Shown here piece after piece: positions 1-64,000 of a stretch of 64,000 nucleotides of DNA. A program made the translations under genes and the position numbers. Every line of letters starts with the position of its first letter. Position 1 is the stretch's first letter. This DNA comes from Lactifluus volemus. Lineage: Eukaryota > Basidiomycota > Agaricomycetes > Russulales > Russulaceae. The notes under the pieces are model-generated. The model was not told the DNA's origin. It saw nothing but the letters and a program-made list of their open reading frames with translations, and ran no database searches. The stretch lies in contig WTXI01000084.1 in assembly GCA_022376515.1 (NCBI GenBank), positions 1-64,000 on the forward strand. Direction: 5' to 3'.

Positions 1-969
1 CAAACAACAAACATCGGGTACGAACAGTCGTCCAAGTCATTTTAGTATTGGCGACTTTCTCTAAAATACATGGGTAGACAGGCACCCAAAACGTTGGCCT
101 ATTTTATACACTCGGACCTGCCCACCTGACACTGAAGTTGCACGGAAACATCAACATCAACATTTTCTGTGTGGAAATAGAAAACCGCCGGTCACAACGT
201 CGTCAAGAAAATACAGTATTCTGTTGTGCGAGTGTGGACATCTCGGATAGAAGGATCTACTAATGGAAGATGATAACAACGATCGGATGATGAAAAGCGA
301 TGTCAGTGGTGAGAGTCGGCAAAAGTACACCTGGCGTCGTGTCATATGAAATTGACAACAGGATTACACGAATGATAGAGTAAGTATGTGAACGGCGAAA
401 GCAAGCAAGCACTGAACTCAATCTATGGGACTATTGTGGGTCGTCAAGTAGCACCCCTAGCCATTGGCGTCGTCACGTCGAGGAACACGAGTAGTCTCTG
501 TTATAGCCAAAGGGATGGCAACGATGAACTTCGTTGTGGCTTCTGATGCATCGAAGGCCCGCAGAAACTTCACATTCTCAAGATGAACGATGCTGCTCCT
601 TCACCTGCTCCGAGCCCTCGAGTCCCGAGTCCACTCGTCATGCACCCTGCAATTCTCAGTGCGCCGCTGCAACAGGCAATATTCTCAACACTAAAATGAC
701 ATAGAACGGGCCTGCGGATTTGAAATGGGGAATCGCTGAGGAATCTGTGTAACTTGGGTGAGCGGTCCGATCCCTAGAGGTGTTGTTTGTTCGTAGTGCA
801 AAAACGTCAAAGCGCAAGCAAAGCCTGACAGCGTTCTAGACAATCACCCAGACATTTATTTTTGAGAGAGATATAGACAAGCCCAGCCACTAGAAAATAA
901 CAGTAATAGATACAATCTCGTGATAAATAGTGATTTTGAAACTGTAACGACAATTTGAGTTGACTCAAT
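1..969. other. 3' flank of NLR copy A (no gene seen)
   Basis: No coding region is visible. This DNA lies downstream of the stop codon of NLR copy A and is clearly repeated at about 10161-11215 downstream of copy B. Both stretches share the same opening (caaacaacaaa), a common 'ttttagtattggcga' segment and a shared end near the stop codons. Shorter pieces recur after C, D and E. It is therefore part of the duplicated unit, probably 3' UTR and terminator sequence plus spacer. Confidence 0.7.
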
Positions 970-3900
970 TTAGATATCATGATATACTGTAGCCCAATCT
1001 GATCCGTGCACAAAGTTTTCCAGTTCAAGAGAAGTTTCGTATCTGCCTGAAATCCATACGGTGTTAGACCTATGAAAATATGGTCGGTGAACCTGGGGAA
1101 TCCACATAAGAAGTTCTCCCTCTTCCCCACACATCCACCCATCATCACTAACTAGGAACTTGTTCATAAAATCGACCTTCTCAACATCTTCCATTCTGAC
1201 CTTCGCACTAACCGCGTGTTCTTGCAAGGTCGCGGTGCGCTGCAGGTCCGGCGAGAATACAACAGGGTCGACCGGCTTGGTGTATTCAGGAGATGGTCTC
1301 GCTACTGCTCCTGTTGGGGCATCCCATAGGCGAATCGTGTGATCTTCCGAAGCCGAAGCAATGTACCGCCCATCTGGTGAGAATGCAACACAAAGCACCC
1401 GGCCCGTGTGTCCAGTAAATGGGCATGCTATGGCCTCTCCTGTCGCGGAATCCCACACGCGAATCGTGCGATCATATGAGGCTGAGACGATATGTTGACC
1501 GTCGGGGGAGAACGCAACAGAGGGGATCGGGTCTGTATGTCTAGTAAATGGTGCCGCTATCACCTCTCCTGTCGCTGCGTCCCACACGCGAATCGTGTTA
1601 TCTGTCGAGCCTGAGGTGATGTATTTCCCGTCTGGGGAAAATGCAACAGACAAGCCCGAGTGAGTGTGTCCAGTAAACGGGTCTGCGATGGCCTCTCCTT
1701 TTTCAGCATCCCACACACGAATCGTGCGATCTCCAGAGGCCGATGCGATGCGCTTCCCGTCTGGCGAGAATATAACGGAAAAGACCCGCCTAGTGTGGCC
1801 AGTAAACGGGCCCCCAATGACCGCTCCTGTGGCTGCATCCCACATGCGGATGGTGCAGTCATCCGAAGCCGAGGCAATATGCCGCCCGTCTGGCGAGAAT
1901 GCGACTGCGTTAACCTCATCGATGTGTCCAGTAAACGGGCCTGCTGCTACCTCTCCAGTTGCGGCATCCCACACCCGAATCGTGCGATCTTCCGAGGCCG
2001 AGGCAATGCGCTGCCCATATGGAGAGAATGCGACAGAATAAATGCGACCGGCATGTCCAGTAAATGGACCCGCTGCGACATGTCCTGTTATCGCATCCCA
2101 CACGCAAATTTTGTGGTCGGACGAGGCTGAGGCAATGTGCTGGCCATCTGGAGAGAATGCAACAGAGCGGACCCAATGGGTGTGACCGGTAAACGGGTCC
2201 ACTGCTGCTGCATCTGCTCTGGCACCCCACACACGAATCGTGCGATCGAACGAGGCCGATATGATGCGTTGCCCATCAGGAGAGAATGCAACAGAAGTGA
2301 CATGATCGGTGTGACCAATGAACGGGTCCGCTACAACTTTTCCTGTTCCAGAATCCCACACACGAATCGTACAATCGCTTGAGGCAGATGCAATGAGCTG
2401 TCCATCTGGGGAGAAAGCAACAGAGAAGACCCGATCAGTGTGTCCAATAAATGGCCCTACTATGACTTCTCCTGTCGCAGCATCCCATACGTGAACCATG
2501 CAATCTGTCGAGGCCGAGGCGATGAGCTGCCCGTTTGGTGAGAATGCAAACACCCAGACGATATCCGTGTGTCCAGTGAATGGGCCTGCTATAACCTCTC
2601 CTGTGGCGGCATCCCACACGCGAATCGTGCGATCGAATGAGGCTGAGGCGATGCGCTTCCCGTCCGGCGAGAATGCAACACAACGGGCCAATTCAGTGTG
2701 TCCAATAAATGGACCCGCCACGATGGCTCCTTTTCTAACGTCCCATACGCAAATGGTGCCATCACCGGAGGCTGAGGCGATGCGCTCCCCATCCGGGGAG
2801 AATGCGACGGAGTAGACCGCATTTGTGCCGGTGTGTCGAGTCAATGGGCCTGCTACGACGTCTGCTGTTGCGGCATGCCACACCCGAATCGTACCATCCT
2901 CCGAAGCCGAGGCAATGTGCTGCCCGTCAGGAGAGAATGCAACACAGAGGACCAAGTCAGTGTGTCCAGTAAAGGGGCCCACTACGAGCTCCCCCGTTGT
3001 GGCATCCCACACACGAATCGTCCAATCCCGTGAGCCTGAGGCAATGCGCTGTCCGTCTGGTGAGAACGCAACAGAGTCGATTGGTTCTTCATGTGCCTGA
3101 ATCGTCATTTCCAACGCGGGCCAATGAGACAACTGCCCGCGTCCCAAGCACAACGTACGAGGGAATAGATGAAGGTAATGCTTGACGATGTGGGAAGAGG
3201 ATGGTGCGAATGGTAGTGCAGAGATGTAGATATGCGGAGCGCTCCTTGCCATGGCCATCCCAAAGTACCGAACAAACGCGGATGCATCATTCACAATCGC
3301 CAAAAGATTCTCCATAATCTGAGAACCCTGTTGCGATTTATGTAATTGTCACTTTAATGTCAAATTCAATTATAGGATGCACATACCTTCCTCTCGGGCT
3401 GGTCAGACAGCAACCATGTCTTCAGAGACGACAATGCTGGCAAAGCAACGCTCACTTTGCTCTTGATGCTAAGCACTTCTAGCCAAAACAAAAACTTGGT
3501 CTCGAACAGGGATAGAAGTTTCGCGAAGAGATCTTGCTCGAAAGCAACATGTTCTAAGTGGCCGTTCCAGGAAACGCAGGCATACGGTAGTGCAGGAGGG
3601 ATGTGTTTTGAAACTCGAGAGTTAAGGTCTAGGACATCGCTGTTTGCAAGGTATGATGATTCGAGTTCGCAAATGTTAAACTTCAGCTTGTCGAGCATCA
3701 AACCAAGGCAGGAATGTGCCAACTGACGATGAGCATCATCAAGATCCACATAAAACATATCGCTCTTTTTGCTAGTCAGAAAGTCACGGAATGATGTATG
3801 GAGAGGAATGATGCGACGCGTATGGTCGGAGGAAGTCACGTGACTCAGCAATGAGCCGAGGTGACGGAGCATTTCAAGAACAGGATCGGAATCGTCCGCG

Positions 3901-6459
3901 TCGTCGATTGGGGCATGCCGACGCAAGGCAAGCAAGGATTGTATCGAGAGCGGCTCGATTGCAGCAAGAAGTTGTCCCATTACGGAACGAAATAGAATCT
4001 GCGCTTCCTGAGGTAAGAAGTACCCTTCGAGGATTTCTTTGTATAATTTGTCCAACGGATCTTCTCCACTGCAATCTTGAGAGTGTCCCAACAGGCGCTG
4101 GACGCACTTTTTCTTGCTGAAGCCAAAACCAGCAGGAGGGCTATTAATGAACCCGGACGCAGCAGCTGCCCACTGGAACAAGCCCTCTGCGGCCTTTGCT
4201 AGCTCAGCACCATGTTGGTTGAACATGTCCCGAGGGAGTTCCTTCTGAAGATACAACCGAATATCTTGCTCCGTCTTTGCCGCCAGCTGAGTGTCATCCA
4301 TGTATAGCATGTCGACAGATGATGCTTCTGCGAATGAAGGTTCGATACCACCTTCCAGTCGTGAGGTGATGAGTACACGGAACTCCGATGGGAGGTCGAT
4401 GAGACGTTCCGCGAGGAATGTGTGTAACCCGATTTTGCCAGTTGCATCTCCACTTTCATCTAATGCGTCGACGACAATAAGAGCTGGCACAGGAAATGAC
4501 ACGTTCTTCAGTGGTTCAATGAGAAGGGATTCGAAAAGTGTGCGATAATCTCGGGCATTACGGAGAGAAGATCTATCCTTGATGACTCTCCCGAGGGCAT
4601 GTTTGAATGCATGATTTCGATCGGAGAGATCGCGGGCAATTGTCGTAAAGAGTTGGTAAGCGTCGTGCTTGGACTGCTCGCTCCGCAAAAAGGTGAAGTA
4701 TGAGGCGAGACACGTGTCGTCGAACCGACGTGCAACCTCGTGTGCAATCGAAGACTTTCCCGTGCCCGCCTGCCCGAAGAGAATGAGGCCACGTTTAGAC
4801 GACGGATTCTCAATCCACTTGACAATATGGTCCAGGAAATCTTCGCGTGTGCCTGGAAGACAGCGCTTCTCATCTCCGAATCGCCACCCTCCTTTATGAG
4901 GCAATTCTCGGATTTTCGCGTCCAGCTCTGTATTCCCCATGTGAGATCGACCATCCGATCGTGTCACTGTCACAATTACGCACCAGCCTCTATCCCAGTA
5001 ATCTCGGCGACGGCAGCAGCACGGGCAACGAATCTTTCTCGCAGCCGGACGAGATTAGAGCGGTGCTGTTCGATTTTCTCATCAACAGTGCCGACGATAT
5101 TCTTCAAAACCCGTTTGCCTGTAAATCACATGTTAATGATGACCGACGAGACCAAGGGACTAAGATGACATACCAACATTGACGTCCTCCGCATACGATC
5201 TGATGAACTCGGCGCATTCCGAGACGCACTTCAGCATGTCCTCTAGGATTTTGGCTTGGCTAGACTCCGGCCTGATGTGTCTTAACGTGTCGGCCTCTTC
5301 CGCAAATTCGAACGCATCGAGTATTGCCTCAAGTAGTGTTTCGATGTTATCGTCACGCTGAACTTGCTGTATCAAAGCCTGGTGCAAGCAAGGTGAACAA
5401 GGAGTGGAACGAGTCGTGGTTTAGGACAGAACAAGGAGACGCACCTCTGGGATCTTTGACAGCACGCTCCATGCTAGTTTTCCATAAGGGTGAAGCTGAA
5501 CATCAGAAATTAGATCACCACGGAATAACAAAAACGATACTGAGTTTACCTCTGCGATTGTGCCGACAGTATCCATCACCCACTTGACAGAATTGACAGC
5601 ACTTTTCCACGTTTTCATTGTATCGATGTTGTCACAGCTTCCTGAGCACGACGGATCGTGTCACGTGACGTCACCGTCTGGCTTCCTCCTGCTATTGGCT
5701 GCCCAGCAGGACCGCTCTCAACAGGATGCGTAGCGCCTCCTTCCCTGGCTAAATCGGCCGCTGGAGGAATAGGGGTACTGACTACTTCAGAGGGAGAGGA
5801 ATTTGTGTTTGCTGACACGGCGATCGTTAGGAAGGCAGTACGTCCAGCATTTTCACCAGCATTGCCAAGAACGATGTCAAGTTCTTCATGTATGTCGTTC
5901 AGCTAAAAACATCACTAAGAATTCCAAGTAGACGAACCATGTCTGGGTTCGCAGGTAATCTCCTGCCTTCCAATAAGGACGTCGGTCGCCATAGTCCTTT
6001 TCGCATAAAGGATATGGTGATGCGGGAGAGTGGTTGTGCAGCGCTGCAGGAGACTCAGACGCAAATAAGAAGAAGAATAGGATATTCCCCACAATGTATC
6101 GAAGGTCTCGTTCCATTCCACGCGTTGAGCCATGCTCCGCACGGGTCGTGTTTGCCATGTGCGCTCCCCGTAGGCCACAGTAGCATAAAATTGTCTGCCT
6201 TTACCAAGGAGGCGCTTGAGATGGGGAAGGTCTCGCGCTCTGAGAACTAACGAGACAACAGATTTAGTAATTGTCAGAGCGGGATCATAAAGATACTTAC
6301 CGGTCACTCGGATGCTCGGAAGAAGCGAGGTTGGTTGGGTTTCGCTGACCTGATGACTGATGGACCCTACTCCAGCGGTTTGAGAACTGGTCTAAGGCAA
6401 GGACGATTAATAGCGAAGACAAAAGTTTAAGAGTCTGTGACACACAGATTTGGGATCAT
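970..6459 (-). CDS. NLR copy A: C2-like / helical / NACHT / 14 x WD40 (frameshifted)
   Basis: STAND-class NTPase of the fungal NLR type. I placed the start at 6459 because all paralogs begin with a 14-nt first exon (MIPN-) followed by a GTRTGT intron. C2-like exons lie at about 6250-5940, the helical region at about 5820-4980, the NACHT exon at 4927-3387 and the WD40 exon at 3327-970. The NACHT exon shows Walker A GQAGTGKSS and Walker B LIVVDALDES. The WD40 exon has 14 repeats of about 43 aa plus a degenerate fifteenth. The NACHT exon is two codons longer than in the other copies. Relative to B, D and E one base is missing at about 5633/5634 (GTCGAC becomes GTGAC), which shifts the frame in the helical region and predicts a stop a few codons later. 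The rest is intact, so this is either a recent pseudogene or a sequence error. A short C2-only product is possible. Confidence 0.85.
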
Positions 6460-7220
6460 CTTGGGCTGTTCTTAGGTATTGAGATATCTTGCGCAGATTG
6501 AAATATAGGTAAGAAGAAGATTGATGCAACCCTGCACCCTGCCCACGTTTTGCCAAGGCGCTTCTTGGGGACAAACAACACACGCCGTTCCTCGGCCAGG
6601 CACTCCCACACAGAAATGGTACAAGCTTCTCAAATAAAAATATAAGCCATGTTCAATGCCAATTCACGTCGTCAGCCTCAAGTTCCCTCACGTTTTCAGG
6701 ACGAGCGGGTCGAAAATATGACTTGTTTGTAAGAATCCGCCTTCGATCGATGTTTCGGTACTGTCAGGCTGCCCCGTGCATATCAAACTTGCTACTTACA
6801 AGTAAAGTGTAACCTAGCATGGAACTGTAGTGTAAAGGAGAATGGAATATGCAAATTTTTAAGGGAAGCTCGACCACGCGGCGTAATCCAACAGATTCAC
6901 GTTCTCTCAGAGTTCAGAAAGCTTCACGCTGATGCTGATGGATGGCTTGATAGCTAAATTGCCCCACGATCAAGTGAATTTGAAGTACATCGGAGGGAAA
7001 GAATCTCCCATACAAGTATACGAGACAAGGCGATATAATGTTGTTAGCGTAGTCGTTGTGGTATGAAACTTGGGCAAGAGAGGAATGTTGTTATATATGA
7101 ACGAGCGACGACCATGGGCTGAGAATATACGATCGATAAAGAGAGCCCGGGTGAAAAAGAATAACACGCGCATATAATGAAGATAAGGACTACCTAACGC
7201 AGCTGAAGCGGGTCGTTACG
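6460..7220. promoter_or_regulatory. Upstream module of NLR copy A
   Basis: Noncoding. It is homologous to the DNA upstream of B, C, D and F. A conserved block at about 6833-6865 (aaaggagaatggaatatgc, then an A/T-rich run ending aaggg) recurs upstream of B, D and F, with a weaker version upstream of C. A 'tacctaagaaca' element lies just before the start codon. Homology with the other units breaks at about 7185, where a dispersed repeat begins. The promoter role is inferred from position and conservation. Confidence 0.5.
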
Positions 7221-7555
7221 GCCCGGGGACTCGAAGGACACCTGGTATGGGCTCACTTGGCGGGACTTCCGCTTTTTACCACCCACTAAAAAACCTCATT
7301 TCAAGCTGTCTGATCAGGGTGTGGCTCTTGTTGTCTTTTAGGAAGTTATTTCTGGTTGTCAGCCACTAGAAGGCTTCGTCTCTAGTTATCCAGTCAGCAT
7401 GTAAGTCCTGGAGCCGTCTTCCTAGGGCATCTTCCCCGGTAGCTTTGGTTAGGTCCGTTGCTTTTTTGGATACACGCCACATAAGAACTAACCCCTCCAT
7501 CGCTAAAAAGTCAAAGGCTCTCACTTTGTAAAACTGAACAGTGGAGTCCCCCTAG
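7221..7555. repeat. Dispersed repeat R, copy 1
   Basis: About 335 bp shared with 40203-40535, including 'ggcgggacttccgcttttta', 'tctgatcagggtgt', 'cctagggcatcttcc' and 'ctctcactttgtaaaactg'. Here it lies directly before the start of the CDC43-like gene. At 40 kb it abuts the truncated NLR relic F instead. No coding potential was seen. It may be the old CDC43 promoter copied during rearrangement, or a small mobile element; the sequence alone does not decide. Confidence 0.6.
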
Positions 7556-7559
7556 CAGC

Positions 7560-9317
7560 ATGTCCCACGCCAACGAAGACAACGACGACGATCCTCTGCC
7601 AGTGAGCCAGCAAGATCCACCATCTCAATCTTCATCTTCTGTACCTTTTCCAGCTCTCAATAGCGAAGGGCACGTCTCGCATTGTATGAGATGCTTGGAC
7701 GACTTACTAGCCAGTCTCGTCGAAATGGACGCTTCGAGGTAAAAAAAAAAACACACACACAATTTAAAAAAAAGGTTTTGATTTGATGGTCTTTTTAGAA
7801 TGGCGATTGGGTTTTATTGCTTGGGAACGTTCGACGTTACTGGATTTGCGGAACGAAAGATAACCAAGTCAGGTCGTGAGGGATGGAAAGCGTGGATTTG
7901 GGATCAGTACGTCGGTAAGTTTTTTTTTTGGCCTCTTGTTCGCGTCTGTTCTAGCTTGGACTGATTGTTTTCGGGTGGTGATGATGGCCTGAATCGCCTT
8001 TTTTTCCCTTTTCGTCCTGGTCCGTTGTTCGTGAGCGGTGGTGGTGATGATGATGATGACGATCCGGCACAAGTATGTCTCCTCCAACCCTACGCCCTTC
8101 CCCACAACAAAACAAATATACATACGCGTTTACCAGTTTGTCGTTGTTGCGCGTGGAAAAGTAGCAACCGACCGGAGTGGAGGCACCGCATTTGATCACG
8201 CGTATGGTCGGGTCGTGCCAAGGCAAAGACGGAGGGTGCGCATTATCCATAACTATTGTATTGTGTTATGTTTGTTGATCTTGGAGAGGGCGCCGTCCCG
8301 TCGCCTGTTTGTATAGATTCGCGACTCTGCCTGGAGCAGACGATACCGATCTGCGCATGACATATTGTGCTTTTGTAGTCTGCGCTCTTCTCGATGATTG
8401 GTCCTGGATCGACCTTCCACGAGCACTCTCGTACATCCAACGGTGTCGGGTACGATCTCTATCACTGCGTCGCCTTGCTCGCTCGCCACCTGCTAATATG
8501 CGGGTTTTTTTCTCTTTCTTTTCAACGGATGAAGGCGGGTATGGTCAGACTCCGCTCGGCGTGTCCCTCGGTGGACCGACGCACTGTGCCCTCGCGTGCA
8601 TCTCGTACCTGCAGAACATACATGCGCTTCGCAGGCGCGTGTACAACCCACCGAGTGGCGCGCGACTGTGCGATGGTTGCTGCACATGCAACCGCAACAG
8701 ACGCCGCAGACGCAGTCGGAGGCGAAACTGGGTGGCGGCTTTGCGGGGCGGACGAACAAATTGGCAGACGCGTGCTATGGGTTCTGGAGCGGTGCCGCTC
8801 TCGCCGTGCGTCCCTTTTCCCTTTCAATCCCTTCCCGCAGTCAACTCACAACATACCCCACAGGCCCGTGACCCATTTCAAAAATGTTTCCCCCCCTTCA
8901 TCCCCTACAACTTTGCAACCTTGTTTGGCTAGATCAGATCCTTGGCGCAAATCATTTACTAGATGTTCACGCGCTCGGCGTTTCTGGAAAGGTGCCAATA
9001 CAAGTTTGGTGGGATTGGCAAAGCGCCGGACGAGCATCCTGGTGAGCATCCGATTACCCTTCCTTCTGGCTTCTACATTGTCTCCTCTCACTTGCGAAAA
9101 CTAAATGCCTGTTTCCGCAGATCCATACCACACATATCTCTCGATCGCAGCAGCGGCAATCACATCGCCAGATCCGGCATGGAAACTGCAGCCCCTCGAC
9201 CAGCTTATAAATGTGACGCATGAGACTGCGAGATGGGCCAAGAGCACATTTCCGCTGCTGCGCCCTGCGAGCCGAAATCGTAGCGGGCGAGCCGGAAAGC
9301 CAAAAAAAAGTGTATGA
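7560..9317 (+). pseudogene. CDC43: Protein geranylgeranyltransferase I beta subunit (CDC43-like), decayed
   Basis: Pieces match the beta subunit of protein geranylgeranyltransferase type I, which prenylates Rho/Rac-type CaaX proteins. Exon 1 (7560-7738) and exon 2 (7799-7914) give RCLDDLL..., DASRMAIGFYCLGTFDVTG and a tail ending WIWDQYV. Further on are CQGKDGG joined across an 83-nt intron to FATLPGADDTDLRMTYCAF, then GGYGQTPLGVSLGGPTHCAL, GGFAGRTNKLADACYGFW, CQYKFGGIGKAPDEHP and, after a GTGAGC...CGCAG intron, DPYHTYLS. These are in family order and keep the zinc and substrate-pocket motifs. However, the pieces do not join in one frame. A TAG follows LRVEK near 8160. Unexplained shifts occur near 8130, 8460-8530, 8635 and 8980. 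I read it as a pseudogene; sequence errors are the alternative. Confidence 0.7.
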
Positions 9318-9447
9318 TTGGGAGAGATGGGGATTGTTTCTCTGTAGGTTCAACCCAAATTTATTTCTCGAGGGTATATAGAGTATGATCAAGGAATCGG
9401 TAGAAAATCCTCTTTTTGAAGCGAAAATCCTTCATTGAGACGGGTGA

Positions 9448-9752
9448 CTAATAATCGCATTGCTCGCTGTTTCGCCGTCCAATTTGGACAAACCCAATGG
9501 ACGCTTGCTCATCGTCGAGGCCGAGAACGTCGCGGCGGTGCGTGCCGTACTGGAACAAGACTTATATTGGACTCGGAACGTCGTACGTACTACTATTTCG
9601 CCACCTCTTTTTTGGGGGGCTTTGGGTATCTGATTTGTTTTTATTTTTTGTGCGTCGGCTTTTGAAACTATATTTGGGAATTGTGGGTGGAATAGTGGGA
9701 TAAGGAGAGGCTTGATATACGAGCGATCACTGTCAGCATCAACGCGCGCTAG
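9448..9752 (+). pseudogene. YCII-domain protein, C-terminal fragment
   Basis: Two exons (9448-9582 and 9696-9752) join across a GTACGT...AATAG intron. They encode LDKPNGRLLIVEAENVA, AVLEQDLYWTRNV and WDKERLDIRAI, which is the C-terminal half of a YCII-like ferredoxin-like fold. In fungal members the motif YWTGNVWDKEKL ends the domain. The N-terminal half is not recognisable; a TGA lies just upstream at 9445-9447. It is probably a truncated relic, or a gene whose first exon I could not find. Function in fungi is unknown. Confidence 0.55.
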
Positions 9753-10160
9753 TATTACACTTGGGCGGTGTCGACATGTACGCGGCCACCTCCCGGTTCC
9801 GGGTACGGACAGGTTGGGTAATCTGTCGGTGGTACTACTAGTAGGCCACTGTAACCAGTAAATTAGAACAGAGAACGCATAAGTCTCTCGATTACCACGC
9901 TATCCCTTTCAAGCTGCCGGAAGCACCTTGGGAAGCACTGCCCCTGTTTGCGATGATAAGGTTTGTACAAACGAGGGGAGAAGTCAAGCGCCGTGATTCT
10001 GGCCAGCTTCTCCACCAATTATCCAAAAGTCTCATTTTTGATCGAACGGCGACAACAGGATTTAGCTGACTGGTGCAGTTGACCAGCCTGAGGAGATTTG
10101 GCATGGCCGACAACGGCAATTGCCGGATCACGTGCAGGTGAATCAAGATCGTCAACGATG
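9753..10160. other. Spacer between YCII fragment and unit B
   Basis: No supported gene. Short open frames show no recognisable family. Homology to the duplicated NLR unit starts at about 10161. Confidence 0.5.
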
Positions 10161-11215
10161 CGAACAAATAACAAACAACAAATATTGGGCAACAGTCGTC
10201 GAGCGCCCGGGCCTGTAACCGTTTTAGTATTGGCGATTTTCTCTAAAATACATGGGTAGACAGGCACTCAAAACTCTGACCTATTTCATACATGCGGACT
10301 CGGGCTTGCCTACCTGACACTGAAATTTCACGGAAACATCAACATCTACATTCTCTGTGTGAGAAGTAGAAAACTGCCGGTTCACAATGAATGTCGTCAA
10401 GAAAATATTCTGTTGTGCGAGTATGGATACCTCAAATAGATGGATCTACTAACGGAAGATGATAATGACGATCGGGTGATGAAAAACAATGTCGGTGGTC
10501 AGACTCGGGAAAAATACATCTGGCGTCATTTCACATGAAACTGAAAATGTGAATGATATGTGAACAGCGAAGCAAGCAAGCGCCGAACTCAATCTATGGG
10601 ACTACTGTGTGTTGTCAAATGGCACCCCTTATCCATTGACGTCGTCATGTCGAGGAACACGAGTAGTCTCTGTTATAGCCAAAGGGATGGCAGCGATTAC
10701 TTCGTTGTGGCTTCTGATGCATCGAAGGCCCGGGCCCGCAGCAACTTCACATGCTCAAGATGAACGATGAGGTGTCATGCTCTGGAGTATCTACAAGCCC
10801 CACAGTTGACCCATTGGCAGCACCTGGCGTACACGCTGCTCCTTTACCTGCTCCGGGTCCTCGAGTCCCGAGTGCACTTGTCATGCACCCTACAATTCTC
10901 AGTGCGCTGCTGTAACGGGCAATATTCTCAACACTAAAATGACGTAGAACGGGCCTGCGGATCTGAGATGGGGTATCACTGAGGAATCTGTGTAACTTGG
11001 GTGAACGGTACGGTCCCAAAAGGTGTTGTTTGTTCGTAGTTCAAAAACGTCAGAGAAGCGTAAGCAAAGCCTGACAGCGCTCTAGACAATCACCCAGAAA
11101 TTTCTTTGTGAGTGATATATAGACAAGCCCAGCCACTAGAAAATAAAAGATACAATCTCGGGATAAATAGAGATTTTGAAACCGTAACCGTGACGACGAC
11201 TTGAACTGACTCAAT
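10161..11215. other. 3' flank of NLR copy B (duplicate of 1-969)
   Basis: Noncoding. It is collinear with 1-969 with scattered small indels and lies downstream of the stop codon of copy B. This marks the proximal edge of the duplicated unit. Confidence 0.7.
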
Positions 11216-14200
11216 TTAGATATCATGATATACTGTAGCCCAATCTGATCCGTGCACAAAGTTTGTCAGTTCAAGCCAAGTTTCGTATCTGCCTGCAATC
11301 CATACGGTATTGGGCCTATGAAAATATGGTCGGTGAACCAGGGGAATCCACATAAGAAGTTCTCCCTCTTCCCCACACATCCACCCATCATCATTAACCA
11401 GGAGCTTATTCATAAAATCGACCTTCTCGACACCTTCCATTCTGACCTTATTCGCACTAACCGCGTGATCTTGCGAGGTCGTGAGGTGCTGCAGGTCCGG
11501 CGAGAGTACAACAGGGTCGACTGGTTTGGTGTATTCAGGAGACGGTCTTGCTACTGCTCCTGTTGGGGCATCCCATAGGCGAATCGTGTGATCTTCCGAA
11601 GCCGAAGCAATGTACCGCCCGTCTGGTGAGAATGCAACACAAACCACCTTGCCCCTGTGTCCAGTAAGTGGGCATGCTATGGCCTCTCCTGTCGCGGCAT
11701 CCCACACGCGAATCGTGCGATCGTGCGAGGCTGAGGCGATACGTTGCCCGTCAGGCGAGAACGCAACAGATCTGATCCAATCTGTATGTCCGGTAAATGG
11801 CGCCGCTATGACCTCTCCTGTTGTAGCGTCCCACATGCGAATCGTGTTATCTGCCGACGCCGAGGTGATGTATTTTCCGTCTGGAGAAAATGCAATAGAC
11901 ATGACCGGGTCGGTGTGTCCCGTGAACGGGCCTGCTATGACCTCTCCTGTATCAGCATCCCACACACGAATCGTGCGATCTATCGAGGCCGAGGCGATGC
12001 GTTTCCCGTCCGGCGAGAATGCAACAGAAAGGACTGAATCGGTGTGTCCAGCAAATGGGCCCCCAACGACCGCTCCTGTGGCGGCATCCCACATGCGAAT
12101 GGTGCTGTCATTCGAAGCCGAGGCAATATGCCGCCCGTCTGGCGAGAATGCGACAGACATGACATCATAAGTGTGTCCAGTAAATGGGCCTGCTGCTACC
12201 TCTCCTGTTACGGCATCCCACACCCGAATCGTGTGATCTTCCGAGGCCGAGGCGATGTATTGCCCATCTGGAGAGAATGCAACAGAATAAATGCGACCGC
12301 TGTGTCCAGTAAATGGGCCAGTTGCGACATGTCCCGTTATGGCATCCCACAAGTAAATTGTGTGGTCCAACGAAGCTGAGGCAATGTGCTGGCCATCTGG
12401 TGAGAATGCAACAGCGCAGACCCAACTGGTGTGACCGGAAAATCGGTCTACTATTGGATCTGCTGCAACACCCCACACACGAATGGTATGATCGAACGAG
12501 GCCGATGCGATGCGTTGCCCGTCAGGAGAAAATGCAACTGAAATGGCGTGATCGGTGTGTCCAATAAGTGGGCCTGCTACAACGTTTCCTGTCGCAGAAT
12601 CCCACACACGAATGGTAAAATCGAATGAGGCCGAGGCAATGAGCTGCCCATTTGGAGAGAAAGAAACAGAGTTGACCTGATCGGTGTGTCCAATAAATGG
12701 CCCCACTATGACCTCTCCTGTTGCGGCATGCCACACGTGAATCATGTAATCTGCCGAGGCCGAGGCGATGAGCTGCCCATTTGGTGAGAAAGCAACTACC
12801 TGGACAGGACCAGTGTGTCTAGTGAATGGGCCCGCTACAATGTCTCCTGTGGTGGCATCCCATATACGAATTGTACGATCTGCTGAGGCTGAAGCGATGC
12901 ACTTCCCATCGGGCGAAAAGACAACACAACGGACCAATTCAGTGTGTCCAATAAACGGGCCTGCCATAACGGTTCCGTTTGCGACATCCCATACGCAAAT
13001 GGTGCCATTATGCAAGGCTGAGGCGATGCGCTCCCCGTCCGGAGAGTATGCCACAGAATAGACCGTGCTGGTGTCATTAAACGGACCTGCGAAGATCTCG
13101 CCTGTTGCAGCGTCCCACACCCGAATCGTACCATCTGCCGAGGCTGACGCAATGTGCTGCCCGTCAGGAGAGAATGCAACACAGAGGACCAAGTCAGTGT
13201 GTCCAATAAAGGGGCTTGCTACGAGCTCCCCGGTTGCGGCATCCCACACCCGAATCGTACAGTCGCGCGAGCCCGAGGCAATACGCTGCCCATTTGGCGA
13301 GAACGCAACACAGTCGACTGGTCCTTCGTGTCCATGAATCGTCATTTCCAATGCTGGCCAATGAGACAACTGCCCGCGCGCCAAGCACAGAGTACGAGGG
13401 AATAGATGAAGGTAATGCTTGACGATGTGAGAAGAGGATGGTGCGAATGGTAGTGCAGAGACGTAGATGTGCGGAGCGCTCCTTGCCATGGGCATCCCAA
13501 AGTATCGCACAAATGCGGACGCATCATCTACAAATGCCAACAAGTTCTCGACAGAGTGAGAAGGCTGTGGCGATTTATTGTAATCGTCACTACATGCCAA
13601 TTATAGGATGTACACACCTTCCACTGATCGGACAGCAACCACGCCTTTAGAGACGACAATGCTGGTAAAGCAGCGCTCACTTTGCTCTTGATGCTAAGCA
13701 CTTCTAGCCAAAACAGAAACTTCGTCTCGAATAGGGACCGAACGTTCGCGAGGATGCCTTGTTCCAAGGCAGCATGTTCTAGATGACCGTTCCAGAAAAC
13801 ACAGGAATACGATAGAGCAGGTGGAATGTGTTTGGAAATTCGAGTGTTAAGGTCTAGAACATCACTGTTTGCAAGGTATGATGTCTCGAGTTCGCAAATG
13901 TTGAATTTGAGTTTGTCGAGCATTAAACAAACGCAAGAATGCGCCAACTGACGATGAGCATCGTCAAGGTCCACATAAAACATATCACTCTTCTTGCTAG
14001 TAAGAAAGTCACGGAATGATGTATGAAGAGGAATGATGGGACGAGTATGATCTGATGAAGTCACATGGCTCAGCAGTGAGCCGAGGTGATGGAGCATTTC
14101 AACCACAGGATCGGAATCCTCGGCGTCATCGATTGGGGCATATCGACGCAAGGCGATTAAGGATTGTATCGAGAGCGGCTCGATTGCAGCAAGAAGATGT

Positions 14201-16652
14201 CCCATCACGGACCGAAATAGAATCTGTGCTTCATGCGGTAAGAAGTACCCTTCGAGGATTTCTACGTATAATTTATCCAACGGATCTTGTCCATGGTGAT
14301 CTCGAAATTGTCCTAACAGACGCTGTATACACTTCTTCTTGCTGAACCCGAAAATAGCAGGAGGTCGATTTATGAATCCGGATGCAACCGCGGCCCACTG
14401 GAATAAGCCCTCTGCTGCCTTTGCAAGCTCGGCGCCATGGTCTTGGAACAGGTCCCGAGGGAGCTTCTTCTCAAGATACAGGCTAATATCTTGCTCCGTC
14501 TTGGCAGCCAGTTTCGCATCGTCCATGTAAAACGTGTCAACAGATAATGCCGCTGCGAATGCAGGTTCGATACCATCTTCCAGCCTCGAGGTCATGAGTA
14601 CGCGGAACTCCGGTGGGAGATCGATGAGATGTTCCGCGAGGAATGAGTGTAACCCGATGTCTCCGATTGCATCCCCACTCTCATCCAATGCGTCGATGAT
14701 GATGAGAGTCGGACCTGGAAGAGGCATGCTCCTAAGCGGCTCAAGGAGGAGGGATTCAAAAAGTGTAGGATAATCTCTGGTAGCGCGAAGGGAAGATTTA
14801 TCCTTGACGACCCTCCCAAGGGCATGTTTGAACGCAAGATTTCGATCGGAGAGATCGCGGGCAATTGTCGTAAAGAGTTGGTAAGCGTCGTGCTTGGACT
14901 GCTCGCTCCGCAAGAAAGTGAAGTAAGAAGCAAGACAGCTGTCGTCGAAGCGACGTGCAATCTCATGTGCAATCGAAGACTTTCCCGTGCCAGCCTGCCC
15001 GAGGAGTATAAGCCCGCGTTGAGACTCCGGATTCTCAATCCACTTGACAATATGATCCAGGAAATCTTCGCGTGTGCCTGGAAGACAGCGCTTCTCATCT
15101 CCGAATCGCCACCCTCCTTTATAAGGCAATTCTCTGATTATTGCACCGAGTTCTGAGTCCCCCGAATCCCCTTATTAGATCGACCGTCCAATGATTGTGT
15201 GATTACCAGATTTACGCACCAGCCTCCATCACAGTAACCTCGGTGATGACAGCAGCACGGGCCAGGAAACGTTCTCGCAGTAGGATGAGGTTGGAGCGGT
15301 GCTGTTCAATTTTTTCATCAACAGGGCCGACAACATTCTTCAAAACCCGTTTTCCTGTATATCACAGGTGAATAATGACTAATTAGAGAGAGACCAAGAC
15401 GACATACCAACTTTAACGTCCTCCGCATACGAACTGATATACTCGGCGCATTCCGAGACAGACTTCAGCATGTCCTCTAGGATATTGGCTTGACTAGAAT
15501 TTGGCTTGAGATCCCTTAATGTATCGGCCTCTTCTGCAAATTTAAACGCATCGAGTATTGCCTCAAGTAGTGTTTGGATGTTATCGTCGCGCTGGACTTG
15601 CTGTAGCAAAGCCTGGCGACATGGTGAACAAGAATAAGTGGAATGACCCATGCTCCGGGAAAAGAAGACGAGACGGACCTCGGGGATCTTTGAGAGCATG
15701 CTCCATGCCAGTTTTGCGCACGGGTTCAGCTGAACGACGGAAATTAGAGGACGAATTAACAAAAAGGGATACTGTGCATACTTCTGCAATTTGACTGACA
15801 GTGTCCATCACCCACTTGACAGCAGTAATAACATCTTTCCACGTTTTCATCGTATCGATGTTGTCGACAGCTTTTTGGGCACGACGGATGATGTCACGTG
15901 ACACCCCAGGGCTTCCTGCTAAATTATTTACCGCCATCAGTATCGCTCATATTGGGAAGGAGATTCGGGCGCGCAGCACCTTCAGTAACAATATTTAGGA
16001 ATACTGTAGTCTGCTCCGGTGTACTATGTCTAGCATCTCTTCCAGCATTGCGGAGAACAATATCAAGTTCTTTGTGCAGGACGTTCAGCCAAAAACATCA
16101 CTAAGAATTCGAAGAAATAGACGAACCGTCTCGGGGTTCACAGGTAATATCCTGCTGTCCAATAAGGATGTCCGTCCCCATAACCTTTTTCGCATAAAGA
16201 GATATCGTGATATGGGAGGATGGTTGTACAGCGCTGCGAGAGAATCAGTTGTATGTGGAGACAAACAAACGATATTTCCCACAATGTGTCGACTTTCTCG
16301 TTCCATTCCACGCGTTGAGTCGCGCTCCGAACAGATCGTGTCTGCCATTTTCTCTCCCCGAAGGTAACAGTAGCATAGAATCGTCTATCTTTATTAAGGA
16401 GGCCCTTGAGATGGGGAAGATTGTGTGCCCTGAGGACTGACATGCCAAAAATGTTTAGTAATTGTCAGAGTAAAGTCATAAAGATACGTACCAGTCACTC
16501 GGAGAGGAAGCGATCTTGGTTGTGTTTCGCTGAGCTCAGCGTGACTGCCAGTGATGGACCCTACTCCAGCGCTTTGAGAACCTAGGCTAAGATAATAATT
16601 AATAGCTAAGACATAAAGTGTTAGAAACCCAGACATACATATTTGGGATCAT
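11216..16652 (-). CDS. NLR copy B: C2-like / helical / NACHT / 14 x WD40, intact
   Basis: Full-length family member. The start at 16652 gives MIPN then a GTATGT intron. The C2-like exon reads VLRAHNLPHLKG...RRFYATVTF...VEWNEKVDT, and the second C2 half follows a CTGATT...CAG intron. The helical region contains SRDIIRRAQKAVDNIDTMK, an LNPCAKLAWSMLSKIPE exon and a VQRDDNIQTLLEAI exon. The NACHT exon 13618-15152 (1,535 nt, the same length as in C, D and E) has Walker A GQAGTGKSS and Walker B LIIIDALDES. A GTGTGT...CACAG intron leads to the WD40 exon 11216-13564, with 14 repeats (GH-x3-V-x-AFSPDG...IRVWDA...). The linker after C2 is removed by a 61-nt intron containing TACTGAT. No frame break was found. 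Confidence 0.9.
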
Positions 16653-18700
16653 CTGGGGGTGTTCTTATCAGATCGAAATATAGGTAAGAAGGCAGAGGGA
16701 TTGAGGACAACCGTGACCACGAGGCAATTCCGAGTATTGATTGAGGACAAACAACACAACACAAACTGACGTCCCTTGGCCAGGCACTGCACTTTCACTG
16801 GCACGCGGAAATGAGATCCCGCTCGTACAGCTCCTTTTCCATATTCTCAAAAAATAACCCAAGCTCTGCGCCGTTTCAGGTCGTCCGCTTTCCCCGCGTT
16901 TCCGAGTCTCGCCAGCTTAGGTGCGCCAAAAGTCTTTACAATCGCCGAGCTGGTCAAAAATATGACTTGTTTTTGGAGCAGATAGTGACGTACCTAAGGA
17001 TTAAATAAGTTGAGTATTGAGTAAATGCACATACGAGCTGGGGAATTAGATTATCGTCATTTGAACGCCTGAGCGCCCGTCAACTCCCCTGTTTGAGACA
17101 GTGCGCACTCAGTACTCTGGCCTCAGGGACTAACCGGGACGACTAGAAAGGTATGCAAGAAACCGCCCACTCGGTACTGCCAGGTTGACATCAACCGTAA
17201 AGTCAAGCCTAGCACGCTAGTAAAGGAGAATGAGATACGCATAATTTTACGGGAAAGCTCGACTGCTTAATCATACGAAGTCATATTCTCTCAGGTTCAC
17301 GAAGCTTCAGCTTCGGCGCTGAATCTGATGGGTGACTGAATAGCTAAAATCTGTCGTAGATTCCCCCACGGTTAAGTGAAGATGAAGTAGATTGGAGGGA
17401 AAGAATTTCCCCTATGAGAAGACGCGGTCTAATCATGATGTTGTTGTCGTGGGCGTAGTCGTTGCGGTATGAAACTCGGGCAGAAGGCGACGGGGGGAAT
17501 GTCATTTCATATCTACGAACGGCGAGAAACGACAATGGACTGAGAAAGCAGGCGACAAGGCCAGAGAATGTGGTCAAAGAGGATAAGGTAGCTCAGTCCT
17601 GAGGGTGAGATGACAACGTAGACGGTAAAGGAGGTGTATGTGAACAGCAAGATAAGGAACATCACCCGATAGCAAAATCACCAAAACCGCGCATCTATAT
17701 ATACGTCCATTGCGTGAGCATTCCCAAACCAAAAAAAAAAAAAGAATCCGAGTGTATGGACGCACAAAGCTGCCGGTCCATCCAGAGCTACCTCCCTCCG
17801 CGCGGTATCCGCCCTTCATAAACCTGTGTCCGCAGCACGCAGCGTCAGTTAAAAGAGTACAGGAGCGAAGTAGAACAGCTGCCCACGCTGTGCCTGTGTA
17901 TAATGGCACACGGGTCCCAATGAGAAATGAAGCGAGAGAAGGGGACGCGGAAGGGGTGGATTTGTGCGAGGGAGAAGCTACTATCATCACAGGCAAGCAA
18001 TGGCGTAACCGGAACCCAGTGAGTGGAGCGATGAAAAAATGGTGGGACGCACCATAGAACAGCCAACGTAACCTTTCGGAATCAGGCGCACACCGCATTC
18101 TCGGCCTTGCACTTTCCCTTGGAAAACGTCAGGCGGGAGCACTACGGTGGATCACCATATGAGGCGGTCATGACGGTGGAAACGAGGGAGAACGAGGACA
18201 TCAGAGTCGTCTCAGCCTCTCAGGCCTCAGGTTCAAGGTTGTCGTCTCACGTGACATGAACAAAGTTTACCGGCCCGCAGCTACGCTGCTGACACACTAC
18301 CGTGACGTGTAAAATACGTCTATTCATAGAACGGCTCAAGTGGCTTTTCTCTTTCACTGTCCTGACACCTGCAATTGAACGACAATCGCCCCCTCCTTTT
18401 TTTCGCTCCCGGACACCTGTTGCACATAAAATGGCATGCATATGTACACCTCCTTTCCACAGCTCATCAGTTTCCTCCCAGAAGCTTGTCTCCACGTGAT
18501 GATGTCCTACCTGCTGGTCTTGGTAATTGCCAAGGGTTGACGATGCCGCACCGAGTGCTTCAGGTAGGGCTTACGCCAACATCATACCCCAACAGGGGGA
18601 AAATAATTTGCGCCCTACAAGGACTACACCCTGTAACGCTTTACCATCCTCTGAGCTTTCTCCACGACTTTGGTTTATGAATTTCTTCTAGAGACAAGAC
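16653..18700. promoter_or_regulatory. Upstream module of NLR copy B
   Basis: About 2 kb without a supportable gene. The conserved block 'taaaggagaatgagatacgc' lies at 17221-17263. From 17590 to 18060 the sequence matches 39470-39970 closely (for instance 'gataatg'-rich lead, 'caggcaagcaatggc', 'ggtgggacgcacc'), and 18300-18590 matches 26280-26530 upstream of C. A 174-aa minus-strand open frame in this stretch is not conserved in frame in the other copies, so I do not call it. Confidence 0.5.
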
Positions 18701-19181
18701 TCATGACGATGAAAGAACCTCCCTGGCTTACATTCTCAGAGTCCTCCTTAACAGTGCCGTTGACATCGAGGAAGTTCACAAGCTGTTGCTCACCTTCACG
18801 TACACGCTGACCTCCACCTCTTCCAAGTCCTTCGTGCACTTGCCTGCACCCTACAATTCTCAGTGTGCCGCTGTACCTGGCAAGATCCTCAGCACCATCA
18901 CGACGTGGGACGCAGCTCCACGGATTTGAGAGGGGGAACGCACTACGGAATCTGCCTAGTCTGGGTGAGCGGTCCCTAGATGTTGTTCATGGTGGCTTGC
19001 AGAAAGGTGACGGAGCACAGGAAAAGCCTGAGAGCGCTCCAGACAATCGTCTGGTCCAGACTTTTCTTGGTGGGTGATACTGTATATAGACAGAGGCTAG
19101 TCACTAGAAATAACGGTAACGGATACAGTGTCGTGATGGGTACAGGGATTTGAAACGAAAAAATGTGACCATAGCTATCTG
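18701..19181. other. 3' flank of NLR copy C
   Basis: Noncoding. It shares with the flanks of A and B the segment around 'cctacaattctcagtg' and the run leading into the stop codon, but is more diverged. The junction between units B and C falls near 18700. Confidence 0.55.
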
Positions 19182-22100
19182 TTAGATATCTTGATAAACT
19201 GTAGCCCAATTTGATCCATGCACAAAGTTTTCCAGTTCAAGCCAAGTTTCGTAGCTGCCTGCAATCCAGACGGTGTTGGACCTATGAAAATATGGTCGGT
19301 GAACCTGGGGAATCCACATAACAAGTTCCCCCTCGTCCCCACACATCCACCCATCATCATTAACTAGGAGCTTGTTCATAAAATCGACCTTCTCAACATC
19401 TTCCATTCTGACCTTCGCGTGATCTTGCGAGGTCGCGATGCACTGCAGGTCCGGCGAGAATATAACAGGGTCGACCGATTTGGTGTATTCAGGAAGTGGC
19501 CTTGCTTCCGCTCCCGTTGGCGCATCCCATAGGCGAATCGTGATATCTTTCGAAGCCGAAGCAATGTACCGCCCGTCTGGTGAGAATGCAACACAAAGCA
19601 CCCCACCCGTGTGTCCGGTAAATGGGCTTGCTATGGCCTCGCCTGTCGTGGAATTCCACACCCGAATCGTGCGATCGTTCGAGGCTGAGGCGATACGTTG
19701 CCCGTCAGGCGAGAAGGCAACAGATCTGATCCAATCTGTATGTCCGGTAAATGGTGCTGCTACAACCTCTCCTGTTGCAGCGTCCCAAACACGAATCGTG
19801 TTATCTGCCGAGCCCGAGGTGATGTATTTCCCGTCTGGAGAAAATGCAACAGACAAGACCGACCGAGTGTGCCCAGTAAACGGGCCTGCTATGACCTCTC
19901 CTTTCTCAGCATCCCACACACGAATCGTGAGATCGTGAGAACCCGAGGCGATGCGTTTCCCGTCCGGCGAGAAAGCAACACACAGGACTAAATCGGTGTG
20001 TCCAACAAATGGGCGCACAACGACCACTCCTGTGGTGGCATCCGACATGCGAATAGTGCGGTCATGTGAAGCTGAGGCAATATGCCGTCCGTCTGGCGAG
20101 AATGCGATAGACATGATTTTATTAGTGTGTCCAGTGAATGGGCCTGCTGCTATCTCTCCCGTTACGGCATCCCACACCCGAATCGTGCGATCTTCCGAAG
20201 CCGAGGCAATGCGCTGTCCATTTGAAGAGAATGCAACAGAAAAAATGCGATTGGTGTGTCCAGTAAGTGGGCCCGCTGCGACCTGTCCTGTTATGGCATC
20301 CCACAGGTATATTGTATGGTCATAAGAGGCTGAGGCAATGCGCTGGCCATCGGGTGAGAAAGCAACAGCGTAGATCCAATTGGTGTGACCGGGAAATCGG
20401 TCTACTACTGCATCTGCTGTGACACCCCACACACGAATCGTGCGATCGAACGAGGCCGATGCGATGCGTTGCCTGTCCGGAGAGAATGCAACAGAAAGGA
20501 CATAATCGATGTGTCCAATAAACGGTCTTGCTACAACGTGTCCTGTAGCAGAATTCCACACACGAATCGTACAATCGAATGAGGACGAGGCAATGAGCTG
20601 CCCATCTGGGGAGAAAGCAACAGAGTAGACGTGATCGGTGTGTCCAATGAATGGCCCCACTATGACTTCTCCAGTTGCAGCATCCCATACGTGAATCGTG
20701 CGATCGGCCGAGGCCGAGGCGATGAGCTGCCCGTCAGGCGAGAAAGAGACCGAGTAGACACGATCTGTATGTCTAGTGAACGGGCCCGCTACAATGTCTC
20801 CCGTGGTAGCACCCCATACACGAATTGTTCGATCTCCAGAGGCTGAGGCGATGCGCTTCCCGTCCGGCGAGAAGACGACACCATGTACCCATCTAGTGTG
20901 TCCAATAAAGGGATCTGCCACAAGGGTTCCTTTTGCAACATCCCATACGCAAATGGTGCCATCGTGCAAGGCCGAGGCGATGCGCTCCCCGTCTGGCGAG
21001 AATGCCACAGAATAGACACGGCCGGTGTGATTAGTAAACGGGCCTGCGAAGATCTCGCCTGTGGCAGTATCCCATACTCGAATCGTACCATCCCTCGAGC
21101 CCGAGGCGATGTGTTGTCCACCAGGAGAGAATGCAACACACTGGATATCTGCTGTGTGTCCAGTAAATGGGCCCGCTACGAGTTCCCCTGTTGTAGCATC
21201 CCACACCCGAATAGTGCAATCCCGCGAGCCTGAGGCAATGCGCTGTCCATCTGGCGAGAACGCAACAGAGTAGACGGGTCCATCATGTCCATGAATCGTC
21301 ATTTCCAATGGCGGCCAATGAGACAACTGTCCGCGTCCAAGGCACAAGGTACGAGGAAATAGACGAAGGTAATGCTTGACGATGGGGGAAGAGGATGGTG
21401 CGAATGGTAGCGCAGAGATATAGATATGCGGAGCGCTCCTTGCCATGGGCATCCCAAAGTACCGCACGAATGCGGACGCGTCATTCACAAATGCCAAAAA
21501 CGTCTCTACAGTTTGAGAAGCCCGCTGAGATTTTTTGGAATCGTCACTATATGTCATTAAATTATAGGATGTACATACCTTCCCCTGGTCAGACCGCAAC
21601 CATGTCTTCAGAGATGACAATGCTGGTAGAGCGACGCTCACTTTGCTCTTGATGCTAAGCACTTCTAGCCAAAACAGAAACTTCGTCTCGAACAGGGATC
21701 GAAATTTCGCGGAGAGGTCTTGCTCGAAGGTAACATGTTCTAAGTGGCCTTTCCAGGAAACGCAGGAATACGATAGAGCAGGAGGAATGTGTTTGGAAAT
21801 TCGAGTGTTAAGGTCTTGGACATCGCTGTTTGCAAGGTATGATGTCTCGAGTTCGCAGATGTTAAACTTTAGCTTGTCGAGCATCAAACTAACGCAGGAA
21901 TGCGACAACTGACGATGGGCATTGTCAAGGTCCACATAAAACATATCACTCTTCTTGCTAGTCAGAAAGTCACGGAATGACGTATGGAGAGGAATGATGG
22001 GACGCGAATGATCCGATGAAGTCACGTGACTCAGCAATGAGCCGAGGTGATGGAGCATTTCAAGAACAGCATCGGAATCCTCGGCGTCGTCAATGGGGGC

Positions 22101-24730
22101 ATGCCGACGCAAGGCGATTAAGGATTGTATCGAGAGCGGCTCGATTGCAGCAAGAAGATGTCCCATGACAGAACGGAATAGAATCTGCGCTTCATGGGGT
22201 AAGAAGTACCCTTCGAGAATTTCTTTGTATAACTTGTCCAACGGATCTTGTCCATGGTGATCTCGAAACTGTCCTAACAGACGCTGTATACACTTCTTCT
22301 TGCTGAACCCGAAAATAGCAGGAGGTCGATTTATGAATCCGGATGCAACTGCGGCCCACTGGAATAAGCCCTCTGCTGCCTTTGCAAGCTCGGCACCATG
22401 GTCATGGAACAAGTCCCGAGGGAGCTTCTTCTCAAAATACAAGAGAATATCTTGCTCCGTCTTCGCAGCCAATTTCTCATCGTCGATGTAGAGCGTGTCA
22501 ACAGATAATGCTTCTGCGAATGCAGGTTCGATACCATCTTCCAGCCTCGAGGTGATGAATATGCGGAACTCCGGCGGGAGGTCGATGAGATGTTCCGCGA
22601 GGAATGTGTGTAACCCGATGTCTCCGATTGCATCCCCGCTCTCATCCAATGCGTCGATGATGATGAGAGTCGGACCAGGAAGACGCACGTTCCTAAGCGG
22701 CTCAAGGAGGAGGGATTCAAAAAGTGTACGATAGTCCCGGGTAGCGCGAAGGGAAGATTTATCCTTGACGACCCTCCCAAGAGCATGTTTGAACGCAAGA
22801 TTTCGATCGGAGAGATCGCGAGCAATTGTCGTGAAGAGCTGGTAGGCATCGTGCTTGGACGGCTCGCTCCGCAAAAAGGTGAAGTAAGAGGCCAGACACT
22901 TGTCATCGAAGCAACGTGCGACCTCGTGTGCGATCGAAGACTTTCCCGTGCCAGCCTGCCCAAGGAGAACAAGTCCACGTTTGGACTCCGGATCCTTGAT
23001 CCACTTGACAATATGATCCAGGAAATCTTCGCGTGTGCCTGGAAGACAGCGCTTCTCCTCCCCGAATCGCCACCCTCCCTTGTAAGGCAATTCTCGGATT
23101 TTTGCGTCCAATTCTAGTTTCCTCTTGTTAGATCGCCGATCCTATGACGTAGTCAGTATGAGAATTCCGCACCAACTTCTATGACAGTAATCTCGGTCAT
23201 GACAGCAGCACAGGCGAGGAATGTGTCTCGGAGTTGGATGAGGTTGACGCGGTACTGATCGATCTTTTCATCAACTTGGCCAACGATATTCTTCAAAGTC
23301 CGTGTTCCTACAAATTGCGTGTTCATATCGACCAACGAGAGAGGCCAAGGGCCCCAGACGTACCAACTGTTACGTCCTCCGCATAAGATCTGATAAATTC
23401 GGCACATTCCGAGACGCATTTCAGCATATCCTCGAGGATCGTTGCTTGCCTAGACTCTGGCTTGATGTCTCTTAACGTATCGGCCGCTTCCGTAAATTCA
23501 AATGCATCGCGAATCGCCTTGAGCAGTGTTTGGATGTTACCATCACGCTCGACCTGTCGTAGCAAAGTCTGGCGGAAAGGGAAAGAAAGAGTGAATATTC
23601 CATAGCTCCGAGAAGACAAGCCAACACACCTCCGGGATCTTTGAGAGCATGCTCCATGCTAGATTTGCATAGGGGTTCAGCTGAACAGCAGCGAGTTAGC
23701 TCAGGACGGATGGAGAAAAACGGTGCTGGGCATACTGCAGCGATTGGGCTGACAGTGTCCATCACGCGCTTGATAACATTAACAGCAGTTTTCCACGTTT
23801 TCATGGTATCCACGGTTTCCTCAGCACGACGGAGCGTATCACGTGACATCTCTGCTATTGCCAGTCGCCCAGGACTATCGCTCTTGATGGGGCTCGATAA
23901 TGGGGATAAAGGGTCGGTGATTGCGGTGATTTGTGTGGTTTCACTAATTGATTGGAGATCGGGACGTGTTGCGCCTCCTTCAGTCACAGGGTTAGCCACA
24001 TCGGGCGTTGGGGGGTTCGGAGTGTTGGCCACCCCAGTCAGAGAGTGACTTGTGCTTGCTGACACGGCGATCGTTACAAAGATTGTGGTTGGCTCTGGTG
24101 TACTATGTCCGGCATTTCCCCCAGCGCTACCGAAAATAATGTCAAGTTCTTCATGTGGCACGCTCAGCTAGAAGCATCAGCAAGAATTCCAGGAAATAGA
24201 CGAACCGTCTCGGGGTTCACAGACAATCTCCTGCCTTCCGATAAGCATGTCCGTCGACATTCTCTTTTTCGCATAGAGGGATATTGTGATACGGGAGAGT
24301 ATGTCTACAGCACTGCGGGAGGCTCAGCTGTAAATTGAGTTGGAATCAAAGTAGGTCATTTCCCACAATGTGTCGACACTCTCGTTCCATTCAACGCGTT
24401 GAGAGATGTTCCGCACGGATCGTGTTTGCCATGTTCTCTCCCGGTAGGTGACAGTAGCGTAGAATCGGCTGTCTTTGCCAAGGATGCTCTTGAGATGAGG
24501 GAGGTTATGAGCTCTGAGGACTAACGAGACCAAAAATCAATAATTGTCAGAGCCAGATTATGAAGATACGTACTGGTCACTTGAAGAGGAAGCGAGCTTG
24601 GTTGCGTTTTGGTGACTTGAGCGCGAGTGATGGGCCGTATTCCGGAGCTTTGAGGGTCTGGGCTGAGGGCATGATTAGTAGCGAAAACATAAAGTGAGAG
24701 AGAGAGCTCGACATACAATGTTGGTATCAT
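19182..24730 (-). CDS. NLR copy C: C2-like / helical / NACHT / 14 x WD40, intact
   Basis: Start at 24730 (MIPT, then a GTATGT intron). Exons mirror the other copies: C2-like (VLRAHNLPHLKS..., AKKRMSTDMLIGRQEI), helical (SRDTLRRAEETVDTMK; LNPYANLAWSMLSKIPE; VERDGNIQTLLKAI), NACHT 21579-23113 and WD40 19182-21524. Walker A is GQAGTGKSS and Walker B LIIIDALDES. The NACHT-WD40 intron here is 54 nt without an in-frame stop, so the two exons form one 1,309-aa open frame even unspliced. The linker between C2 and the helical part is retained as a Pro/Ser/Thr-rich exon of about 80 aa, unlike B, D and E. Fourteen WD40 repeats are in the same order as in the paralogs. Confidence 0.9.
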
Positions 24731-26580
24731 CTTGGTGTGCTTGGAATGTACTTTGCAGAGGTAAGGAAGGGCGCGGCGGGAACAAACAAGTTGAAACAAC
24801 AAACATCATTGTCACGTTCCAGCGCTCACCACCGTGACACGAGCTGCGGCGGTGCTTTTTACAAGCGCTCCTCTATCTTCCCAAAAACTTATATGCCAAT
24901 CTCAACACAGATGTGTGACGTGTTGTTGTCGGCGTCGTCAGCTTCCCCTACTTTCGCAAGACCAGCAAGCTGAAACACGCCCAAGTGTGGAAAAGGGGTG
25001 AGGACCATGTCCTTGCGAAGGCGCGGCCCCTTGTCTCTCCCTTACCACCTTCACAGCATGTTGCACCACTCTAGACAGTCCAGGCCTGTTCTTCTGAGCT
25101 TTTATTAAAAAATATTGAAGAGGCTAAGCGTTGAGTGAAACGGAATTTTAGGTCATTTGTCAATTCCAACATCACAGATAGAAACAAATATTGAGTATCA
25201 TTAGTCCTGATAACTTAGTAAAGATCCCCCGTGGATGTAGTATAGACGAGTATGAAATACGCAAAATCTTAAAGGGAAAGCTCGACTCCGTAAATCAACG
25301 TGTCAATTTGGTACGAGACGCTCAAGTTCCCTCAGAATTCAAGAGGCTTTAAACTGAGAATGTAAACTTATGTATCGAAAGTCCGCATATACCAGTGATT
25401 TCCTGGGAATGTCGTCAGTACAAACAGGGAGCCTAGAGACATGACCCGATATGCGAGTCTACGTCTACACCCATTGTATGAGCCTTCCCAAAAAAAAGGA
25501 GTTTGGACGGAAGCACGCACCAAGTTCAATATTCTCTTTCTCCGTAACTGTCCGCCATGAATCTTCGCCCGCAAAATCCTCCACACAGTGCCAAAGGACC
25601 AGAGAGAGGTAGAATTGTCGCCGCCCTTTGATGAACTGTCCCTATCATCGCAGGGAATAAGGAGTGGAGGGACGGAGATACGCACCTGGAACGGAAAGCG
25701 TAACAGGAATCTGAAGATGAAAGCGGGGAGATTAGTAGCGGAGCACCATCCGAGTGGTGTTGACGGTGGAGTTGAGGTGAAGCTGATGAAGCTGAGCATG
25801 AGATCCCTGCTCGGAGCTGACCGCAGCAATGAAGAGAAATCGTCACACGTGATGAGGACACCGCTTCCCTCCTCCCATCCACTGTCCTAAGTAATTACAA
25901 AAATCGGTAAAACTTTTCGTTTATATCTTGACATGCTGTTAGAGGCTCTGGGGAAAACGTGTTCTACATATCCACCATGACAAGATGGATGCCTGTTGTC
26001 ACAGTCATTCCAAGGAGAAACATTATGTTGTTTTCTCTCAGCTCCTTCGTAGAGGTATGTTCTCCTTAGAAGAAAAAGTGCACATAACAACCACAGTAAG
26101 ACTCGAGTGCTGGGACAACGACATCCTCCCGACATTACCCCCGCGACTATGCCATGAAGCCACAGCCTCCGATCTATGCGACGACTCTGCAACGCTACGA
26201 GCCTACAACCATACTGCTGGCGCAAGGGATTATCATCTACGCATATATTCATCTATTCGCAAAATCATTCAAGTAGCTTCCTCTGTGTCCCTGTTGCCCA
26301 TAAACTGGCATGTATGCGGCAATCAGTGACTCGGCCATGATATACTTATCGTTTTCCTCCCAGATGTCTGTCTCGTTGCGATGACGTCCTCTGGTTAGTC
26401 TTGCTGAGGGCCCAAGCTCGCCGATTCTGTGGTTACGTTGGGTCCTACCCGTAGTCCCACTGCACGCGTGATTTCTGCTTTTTGACTTCGAGGATGCCGC
26501 GCCAAGTACTTCAGGGAGGGCGTAATTGCTAGTGCGAGCTGCGGGTTCTATATGTGCGGTGGAAGTATGAGAGTCCACGA
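24731..26580. promoter_or_regulatory. Upstream module of NLR copy C
   Basis: Noncoding. A diverged form of the shared block lies at 25241-25290 (tatgaaatacgcaaaatc, then aaagggaaagctcgac). Further out, 25740-25800 and 26280-26530 match the upstream DNA of B. No gene could be supported. Confidence 0.45.
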
Positions 26581-27050
26581 GTTCTTTGCCTCAGAATGAG
26601 AAAGCGTAGGTCGTGAGTGTCATGGTTTTTTAGGCAGTAGTAATGCAGGGACAAATAAATTTCGACAATTTTTATAGTTCGTTGTCCCTCGTTGGTACCA
26701 TTTTAAAGAAGAAGAAGGCTTTTCGAGCTGTTGGGAAATGAGTCGTTCGGAAATTTTTGGTTGTTACTGCTGTGGTTGATTTTCTAAATTTGAACCTAAG
26801 ATAGGTTGAAATCGTCTTATCTTATTCACGCTATGTTTCGTTTCTGTTACTCCTCTCATTCAGCTACTATGACCATTACTGCGATGTATCTAGGTCTTTA
26901 CACGGTGTTTATTCCCGGAACAGGCCCAGGTGACGGTTCTATTTCGCGTGGCTGTGGTGGACGAAGGCATTAGTATCAGGGGTAGTGCTCCAGCCCATAT
27001 CGTGAAATAATACTATTAGGTCACTGTGTCCCATTCTGTACATATTTCCA
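26581..27050. other. Unassigned spacer
   Basis: A/T-rich stretch with no recognisable gene or repeat, between the upstream module of C and the 3' flank of D. Confidence 0.4.
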
Positions 27051-27499
27051 TCATACCCCGGCAGAAAGCTCCCGTAGGGGAAGGGTGGGGATTACGACCC
27101 TACCCCGCCCGTGTCAGACCACTGTCTCGCCCACAACGGAAGACGAATTGCTTTCCATAGGCTATGCTCAGAACCCTTTAAACGCTCCAGAACTTGGTTT
27201 TTGTTACAGACAAGACTCCGCACGATGGCGGACTTCGACTAATAGCTCCAAGAAGTCCGCAGTCGAATTAAATTGTACCCCAACAACGCTGACGTCGAGG
27301 AACATGAGGTGCTGTATCTGGCCGCAATGGTGGCTTGCAACAAGGTGAGGGACTCGGAGCGAGGGTAAAACCTGAGAGCGCCCCAGAACAATCACCTAGG
27401 TGAGCGACATACAAACAGGCCAACAGTCTGAGTTACATCGAAACGGTTACAGATACAGTCTCGTGATAGGACACGGATGTCGAAATAAAAAATGTAGGA
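27051..27499. other. 3' flank of NLR copy D
   Basis: Noncoding DNA after copy D. It shares with the flank of C the segment 'gacaagactc' and the 'gacgtcgaggaa' region, ending at the stop codon. Confidence 0.5.
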
Positions 27500-30400
27500 C
27501 TACCCAGATAAACAGTGAACATATACTGTAGCCCAATCGGATCCGTGCACAAAATTTGCCAATTCAAGCCAAGTTTCGTGTCTGCCTGCGATCCAGACGG
27601 TATTAGACCTATGAAAATATGGTCGGTGAATCTGGGGAATCCACATAAGAAGTTCTCCCTCTTCCCCACACATCCACCCATCGTCATTAACTAGGAACTT
27701 GTTCATGAAATCGACCTTCTCAACATCTTCGACCTTCTTCGCACTACTCGCGTGATCTTGCCAAACCGTGATGTGTTGCCCGTCCGGCGAAAATACAACA
27801 GGGTCGATCGATTTGGTGAATGACCTTGCTACCGCCCCTGTTGCGGCATCCCATAAGCGAATCGTGTGATCTTCCGAGGCCGAAGCAAGGTACTGTCCGT
27901 CTGGCGAGAATGCAACACAATACACCTCACCAGTGTGTCCAGTAAATGGGCATGCTATGGCCTCTCCTGTTGCAGTTCTCCACATGCGAATTGTGCGATC
28001 GAATGAGGCTGAGGCAATACGCTGTCCGTCAGGCGAGAACGCAACAGAGGTGATCGTATCTTCATGTCCGGTGAATGGTGCTGCTATGACCTCCCCTGTT
28101 GAGGCATCCCATATGCGAATCGTGCAATCTGATGAGCCCGAGGAAATGTGTTTCCCATCTGGAGAAAATGCGACAGTTGTAACCTCAGAAGTGTGTCCAG
28201 TAAACGGGCCTGCTATGGTCTCTCCTTTTTCAGCATCCCACACACGAATCGTGTGATCTGCGGAAGCCGAGGCGATGCGCTTCCCGTCCGGCGAGAATGC
28301 AACGGAATAGACCTGATCGGTGTGTCCAGGGCCCACAACGGCCGCTCCTGTGGCGGCATCCCACATGCGAATGGTGCCATCACTTGACGCCGAAGCAATA
28401 TGCCGCCCGTCTGGCGAGAATGCGACAGACCAGATTCGACCAGTATGTCCAGTAAATGGGCCTGCTGCTACCTCTCCGGTTACGGCATCCCACACCCGAA
28501 TCGTGCGATCTTCCGAGGCCGAGGCAATGCGCTGCCCATCTGAAGAGAATGCAACAGAAAAAACAAAAGCGGTGTGTCCAGTAAATGGGCCCGCTGAGAC
28601 CTGTCCTGTTATGGCATCCCACATGCAAATTGTGTGGTCATACGATGCTGAGGCAATGCGTTGGCCATCCGATGAGAATGCAACAGCGCGGACCCAATTG
28701 GTGTGACCGGTGGATGTGTCTACTACTGCATCTGCTCTGGCACCCCACACACGAATCGTGCGATCAAATGAGGCCGACGTGATGCGTTGTCCGTCTGGAG
28801 AGAATGCAACAGAAACGATGTGATTGGTGTGCCCAATAAACGGGCCTGCTACAACGTTTCCTGTTGCGGAATCCCACACACGAATCGTACAATCATATGA
28901 GGCTGAGGCAATGAGCTGCCCATCTGGCGAGAAAGCAACAGAGGAGACCTCATCTGTGTGTCCAATAAATGGCCCCACTATGACGTCCCCAGTTTCAGCA
29001 TCCCACACATAAATCATACGATCCGTCGAGGCGGAGGCAATGAGCTGCCCGTCAGGCGAGAAAGAAACCGAGTTGACAGGACCATTGTGTGAAGTGAATG
29101 GGCCTGCTACAACCTCTCCTGTGGCGGCATCCCACACGCGAATCGTGCAATCGAATGAGGCTGAGGCGATGCGCTTCCCGTCCGGCGAGAATGCAACACA
29201 ACGGGCCAATCTAGTGTATCCAGTAAATGGACCCGCCACGATGGCTCCTTTTCTAACGTCCCATACGCAAATGGTGCCATCACTGGAGGCTGAGGCGATG
29301 CGCTCCCCATCCGGGGAGAATGCGACGAAGCAGACCCCATTGGTGCCAGTGTGTCGAGTCAATGGGCCTGCTACGACGTCTGCTGTTACGGCATCCCACA
29401 CTCGAATCGCACCATCTTCCGAAGCCGAGGCAATGCGCTGCCCATCAGGAGAGAATGCAACACAAAGGATCTGATCGGTGTGTCCAGTAAAGGGGCCCAC
29501 TACGAGCTCCCCCGTTGTGGCATCCCACACACGAATCGTGCAATCACGTGAGCCTGAGGCAATGCGCTGTCCGTCTGGTGAGAACGCAACAGATTCGATT
29601 GGTCCTTCATGTGCCTGAATCGTCATTTCCAACGCGGGCCAATGAGACAACTGCCCGCGTCCCAAGCACAAAGTACGAGGGAATAGATGAAGGTAATGCT
29701 TGACGATGTGGGAAGAGGATGGTGCGAATGGTAGCGCAGAGATGTAGATATGCGGAGCACTCCTTGCAATGGCCATCCCAAAGTACCGCACAAACGCGGA
29801 CGCATCATTCACAATTGCAAAAACGTTCTCCACAGTTTCAGAAGCCTGATGAGATTTTATGAAATTGTCACTACAAGTCATATTCAATTATAGGGTGCAC
29901 ACACCTTCCACTGGTCAGACAGCAACCATGTCTTCAGAGACGACAATGCTGGCAAAGCGACGCTCACTTTGTTCTTGATGCTAAGCACTTCCAACCAAAA
30001 CAAAAACTTTGTCTCGAACAGGAGTCGAATTTTCGCGAAGAGGTCTTGCTCCAAAGCAACATGTTCTAAGTGGCCGTTCCAGAGAGCGCAGGAATACGAT
30101 AGAGCAGGAGGAATGTGTTTGGAAATTCGAGTGCTAATGTCCAGGACATCGCTGTTTGCAAGGTATGATGACTCGAGTTCGCAAATGTTAAACTTGAGCT
30201 TGTCGAGCATCAAACTAACGCAGGAATGTGCCAACTGACGATGGGCATCGCCAATGTCCACATAAAACATATCACTCTTCTTGCTAGTCAGAAAGTCATG
30301 GAATGACGTATGGAGAGGAACGATGGGACGCGAATGATCTGATGAAGTCACGTGACTCAGCAGTGAGCCGAGGTGACGGAGCATTTCAACCACAGGATCG

Positions 30401-32907
30401 GAATCCTCGGCGTCATCGATTGGGGCATACCGACGCAAGGCGATTAAGGATTGTATCGAGAGCGGCTCGATTGCAGCAAGAAGCTGTCCCATGACAGAAC
30501 GGAATAGAATCTGCGCTTCATGCGGTAAGAAGTACCCTTCGAGGATTTCTATGTATAATTTGTCCAACGGATCTTGTCCATTGTGATCTCGAAACTGTCC
30601 TAACAGACGCTGTACACACTTCTTCTTGCTGAACCCGAAACTAGCAGGAGGTCGATTTATGAATCCGGATGCCACCGCGGCCCACTGGAACAAGCCCTCT
30701 GCTGCCTTTGCAAGCTCGGCACCATGGTCATGGAACAGGTCCCGAGGGAGCTTCTTCTCAAGATACAGGCGAATATCTTGCTCCGTCTTGGCAGCCAGTG
30801 TCGCATCGTCCATGTAGAGCGTGTCAATAGATAATGCTTCTGCGAATGCAGGTTCGATACCATCTTCCAGCCTTGACGTGATGAGTATGCGGAACGCCGA
30901 TGGGAGGTCGATGAGATGTTCCGCGAGGAATGTGTGTAACCCGATGTCTCCGATTGCATCTCCACTCTCATCCAATGCGTCGATGATGATGAGAATCGGA
31001 CCCGGGAGACGCATGTTCCTAAGCGGCTCAAGGAGGAGGGATTCAAAGAGTGTACGATAATCTCGGGTAGCGCGAAGGGAAGATTTATCCTTGATGACCC
31101 TCCCAAGGGCGTGCTTGAACGCAAGATCTCGATCGGAGAGATCACGGGCAATTGTCGTGAAGAGCTGGTAGGCCTCATCTTTTGGCTGCCCTTTTCTCAG
31201 AAAGGCAAAGTAACAGCCGAGACACTTGTCATCAAAGCGACGGGCAACCTCGTGTGCGATCGAAGACTTTCCAGTGCCTGCCTGCCCAAGAAGAACGAGG
31301 CCACGTTTGGACTCCGGATTCTCAATCCATTGGACAATATGATCCAGGAAATCCTCGCGTGTGCCTGGAAGACAGCGCCTCTCATCTCCGAATCGCCAGC
31401 CTCCTTTATAAGGCAATTCTCTGATTTTGGCGTCTAGCTCTGTGTTCCCCATGTGAGATCGATCATCCAACAACCGTGGAACTGTCATAATTACGCACCA
31501 GCCTCTATCACAGTAACCTCGGTGATGACAGCAGCACGGGCAAGGAAACGTTCTCGCAGGAGGACGAGTTTGGAGCGGTGCTGTTCGATTTTCTCATCAA
31601 CAGGGCCAACAATATTCTTCAAAACCCGTTTTCCTGTAAGTCACATGTTAATAATGACCGATGAGAGCGAGAGACCAAGATGACATACCAACTTTAACGT
31701 CCTCCGCATACGATCTGATGAACTCGGCGCATTCCGACACACATTTCAGCATGTCCTCTAGGATTTTCGCTTGCCTAGACTCCGGCCTGATGTCTCTTAA
31801 CGCGTCGGCCTCTTCCGCAAATTCAAAAGCGTCGAGTATTGCTTCAAGTAGTGTCTGGACGTTATCGTCACGCTGAACTTGCTGTAGCAATGCCTGGTGC
31901 AAGAAAGGTTAACAAGGAGTGGAATGAGTCATGTCCTAGGACAGAAAGAGGAGACGCACCTCTGGGATCTTTGAGAGCACACTCCATGCTAGTTTCGCAT
32001 AAGGGTGAAGCTGAACATCAGAAGTTAGATCAGGACGGAGTAACAAAAACGATACTGGGTTTACTTCTGCGATTGTACTGACGGTATCCATCACCCACCT
32101 GACAGCATTCACAGCACTTTTCCACGTTTTCATTGTATCGATGCTGTCGATAGCTTTCTGAGCACGACCGATCTTATCACGTGACGTCTCTGTTGGGCGG
32201 CCCATCAGTACTTGAGAAGGAGATCGGGACGCGTAGCACCTTCAGTAACGATCCTCAGGAATACTGTGGCTGGCTCCGGTGTAATATGAACGGTTTCTCC
32301 TTCAGCATTTCCGAGAACAATATCAAGTTCTTCGTGCAGGACGTTCAGACAAAAATATCACTAAGAATTCTAAGAAATAGACGAACCATCTCGGGATTCA
32401 CACGTGATCTCCTGCCTTCCAATAAGGATATCCGCTCCCATAGCCTTTTTCGCATAAAGAGATATCGCGATATGGGAGGAGGATTGTACAGCGCTGCAGG
32501 AGAATAAGTTGAATGTGGAGACAAAAATACGATATTTCCCACAATGTGTCGACTTTCTCGTTCCATTCCACCCGTTGAGTCGCGCTCCGAACAGATCGTG
32601 TTTGCCATTTTCTCTCCCCGTACGTAACAGTTGCATAAAATCGTCTGCCTTTACCAAGGAGGCCCTTGAGATGGGGAAGGTTGTTTGCTCTGAGGACTGA
32701 CATGACGAAAGATTATAGTAATCGCCAGAGCGGAAACCTTAAAGATACGTACCGGTCACTTGGAGAGGAAGCGATCTTGGTTGCGATTCGCGGACTTCCG
32801 CGCGACTGAAAGACCCTACTCCAGCACTTTGAGAACTTGGGCTAAGATGACGATTAATGGCGAAGACATAAAGTGTCAGAGATCCAGACATACGGATTTG
32901 GGATCAT
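27500..32907 (-). CDS. NLR copy D: C2-like / helical / NACHT / 14 x WD40, intact
   Basis: Start at 32907 (MIPN, GTATGT intron). C2-like part: VLRANNLPHLKG...RRFYATVTY..., AKKAMGADILIGRQEI. The linker is removed by a 50-nt intron with TACTGAT and a CAACAG acceptor; without splicing a TGA interrupts it. Helical exons: SRDKIGRAQKAIDSIDTMK, LHPYAKLAWSVLSKIPE, VQRDDNVQTLLEAI. NACHT exon 29905-31439 (1,535 nt) has Walker A GQAGTGKSS and Walker B LIIIDALDES. WD40 exon 27500-29845 has 14 repeats; the eleventh starts two residues short (VVGPGHTD). The C-terminus differs from the other copies (ATVYVHCLSG rather than ATVYHDI). NACHT resembles B and C, while the early WD40 repeats resemble A. Confidence 0.9.
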
Positions 32908-33861
32908 CTGGGGGTGTTGATCGAAATATTGGTAAGAGGGCAGCGTATGAGAGATTGAGGCAATCATGAGGCGATTCTTGATTGAGGACAAACAAGACAA
33001 CACAAGCTGACACGTTCCTTGGACAGGCACTGCTCACCCACCGCCACGCGGAAGTGGAATTGAATGGCGCTCGTACAACTGCTTGCCCACCTTTCCAAAA
33101 ACAAAAAAAGAATATATTTACGATCACAGAGCTGGTCGAAAGTATGCTTGTTTACAACACAGTCAGTCAGATAGCTACGTAGAACAGGTTAAGCCGGTTA
33201 AGCCTTGAGTGAAACGGAATTCTGGTCAATTGTCAATTCCAATGTCAGCTACACAAAGCAAAAACGGAGAAAAGTTGGGAGTCGGATTCTCAGAACTATT
33301 ATCATGATTTTATGGCGCCCTACAACTCGTCCTGCCGTTCGAGGCAGTGCGCGCTTGGGGTCCAAGCGAGATGACTAGAAAGGTGAGCCAGAACTTCAAT
33401 CGATGATTTAGTACCGCCGGGTTGCCCCGCGCATATCAAGCGTAAAGTCAAGCCATGCTAGTGTAAAGGAGAATGGGACACGCAAATTTTCAAGGGAAAG
33501 CCCGACTGCTCAATCCAACAAATTTTTGCGCTCTCAGAGGTCATGAAGCTTCAGCGCTGAAGCTGTGGGTGGCTAATAGTTAAATCGATCCTAGATTGAC
33601 CACGGTCAAGTGAAGGTGAAGTGAGTTGAAGGGAAAGAACTTCCCCTATACGAGACAGGGCGGAATAATGTTTGTTGGTCGCGTAGTCATTGTGGTATGG
33701 AGTTTGGGCAGCAGGAGACGGGGAGGGTTATTTCACATACGAACGAGTGATGACAATGGACTAAGAAAAATGATTGATGTAGGCGAGTAGGCCAGCGGAC
33801 GGAGACAAAATAAGACACGCGAAAAATGCGGATAATGTAGCAATAAAAAATAAGTTCACGG
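32908..33861. promoter_or_regulatory. Upstream module of NLR copy D, proximal part
   Basis: Noncoding and homologous to the regions upstream of A, B, C and F. The shared block (aaaggagaatgggacacgc...) lies at about 33463-33500. The module is split by the Copia insertion; its distal part resumes at 39470. Confidence 0.5.
33857..33861. other. Target site duplication, left (cacgg)
   Basis: The five bases cacgg directly precede the TGTTG start of the left LTR and recur at 39465-39469 directly after the CA end of the right LTR. A 5-bp duplication is usual for Ty1/Copia integration. Confidence 0.9.
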
Positions 33862-34232
33862 TGTTGAGACGGGCCGGTAGCGCGGGAACATTCCCGGGCA
33901 GTACGGACAGTGTCACGGACCGGATCTAACCGGTCCAAGCGTACAATGTAGATATTCGTAGATAATTGATTAATACATTCTTTACCATTGTGCACGCTCC
34001 TTCTATGTATTTAAAGGACATTTCCCAGCTGCTATCACTTCAGTCTCTTACACATCGACTGAAGTGAGTATTACGATTACATCATCTTTTACCTTATTTG
34101 GACTCACGCGACTTTTACTTAGCGCTATCTTATCTAGGTAAATTATGATTATGAAATACAGTCTCTTACACATCGACTGAACGCTATCTTATCTAGCGTT
34201 ATCTAATCTACCTCAGCCGCTGCTTTTCATCA
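33862..34232 (+). repeat. Left LTR (371 bp)
   Basis: Runs from TGTTGAGACG to CATCA. It has short inverted repeats near the start (ggaccgg/ccggtcc; cgggaa/ttcccg), a TATTTAAA box at about 34006, and a 9-bp inverted repeat (acttcagtc/gactgaagt) downstream of it. It lacks 80 bp present in the right LTR. Confidence 0.93.
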
Positions 34233-34250
34233 GGTTATGGGCCCTGGCCC
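34233..34250 (+). promoter_or_regulatory. Primer binding site, half-tRNA-Met type
   Basis: GGTTATGGGCCC directly after the LTR is complementary to the anticodon stem and loop of initiator tRNA-Met (GGGCCCAUAACC). This is the arrangement known from Drosophila copia, in which a cleaved 5' half of the tRNA primes minus-strand synthesis, rather than the tRNA 3' end. Confidence 0.8.
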
Positions 34251-34903
34251 CCAATAAATAATCCAAGAAGAAGATCAATCACACAAGCTCCCTTATCAAA
34301 TCTAATCACGCAGTTTTATCTATCTCCTGCTAAAGGCGAGCCTCTGTTTCTTTGTTATCAAATCCTACTTCCCCGGCCCTTTGGAGCCGGTGGAATGGCA
34401 TAGATTGGATCCCTTAAGGGGATTTCCCACGAGCGGCGCGACGGCGCGGCGACGCTAAGCACGCGAGTATTCCATCCGGGCCGGTGCGCGATTAGATAGT
34501 AAATTACTTAGCCCGGGGAAACGGACGCGAGATCGCTGCAAAGCATCCGCGGACGAGCCGGATGCGGCCTTACAGCCATGATAGGAAACCGGGTGGGAGG
34601 CCCCGGGGACTATTTGCCCACTGAACGGTTGGCCGATGACTCCCGCGCGGGGCACGGTTTTTGGGTCTAGAACAAGGCGGGGGTAATCACTCCCTGAGCG
34701 CTTGGGCTCGTCACAACTGCGGTGCGCTAATCTAGGTTAGAGATAGTCCATAGATCATCGCGCGCAGGCTCCGGAGGACTGGATCTTTGATTCAGGGGTT
34801 ACAGTCCGATATGCCAGGGATAGATCGGATCTTCGATCCTGGGTCTGACAGCTCCTCTTACCCAGATAATCAAATCGTCGCACAATCATAATCTTATCGC
34901 AGT

Positions 34904-35746
34904 ATGGCACCAAGTCTCAGCTTTCCCCCTGCAGCCGCGATTGAGATCCTTGACGGATCTAATTGGGGCACGTGGTCATCTCGGATCACTGCGCTACTCC
35001 GGATGAACGCACTCCGAGCGCATATCACGAACGATCCGACCGATCCGGTCGCTCCGGACTGGAACGCCGCAGAAGAACTCCTATTGGGCACCCTAGAAAT
35101 ATATACACAAAAGGATGTCTGGACGGCAGTATCCGATGATATCAAATTTGATACTGTCAAGAAGAAATGGGATGAACTAAAGCGGATCTACGGAGGCGTC
35201 GGATCAATGTCCGCGTTCAATACATGGACTGCCCTGACAGGCACATCGCTCGATGAATCCAGCCCGATGCTCCCACAGCTGCAGAAACTCAATGAAGCAC
35301 GCGTATCCCTCCAGAATAATGACATGCCAATCTCCGATCTCCAATTCTCGTTTATCCTTATCCGAGCACTTCCGGAATCATTCTCGGCAGTTGCCTCGAC
35401 TATCCTAGCCTCCGGCGCGCCTTCCGATCTCAAGCCTCAGACGATCCAAGATCGGATTCTCAATGAGGAAGGTCGTCGGGCCGGCGCCTCCGCGTCCCTA
35501 AACAAGATCGCGCCTGTCAAAAAACAAAAAGATAAGGGCGATATCACTTGTTATTACTGCAAGAAGTCCGGGCACAAAAGTAATGAGTGCCGTAAAAAGA
35601 AGAAGGACCTAGCAGATAAGGAAAAGAAGGACAAGGATAAGGCAGGATCGGCGCAGACACCCAACAAAGCGGTGAACGCGCACATCCAAGTAGTACCTAG
35701 TACTGCTACGATAACCGAGATAACGGATGATGACAATGAGATCTGA
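34904..35746 (+). CDS. gag: Copia gag polyprotein
   Basis: 280 aa, initiating at ATG 34904 after a 670-base leader with no gene. The N-terminal part fits the retrotransposon Gag fold of Copia elements (LDGSNWGTWSSRI near residue 17, a helical core of about 180 aa). Near residue 215 is a CCHC zinc knuckle (CYYCKKSGHKSNEC), followed by a Lys-rich tail. It forms the virus-like particle shell and binds element RNA. It ends at TGA 35744-35746, which is in the same frame as pol. Confidence 0.93.
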   Translation: MAPSLSFPPAAAIEILDGSNWGTWSSRITALLRMNALRAHITNDPTDPVAPDWNAAEELLLGTLEIYTQKDVWTAVSDDIKFDTVKKKWDELKRIYGGVGSMSAFNTWTALTGTSLDESSPMLPQLQKLNEARVSLQNNDMPISDLQFSFILIRALPESFSAVASTILASGAPSDLKPQTIQDRILNEEGRRAGASASLNKIAPVKKQKDKGDITCYYCKKSGHKSNECRKKKKDLADKEKKDKDKAGSAQTPNKAVNAHIQVVPSTATITEITDDDNEI

Positions 35747-38700
35747 GTTTCCCTGTATACCGCCGCGCGATCTAGATGGATGGTGGACTCAGGCGCCACA
35801 CATCACATCACACCTTATAGATCAGACTTTGTAACATGGACACCAGCCAAAGGCGCAGTCAGCCTGGGTGGACATGCAGAGATCGCGCAGATCGGGATCG
35901 GAACAGTAATCGTAAAGACGATCGGAGGGGATCGCACTTCGGAGCTGACCCTGCACAATGTTATGCACGTCCCAGATGCTCAGGCACGCTACTTCTCAGT
36001 AGGCGCGCTCTTACGCAAGGGAGGCAGGATCATCTTTGGGGAATCAAAGTTTGAGATCTTGATCAATGATCGCAAGATCGCGCAGGGATATCTAGCAGAT
36101 AATCTATTCTGGCTAGACACATCTAATCCTGCAATCCACGCGCACACAAGTACATCCACTTCAATCGAGATCTGGCATCAGCGTATGGGACACTTATCAT
36201 ACAATGCCCTGATGAGGCACAGCGCCTCCGTAAAAGGCATGTCCTTCAGCGCTCCGATCTCTGATGATCAGTCGCCCTGCCCCGGCTGTGAGCTCGGCAA
36301 GCAGACGCGACTTCCCTTTTCGGCTTCGTCCAAAAGATCGGACCGGCGATTAGCGATCGTTCACAGCGATCTAGCCGGACCGATGGAAATCAAATCTATC
36401 CATGGGGCTCTGTATATCGCCACATTTGTAGATGATTACTCCCGATTTGGAGTAGTCTACTTCCTTAAGCGAAAAGATCAGTGTGCAGCTGCGTTCCAAA
36501 AGTACCTGGCCTGGGCTGAGAACCAGACCTCAGATCGCATGCTCGCGTTACACTCTGATCGCGGGGGAGAATACATATCAGGCGCCCTGAAAGCTATATT
36601 GGACGCGAAAGGGATCGATCACAAGCTAACGATGCCGGGATCGCCTCAGCAGAATGGATTGGCTGAGCGATGGAACAGGACGATCTTAGATAAGGCGCGA
36701 TCTATGCTACACAGTGCCGGATTATCTAAAGGCTTCTGGGAACTAGCTATAGACGCTGCCGTTCATACATACAACAGATCGCCCTCTCGGATCGTTGGAT
36801 GGAAAACGCCGCATGAGCTCTGGAATGCGGGGCACATTCCGGATGTCTCTTATCTCCGAGTTTTCGGATCTAAAGCCTTCGTTCACACACCCGAGGCCAA
36901 GCGAAAGAAGCTTGATCCTCGGTCGATCGAAATGATCTTTGTCGGCTATGCACCGGGTTCTAAAGGTTACCGGTTTTGGAACAGATCTACGCGCTCGATC
37001 GTACTGTCCCGCGACGTGACATTCGATGAGACTACGTTCCCAGCCAGCGCAGCCGCCGGGCCGCCCGCTCCCGCGCCTGCGCAAACCTCTATGATTGAAG
37101 GATCTACAATGATTACATTCCCTATGAGTACCCCTAGTATTCCTGCACCCCCTGAAACACCCCAAGTAATACCTACACCGGATAGACAGTCTACAGTATT
37201 CCATACTCCACCCTCACAGCCAGCAGCCACTCCTCCAGCCCGAGCGCGCGTTGCCCGGATCAGGCGGCAGCCACTTCCGCTTCCGGACAATCGGCTTCCC
37301 GGACCGTCCTTCGGACGTCCGCCCTCGCCTATGCGACTCCGGGAACGCCCACGTCCAAATCCGCGCTACGCTAATGCAGATAACGCAGCGCGCGCGCCTC
37401 GGACCGGTCAGCTTTCACACGCCGCTTTATTGGCTGCAGCGGAGTCCCGAGATCCCACTACCTTTAAGGAAGCCATGGGCTCGGATTCCGCAGAGGAATG
37501 GCAGGACGCGTGCCAATATGAAATGGACGCCCTGGCCAAAAATGGAACCTGGGAATTGGTAGACTTACCGGCGGGCCGGAAGGCCGTCAAATCTAAATGG
37601 GTGTTTAAGCGGAAAGCAGATGGGCGTTATCGCGCGCGATTAGTCGCAAAGGGGTTCACTCAGGTACAGGGAATAGATTACGATGAAACCTTCTCCCCAG
37701 TAGCCCGATTTGAGTCTTTAAGACTGCTACTAGCGTTGGCCGCGCTAGAGGATTGGGAGATCCATCAGATGGACGTCAAGTCGGCGTTCCTGAATGGGCT
37801 ACTGGACGAGGAAATCTACATGGAGCAGCCGCAAGGTTTCATAGATCCGGACAGATCAGATAAGGTATGCCTCCTTAAAAAGGCAATCTACGGGCTCAAA
37901 CAGGCATCGCGCGCATGGAATCAGCAGTTCCATGGAGTCCTTATCGGGCTCGGATTTACGCGCACGCATTCCGATGCCGGGGTTTATCATCGCCAAGATG
38001 AGGGGGGAACGATTATAGTGATCCTCTATGTCGATGATATCACAATCTTAGGCGATTCGCGAAAATCAGTTGATCAAATCAAATCTACGCTGTCTAGTCG
38101 CTACGAAATGACCGATCTAGGCGAGATCGACTCATATCTTGGAGTCAGAATCACGCGCGACAGATCAATCAAGCGATTAGAGATAGATCAATCAAGTTAC
38201 ATCGCAGAAATTGTCGATCGCTTTGGGATGGCTGATAGCAACCCCACAATCACCCCACTTCCGGCCGGTGCTGAAGTACATCTAATCAAGTACACTGATC
38301 AAGCGACAGCTGCAGAGATCAACTACTATCAGAAGATCATTGGCAGTCTGCTCTACGTTCAGATCGGCACTAGGCCCGATATATCCTTTGCTGTCTCACG
38401 CCTTGCGCAATACGCATCTAATCCGTCTCCTCAGCATCTGCGATTAGCCAAATACGTGCTATCTTATCTCAATGGCACCGCAGATCTACGGCTGCGATAT
38501 GATGGCGCGCGTGGCGACGGGCTGCACGGATTCTCCGATTCCAGCTTGGGAGATGATGCGGATGATTATCATTCCACATCGGGCTACGTGTTCTTATTGG
38601 CTGATGCCGCGATCTCATGGACATCACGCAAACAAAAGACCGTGGCTCAAAGCACCACCCAGGCCGAGTACATGGCGCTCACTGATGCTGGTAATCAGGC

Positions 38701-38986
38701 AGCGTGGTATCGGAGTTTCTTCAGCGAGATCGGCTACGAGATCTCTGATCCGATTCCCCTACACGGAGATAACAAGGGTGCAGTTGATCTGGCGCTCAAC
38801 CCCGTGACCGGGAGAAGATCTAAACACATCCCCATCAAACATCACGCGATCCGTGAATATGTTCAAGATGGTTTTATTGATCTTATCAGGACTTCTACCA
38901 ACGATATGTTGGCTGATGGATTGACTAAGCCTCTCGCGCGCGTGAAACTACAAGACTTCGTTACTGGATTAGGACTCATTATCTAA
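35747..38986 (+). CDS. pol: Copia pol polyprotein (protease, integrase, RT, RNase H)
   Basis: Open in the same frame as gag directly after the TGA; the first ATG is at 35780. Domains in order: aspartic protease (MVDSGATHHIT); integrase zinc finger (H-x-H type WHQRMGHLS, then CPGCELG); integrase core with HSDLAGPM, HSDRGGEY and NGLAERWNR supplying the D,D,E triad; a Pro-rich stretch; reverse transcriptase (QMDVKSAFLNG, YGLKQASRAW, catalytic LYVDD); RNase H and the C-terminal ADGLTKPL box. About 1,068 aa from the ATG, the usual size. No frameshift was seen. Expression as a fusion would need read-through of the TGA or reversal of it. Confidence 0.95.
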   Translation, partial: VSLYTAARSRWMVDSGATHHITPYRSDFVTWTPAKGAVSLGGHAEIAQIGIGTVIVKTIGGDRTSELTLHNVMHVPDAQARYFSVGALLRKGGRIIFGESKFEILINDRKIAQGYLADNLFWLDTSNPAIHAHTSTSTSIEIWHQRMGHLSYNALMRHSASVKGMSFSAPISDDQSPCPGCELGKQTRLPFSASSKRSDRRLAIVHSDLAGPMEIKSIHGALYIATFVDDYSRFGVVYFLKRKDQCAAAFQKYLAWAENQTSDRMLALHSDRGGEYISGALKAILDAKGIDHKLTMPGSPQQNGLAERWNRTILDKARSMLHSAGLSKGFWELAIDAAVHTYNRSPSRIVGWKTPHELWNAGHIPDVSYLRVFGSKAFVHTPEAKRKKLDPRSIEMIFVGYAPGSKGYRFWNRSTRSIVLSRDVTFDETTFPASAAAGPPAPAPAQTSMIEGSTMITFPMSTPSIPAPPETPQVIPTPDRQSTVFHTPPSQPAATPPARARVARIRRQPLPLPDNRLPGPSFGRPPSPMRLRERPRPNPRYANADNAARAPRTGQLSHAALLAAAESRDPTTFKEAMGSDSAEEWQDACQYEMDALAKNGTWELVDLPAGRKAVKSKWVFKRKADGRYRARLVAKGFTQVQGIDYDETFSPVARFESLRLLLALAALEDWEIHQMDVKSAFLNGLLDEEIYMEQPQGFIDPDRSDKVCLLKKAIYGLKQASRAWNQQFHGVLIGLGFTRTHSDAGVYHRQDEGGTIIVILYVDDITILGDSRKSVDQIKSTLSSRYEMTDLGEIDSYLGVRITRDRSIKRLEIDQSSYIAEIVDRFGMADSNPTITPLPAGAEVHLIKYTDQATAAEINYYQKIIGSLLYVQIGTRPDISFAVSRLAQYASNPSPQHLRLAKYVLSYLNGTADLRLRYDGARGDGLHGFSDSSLGDDADDYHSTSGYVFLLADAAISWTSRKQKTVAQSTTQAEYMALTDAGNQAAWYRSFFSEIGYEISDPIPLHGDNKGAVDLALNPVTGRRSKHIPIKHHAIREYVQDGFIDLIRTSTNDMLADGLTKPLARVKLQDFVTGLGLII

Positions 38987-39013
38987 TCTAGGAATGTCTT
39001 AATCACGGGGAGA

Positions 39014-39464
39014 TGTTGAGACGGGCCGGTAGCGCGGGAACATTCCCGGGCAGTACGGACAGTGTCACGGACCGGATCTAACCGGTCCAAGCGTACAATG
39101 TAGATATTCGTAGATAATTGATTAATACATTCTTTACCATTGTGCACGCTCCCTATTCTCTCAGAAAGGACAATGATGGCATTATGTTTATTGTACATCT
39201 ATTGTATGAGGCCCTAGGCCAATGCACGCTCCTTCTATGTATTTAAAGGACATTTCCCAGCTGCTATCACTTCAGTCTCTTACACATCGACTGAAGTGAG
39301 TATTACGATTACATCATCTTTTACCTTATTTGGACTCACGCGACTTTTACTTAGCGCTATCTTATCTAGGTAAATTATGATTATGAAATACAGTCTCTTA
39401 CACATCGACTGAACGCTATCTTATCTAGCGTTATCTAATCTACCTCAGCCGCTGCTTTTCATCA
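39014..39464 (+). repeat. Right LTR (451 bp)
   Basis: Same start and end as the left LTR, preceded by the purine-rich tract acggggaga. It contains 80 extra bases between two copies of tgcacgctcc (starting near 39141 and 39222); the left LTR has only one copy. The remaining 371 bases look identical by eye. Confidence 0.93.
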
Positions 39465-39469
39465 CACGG
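39465..39469. other. Target site duplication, right (cacgg)
   Basis: Second copy of cacgg, directly after the CA terminus of the right LTR. Confidence 0.9.
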
Positions 39470-40202
39470 TCCTGAGGGTGGTAATGATAACACAGAAGAT
39501 AAAGGAGATGTATCAGAGCAGTAAGATTAGAGAAATTCCCCGATAGCGAAATCACCAAGGCTGCGCATCTCTATATGCACTCATTGGGTTAACCTTCCTG
39601 AACAAAAAGCGAATCTGGACGCAAGCAGCACCAAACTCGATCTGCCGGTCGTCCAGGGCCACCTCCCTCCCCGTGCGGTATCGGTTCTCCATGGACCTGT
39701 GTTCGCAGCACGCAGTGTCAAGCCACCGGGAAGAGTACGAGAGCGAGGTAGAACAGCAGCCCACGCTCTGATGAACTACCATTGTCTGATGGCGCTAGGC
39801 CAGTGCCTGTGGATATTGGCGCGCGGGGCCCAATGAGAAATGACGCGAGAGAGAAGAGGGCGTGGAAGGGGTGTATCCATGCAAGGATGAAGCTATTTTC
39901 ATCACAGGCAAGCAATGGCATAATTGGAACCTAGTGAGTAGAGGAATGAAAAAAAAAAAAGGTGGGACGCACCTATTACAGCGAACGCAACCTTTTTAGA
40001 ACCGGAAGGGGTAAGCTCGCCCCCCGTGTTCTCGGGCTTGCACTTTCCCTTGGCGATCGTCAGGCGAGAACACAGGGGTCTACAGCGGATCACGATATGA
40101 GGCAGTGGTGACGGAAGAAACGAGGGAGAAAGAGGACAAACGGGAACTAAGAGAGGTGATCAGCAAAAGCCTGAGCACGTCCTGGGGGCAAATGGTCAGC
40201 CG
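39470..40202. promoter_or_regulatory. Upstream module of NLR copy D, distal part
   Basis: Noncoding continuation of the DNA interrupted by the Copia element. It matches 17590-18160 upstream of copy B with several indels (for instance 'cgcagcacgcag', 'caggcaagcaatgg', 'ggtgggacgcacc'). Confidence 0.5.
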
Positions 40203-40535
40203 GGCCCGCCGGGGGGACTCGAACGAGGCCTGGCATGGGGTAGTGTGGGACTCAGTTGGCGGGACTTCCGCTTTTTACTACTGCACTTTCAAGATGTCTG
40301 ATCAGGGTGTTATTTCTGACTGTCAGCGTCTCTTCCAATAGAAGGCTTTGTCTCTAGTTATTTAGTCAAGATGTAAGCCCTAAAGCCGTTTTCCTAGGGC
40401 ATCTTCCCAGGTAGCTTTGGTTAGGTTCGTTGCATTTTTGGTTCGAAGAACCCATCTCATACACGCCACATAAGAGCTTAACCCGTCCATCGCTAAAAAG
40501 TGAAAGGCTCTCACTTTGTAAAACTGGACAGTACA
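40203..40535. repeat. Dispersed repeat R, copy 2
   Basis: Second copy of the 335-bp sequence at 7221-7555. It stops at '...gtaaaactggacagt' and, after about 20 unrelated bases, gives way to the truncated NLR relic F. Confidence 0.6.
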
Positions 40536-40555
40536 ATAAACCCAATGACTCAACT

Positions 40556-40677
40556 CTCGCTGACCTGAGCCCGCGACTGATGGACCCTACTCCAGCGGTT
40601 TGAGAAACTGGTCTGAGGTAACGACTAACAGCGAAGACATAAGTTTGAGAGACTCTGACGTACGGATTTGGGATCAT
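40556..40677 (-). pseudogene. NLR relic F: exon 1 and part of exon 2
   Basis: Starts with MIPNP and a GTACGT donor at the same place as in the intact copies. Exon 2 (SQTAGVGSIS...) is closest to copy A. Homology stops at 40556, before the C2-like domain, so nothing functional remains. The upstream module on the other side (40678 onward) is still present. It marks the end of a sixth, deleted unit. Confidence 0.75.
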
Positions 40678-42000
40678 CTTGGGATGTTCTAGCTATTGAA
40701 ATATAGAAGAGTATAGTATGGGATAGAGGCAACCCTGCACCCTGCCCACGTTTCGCCAAGGCGCTTCTTGGGGGCAAACAACACACACCATTGATACGTT
40801 CCTTGGCCAGGCACTCCCACACAGAAATGGTTCAAGCATCTCAAATAAAAATATAAGCCATGTTCAGTGCCAATTCACGACATCAGCCTGAAGTTCCCTC
40901 ACGTTTGCAAGACGAGCTGATTGAAAAATATGACTCGGACTTGTTTGAAATAGTGATGTAACTACTTAGGCATTGAAATGTGGAAGAGATTAAGCATTAG
41001 TGAAAGCGAATTCAGGTCAGCTATCAAATCCAGTGTCACTGACATCGAGCAAAGAGGAGCTGGGTGGAATTGTTACTCGTATGTAAGGTACGCAAGAAAC
41101 CGCCTTCAAGCGATGTTTCGGTACTGCTAGGGTTGCCCCGTCACGGTGCATATCAAACTTGCAACTTACAGTAAAGTGTAAAGTCTAGCGTAGCATGGCA
41201 CCCTCGTGTAAAGGAGAATAGGATATGCGAAATTTTAAGGGGAGCTCGACTTCGTAATCCAACAGATGCACGGTCTCTCAGAGATCAGAAAGCTTCACAC
41301 TGAGGCTGATGGATGGCTTGATAGCTAAATCGGTCCTGGATTGCCCCACGATCGAGTGAACGAGACCAGGCGGTATAATAGTGTTGAAGAGCAGATAGGC
41401 CAGCGGGCGGTGAAAAGGGATAACACGCGCATATAATGCAGATAAGATGAAAATAAAAAAACAAGCTCACGATAGTGAGGGTGGAGACGACAACGCAGAG
41501 GGTAAAGGAGATGTATTTGAAAGGCGCGATAAGAGGCATAACCCGATAGCGAAATGATCAAGACCGCGTATCTATGTGTATACCATTGTGAGCCATCACA
41601 AACAGGAATCTGGATGCAAGCACGCACCAGGCTCGATCTGCCGGTCGTCTAGAGTCACTGCCCTCCCTCTATCCGTCCTTGTGTTCTCGGCACGCAGCGC
41701 CAAGCCATCACTGGCAGAGTTGAAAGAGTACGAGAGTGAGGTAGAATAGCTGCCCACGCTCTGAAGTGGGCGTGGAACGGGTGGGCTCATGCGAGGAAGA
41801 AGTTACTGTCATCGAGTTGAGAGACGGAAAAAATGTGGGGTCCCTTTGTTCGACCATGTATCGTAGACTACAGTCTTGTCGCTTTTTATGCGGGGACAAT
41901 AAACACCAATTCAAAAAAACATAAAAAATAAAAATGTGGGACGCACCTAAAGTCCGCGTTCCCGGGGATCTACAACTGGAGCACCATCTGGCGCGGTGGA
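40678..42000. promoter_or_regulatory. Upstream module of relic F
   Basis: Homologous to the upstream DNA of copy A (close match between 40680-41445 and 6460-7185) and, further out, of copy B. The conserved block aaaggagaata...atatgc lies at 41206-41250. No gene seen. Confidence 0.5.
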
Positions 42001-42696
42001 GGTGGCGGAGACAGGCGTCCGAGTGGGGACGGCGTTCAATACAGTAGTGAAGTTGTTAAAGAAGAGGGATCGGGATGGGCAGTGGCTTGGCGCTAGACTT
42101 GATGGCACACTTGGCCGACATTGCGCTTCATTCGGACGACTTTACCGAATATGGAGACGTTAGAATCGTGGCCTCATAAATTAGAGGCTAAGAAGAAGAA
42201 AACAGGCTGAGAACGCGCTGAAACTTTGAATCATCAAACACGTTTGGCAGGGGTAATGGGGGTAGCGAGTATTACGGCATACGCATGTGTCACTTGGACT
42301 GGTCGAGTGATTTACGGAGAACGGTCACCAATACCGTACCGTTATTCGACCGCGCTTTGACGTGTAAAAGTATCGTTTACCAAGTACTTTTCGGATGAAG
42401 ATATAACTCATCACTCATATCTCGAAGCGAGACGCGAGATACGAGACGCTGATTGTAACTTAGTTCAACCTCCTCTTCCTCGCCCTCCTTCACCTTTTTT
42501 CGGTCTTGAATACGATCTTAGATGCAAGCATTATATATAAATTTGTCAGAATCGGCTGTGTACGGTATTCTATCATACACATCCCGGTATTGATGCATTG
42601 ATGTCCAGGTGGACTTATCATTCACGTGATGGTACACCCGTGACCCAAACAAAACTAATATTTCTAGCCACGTCTCGGTAAGCTGCCTATCTATTA
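42001..42696. other. Spacer upstream of U6
   Basis: No gene recognised. It contains the presumed RNA polymerase III promoter of U6; an A/T-rich 'aaaactaatattt' lies about 35-45 bases before the RNA start and is the best TATA candidate. Confidence 0.4.
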
Positions 42697-42722
42697 ATGC
42701 TCCCTTCGGGGATGCATACGAA

Positions 42723-42753
<31 letters not shown>

Positions 42754-42818
42754 GGCCCCTGCACAAGGATGACACGCTGTTTCAGAGTGGTAGACCTACG
42801 GGTCTCAATATTTATTTT
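42697..42818 (+). ncRNA. U6: U6 spliceosomal snRNA
   Basis: The central core is unmistakable: AAAATTGGAACGATACAGAG, AGATTAGCATGGCCCCTGC and AAGGATGACACGC cover the 5' splice-site binding ACAGAG box, the AGC triad and the internal stem-loop. The 5' end folds as ATGC-TCCC-TTCG-GGGA-(T)-GCAT, a bulged stem with UUCG loop typical of U6. After GACACGC the 3' part differs from the usual form: it carries a further hairpin (AGACC-TACG-GGTCT, 42792-42805) before the T6 terminator at 42815-42820. 3' end inferred from the T run. Confidence 0.9.
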
Positions 42819-42820
42819 TT
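42815..42820 (+). terminator. Pol III T6 terminator of U6
   Basis: Run of six T following the 3' hairpin of the U6 RNA, the usual RNA polymerase III stop signal. Confidence 0.75.
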
Positions 42821-43612
42821 ATTCAAGTTTTGTAAGTACGCAATCATGAACTTATGCCCATCCAACGCGAGAAAAGACCGCACTTCCAACTCTATTGGCG
42901 TTTGGAATAGAAGTCACCTTTCCCCAGACCTGAAGAGGTGTGGCAAGCAAAGTGGGAAACCCTGGGCATTGGCGCATACACAAACCGAAAAACTCAGCCA
43001 TCTTGAATATCTACCGTCACTGTATCTGTATTACATCTCCATGTCAAGCCGAGGTAAGAAAAGGCAGATGATTTCCTCACGCATAGACTTCACGTTTGAC
43101 CGGCGCAGTGAAATGCTCTCCATGTGGGGATGCTTTCAACGACCACGCTGTGCAACGCGCGCACGAGAAACGAGTGGTAGAACTTTCCGTCATTTCATTT
43201 CTCAAGGATAATTGAACCTCTCTCCGTAGTCATACTCAAACCATTACTCTAGTCAGAAAACTTTTGTGCGGTCCGACCAATTCCGTGATCGTTTTATCTG
43301 CGGTCTTCCACCGTACGACCACGGGAATCATTCACACCCATCAGAGTCTCAGCTTAACTAGTCTCTATTGAGCTCCTTCAACGGAAGGAACTGAGCCCTC
43401 GATGCTGGTTGATCACCGGCATCTGGGTTGGTCGGTCAACTGGTCACCGGCAAGAGCGGCGATCGAGATCGAGGTCCGGCAAAAAATGGAAGTAGGCCTT
43501 CTCATCTCATCACACCAGGGCTTCCATCGTCCAAGGGATCAACATAATCTTATCAATGGGGGCCTTGATTCGGTTAAATGACACAGTCAACGGAATGAAC
43601 ATAATAGGCCTC
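42821..43612. other. Spacer between U6 and the WDR7-like gene
   Basis: No supported gene. A 121-aa plus-strand open frame begins at 42846, but it is low-complexity in character, matches no family I know, and shows no splice signals. It lies over the expected 3' UTR of the minus-strand gene. Confidence 0.4.
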
Positions 43613-46600
43613 TCAAGTGCTAAACGTCAACGTAACGTCGCGAATCCTCAACTGCACGCTGCGTTCAGCCGTCCATTCGAAATGCACATTTTCGAGAGAT
43701 TCTTCAAGCGTCATTACACCTGACAGCCATGAGAGCTGGTCAGCAGATTTCCGAGGAGATGCCGTAATCGAGGGTAAACTTACCCGCATCGCCAACGTTG
43801 AAGTTGAGGGACTTGAATGGTTCAGAACGCCCGTGCCCCTGTCGAGGTGGGGCACCCGGATAAAAGAAGCTTGAAAAGCTGCTGCCGACTTTCCAGACAA
43901 GGACTGCCCCTTCCTCTAGGGAAACCGTCACCAGCCGCCGTCCATCGGGCGAGAAACTGCACGCCGCAAGCGCCTGTTTGTGACACTCCAACACGTACAG
44001 GCGCGTAGCAGTTTTTAGGTCATACATGACAATTGCACCCTCGCTCGTACCCACGGCTAGGCGCTGGCTGGCCATGTGGAAGTCGACTGTGGGGAAACTT
44101 CGCAGGTAAAACCTATCAGTAAGTTCGCCCTCCGACGTGAGAGCAGTTGAGCGTACGTTTTCACGACATGTCCGAGAATCTCCGTCGCTGTGTCTTGGAC
44201 GGCATCCCGGTTCGATGTGGAGTTTGGGTCCAAAGATTTCACTACCGCTTCCACGAGTTTGGGAAGATTAGGATGAATGACAAGAGGTTTCTTGGCGAAT
44301 ATCAGCGAAGAGAAACAGTGATGTAGACCACAAACTTTGCGAATGAGGAAAGCTACAAGCTGCATCACGGACTTTCTATGCTCTAGACTCTGCGGGTGCA
44401 GTATATCGAGCGAAAGCGTGGTCATGAATATCCCCGTATTGCTGGACACAATTTGTTGGACCGCATGTCGAGCTTGCGGCCCGATATTTTGAGCAGTTAT
44501 GCTCTCTTTTTTTGTGCTGGTAGCAAGGCCGAAAAGACATCGTAGCATCTCCATGGCGTCGATGTAGTGTTGCCAAACACTGAACCCGCGGGAACAAAGG
44601 TCGATCGCCAATGCTTTGCAGGACACGTCACTTTCGTGAAGGCACATCATCACGGATTTCGATATTATATTAAGAGCACTTCCGATGGCAGAAGTTCTAT
44701 CAGAATACCCTCAACACCGGAGGAAAAGAAACGGCACCTTGGAGAAAGTAAACCATGTTGGCCAGCGGCAATAAATCCGCAGAGAAGCAAAGCTTTTGAG
44801 GCGGCGGGTGACTTTTTTTCCGGGTCCGGGAGTAAGAAGGGTACTATTTGGTTGCCCGAAGTCGGTTGTCAAAGCCACGCGCGGCATATAGCTAGGGCCT
44901 TACAAGAATGTTGCCACCGTCCCACCAGCGAAATTTTCTCCTCATCCGTTAGGGAATCTACTCCGGCGTCGAAAAGCAACCTCGCTGCCAGCCGCACCTC
45001 ATCTGAAAACAACAGGAGCAAAGTCAGTCGCAACCAAAGTAAATTACTGTAGTACGCCATACTGGAGACATCGAACCACCACTTGGCAAGAAAAGACAGA
45101 CTAGGGGGCACATACGCTCTTCCCACTGCATGGGAGAGGGATTTAACATAGAAAGTGATGACTGTATTGACGTGTTCTGCGGTATCTGAAGGGGAATTTA
45201 TTGGCGGCGACCTAGGGTCCGCGAGGGACTCACTCTCGAAGTGCGTCAAAACCCGTAGACAAGCTACCAAGGCCAGCGCTCTGGAGGCAGACACTTCTCC
45301 TGAAACGCACCAGGAGCTTTGTGGGCTCTCCGATACAATCAGGGAGCTTGCATCTTTACTAAGTCTCAGAAGTCAGAGCGTATGCTTGAGTTTCAAGGCG
45401 ATACAGATGCATACCTATGGAACCCAACAGACGCATGTGTCATCGGAAGTCCCAGTTGTTCTTTGCAAATGGTGTCTATGTCGGGATTAAGCCCGGGGGT
45501 GAGAAGAACCTGCAAAAGAGAGCGCAAAACCCCAGCGGTCCGCTCACGAGACTTGGTCTCATCAGCGGCTGAAGATTTTGAGATGGATATTGCCCGGGTC
45601 AGGAACGATTCTAGATTCACCAATATTGTCGGGGCTTCCATTTTACCGCATTAGCCTTGCTCTCTAAATGCATCAGAAGAGAGAAGGAACATACATGAGT
45701 CAGGAGTAGATACCGAGAACGTGGTTGGTGTATTGCCCGCTGAAAGCAAATCGTGAAGTGACCTGCTCAAGGAATTGAGCTTGGGTACGGCATGTAGCGC
45801 AGAAAGTGACAGACAAATCTGTCCAGCCACCCTGGCTTAGCAGTTCTTTCGCCTTCTCGATGTTCATAGACCGCCAGAACTCCAGAGTCTTGACATCCCA
45901 TATCCGCGCCCGATCATCCGCATACAAAAGAAGGAGGTTGTCTCCACTGATACAAGCCCTAGACAGTGCCGCTGGGGCACCAGGAACCATGTAAAGGCTG
46001 ACGGCGTTGAATGTGGTTATTCTGAGATCATGGCTGGAGACGCCTCACAGTTGGTAATCATCTAAAGCGATGACGGCAATTGTTCCATCTCCGGATATGC
46101 AAAGCACGCATCCCTTCAATGGACCGCCTTTGTCGTATCGCAGATAAAGGACATGCTGGAGTGGCGAGGTAAACAGGATCCATCTCGCCAATGTCTTCAT
46201 CAGTCTGGAGCGGTGACCATCAGGCGACAGTTAGATATTCCTTGAAACTGGTCTCACTCTAACGACCATATCGCCACAGACCCGTCATCGGCACCACCAA
46301 CGACGAGCCTTTCCCCTGTTCGGTCGTTTTGAATGATGTGTAAGCCCACGATGGGGCCATCCAATGGAATATCCGACATGTCTCCGGGTACCAGATTCGA
46401 CTTTATCTGAACGAGATCAGCGAAGGATGACCGACCGATCGTTCCATCACCTGCAGCGTGGTAATCAGCAACGTGTCAAAGTAAAGGAATATGTTGAGAT
46501 AACATACTGTACCCAAGGATAATGTGCGTGAGCTCCAATGGGAGCATGCACGTAATGCGTCGGTCATCGTCAGCGACCCTTTTCTCCTTGTTATATGATT

Positions 46601-48825
46601 TCCACAGCGTTCTTTGTGCCCATTCTCCACGATTCTCTGAAGACGCAATGTATAACCCAACTTGGCGACGTCCCTCTCTGTTAATTCCCGTAGAAAGCAC
46701 TGTGGTAGGGGATAAAGGACGGAGCGCCTGAGCCACGTCTATCGCGACGGTGCTGATGACGTGCGAGCTATCGAGAATCATTCAGTGAATTTACGGATTT
46801 GACAAGCAACCAGGCTCCGCACTGCAAAACCACAGGACTTCGTTTGTCCGATACTCGATCGTTGTTCGGGTCTACTAATCTCAGTCTAGATACCTGTATT
46901 CGGTCCTGATTGATGGTATAAGTGGGCACATCCAACTCAGGAAACGAGACGGAAGCTCACGGAGTAGCTAGCACAGTAGGTATCCCAGCCAAACCATGCG
47001 ATGGACCTTAGCTTCTCGTGGGAGGTGCCCAGCTGATTGAAGATGAGTCTCTGTGAAGCATGCTCGAAACCCTGAAGACTTTTTGAGGACGTTGCCACGA
47101 CAGCTAGATATCGCTCACGTAAAGTGCAGTGTCAGACCAGGCGACCCCTTTTATCCGCTCCTTTGTGAAACAGACTTGGATGCCTTGCAGACTTTGATCA
47201 AGCTTTAGCTCGCCTACATCAAGTAGGTCCTCTAATAAAATTCTACAGCTTTCCTCGCAATCATCGGGAGATGTAGCATGATCTTGGGACTGTACTGTTG
47301 CCTTGAACGGATTTAGTGATGCCAGCGCCATGTTGCCTCTGTCGACCGGAGACTCTGATTGTAAACGGATGACAGCTGGAACAAGTACTACGCGCTGCAC
47401 AATGAGATGGTTTGACGTATCCATGTAGAAGAACCTCAATGCATCTGAGCTATCATTGGTGTTTAACCCCGTTTTGATCGCCTCTATCACTCACCATCGC
47501 TATCAGTGCAGAAGCCGATTCCTGCGCTTGGACCTTCAACCAGCCATTCGGCAGCTTTACCGAGATTCAGCTCTTCGTCTCCGCGGTCTATATTGTCCCG
47601 CAATTCAAAAACGGCCACGCGAGATTGTTGTTGTTGGCCATCCTCTTCGTCATCTGGGGACAACGGCAAGTTGAACCCCTCATTAACAATTGCAGAGGTT
47701 AGGATCACAGTCGACTTTCATTATGATGAGACATGAGTAGTGGAAAGATGACAACTTATATCAACCATTCATACCTCTCCTGTTTCGTGAACGAACAGCC
47801 CCTTCCAGGCCCAAACTGCCTCAGAGGGCTTCACCTCTGAAGTATTGGCTGGGGGAACCGCAGATTGCTGCTGGATCTGCAAAGACAAAGTACATGATCC
47901 GTCTTGGACAGAGTAGATGGAGAGATCGCTATATGGTGATGAAAAAATGAGGAGGAAACTAAGTCAGGGCAATTTCATACCCTTGGGACTGCAGGCATAC
48001 GAAATGCCGACCATTACCGAGGACATGCAGACCAACTACTGCATTCCCCAAACCAGAGCGCGCGGGGAAGATATGACAATCTAGCGAGAGGTGGTACGAG
48101 GGGCGGAATGGCGAAGAAACAGCACTGGGTGAATTAGGGGAAGAAAGTGATGCGAAGGAGAGTGCTGGGGATTGTGTGGCACTTAACAGTGACTTGACTC
48201 TGATCCGCTTCACTGACGCAGTGGGTGATGATAGACCTTTGGACGGCCCAGGCTGTTTCTCAGTAGATGTAGCCCGATCCAACGATATGGACCGCCTGGC
48301 TGTACCGGCAGAGTCTTTGATACCCCCCTTTAGTAGTTCCTTCAACTTCTCAGGTTCTTCGTCGAAGTCGACAAAGTTCATGGGGGCCTGCGCTTGCTCA
48401 TCGGAGATGCCAGAGACAACGCGCGCGCGAGAAGCTAAGGAAAATGGAGTGAGTGAAGTGCTCGGAGTTCTCGGTCGGGAACGGCTGGACAGAAGCGCAG
48501 GTGTCGGGCTAGGAGATCTCGACGACAGAGGTTTCTCAACGCTGACTAGAGCGGGGGTATGGTGGTGACTTTGTCGTAGGAGATAGAGTGTGCCATCTTC
48601 ACAACCGAGTACGATGGCTTCCAAAGCGTCAGAAGAACTATATGGTTGAGCAGAGGGAGACGGAGGGCTGGGCCTTAGCCAATGTGCGATGCGCGAGACA
48701 TTCGCGATAGAGGAAGCCTCCTCTACGAGGAGATGGGCACTGGGTGATCTATTGGGAGGAGGCCCTTCTATCCCTGAGTCACTGGTTGCAAAGGTAAACG
48801 GAAGCACAAGAGGTACAGAATTCAT
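43613..48825 (-). CDS. WDR7 / rabconnectin-3-beta-like WD40 protein
   Basis: Large multi-exon gene resembling WDR7, the beta subunit of rabconnectin-3, which regulates assembly of the vacuolar H+-ATPase. Start at 48825. The first exon has a WD-type strand (VLGCEDGTLYLLR) followed by a low-complexity Ser/Pro linker. Middle exons carry CVLCISGDGTIAVIALDD, DDRARIWDVKTLEFWRSM and LTDEEKISLVGRWQHS. Late exons carry QARHAVQQIVSSN..., HRKSVMQLVAFLIRK, VVKSLDPNSTSNRDAV and ATEILGHVVKT, joined by a 59-nt intron (44098-44156) to FPTVDFHMASQRLAVG. The last exons are 43784-44097 (YVLECHKQALAACSFSPDG) and 43613-43719. N- and C-terminal propellers flank a helical middle, as in the family. I did not resolve every exon. 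Confidence 0.75.
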
Positions 48826-48967
48826 ATGTCAGCAGAATATGATCTATCCTGGCGATGGAACGCTCGCAGAGTGTTTTAGCTTGGAGACTGAGAATGTCAA
48901 GTTCAAGATCCGGTACCAGCCTACCAAGTTAGTAGTCTAGATACGAGGTCACTGGCACTCAGATAAG
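48826..48967. promoter_or_regulatory. Short divergent promoter interval
   Basis: Only about 140 bases separate the WDR7-like start codon from the apparent 5' UTR of the plus-strand coiled-coil gene, so the two are probably divergently transcribed from a shared region. Confidence 0.4.
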
Positions 48968-49178
48968 ATGACAGGTAAGTTAGGGCGGAGCTTTAATTTT
49001 CTGCCAATCAACGAACTAAAATTTGAAATTATATATTCTCAGCTCCACCGCCGCGCTGGACTTTTGAGTAAGTTCAGTTGCTACAGTGACTATTGACGAG
49101 TAGAACATTTATCCAAAATTGTCATATTTCAGGTTCTGAACGGCCGTTACCGATTCACCGCACTCCGTATGCAGACAT

Positions 49179-50302
49179 ATGTCGGGCGCGAAGGTCCCCG
49201 AATCCAGCTCGGCTCAGTTTGACGCTCTCATCGAGCTATTAGCCACCGAAGATACTGGTGAAAACTCCAACTTTCACATTGTTCCAGAAGGGACGGCATC
49301 GACTGGGCTCCGAGACGGCAATGGGAAGCTAGACTACGCCAAAATCCGATCATTATTTTTGCAGAGACAGGGTAGTGATGATGTCAATCGGGTCCCGTTT
49401 TCTGACCCGGCATCGCATCACGAGCCCAGCTCGGGGATAAAGTTGCCCCAAGTGAGTTATGAGTCTTACGTAGAAGAGGCGTCACTCATACCTTCTCAGA
49501 TTGTGGTGGAAGAACCGACGGCCGTGATAGAAGTCCCTGTTATCCCCACGGTCCAGCCTCAACAAAGAGTTGTCGAGTCAGGCAAACTCGAAACGATTCC
49601 AACAGTTTGCTTATTCGCTTCAATGCGTTACGACCGTGGTGCCTTACAAAAAATTTCAGATTTTGAAGGACGACGACGCCCATCACCAGTCTGTCCTCTC
49701 TCCCGAGGTTGGTCTCCGCTGAGAAACTCGTTTTTCAGTTCTCATAATGGATAACTCCAGGCTTCCAAGGATTTCATAGTGCAACATCTAGAAGATGCCC
49801 TTTCCAAGGCTAATGAAGAGGTTGGGGAGCTCCGGCGCCAAGTTCTTCAGCTCGAAAGCCAGGCAACTAAACTATTCCAATTAAGTCCCCCCCAAGGGAA
49901 AGGTAAGCGCTGATATCCTTCGAATATTGAGCGCTCATCGACCCGGTGAATTAAGAGGAGCGGGACCTAGTTGGTCCCCACGCCTCCACGGCAAGGCCTG
50001 AAACTCCGAACATAGAAGAAGTAAGTGTTCTCACTCAGAGCATTTACAGTACTGCTTAGATTGAGTCAATCACGAATTAGGTGTTACCTACCGAGCCGAT
50101 GGTGCCAACCTTGCCTACGGGTGTGGATGTTTCTGACGCGGAACGCGCAACTCAATTCTTAATTCAGACCGACGAATTGGTATGGCGGCGCACCCGCTAT
50201 CCTAACGGTCCCCCGGCGCCGATTTTTTCACAAGCCAATATCGACGCCATCACCCAGCGCCTTACCTTATGGGAAAGTATAGTCAGGGCACCAGCCCGGT
50301 AG
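49179..50302 (+). CDS. Hypothetical coiled-coil protein, 300 aa, five exons
   Basis: Exons 49179-49604, 49660-49707, 49761-49902, 49956-50020 and 50081-50302 join in frame with canonical introns and sum to 903 nt. Two further GTAAGT-type introns upstream (48975-49042, 49068-49133) appear to lie in the 5' UTR, because joining those exons puts a TGA before the ATG at 49179. The N-terminal 140 aa are acidic and Pro-rich. Exon 3 encodes a heptad-like coiled coil (LEDALSKANEEVGELRRQVL). The C-terminal exon has a compact helical stretch (SDAERATQFLIQTDELVWR). No family is recognised; function unknown. Splicing is well supported by intact phases across all four introns. Confidence 0.7.
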
Positions 50303-50755
50303 TCGATCGCAGCTGTGGCCATGTATGGATGTGCAACAAGCCATTCAGCCTGTGTAGGAACACGTGTCTGCCAGCTTCTAATTCACCTTCTTGCCGGGAG
50401 CTTGTTCCCAAAGCACCCATACTTCAGGTCAACAGTGTTATAGGCGGCACCATACCTGTTTTTTTTTGGCTTTATTGTCTTGTCCGCCCGAATAGCCTGC
50501 TTAGATCCCGTCTTCCGGCCCTCCTCGTTCCCTGAGTCTACTTGCCTCAGATTGGTAGGTACGCTGCAGTGCCCGTACTATTGTAAGCCAATACTGATTG
50601 TGGCTATGCTCCATTTCATTTTCCAATCACAGACTATTCAGATCCTCGAATGTATATATATATGGTGTCAAGTGCGAGGTAGTTTACTGTAGCCCCCACC
50701 ACGGCATTCCTCCGTTATTGTACCTCCTAGACGAGACAGTGGCACCTTCCTCCTT
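50303..50755. other. Spacer
   Basis: No supported gene; likely 3' UTR of the coiled-coil gene and spacer. Confidence 0.4.
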
Positions 50756-51025
50756 ATGGACACTCTCACGATCCTTCAACGTCAGAACCCAGATGTCCCC
50801 CAGGGGTTCCATCATCTCAGCGACCTTGCGTTCGATGAGGACTGCGAGCTCTTCTTGCACCTAGGTAGGTGTAAATCTCTGAGTCTCGTGAACTGTGAGA
50901 AATCTTCTCTAGGTCTTCTGGGCTTCCTTGCGGCAGTTATCTGGTTCATGAACACCAGGTGGCGTTGGCAGGAGATTTTCAGGATGCTTGGCGATCCGCT
51001 GTCAGTGGTGGTCGAAGGTGGGTAA
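50756..51025 (+). CDS. Candidate small membrane protein, 73 aa
   Basis: Two exons (50756-50864 and 50913-51025) joined by a 48-nt GTAGGT...CTCTAG intron give 73 aa. The N-terminal half is acidic (DLAFDEDCELF). One hydrophobic segment follows (LGLLGFLAAVIWFM), then a basic stretch (NTRWRWQEIFR). No family recognised. A short candidate with no homology support. Confidence 0.3.
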   Translation: MDTLTILQRQNPDVPQGFHHLSDLAFDEDCELFLHLGRCKSLSLVNCEKSSLGLLGFLAAVIWFMNTRWRWQEIFRMLGDPLSVVVEGG

Positions 51026-51570
51026 ATGCTCCGCTGTCTTGCGGGACCTACCCATCTCACCCGAGGGCGCTCAAGGTCTTTTACCCAACTATTCTTAATA
51101 CGCATTAGTTCCCCTTCAATTTGTATTACCGTATATATGTGACTATGTTACGCCTATGATCCATTTGGCTCGCCCTCCTTTCTCGCTGTGTCTCCAGTTA
51201 AAATGTCCGGTGATGACTAATTACCCGATCCTTCCGTTTTTGCGCCCTGCTTATGTCAACCCCGGACTCCGGTCGCCTCGTACGCTTAGCTCTCTTCGGT
51301 TCCTCGCTGTACAGTATGGCAACCACTCACCGCATTATCCTATGCTCAGCCACACGCCACCTCCGCAGCTGCTTTACGTTACATATTTACATCCCAGCAA
51401 TTTGTTGATTCCAGTACATGGTACTGGAACAGCATTGACGACGGCTCATCCCAAATTCGAGATGGCTGGGTGACCCAGCAGTTGTGGCTTTGGGTTTATA
51501 TGAGAGAAGACACCATATAATGAGAGGGCGTTAATGGATCCCCAGAGTCAGTCCCTCACTATATGATACG
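51026..51570. other. Spacer
   Basis: No supported gene; open frames here lack splice signals or recognisable motifs. Confidence 0.35.
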
Positions 51571-52133
51571 ATGTCGGTGCTGCCGCCTGGTCCCCACCCA
51601 CCCCTGCCTCCACCTCCACCTCCACCTTCATCTCTGCTTGACAAGCCCCCACCTTTCCCTTCACATCCGCCCGGCAAGCCAGGGCTATGCGGGCTCACAT
51701 CAGATCAGTGGCACATAGTACTAATCCTTCTCCTGATATGTAAGTGCGGATCCAAAATTTCATGACCCGGGTCGCCGGTAGTATGTTTATTTCCAGTATC
51801 CCGTCTCTCCACGCAGTGCTATTTGCCTTTCTCATCGGATTCGTCGTCGCGAGTGTTCAATCGGAGAGGATATCTCAACTGTGGCTCCGGGTACAGGGTC
51901 AAGCTGAAGTGACTAGAATGGGTGCGTTCTCTTTGTTCCATGTCCTATTCAGCGCGTGCCAACCCCGTGTTTGCGCAGCGTTGCACGAACAGTTATTCAA
52001 GCGCTTGCTTTCGGAGAACGACATCCGCAACCCGCTCATCACGCCAGGCTCCAGCATTGACCAGCGAAATCACCCCATCGTCAATTTTATACTCTCCGCA
52101 CTCTTCTCCTCACTACGCGGCCAAGGCCGCTGA
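51571..52133 (+). CDS. Candidate Pro-rich single-pass membrane protein, 142 aa
   Basis: Exons 51571-51739, 51817-51921 and 51979-52133 join across GTAAGT...CGCAG and GTGCGT...CGCAG introns to a 429-nt frame. The first 40 residues are Pro-rich (runs of P with a DKPPPFP segment). One transmembrane helix spans the first intron (WHIVLILLLI-LLFAFLIGFVVASV). A mixed-charge tail follows (SERISQLWLRVQGQAEVTRM, then LHEQLFKRLLSEND). No family recognised. Phase consistency supports it, but an alternative acceptor at 51796 would break the frame. Confidence 0.45.
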
Positions 52134-53890
52134 ACCCTAGATTTTCTTCCCCCCTCCCCCTCCCCAAATCTTTTCCTGCAAAATATTTTGGACCTTACAA
52201 TTTGATATTACGTCTTAAGCATGTACTTCATACTAGAGACCACGCTTCCTTTGACCATCGTGTATTCTCTGTCCCCTTTAGAATCAATGATCGCGCTAGC
52301 ATTAACAGCGCATGTATTGACTGCTAGCGGCACAGCTATTGTCAAATCATTCACGTTTCCACGCACTGCCGCGACAGACGCCCGGACCTTATTGCAATGC
52401 TATCACGGCCACCCTCCGACTTCCACGGGGAACCCTTTCTAACTTATACAAAAAGAACCGCCAGCTTTCTCGGCGCAAAGTGCGTAAACAAATTGTAAAC
52501 AACACTTTTTTCCTAATGTCTCTGTGCGTTTGGCGCAACAGTTTTGCTGGTTTGCTTCCTCCGGCGATCAGACGATCAGGGCGCAACCTCGCAATCCCAG
52601 CCATTCAGAGATCTAAAACGATTTTCCCTGGGACATTTGTGACGGCTGCTCCACTTATATTGCACACAGTGTGCGTACCATGCAGGATTCCACATTCCGC
52701 TCTCAAGCGCTCGCACGTGACCAAGAATTGCAAATACTCGTCTGCTTTCTATATCCGAAGAGACATGTAACCTCCACTTTGACTGCGGGCTGAAATGCCT
52801 CGGAATGGATATGCTGTCATCATATACATCGATTCGTCATGGTTGATGTTGATCGCGGACACATACCGTGGGTCAATTGTATTGCCGCGGCGTTAAGGTG
52901 CGTGTGTACGCATGTGAATATCAGTTTATGGCCCACGTTCGACGACGATCGCACTTCCACAATAAGTGGCGCGTACTAGTGGCACACACTTGGACCCTAT
53001 CCGCTAACATTACTGTACCCCCAACCAGGTATGAGAGAAAAATGTCGGGTCTCGGAGCCAAAGAATTGGTCAAAGGGGATCGATAAGGTCACATCACACC
53101 ACATCTTGTCGTGTCCACAGGAGGACAACGTTGAGCCTCATCTGTCGATGCATCTGCCAGCATACTACATACTGTACTCGGAAACTTGGAAAAGCCGCAC
53201 CACTACCACTACCGCCACCATATTCGCCAGTTAGGATCCTTTTTGGTCTAGATTCTTCTCTATGCCTACTGCATCACCGTTATGTTTGATCGACAAACTC
53301 AAGTTGCAAGTCCCCTTCGTGATCCGGCTGTCTCTGTAGATCGGGCGCTCGGATTGCAATGTGTAGAATCATCGCTTGCGCGTGCATACCCTAACTCAAT
53401 CGGTCACATCCATACTGTCGGGGTAGAAGAGGTTCAGAGAACCCTCATATGTTCGAGTATTGCACCCATCGCTATTTACTAGTCCTTGATAATTGACTTT
53501 CGAGTGACAATGCGTCCTCAGCACGGCAAAATCTAATCCGTGAGACACCTGCCCGTGATGACCGCTTCCGCTGACCTCGTCGCCTGCTCATTTTCATCGG
53601 TCCATTGTCGTTGCTTGTTCGTATATATGAAATAACATTCACCACCATCTCAGGCTCCTGCTGCCCAACGTTTGAAGTCTCATATCGTATCCGGTTTCCA
53701 GCACCCCTCGGCTTTGTGTCCGTAACATAGTGGAATTGATAACTGACATACAGTAAATTCCGTTTTGTCCAACGCTTAACCCCTTCCACAACTTTCAGAA
53801 GAACAGGACAGGGCTAGACGGTCTAGAACGATGGTGTAATGGGAGGAAGCTTACCGAGACTGTCAGGTGACCGATAGGGTTAGGGTTATC
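52134..53890. other. Spacer between the single-copy block and copy E
   Basis: About 1.7 kb with no supported gene. Open frames of 60-140 codons are scattered on both strands without recognisable motifs. At 53875-53887 there are two telomere-like TTAGGG units (agggttagggtta). Confidence 0.4.
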
Positions 53891-53981
53891 CTGCCGGGGC
53901 AGACGGTGTTGCCTCTTCCTTTTTGCCTATAATTCAATCTGCGAAGGCGAAAGACATTTCAATAGCTAAGAACACTCCTCG
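53891..53981 (+). promoter_or_regulatory. Proximal promoter / 5' leader of copy E
   Basis: Shares with copy A the run 'cctata-ttcaatctgcg' and 'taagaaca' just before the ATG, but homology ends about 90 bases upstream. The aaaggagaat block common to the minus-strand copies was not found in the preceding 500 bases. Confidence 0.45.
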
Positions 53982-56900
53982 ATGATCCCAGATCCGTATG
54001 TCGGTGTCTCTCACACTTATGTCTTCACTACTAACTATTACCTTAGCCAAGGTTCTCAAAGCCCCGGACTCCGAGTAGGGACTATCAGTCGCGATCAAGT
54101 CAGCGAAACACAACTAAGCTCGCTTCCTCTTCAGGTGACTGGTACGTATCCTTATAATTCCGCTTTGATGGTTACTAAATTTTTCTGGTTAGTCCTCAAG
54201 GCGCACAATCTTCCCCGTCTCAAGAGTCTCCTTGGCAAAGACAAGCGATTTTATGTTACCGTGACCTACAGGGAGAGAATATGGAAGACACGACCCGTGC
54301 GGAGCGCGACTCAACGGGTGGAATGGAACGAGAAAGTTGACACATTGTGAGAAATATAGTGTTTTTGTCTCCACATGCAACTGATTCTTCTGCAGCGCTG
54401 TACAATCATCCTCCTATATCATCATATCTCTTTATGCGAAAAGGCATATGGGGGTGGACATCCTTATTGGAAAGCAGGAGATTACCTGTGATCTCCAAGA
54501 AGGTTCGTCTATTTCTTGGAATGCCCGTAATGTTCTTACTGAACGTCCTGCACGAAGAACTTGTTATTATTCTCGGCAAAGCTGGAGGAGAAGCTGGACA
54601 TAATACACCGGAGCCGGTCACAGTATTCCTAAGGATTGTTACTGAAGGTGCTGCGCGTCCCAATCTCCTTCTCAAGTACTGAATTGCCTACTCAACAGAG
54701 ACGTCACGTGATAAGATCGGTCGTGCTCAGAAAGCTGTCGACAACATCGATACGATGAAAACGTGGAAAAATGCTGTGAATGCCGTCAAGTGGGTGATGG
54801 ATACTGTCAGCTCAATCGCAGAAGTAAACACAGTATCGTTTTTGTGAATTCGTCCTGATCTAACTTGTGATGTTCAGCTGAACCCCTATGCAAAACTAGC
54901 ATGGAGCATGCTCTCAAAGATCCCCGAGGTGCGTCTCCTTGTTCTGTCTCAGGACATGACTCATTCCACTCCTTGTTCACCTTGCCTGCGCCAGGCATTG
55001 CTACGGCAAGTTCAGCGTGACGATAACATCGAAACACTACTTGAGACAATACTCGATGCGTTCGAATTTGCGGAAGATGCCGACGCGTTAAGAGACATCA
55101 GGCCAGAGTCTAGGCAAGCGAAAATTCTAGAGGACATGCTGAAATGCGTGTCGGAGTGCGCCGAGTTTATCAGTTCGTATGCGGAAGACGTCAAAGTTGG
55201 TATGTCATCTCGGTCTCTCGGTCTCATCGGTCATTATTAACATGCGATTAACAGGAAAACGGGTTTTGAAGAATATTGTCGGCCCTGTTGACGAGAAAAT
55301 CGAACAGCACCGCTCCAACCTCGTCTTACTGCGAGAACGTTTCCTTGCCCGTGCTGTTGTCATCACCGAGGTTACTGTGGTAGAAGCCGGTGCGTAATTA
55401 TGAGTGTAACACGATCGCTGGACGATCGATCTCATAAAGGACACAGAACTCAATGCAATAATCAGAGAATTGCCTCATAAGGGAGGCTGGCGATTCGGAG
55501 ATGAGAAGCGCTGTCTTCCAGGCACACGCGAAGATTTCCTGGACCATATTGTCAAGTGGATCCAGAATCCGAAATCTAAACGTGGCCTCGTTCTCTTCGG
55601 GCAGGCTGGCACGGGAAAGTCTTCAATTGCACATGAGGTTGCACGTCGGTTCGATGACATCTGTCTCGCCTCGTACTTCACCTTTTTGCGGAGCGAGCAG
55701 TCCAAGCACGACGCTTACCAGCTCTTCACGACGATTGCCCGCGATCTCTCCGATCGCAATCTTGCGTTCAAACACGCCCTCGGGAGAGTCATCAAGGATA
55801 AATCTTCTCTCCGTAATGCCCGAGATTATCGCACACTTTTCGAATCCTTCCTCATTGAACCGCTGAAGAACGGTTCGCCCCCTTTTCCGGCTCTTATTGT
55901 CATCGACGCGTTGGATGAGAGTGGAGATGCAACTGGCAAAATCGGATTACACACCTTTCTCGCCAAACATATTGCCGACCTCCCATCAGCGTTCCGTGTA
56001 CTTATCACCTCACGGCTGGAAGATGGCATTGAACCGGCATTCGCAGAAGCATCATCTGTCGACATACTCTACATGGATGACACTCAACTGGCGGCCAAGA
56101 CGGAGCAAGATATTCTGTTGTATCTTCAGAAGGAACTCCCTCGGGACATGTTCAACCAACATGGTGCTGAGCTAGCAAAGGCAGCAGAGGGCTTGTTCCA
56201 GTGGGCAGCCGCTGCATCTGGGTTCATAGACAGCCCTCCTGCTAGTCTTGGCTTCAGCAAGAAAAAGTGTGTACAGCGCCTGCTAGGACACTCTCAAGAT
56301 CGCAGTGGACAAGATCCGTTGGACAAATTATACAAGGAAATTCTCGAAGGGTACTTCTTACCTCAAGAAGCGCAGATTCTATTTCGTTCCGTTATGGGAC
56401 AGATTCTTGCTGCAATCGAACCGCTCTCCATACATTCCTTAATCGCCTTGCGTCGACATTCCGCAATTGACGACGCCGAAGATTCCGATCCTGTTTTTGA
56501 AATGCTCCGTCACCTCGGCTCATTGCTGAGTAATGTGACTTCATCCGACCATACGCGCCCCATCATTCCTCTCCATACATCATTCCGTGACTTTCTGACG
56601 AGCAAGAAGAGTGTCATGTTTTATGTGGACCTTGACGATTCCCATCGTCAGTTGGCACATTCCTGCCTTGGTTTGATGCTCGACAAGCTGAAGTTTAACA
56701 TTTGCGAACTCGAGTCATCATACCTTGCGAACAGTGATGTCCTAGACATCAACTCTCGAATTTCCAAAAACATCCCTCCTGCTCTATCGTATGCATGCGT
56801 TTTATGGAACGGCCATTTAGAACATGTTTCTTTTGAGCAAGACCTCTTCGCGAAAGTTCGATCCCTGTTCGAGACGAAGTTTCTGTTTTGGCTAGAAGTG

Positions 56901-59389
56901 CTTAGCATCAAGAGCAAAGTGAGCGTTGCTTTACCAGCATTATCGACTGTGAACACATGGTTGCTGTCTGGCCAGTGGAAGGTATGTACATCTTATAATT
57001 GAATATGACATGTCGCAATGATTCCATAAAATTTCAACAGACTTCTCAAGCTGTGGAGAATTTGTTGGCGATTGTGGATGATGCGTCCTCGTTTGTGCGG
57101 TACTTTGGGATGGCCATTGCAAGGAGCGCTCCGCATATCTACATATCTGCACTACCATTTGGCCCATCCTCTTCCCACATCGTCAAGCACTACCGTCCTC
57201 TATTCCCTCGTGCGTTGTGCTTGGGACGCGGGCAGTTGTCTCATTGGCCAGGTTTGGAAATGACGATTCATGGACATGAAGCAATCGACTCTGTTGCATT
57301 CTCACCAGACGGACACACCATTGCCTCAGGCTCGCGGGATTGCATGATTCGAGTGTGGGATGCCACAACTGGGGAGGTTGTAGCAGGCCCATTTATTGGA
57401 CACACTGACTGTATCGCCTCGGTTGTATTCTCTCCTGACGGGCAGCACATCGCCTCGGGCTCGAGGGATGGTACGATCCGGGTGTGGGATGCTGCAATAG
57501 GCGAGATCTTCGCAGGCCCGTTTACTAGTCACGCCGGCGAGGTCTATTCTGTGGCATACTCGCCGGACGGGGAGCGCATCGCATCGGCCTTGATCGATGG
57601 CACCATTTGCGTATGGGATGTTTCAAAAGGAACCGTCGTGGCAAGTCCGTTTACTGGACACACAGCATGGGCCAGTTGTGTTGCATTCTCGCCGGACGGG
57701 AAGCGCATCGTCTCAGCCTCAGGAGATTGCACAATTCGGGTGTGGGATGCCACCACAGGAGAGGTTGTAGCGGGACCGTTCACTAGACACACCGATTGCG
57801 TCCACGTGGTAGCTTTCTCACCAAACGGGGAGCTCATCGCCTCGGCTTCGACGGATTTCATGATCCACGTGTGGGATGCCGCAACAGGAGAAGTCATAGT
57901 GGGGCCATTTATTGGACACACCGATGAGGTCTACTCTGTTGCATTTTCCCCAGATGGGCAGCTCATTGCCTCGGCCTCATTCGATTATACCATTCGGGTG
58001 TGGGATTCTGCAACGGGAGACGTTGTAGCAGGCCCGTTTATTGGACACACCGATCGGGTCCTTTCTATTGCATTCTCCCCTGACGGGAAACGCATCACGT
58101 CAGGCTCGTTCGACCATACGATTCGTGTGTGGGGCACCGCAGCGGATGTGGCAGTGGACCCATTTATTGGCCACATCAATGGGGTCCGTGCTGTTGCATT
58201 CTCACCAGATGGCCAGCGCATTGCCTCAGCTTCGTACGACCAAACAATTTACCTGCGGGATGCCACAACAGGACAGGTTGCAGCGGGCCCATTTACTGGA
58301 CACAGCAATCGCATTTATTCTGTTGCATTCTCTTCAGATGGGCAGCGCATTGCTTCGGCATCCGATGATTGCACAATTCGAGTATGGGATGCCGCAACAG
58401 GAAATATAGCCGCAGGCCCGTTTACTGGACACAGCGGTGCAGTCTCGTCTGTCTCATTCTCGCCAGACGGGCGGCATATTGTTTCGGCGTCAGCTGATTG
58501 CACCATTCGCATGTGGGACGCCACAACAGGAGCGGTCGTTGTGGACCCGTTTACTGGACACACTGAATGCGTCAGTTGTGCTGTATTCTCGCCGGACGGG
58601 AAGCGCATCGCCTCGGCCTCTCAAGACCACACGGTTCGTGCGTGGGACGCTGTGACAGGAGAGGCCATAGCAGACCCGTTTATTGGACACACTCAGCTGG
58701 TCATATCTGTTGCATTTTCTCCAGATGGGAGGCACATCGCTTCGGCCTCGGGAGATTGCACGATTCGGATATGGGATGCCGCAACAGGAGAGGCCATACT
58801 TGCCCCATTCATTGGACATAAAGGTTGGATCACATCTGTTGCGTTCTCGCCTGACGGACATCGTGTCGCCTCGGCCTCATTCGATCGCACGGTTCGCATG
58901 TGGAATTGCGCGACAGGAGAAACCATTGCACGCCCATTTACTGGACACACGGATCGGGTAAATTGTGTTACATTCTCACCAGATGGGCGATACATTGCTT
59001 CGGCTTCGGAAGATCACACGATTCGCCTATGGGATGTCCCGACGGGAGCGGTAGCAAGATCGTTTCCTGAATACACCAAATCGGTCGACCTTGTTGTATT
59101 CTCGCCGGACCTGCAGCACATCGCGGCCTCACAAGATCACACGTTTAGTGCGAAGAAGGTCAGAATTGAAGATGTTGAGAGGATGGATTTTATGAACAAA
59201 TTCCCAATTAAAGATGATGGGTGGATGTGTGGGGAAGAGGGTGAACTTCTGATGTGGATTCCCCAGATTCACCGACCGTATTTCCATAGGTCTTACACTG
59301 TTTGGATTGCAGGAAGATACGAAACTTGGCTTGAACTGGAAAACTTTGTTCACGGATCAAATTGGGCTACAGTATGTCATGACATTTAG
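53982..59389 (+). CDS. NLR copy E: C2-like / helical / NACHT / 14 x WD40, intact, inverted
   Basis: Best-resolved copy. Eleven exons: 53982-53995, 54047-54141, 54193-54346, 54396-54502, 54558-54647, 54699-54823, 54878-54928, 54995-55199, 55255-55389, 55447-56981, 57041-59389; 4,860 nt, 1,619 aa. C2-like domain about residues 37-125, helical region about 150-325, NACHT about 360-835 (Walker A GQAGTGKSS near 377, Walker B LIVIDALDES), WD40 about 915-1510 with 14 repeats, then a conserved tail (GWMCGEEGELLMWIP). The C2 loops lack the usual Ca-binding Asp cluster. NACHT is closest to copy A; the early WD40 repeats are closest to B and C. Only about 90 bases upstream of the ATG resemble the other copies. 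Confidence 0.93.
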
Positions 59390-59720
59390 ATAGAGTCAAT
59401 TGTGTATGTTACCGTTATATTCTATTGGCTCACCTCTGTCTCTATATCACTCACCAAAGAATGCTGTCAGGCCCGGGCTTTGCCTGCGCTCCGTCCCCTT
59501 TCTGCAAACCCCATGAAGAACACTCGGGCCTCTAGGGCCGCTCACCCAAACTAGACAGATTACGTAGCGCGTTCCCCATCTCAAATCCACAGAGTTTCGT
59601 TCTACGATGCGCTCCAGACCATCACGATGACATACAAGACGTTCATCCCGAGCGTGCCAGTGTGAAGTTGCTGCCAGTACAAGCCTTCAACGCATCAGAA
59701 GCCACAACAAGGCCATCTTT
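59390..59720 (+). other. 3' flank of NLR copy E
   Basis: Noncoding and homologous to the 3' flanks of A and B in inverted orientation, including 'tctatatc(t)c(t)c' and 'gctgtcaggc'. It ends near 59720. Confidence 0.55.
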
Positions 59721-60689
59721 ACCATCCTCTATTCATCCCTCGCGTGTTCGCAGGTCAAACCTGATTTATCGTTTATTCGTAGATCGGGTCTAGGGCGAAA
59801 TCGTCAACCGGGATCGATGACTTTGGCCCGGCTATTCCGCGTTCTCGCGAAGGGTTCCGACTTGGTGCAATTTTTTGAGGATATCCCTATAAGTTAGCTT
59901 CTGCCGATCATCAATACTAGACATCCCTCTGCACAGGGTTACTAATTTGGCGAAGCGAAGGCTGCAGAGGGTTGCAACGGGATTACTGGCGTGCTCGGAC
60001 ATTTCCTCTCACACTCGGAGAAAATGCGGCCCGGGAGACTTGTCGCCTGCGTGAACTTTTCTAATGCTCTACACCTTCCAGATGTAGCGTCATCGATCGT
60101 CGAAGGCGTTTTACCTCTGGACTTGCATGCGGTCTGTTGAAATGGGACAATTCCTGAAGAGCCAAAGCAATCGCAGCCGGGAGAAGATTGGGTTGTGTGC
60201 GCAAAACATAATCGCTGGCATCATTTAACTGGCAAAAGTGCAGGCAAGCAATGAGCGTTGGGTTGCGCTCGCTGCGGATCAATTAGGCGAATCTGAGGTA
60301 AGTCATTCGGGGCTACCTCGAACGCGGTAACATATTACTTTCCAACCTGACCCACATCACTTATCATATCTTACTACACGCTTCGGGAGACATTCGGAGA
60401 TGACTGTGTGGTCAGCATTCATACTATCCTCACTTCCCAAACTTGATATACGAAATACCCTCCCTGAACTGTAGAGCAGCTTCCGGGAAGAAATTGAACA
60501 CGCGCCGGACAACACAGTTCGTAGTACGGGGATCCGCGGCGACCTGCTCAGTCTCTCGGGAACACCCACCGGGCCGCATCCTCCCATCCCACTGCTGCAC
60601 TCGGAAGCCACAGCCATTCTGGTGCTTCACAGGCCGTGGCTTCCGCCGCTACCACCACAACTACAATCAACATATTGCTAACATCCAGC
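59721..60689. other. Spacer with no supported gene
   Basis: Short minus-strand open frames at 60061-60282 and 60357-60630 have no recognisable family or joinable introns. Confidence 0.4.
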
Positions 60690-60782
60690 CTCTATTGTCA
60701 AGCGGATCCAGAATCTGGAATCTAAACATAGGCTCATTCTCTTTGGGCAGGCTGGCACAGGAAAGTCTTCGATCACACAATT
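60690..60782 (+). pseudogene. Orphan NACHT Walker A fragment of the NLR family
   Basis: From 60693 the plus strand reads IVKRIQNLESKHRLILFGQA and then GTGKSSIT, matching the P-loop region of the NLR NACHT exon, with several substitutions at the DNA level. Similarity begins abruptly after 'cctct' and ends before a run of ten A. No NLR sequence is seen on either side, so it is a small displaced relic. Confidence 0.8.
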
Positions 60783-61248
60783 GAAAAAAAAAACATGGTG
60801 CGACTTTCCCGCATCACACCATGTAATTAATACCCAACTATAAACGGCGGAGATAATGGGACTGCGTAACGACGATGGAGGCCGCGTAATGCATTTATCG
60901 AGAACACGTGACACCCACCTTCCAAAATAAGGGGGAATTTCCCGCGTTGCCTGAGGTATCAGGCTGCATCAGCACTGATTCAGCAGGCGTTGATGTGATA
61001 TTTTTGGATCTGATCGCTGAGTACACGTATAATTTGTGTCCACCCCAAATTTCTCCACGGAACTTGAATGGAGTCCATGTTTCCGCCTGACACATTCTGT
61101 GACAGACCCTGATGTGTTGTGAAATGGTGATATCGTCAGTTCCATTGGAGTCGTTCTCGGCTGGGCGGACAGACTCGGGACACGGACACAATAATCGATT
61201 CGATATTATATTCGCGGCGGTTTCCAGGGCCAAGCCTGACGAACTCCG
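60783..61248. other. Spacer
   Basis: No supported gene. Contains an A10 run directly after the NACHT fragment. Confidence 0.4.
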
Positions 61249-61668
61249 CTACTTGTTACGAAGGCGTCGGTTTGTCCTCCATTCGTAGCCCCACGGTTCA
61301 TTCCATTCCTTCACTTTACCTACTTCCAGAGCCCTCTCTTCAACCACCCCGACCACATATTTTTCCACTGTCTCAACGGGTTCGCCTCGATCGAGGATCC
61401 AATATAGGATCGCGTTTTTCTCGTATATCTCGTACTGCTCTCGCTTTGGGTTAAGTGGACCGCACCCCTGGTTTTTCAGGTGCTTCTTGAGATCATCTTT
61501 ACGATCCCCTCTCCAGGGACAAGACGCGTAAGGGCAGTGGACAGAGCAAGGGAGGTGGAACGTCAATAGGTGACGGCCCAATTCTTGTCGTCTCCCACAC
61601 GGCTTCTCGCATTTGGGACAATGGAATGATGATGGCTGGGAGGATGAACAAACATGATGAGAGTGCAT
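61249..61668 (-). CDS. Small C2H2 zinc-finger protein
   Basis: 139 aa from the ATG at 61668; the open frame extends to a GTG at 61686, which is unlikely as a fungal start. Residues 15-40 form a C2H2 finger (FHCPKCEKPCGRRQELGRHLLTFH in outline: C-x2-C-x12-H-x4-H). A second finger-like unit follows (CPYASCPWRGDRKDDLKKH, ending KNQGC). The rest is a charged helical tail with EWNEPWGYEWR near the end. Likely nucleic-acid binding; no specific regulator recognised. An upstream exon is possible. Confidence 0.6.
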   Translation of the reverse strand: MHSHHVCSSSQPSSFHCPKCEKPCGRRQELGRHLLTFHLPCSVHCPYASCPWRGDRKDDLKKHLKNQGCGPLNPKREQYEIYEKNAILYWILDRGEPVETVEKYVVGVVEERALEVGKVKEWNEPWGYEWRTNRRLRNK

Positions 61669-62729
61669 CGCGGTGTGTAAGATCACCCCTATCTTGCAAC
61701 GGAACGTCTTACCAGTTGCGGCGAGCTCCTGTCATAGGGCTTCCCAGCTGGGAAAGTAATTATTTTGTATTCTGGGTTTCTGTTGGATGAGGTATGTTTG
61801 GGCATGGTGCTATACGCAGTGGAAGGAATGAGTGAAGGGTTGCAGGGGTGTGAAGACTGGGGTAATTCCTATGTCGACTGATATTTAAACAACAGCCAAC
61901 CAGAATGACAAAATCTGACCCCCGGGCTGAAATTCTCATCCCGACACAGCGACACCCCCTTGCATGACTCGATATCTGGATTCGCGACAAATCGTTGCCG
62001 GTTGGCACTTTCCCGCCATGGAAAGCTGGCACTTCTGACGAGACGCTAGTTCTGGCAGATCGGCCAAAGCTCAGGCTTTTCTCGTGCCAGTGGTTGTTCT
62101 GGCAGGCATCAACGCGACTCCTGCAATTACTTGAATATCTGGTGAAATGTGGATCTGATCGCGTCGTAGATGATGCCCGTTCACATATCCCGAACTCCCA
62201 AAGGTACTGCGGAGGACCAGGGGTGCCAATGGTAATGTCTCCCCGGCGCGAGCGATTTCCGGACTACATGTTGAACACTTCCACACTTATTCTATAGTGT
62301 GGGATCGCTCAAAGGAGCTCAAAGGAGCTCGTGGAACTTCTTGCCGATGTCGATGGAATTCGTCAGGAGCGTAAAATGGCCAAGATGAATCGTACCAAGT
62401 ACGTCGGTACTGGCAATGATGGATTCTCCTTTCGGTTGCGGCGGGCGTTTCGGAGGGTTCGGAAGTGAATCCATGGGGAGTCACAGTGGCGAATGGGTGG
62501 AGCGCGAGCGGTTAAGATCGAGGTGGGTTACTGCCTCTTCTTTGGAAGATTATCGTCACACATGGTCAATCTACAGAGGCTGGAGCGAGCAGCAGCGGGT
62601 TCCGAGATTCTACTCCGAGGAGGACCGATGTTGAGGAGTACGATGTCACCGCATCACCCGACAACCACCAGGGTAGTGTTGCCGCGGTCCAGTCCGGTCC
62701 TGATTGAGTTGACAGCTCAAAAGTAACTC
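61669..62729. other. Spacer with no supported gene
   Basis: Open frames here are short and unrecognised. The interval ends at the poly(T) run that marks the LINE 3' end. Confidence 0.4.
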
Positions 62730-64000
62730 TTTTTTTTTTTTTTTTTTTTGAATTGGGGTTTATAGTCCCCGCGTATATTGCGACAAGACTAAGTTACTCT
62801 GTACAAGGTACTATCCAATCGGAGACACAAGTAAGGAAACAAGATAAATGATAGGGGGAGAAAGAAGGAGCATAATAAGAGGAGGCTAGAGAGGAGGGAG
62901 CGCGGCCAAGGCCGGAATCATTCAAGGGGGGTCAGGGCGGGGTGGGAGCGGCCGGAGGCCTTGTTGTGAGAGGAGTAGGAATTGGGCTAGACGTCGGCCA
63001 CCTGCTTCAGTAGAGAAGAGGTACTGTGAGGAGAATCCCTCGATAGTGGAGGCGCGATGGTCAGAGTGGAGGCAGCAGTCATAGAGGACGTGGTTGATGG
63101 AGTAGCGGTGAATGGGGGCCGGTGTGGGTGGGCCTGAGTGGAGCGGTGAGAGTGAGGGTGTGAAGGGGACATCGTTGCAGGGGCAGAAGGTGTTGTCTCC
63201 CGCTAGTGGCCGGAACTGGTCACTATAGTCGGCGAAGAAGGCGTGTTGACTGAGGATTTGTAATCCAGACGTGAAGAGGTGTCGATTTTTGTGGGAGAGT
63301 AGCCCCCGAACAAATGGTGGAGGTTGGTTTGATGGGGTGTTAGGGCACGCGCGCCAGGCCTTGTGGCCCGGCGTGCGAGGGAGCTCCCCAGAGGCGAGCT
63401 CTTTCCCCCATAGGTCGAAAGCGAGATTAGAGGGGGGGACTGGGGGCTCAACCACCAAGATAGGTTGCAATTCTCGAAGGAGGCGATCGAGTTCCTCTGA
63501 CCCAGGGACACAAGCCCAAGACTCCTTGAAGAGCCGTAGCTCGACGGCGCGCGCTGGGGAAGGGTCCAGGAAGGAGGAGAGAGAAGAAGTAAAGTAAGAA
63601 GCAAAAGAAAGAAAAGGGGACTTAGAAGAAGTGTTCATGAGATAAGGTAGTACCAACTTGTTCAGTAAGAGAATATAAAGAAAGCCCCCCGAAGGGAGCG
63701 AGAGGAAAAAATTGAGACCCTGCGAGAGGGCCTTGAGGAGTGACCATCTACGGTCCGTGTCCACCGACACCCCCGACTGCAGCAACCTCTCCCCACTGTA
63801 AAGTAAGAAGGCATGTCCGTAAGAGTCAGGGGTGGGGATAGGAAGGGATCTAATGTAAAGGCAATGGGCAAGAGGGGGGGGTTTAGTGATGAGGGAATGG
63901 GTGAGAGAGTGCACCTCCTTAGGGGAGGAAGCATAGGAAGTGAAGCCCTGGTGTGCCCAGGCGGACGAGTATGGCGGGGAAGGGTATGAGAAAGGAAAGA
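62730..64000 (-). mobile_element. Non-LTR retrotransposon (LINE), 3' portion, cut by window end
   Basis: Minus-strand element whose poly(A) tail appears as 20 T at 62730-62749, followed by a 170-base 3' UTR and a coding region running off the window. Target site duplication cannot be checked because the 5' end is outside. Confidence 0.6.
62922..64000 (-). CDS. LINE ORF2-like C-terminal region (RNase H-like part and zinc-knuckle tail), partial
   Basis: Open frame continuing past the window end; the GTG at 63914 is internal, since codons upstream (...GFTSYASSPKEV) stay open. The layout resembles the end of fungal LINE ORF2: an RNase H-like region, then a tail with LLSHKNRHLF..., QHAFFADYSDQFRPL, FCPCND and NHVLYDCCLHSDHR, matching the C-x-C...H-x3-C pattern usual after RNase H, then YLFSTEAGGRRLAQFL. 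The reverse transcriptase itself is outside the window, so the call rests on the tail and the adjacent poly(A). Confidence 0.55.
   Translation of the reverse strand, partial: FPFSYPSPPYSSAWAHQGFTSYASSPKEVHSLTHSLITKPPPLAHCLYIRSLPIPTPDSYGHAFLLYSGERLLQSGVSVDTDRRWSLLKALSQGLNFFLSLPSGGFLYILLLNKLVLPYLMNTSSKSPFLSFASYFTSSLSSFLDPSPARAVELRLFKESWACVPGSEELDRLLRELQPILVVEPPVPPSNLAFDLWGKELASGELPRTPGHKAWRACPNTPSNQPPPFVRGLLSHKNRHLFTSGLQILSQHAFFADYSDQFRPLAGDNTFCPCNDVPFTPSLSPLHSGPPTPAPIHRYSINHVLYDCCLHSDHRASTIEGFSSQYLFSTEAGGRRLAQFLLLSQQGLRPLPPRPDPP

Follow-up and report, generated by a model that had tools for sequence, protein, structure and literature searches.

NLR repertoires in fungi are large and variable. 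In the HNWD/NWD genes of Podospora anserina (het-d, het-e and het-r), which are among the closest described systems, codons 7, 9, 25 and 27 of each repeat are diversifying (PMC1805685), the sensors have been modeled as two seven-bladed propellers, the NACHT tree conflicts slightly with that of HET plus WD40 start (PMC12222747), and the repeats undergo mainly intragenic unit shuffling (PMC2873952), as far as the accessible parts of these papers go. HET is reported to be absent from basidiomycete NLRs (PMC9815663), and an N-terminal C2 domain occurs with a NACHT-type NLR in a few basidiomycetes (PMC4986451), again according to the available portions of the texts. For Sordariales, the available text gives 16 of 272 NLR clusters as paralogous copies and a cluster size of two to five genes (PMC12258605). 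Our literature search, with most subscription papers outside its reach, found no basidiomycete for which in-register NACHT/WD40 exchange had been described.

The window, that is, the whole 64-kb stretch of DNA analyzed, holds five NACHT-WD40 copies, identified from their sequences as predicted NACHT-14xWD40 receptors of Agaricomycete type, part of the large fungal NLR (STAND) set. The copies and the sources of their models are as follows.

970..6460, minus strand: copy A (ORFs, Pfam, alignment; upstream exons via homology to E), with upstream (C2-type) exons from ~6460, NACHT exon ~4938-3387, intron ~3386-3328 and WD40 exon to the stop at 970
11216..16650, minus strand: copy B (ORFs, alignment), with upstream exons, NACHT exon ~15166-13620 and WD40 exon to the stop at 11216
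19182..24730, minus strand: copy C (ORFs, Pfam, alignment), NACHT and WD40 in a single open frame of 1319 aa
27500..32908, minus strand: copy D (ORFs, tract scan, trees), the clearest mosaic among A-E
53981..59389, plus strand: copy E (ORFs, alignment), inverted relative to A-D
54072..54520, plus strand: C2-domain exons of copy E (splice model and Pfam), with introns 54142-54192 and 54347-54395

The two modules of copy C are fused in one frame because the intron by chance reads through. The P-loop motif GQAGTGKSS and DALDESG are present in all five copies (string check), and in copy A Pfam NACHT and NPHP3_N both score above cut-off. Pfam finds 14 WD40 stretches each in A and C, as well as in P0001 and P0007, and a structure model of copy D predicts that its WD40 part forms two seven-bladed propellers; PDB sequence and fold searches returned many propellers, including Apaf-1, and were uninformative on specificity. 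The predicted C2 domain was scored on the spliced N terminus of copy E (Pfam, E = 5.4e-9, 36.6 bits against a cut-off of 22), to which the upstream exons of A-D were aligned only; the same search of the spliced protein against Pfam gave no HET domain at this N terminus, C2 being matched instead.

A first-pass annotation of the window had noticed that short protein motifs group the copies differently in the NACHT and WD40 modules, and had proposed recombination or gene conversion between paralogs. Fourteen of its fifteen motif strings (5 + 4 in NACHT, 4 + 2 in WD40) are exact, or 15 of 16 statements if the derived NACHT/WD40 grouping is counted as the sixteenth: the five A/E NACHT strings, the four A/D WD40 strings and the two B/C/E WD40 strings are each present in the copies named and in no other. 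Three of the four B/C/D NACHT strings are likewise exact, the fourth, LEKKLPRDLF, being found in B and D only, as C reads FEKKLPRDLF. Separate trees of the two exons conflict, the NACHT exon giving A+E and the WD40 exon A+D, and the proposed exchange is strongly supported. The PHI test on the five copies gives P = 0.0002, the floor of 5000 shuffles; in a pairwise tract scan six of the ten pairs reach the permutation floor (0.0005), and five (AB, AD, BC, BD and CD) do so on third codon positions alone. Against 200 recombination-free simulations, a rough control because they are poorer in informative sites (mean 190 vs. 410 in the real alignment), the largest A+E block spans 58 sites vs. 18 and the largest A+D block 30 vs. 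8. The five copies are thus mosaic beyond chance, and the breakpoints are numerous, with no lone one at the intron. The main tracts, T1 in the NACHT core and T2 at the WD40 start, and the further ones are listed below.

4053..4613, minus strand: T1 in A, A/E class
55761..56321, plus strand: T1 in E, A/E class
14278..14838, minus strand: T1 in B, B/C/D class
22239..22799, minus strand: T1 in C, B/C/D class
30565..31125, minus strand: T1 in D, B/C/D class
2581..3297, minus strand: T2 in A, A/D class, WD40 exon start plus about four repeats
29099..29815, minus strand: T2 in D, A/D class, 95.3% identity to A vs. 84.2% elsewhere
31443..32195, minus strand: 5′ exons of D matching E (54693-55445) at 90%; D-E 91.0% vs. 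83.4% elsewhere in the tract scan
970..1465, minus strand: 3′ end of A common to B (~11216-11714), 93.0% vs. 83.2% elsewhere
31171..31218, minus strand: short NACHT stretch of D (FAFLRK), unlike A, B, C and E and closer to distant paralogs, too short to call

T1 sets A+E against B+C+D, the best tree without A+E costing 129 lnL, and the NACHT core of E has 89.5% identity to A vs. 79.3-81.8% to B, C and D. Of the five A/E NACHT strings, ELPHKGGW (A 4907-4884) is upstream of T1 and the other four are within it; in tract scans the likeness of C and D extends beyond T1, to ~120-190 bp ahead of the intron. T2 sets A+D against B, C and E (52 lnL), and the A-D synonymous distance drops to 0.07 there and nowhere else. 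Three of the four A/D WD40 strings fall inside T2, and VWGARAD (A 2232-2212) downstream. Copy D had been read as a B/C-type NACHT with an A-type sensor; its NACHT core is indeed of that type, but the likeness to A is limited to the sensor start and some four repeats.

We consider that in-register exchange among fungal NLR copies, combined with selection on a presumed binding face, is the best account of the locus, with a probability of roughly 80%. Each receptor would begin with a C2 domain, followed by a linker and the NACHT ATPase switch, and end in fourteen WD40 repeats acting as a double-propeller sensor. Copies, whether they share a contig or lie on sister contigs, have swapped DNA in register, so that the C2-NACHT part of one lineage becomes paired with the sensor, or part of it, of another. 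Internal tracts of a few hundred bases, such as T1 and T2, are what gene conversion would leave, and a one-sided join with a missing gene, as in copy C2, is what unequal crossing over would leave, the two processes being separated by flanks alone.

Further module swaps were found on sister contigs, which may be alleles or segmental copies. Out of 77 scored NACHT relatives, eight besides A-E (D1, C1, A1, E1, X367, D2, C2 and A2) were aligned and tested, E1 being omitted from pair statistics, which used 12 of the 13 copies, because it is nearly E; a further 29 loci (L002-L030) were covered by a one-motif scan, seven of them also by comparison with the D NACHT exon. Two other contigs carry counterparts of D, named D1 and D2, with the same B/C-type NACHT core and A-type sensor start. 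The best protein match of D2 starts at residue 112, and a TGA is noted there, a possible sign of frame damage. A2 joins an A-type NACHT to a B-type sensor, and C1 and C2 are 98% alike through to the first WD40 repeat and 87% beyond; A2 and C1/C2 are clearer module swaps than the window copies. The all-site change point of C1-C2 is column 3971, the first repeat beginning at column 3973, copy C2 carries the downstream flank of B, and silent divergence shifts close to the NACHT-WD40 junction in C1-C2 and A-X367 and within the 3′ half of the NACHT exon in A2. One could read such joins as a cassette locus, in which the C2-NACHT chassis stays fixed and paralogs or sister haplotypes donate whole sensors in register, crossover being favored in the interval from the end of NACHT to the first repeat. 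We regard this as possible but doubtful, since only 7 of the 29 significant third-position change points (66 pairs) fall in that zone (columns 3400-4110), which speaks against a preferred zone; the intervals of seven overlap the intron and those of six the first-repeat start. All-site change points exceed their own 200 shuffles in 51 of 66 pairs, but the sensor's faster amino-acid change confounds this count. A junction hotspot based on donor-switch counts rising inside the WD40 array was dropped, as donors are less similar there and the rise is no evidence.

All 12 copies compared align over fourteen repeats, and for none of the 168 repeats is the closest relative one from a different position, which indicates that recent exchange was in register. 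Mean within-gene repeat identity is 67.4% at the nucleotide level (12 copies) and 61% for amino acids in D. In-register exchange is not the rule over longer times, because in nine relatives from other species repeats shift position: each keeps 0-4 of 14 in place, and in eight of the nine the repeats of the protein are more alike among themselves than to their positional equivalents in the window, in a register that comes from a single MAFFT alignment and could be off by whole repeats. Positions 4, 6, 22 and 24, matched to the Podospora codons by spacing and by the conserved residues between, jointly have a pN/pS of 1.47 (1.24-1.71) vs. 0.32 elsewhere, although position 24 alone reaches only 0.88 and position 3, outside Podospora's four, 1.19. 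These values bear on the view that the exchange is real but neutral, tandem arrays homogenizing irrespective of function and the genes having a non-immune role. Conversion between tandem copies is expected in any case; however, the four presumed face positions have a joint pN/pS above 1, with low values elsewhere, and this, together with an architecture that is that of fungal NLRs, makes neutrality unlikely.

Rather less probable still is that misjoined reads of near-identical paralogs created the mosaics. The assembly has 628 contigs, copies 85-99% alike and redundancy (C473 duplicates C166, the end of C473 repeats D1, and C319 matches the E NACHT exon of the window at 100% identity), so single joins, such as that in copy C2, could be assembly errors, as may be true of the joins in A2, X367 and C2, each known from a single contig. 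The T1/T2 composition of D, however, recurs on C612, C166 and C279 and that of E on C612 and C180, and the joined parts differ by 5-18%, well beyond read error.

The exon trees, and a 5′ edge of T2 lying ~30 bp past the intron (all sites) or ~95 bp past it (third positions), would suit one exchange at the NACHT-WD40 intron with D and E as reciprocal recombinants. The signal of T1, however, stops ~666 bp ahead of the intron, inside the NACHT exon, T2 is over after about four repeats, no tree is resolved between them, intron included, and additional exchanges affect the 5′ exons (D-E) and the 3′ end (A-B), so that a single intron breakpoint fails. Copy E, described as the reverse of D, has an A-like NACHT core, but its sensor start is not of B/C type: in the WD40-start tract it has 85.0, 84.4, 84.6 and 84.0% identity to A, B, C and D, silent-site tracts with C and B are weak (P 0.052 and 0.148, third-position scan), and TIHGH and EIFAGPF represent the state lacking the A/D tract. 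We thus find this single-exchange form very improbable.

Fainter again is the case for one tree across the whole gene, with shared residues retained from ancestors or due to unequal rates. Apart from T1 and T2, the gene is for the most part star-like, with no tree resolved, so scattered residues such as VWGARAD could be old, but T1 and T2 each reject the other's tree, the observed blocks are absent from the recombination-free simulations, and unequal protein constraint cannot lower a synonymous distance, as seen between A and D in T2. Convergent protein selection as the cause of the A-D or A-E likeness can be dismissed: diversifying selection on the sensor might lead to some amino-acid sharing, yet the tracts are visible on third codon positions alone and span hundreds of bases at 93-95% DNA identity.

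In-register exchange with selection thus stands as our preferred reading. Mosaic structure, module swaps, in-register exchange and diversification at the four positions are all evident, as read from the aligned copies. Selection diversifies some four residues in each repeat, on what is presumed to be the binding face, where a ligand would bind; the NACHT domain would then oligomerize and the C2 domain act at membranes, leading to defense or cell death. We infer such ligand-triggered responses, and likewise that these receptors recognize non-self and that exchanges create new recognition types. Trading of pieces joins the same switch to different sensors, a likely route to new receptors, and is directly readable here, where an identical switch type occurs with differing sensors on sister contigs. 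The array also supplies natural chassis/sensor chimeras for asking which part sets specificity.

Compared with known systems, the locus resembles plant NLR families such as RPP8 in that duplication and between-copy exchange feed diversity (PMC6771003, available sections), but plant NLRs have LRR sensors, and we claim no common sensor origin. NLR genes are clustered as in Sordariales, from what the consulted part of that survey describes, with the difference that here exchange itself is visible in a paralogous cluster. The basidiomycete C2-type candidates share C2 plus NACHT, but the available text of PMC4986451 describes no paralog exchange for them. Like HNWD proteins, these receptors combine a NACHT switch with a WD40 sensor and have the same four-codon diversifying spacing (7, 9, 25 and 27 in Podospora, 4, 6, 22 and 24 here). 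They differ in having C2 in place of HET, repeats 67% alike within a gene rather than >80-85%, and fourteen repeats in every copy compared rather than a variable number; repeats cluster by position among the 12 copies, whereas those of Podospora cluster by gene of origin, and recent exchange is between genes and in register, in contrast to the mainly intragenic unit shuffling that the accessible Podospora reports describe. Those positions of the sensor at which Podospora evolves fast do so here as well, in a basidiomycete family whose N-terminal domain and mode of exchange are different.

The five receptor gene copies in the window (positions 1-64000 of contig C612 in a 62.4-Mb genome of 628 contigs) all consist of a NACHT and a WD40 part separated by a short intron, and lie among other features as follows:

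Copies A, B, C and D: minus strand, open reading frames
Copy E: plus strand, open reading frames
33862-39464, between D and E: young copia-type LTR retrotransposon; its two ends share identical repeats of 242 and 139 nt, and its gag and pol reading frames are uninterrupted
42699-42815: U6 spliceosomal RNA gene (Rfam RF00026, 86 bits)
43740-44267, minus strand: independent ORF whose WD40-type match is weak and which is not aligned with the receptors
59729-60557: region with dozens of same-genome relatives at 67-74%, many on contig C101; the ORF tested in it has no Pfam match

Pfam identifies NPHP3_N and NACHT in copy A and 14 WD40 stretches in each of A and C, and all five copies have intact Walker motifs. 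The genes start ~1.5 kb upstream of the NACHT exon; the upstream exons of E align with proteins from Phlegmacium, Lactifluus, Hebeloma and other Agaricomycetes (up to 59% identity), and a C2 domain makes up the N-terminal part of spliced E (E = 5.4e-9, 36.6 bits, cut-off 22). NACHT relatives number at least 77 scored matches, from 1150 first-look candidates. The NACHT-WD40 intron of copy C (about 21520-21578) is stop-free and keeps the frame, so that a transcript retaining it would also code for the complete NACHT-WD40 protein.

The NACHT core and the WD40 start of these copies group in conflicting ways, as the first-pass annotation had proposed from shared motifs (all as it gave them, except that LEKKLPRDLF reads FEKKLPRDLF in C). 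Long runs of sites oppose A+E to B+C+D in a NACHT-core tract (T1; 4613-4053 in A), whereas runs uniting A and D occupy a tract covering the WD40 start and about four repeats (T2; 3297-2581 in A). The PHI test gave P = 0.0002 (5000 shuffles) and, with 15 trees compared for each tract, the best tree lacking A+E was worse by 129 lnL in T1 and the best lacking A+D by 52 lnL in T2. The A-D synonymous distance is 0.67 in T1 versus 0.07 in T2, and distances within B/C/D in T1 are 0.13-0.17, a pattern indicating tracts rather than slow sites. A third-position tract scan detected five of the ten pairs (AB, AD, BC, BD and CD, P 0.0005); A-E fell below significance (P 0.0975) because the likeness of these two extends over a long stretch and is not confined to a single tract. 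Recombination-free simulation (200 runs) yielded no such blocks, but with fewer informative sites than in the data.

D is a join of at least three sources, with E-like 5′ exons (91.0%), a B/C-like NACHT core and A-like first repeats, and A and B have a 3′ end in common (93.0%). A short NACHT stretch of D (31171-31218) is only 60-62% identical to A, B, C and E in a 40-column window, and closer to distant paralogs (75-85% for L009, L011, L028 and L029). E had been read as the reverse of D, and its NACHT core does resemble that of A; at the sensor start, however, E is equally close to the other four copies (84.0-85.0% identity to each) and so is not the reverse. Nor is there a single breakpoint at the intron: the A+E signal stops ~666 bp before it, and the region between T1 and T2, intron included, supports no tree. 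At its 5′ side the A-D tract does begin close to the intron, ~30 bp (all sites) or ~95 bp (third positions) past it.

Related copies occur on sister contigs, which may be alleles or segmental copies. Collinear D-C-A blocks lie on C166 (of which C473 is a repeat) and C279, and C180 carries E. A non-receptor stretch of the window is present three times (C612, C319, C180), and C319 is 100% identical to the window at E's NACHT exon. Across the receptor block divergence climbs steeply: on the E side C612 and C180 are 98% alike, while the D-C-A blocks of C166 and C279 match the window at about 88-94% and, in the D-C intergenic region, at 82-87%. The D counterparts, D1 and D2, are composed like D, matching B and C in T1 (91.2-92.9% vs 81.1-82.7% to A and E) and A in T2 (93.7-94.4% vs 83.0-85.1% to B, C and E). 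In 13-copy trees, placing the D copies with A costs 194 lnL in T1, and placing them with B and C costs 186 lnL in T2. In all D copies, T2 is flanked by D-type 5′ exons on one side and, on the other, by a 3′ end and downstream flank of D type that all three D-bearing contigs have in common, the picture of conversion.

Modules have also been exchanged, as synonymous distances show (NACHT, then WD40 array): 0.062 and 0.263 for C1-C2, 0.182 and 0.422 for A-A2, 0.478 and 0.180 for A2-B, and 0.415 and 0.177 for A-X367. In A2, A's switch is thus joined to a B-type sensor; in X367, an A-type sensor follows a switch that is not of A type. The C1-C2 change point falls at alignment column 3971 (interval 3850-3975) for all sites, the first repeat starting at column 3973, and at 3870 (3831-3975) for third positions; that of A-X367 falls at 3801 (3774-3861; third positions). 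A2 changes earlier, inside the NACHT exon (third positions: 3033 [2928-3234] against A, 3390 [3384-3564] against B; intron at columns ~3682-3747). Significant third-position change points were found in 29 of 66 pairs, seven of them within columns 3400-4110, and breakpoints are therefore many. Downstream of its stop, C2 carries B's downstream flank (87.9% over 1780 columns); C1 is likewise followed by B's downstream region, then A1, and both sister blocks are one gene short of the window. Unequal crossing over of C with B would give this picture, as would the gain of a gene in the lineage to which the window belongs.

Across 12 copies with fourteen repeats aligned in each, DNA likeness is 84.8% between repeats at the same position in different genes and 67.4% between repeats of one gene; none of the 168 has its nearest relative at another position. 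Recent exchange was therefore in register. In nine relatives from other species, whose register is uncertain, the corresponding window position is the best match for only 0-4 of 14 repeats, and within-protein repeats are closer than same-position window repeats in eight, with one tie. This pattern counts against in-register exchange as a general rule and makes an older homogenisation of the units likely. Four positions per repeat have a pooled pN/pS of 1.47 (interval 1.24-1.71), against 0.32 at the other 39 and 0.23 in the NACHT exon; one of the four alone reaches only 0.88. They are spaced like the positively selected Podospora codons 7, 9, 25 and 27, around conserved 8 and 26 (PMC1805685); a fifth position, outside the Podospora set, has 1.19. 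A model of the D sensor (mean pLDDT 74.5, pTM 0.45; ends 1-85 and 684-795 poor) contains two propellers, residues 83-385 and 395-691, that match seven-bladed chains; two are also modelled for HET-E (PMC12222747).

The gene architecture, the mosaicism, the diversification and the in-register exchange between these copies are demonstrated here; beyond that, the receptors most likely work as known fungal NLRs do: the propeller face would bind ligand, NACHT would then switch and oligomerise, and the C2 domain would act at membranes. Exchange would place new sensors on working switches, and point changes could afterwards tune the sensor face. The phenomenon is real, and exchange as a means of NLR diversification is already known. 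It is described in plants; in Podospora, repeats move within genes and more rarely between them, and the NACHT tree conflicts slightly with that of HET plus the WD40 start (PMC12222747); an exchange process is suggested for Sordariales clusters (PMC12258605). Our literature search, of listings and partial abstracts, found no account of NACHT and WD40 parts being exchanged in register in a basidiomycete. Compared with the plant, Podospora and Sordariales systems, the form seen here is different: a basidiomycete C2 family with a fixed repeat number, whose copies exchange in register and swap sensors.
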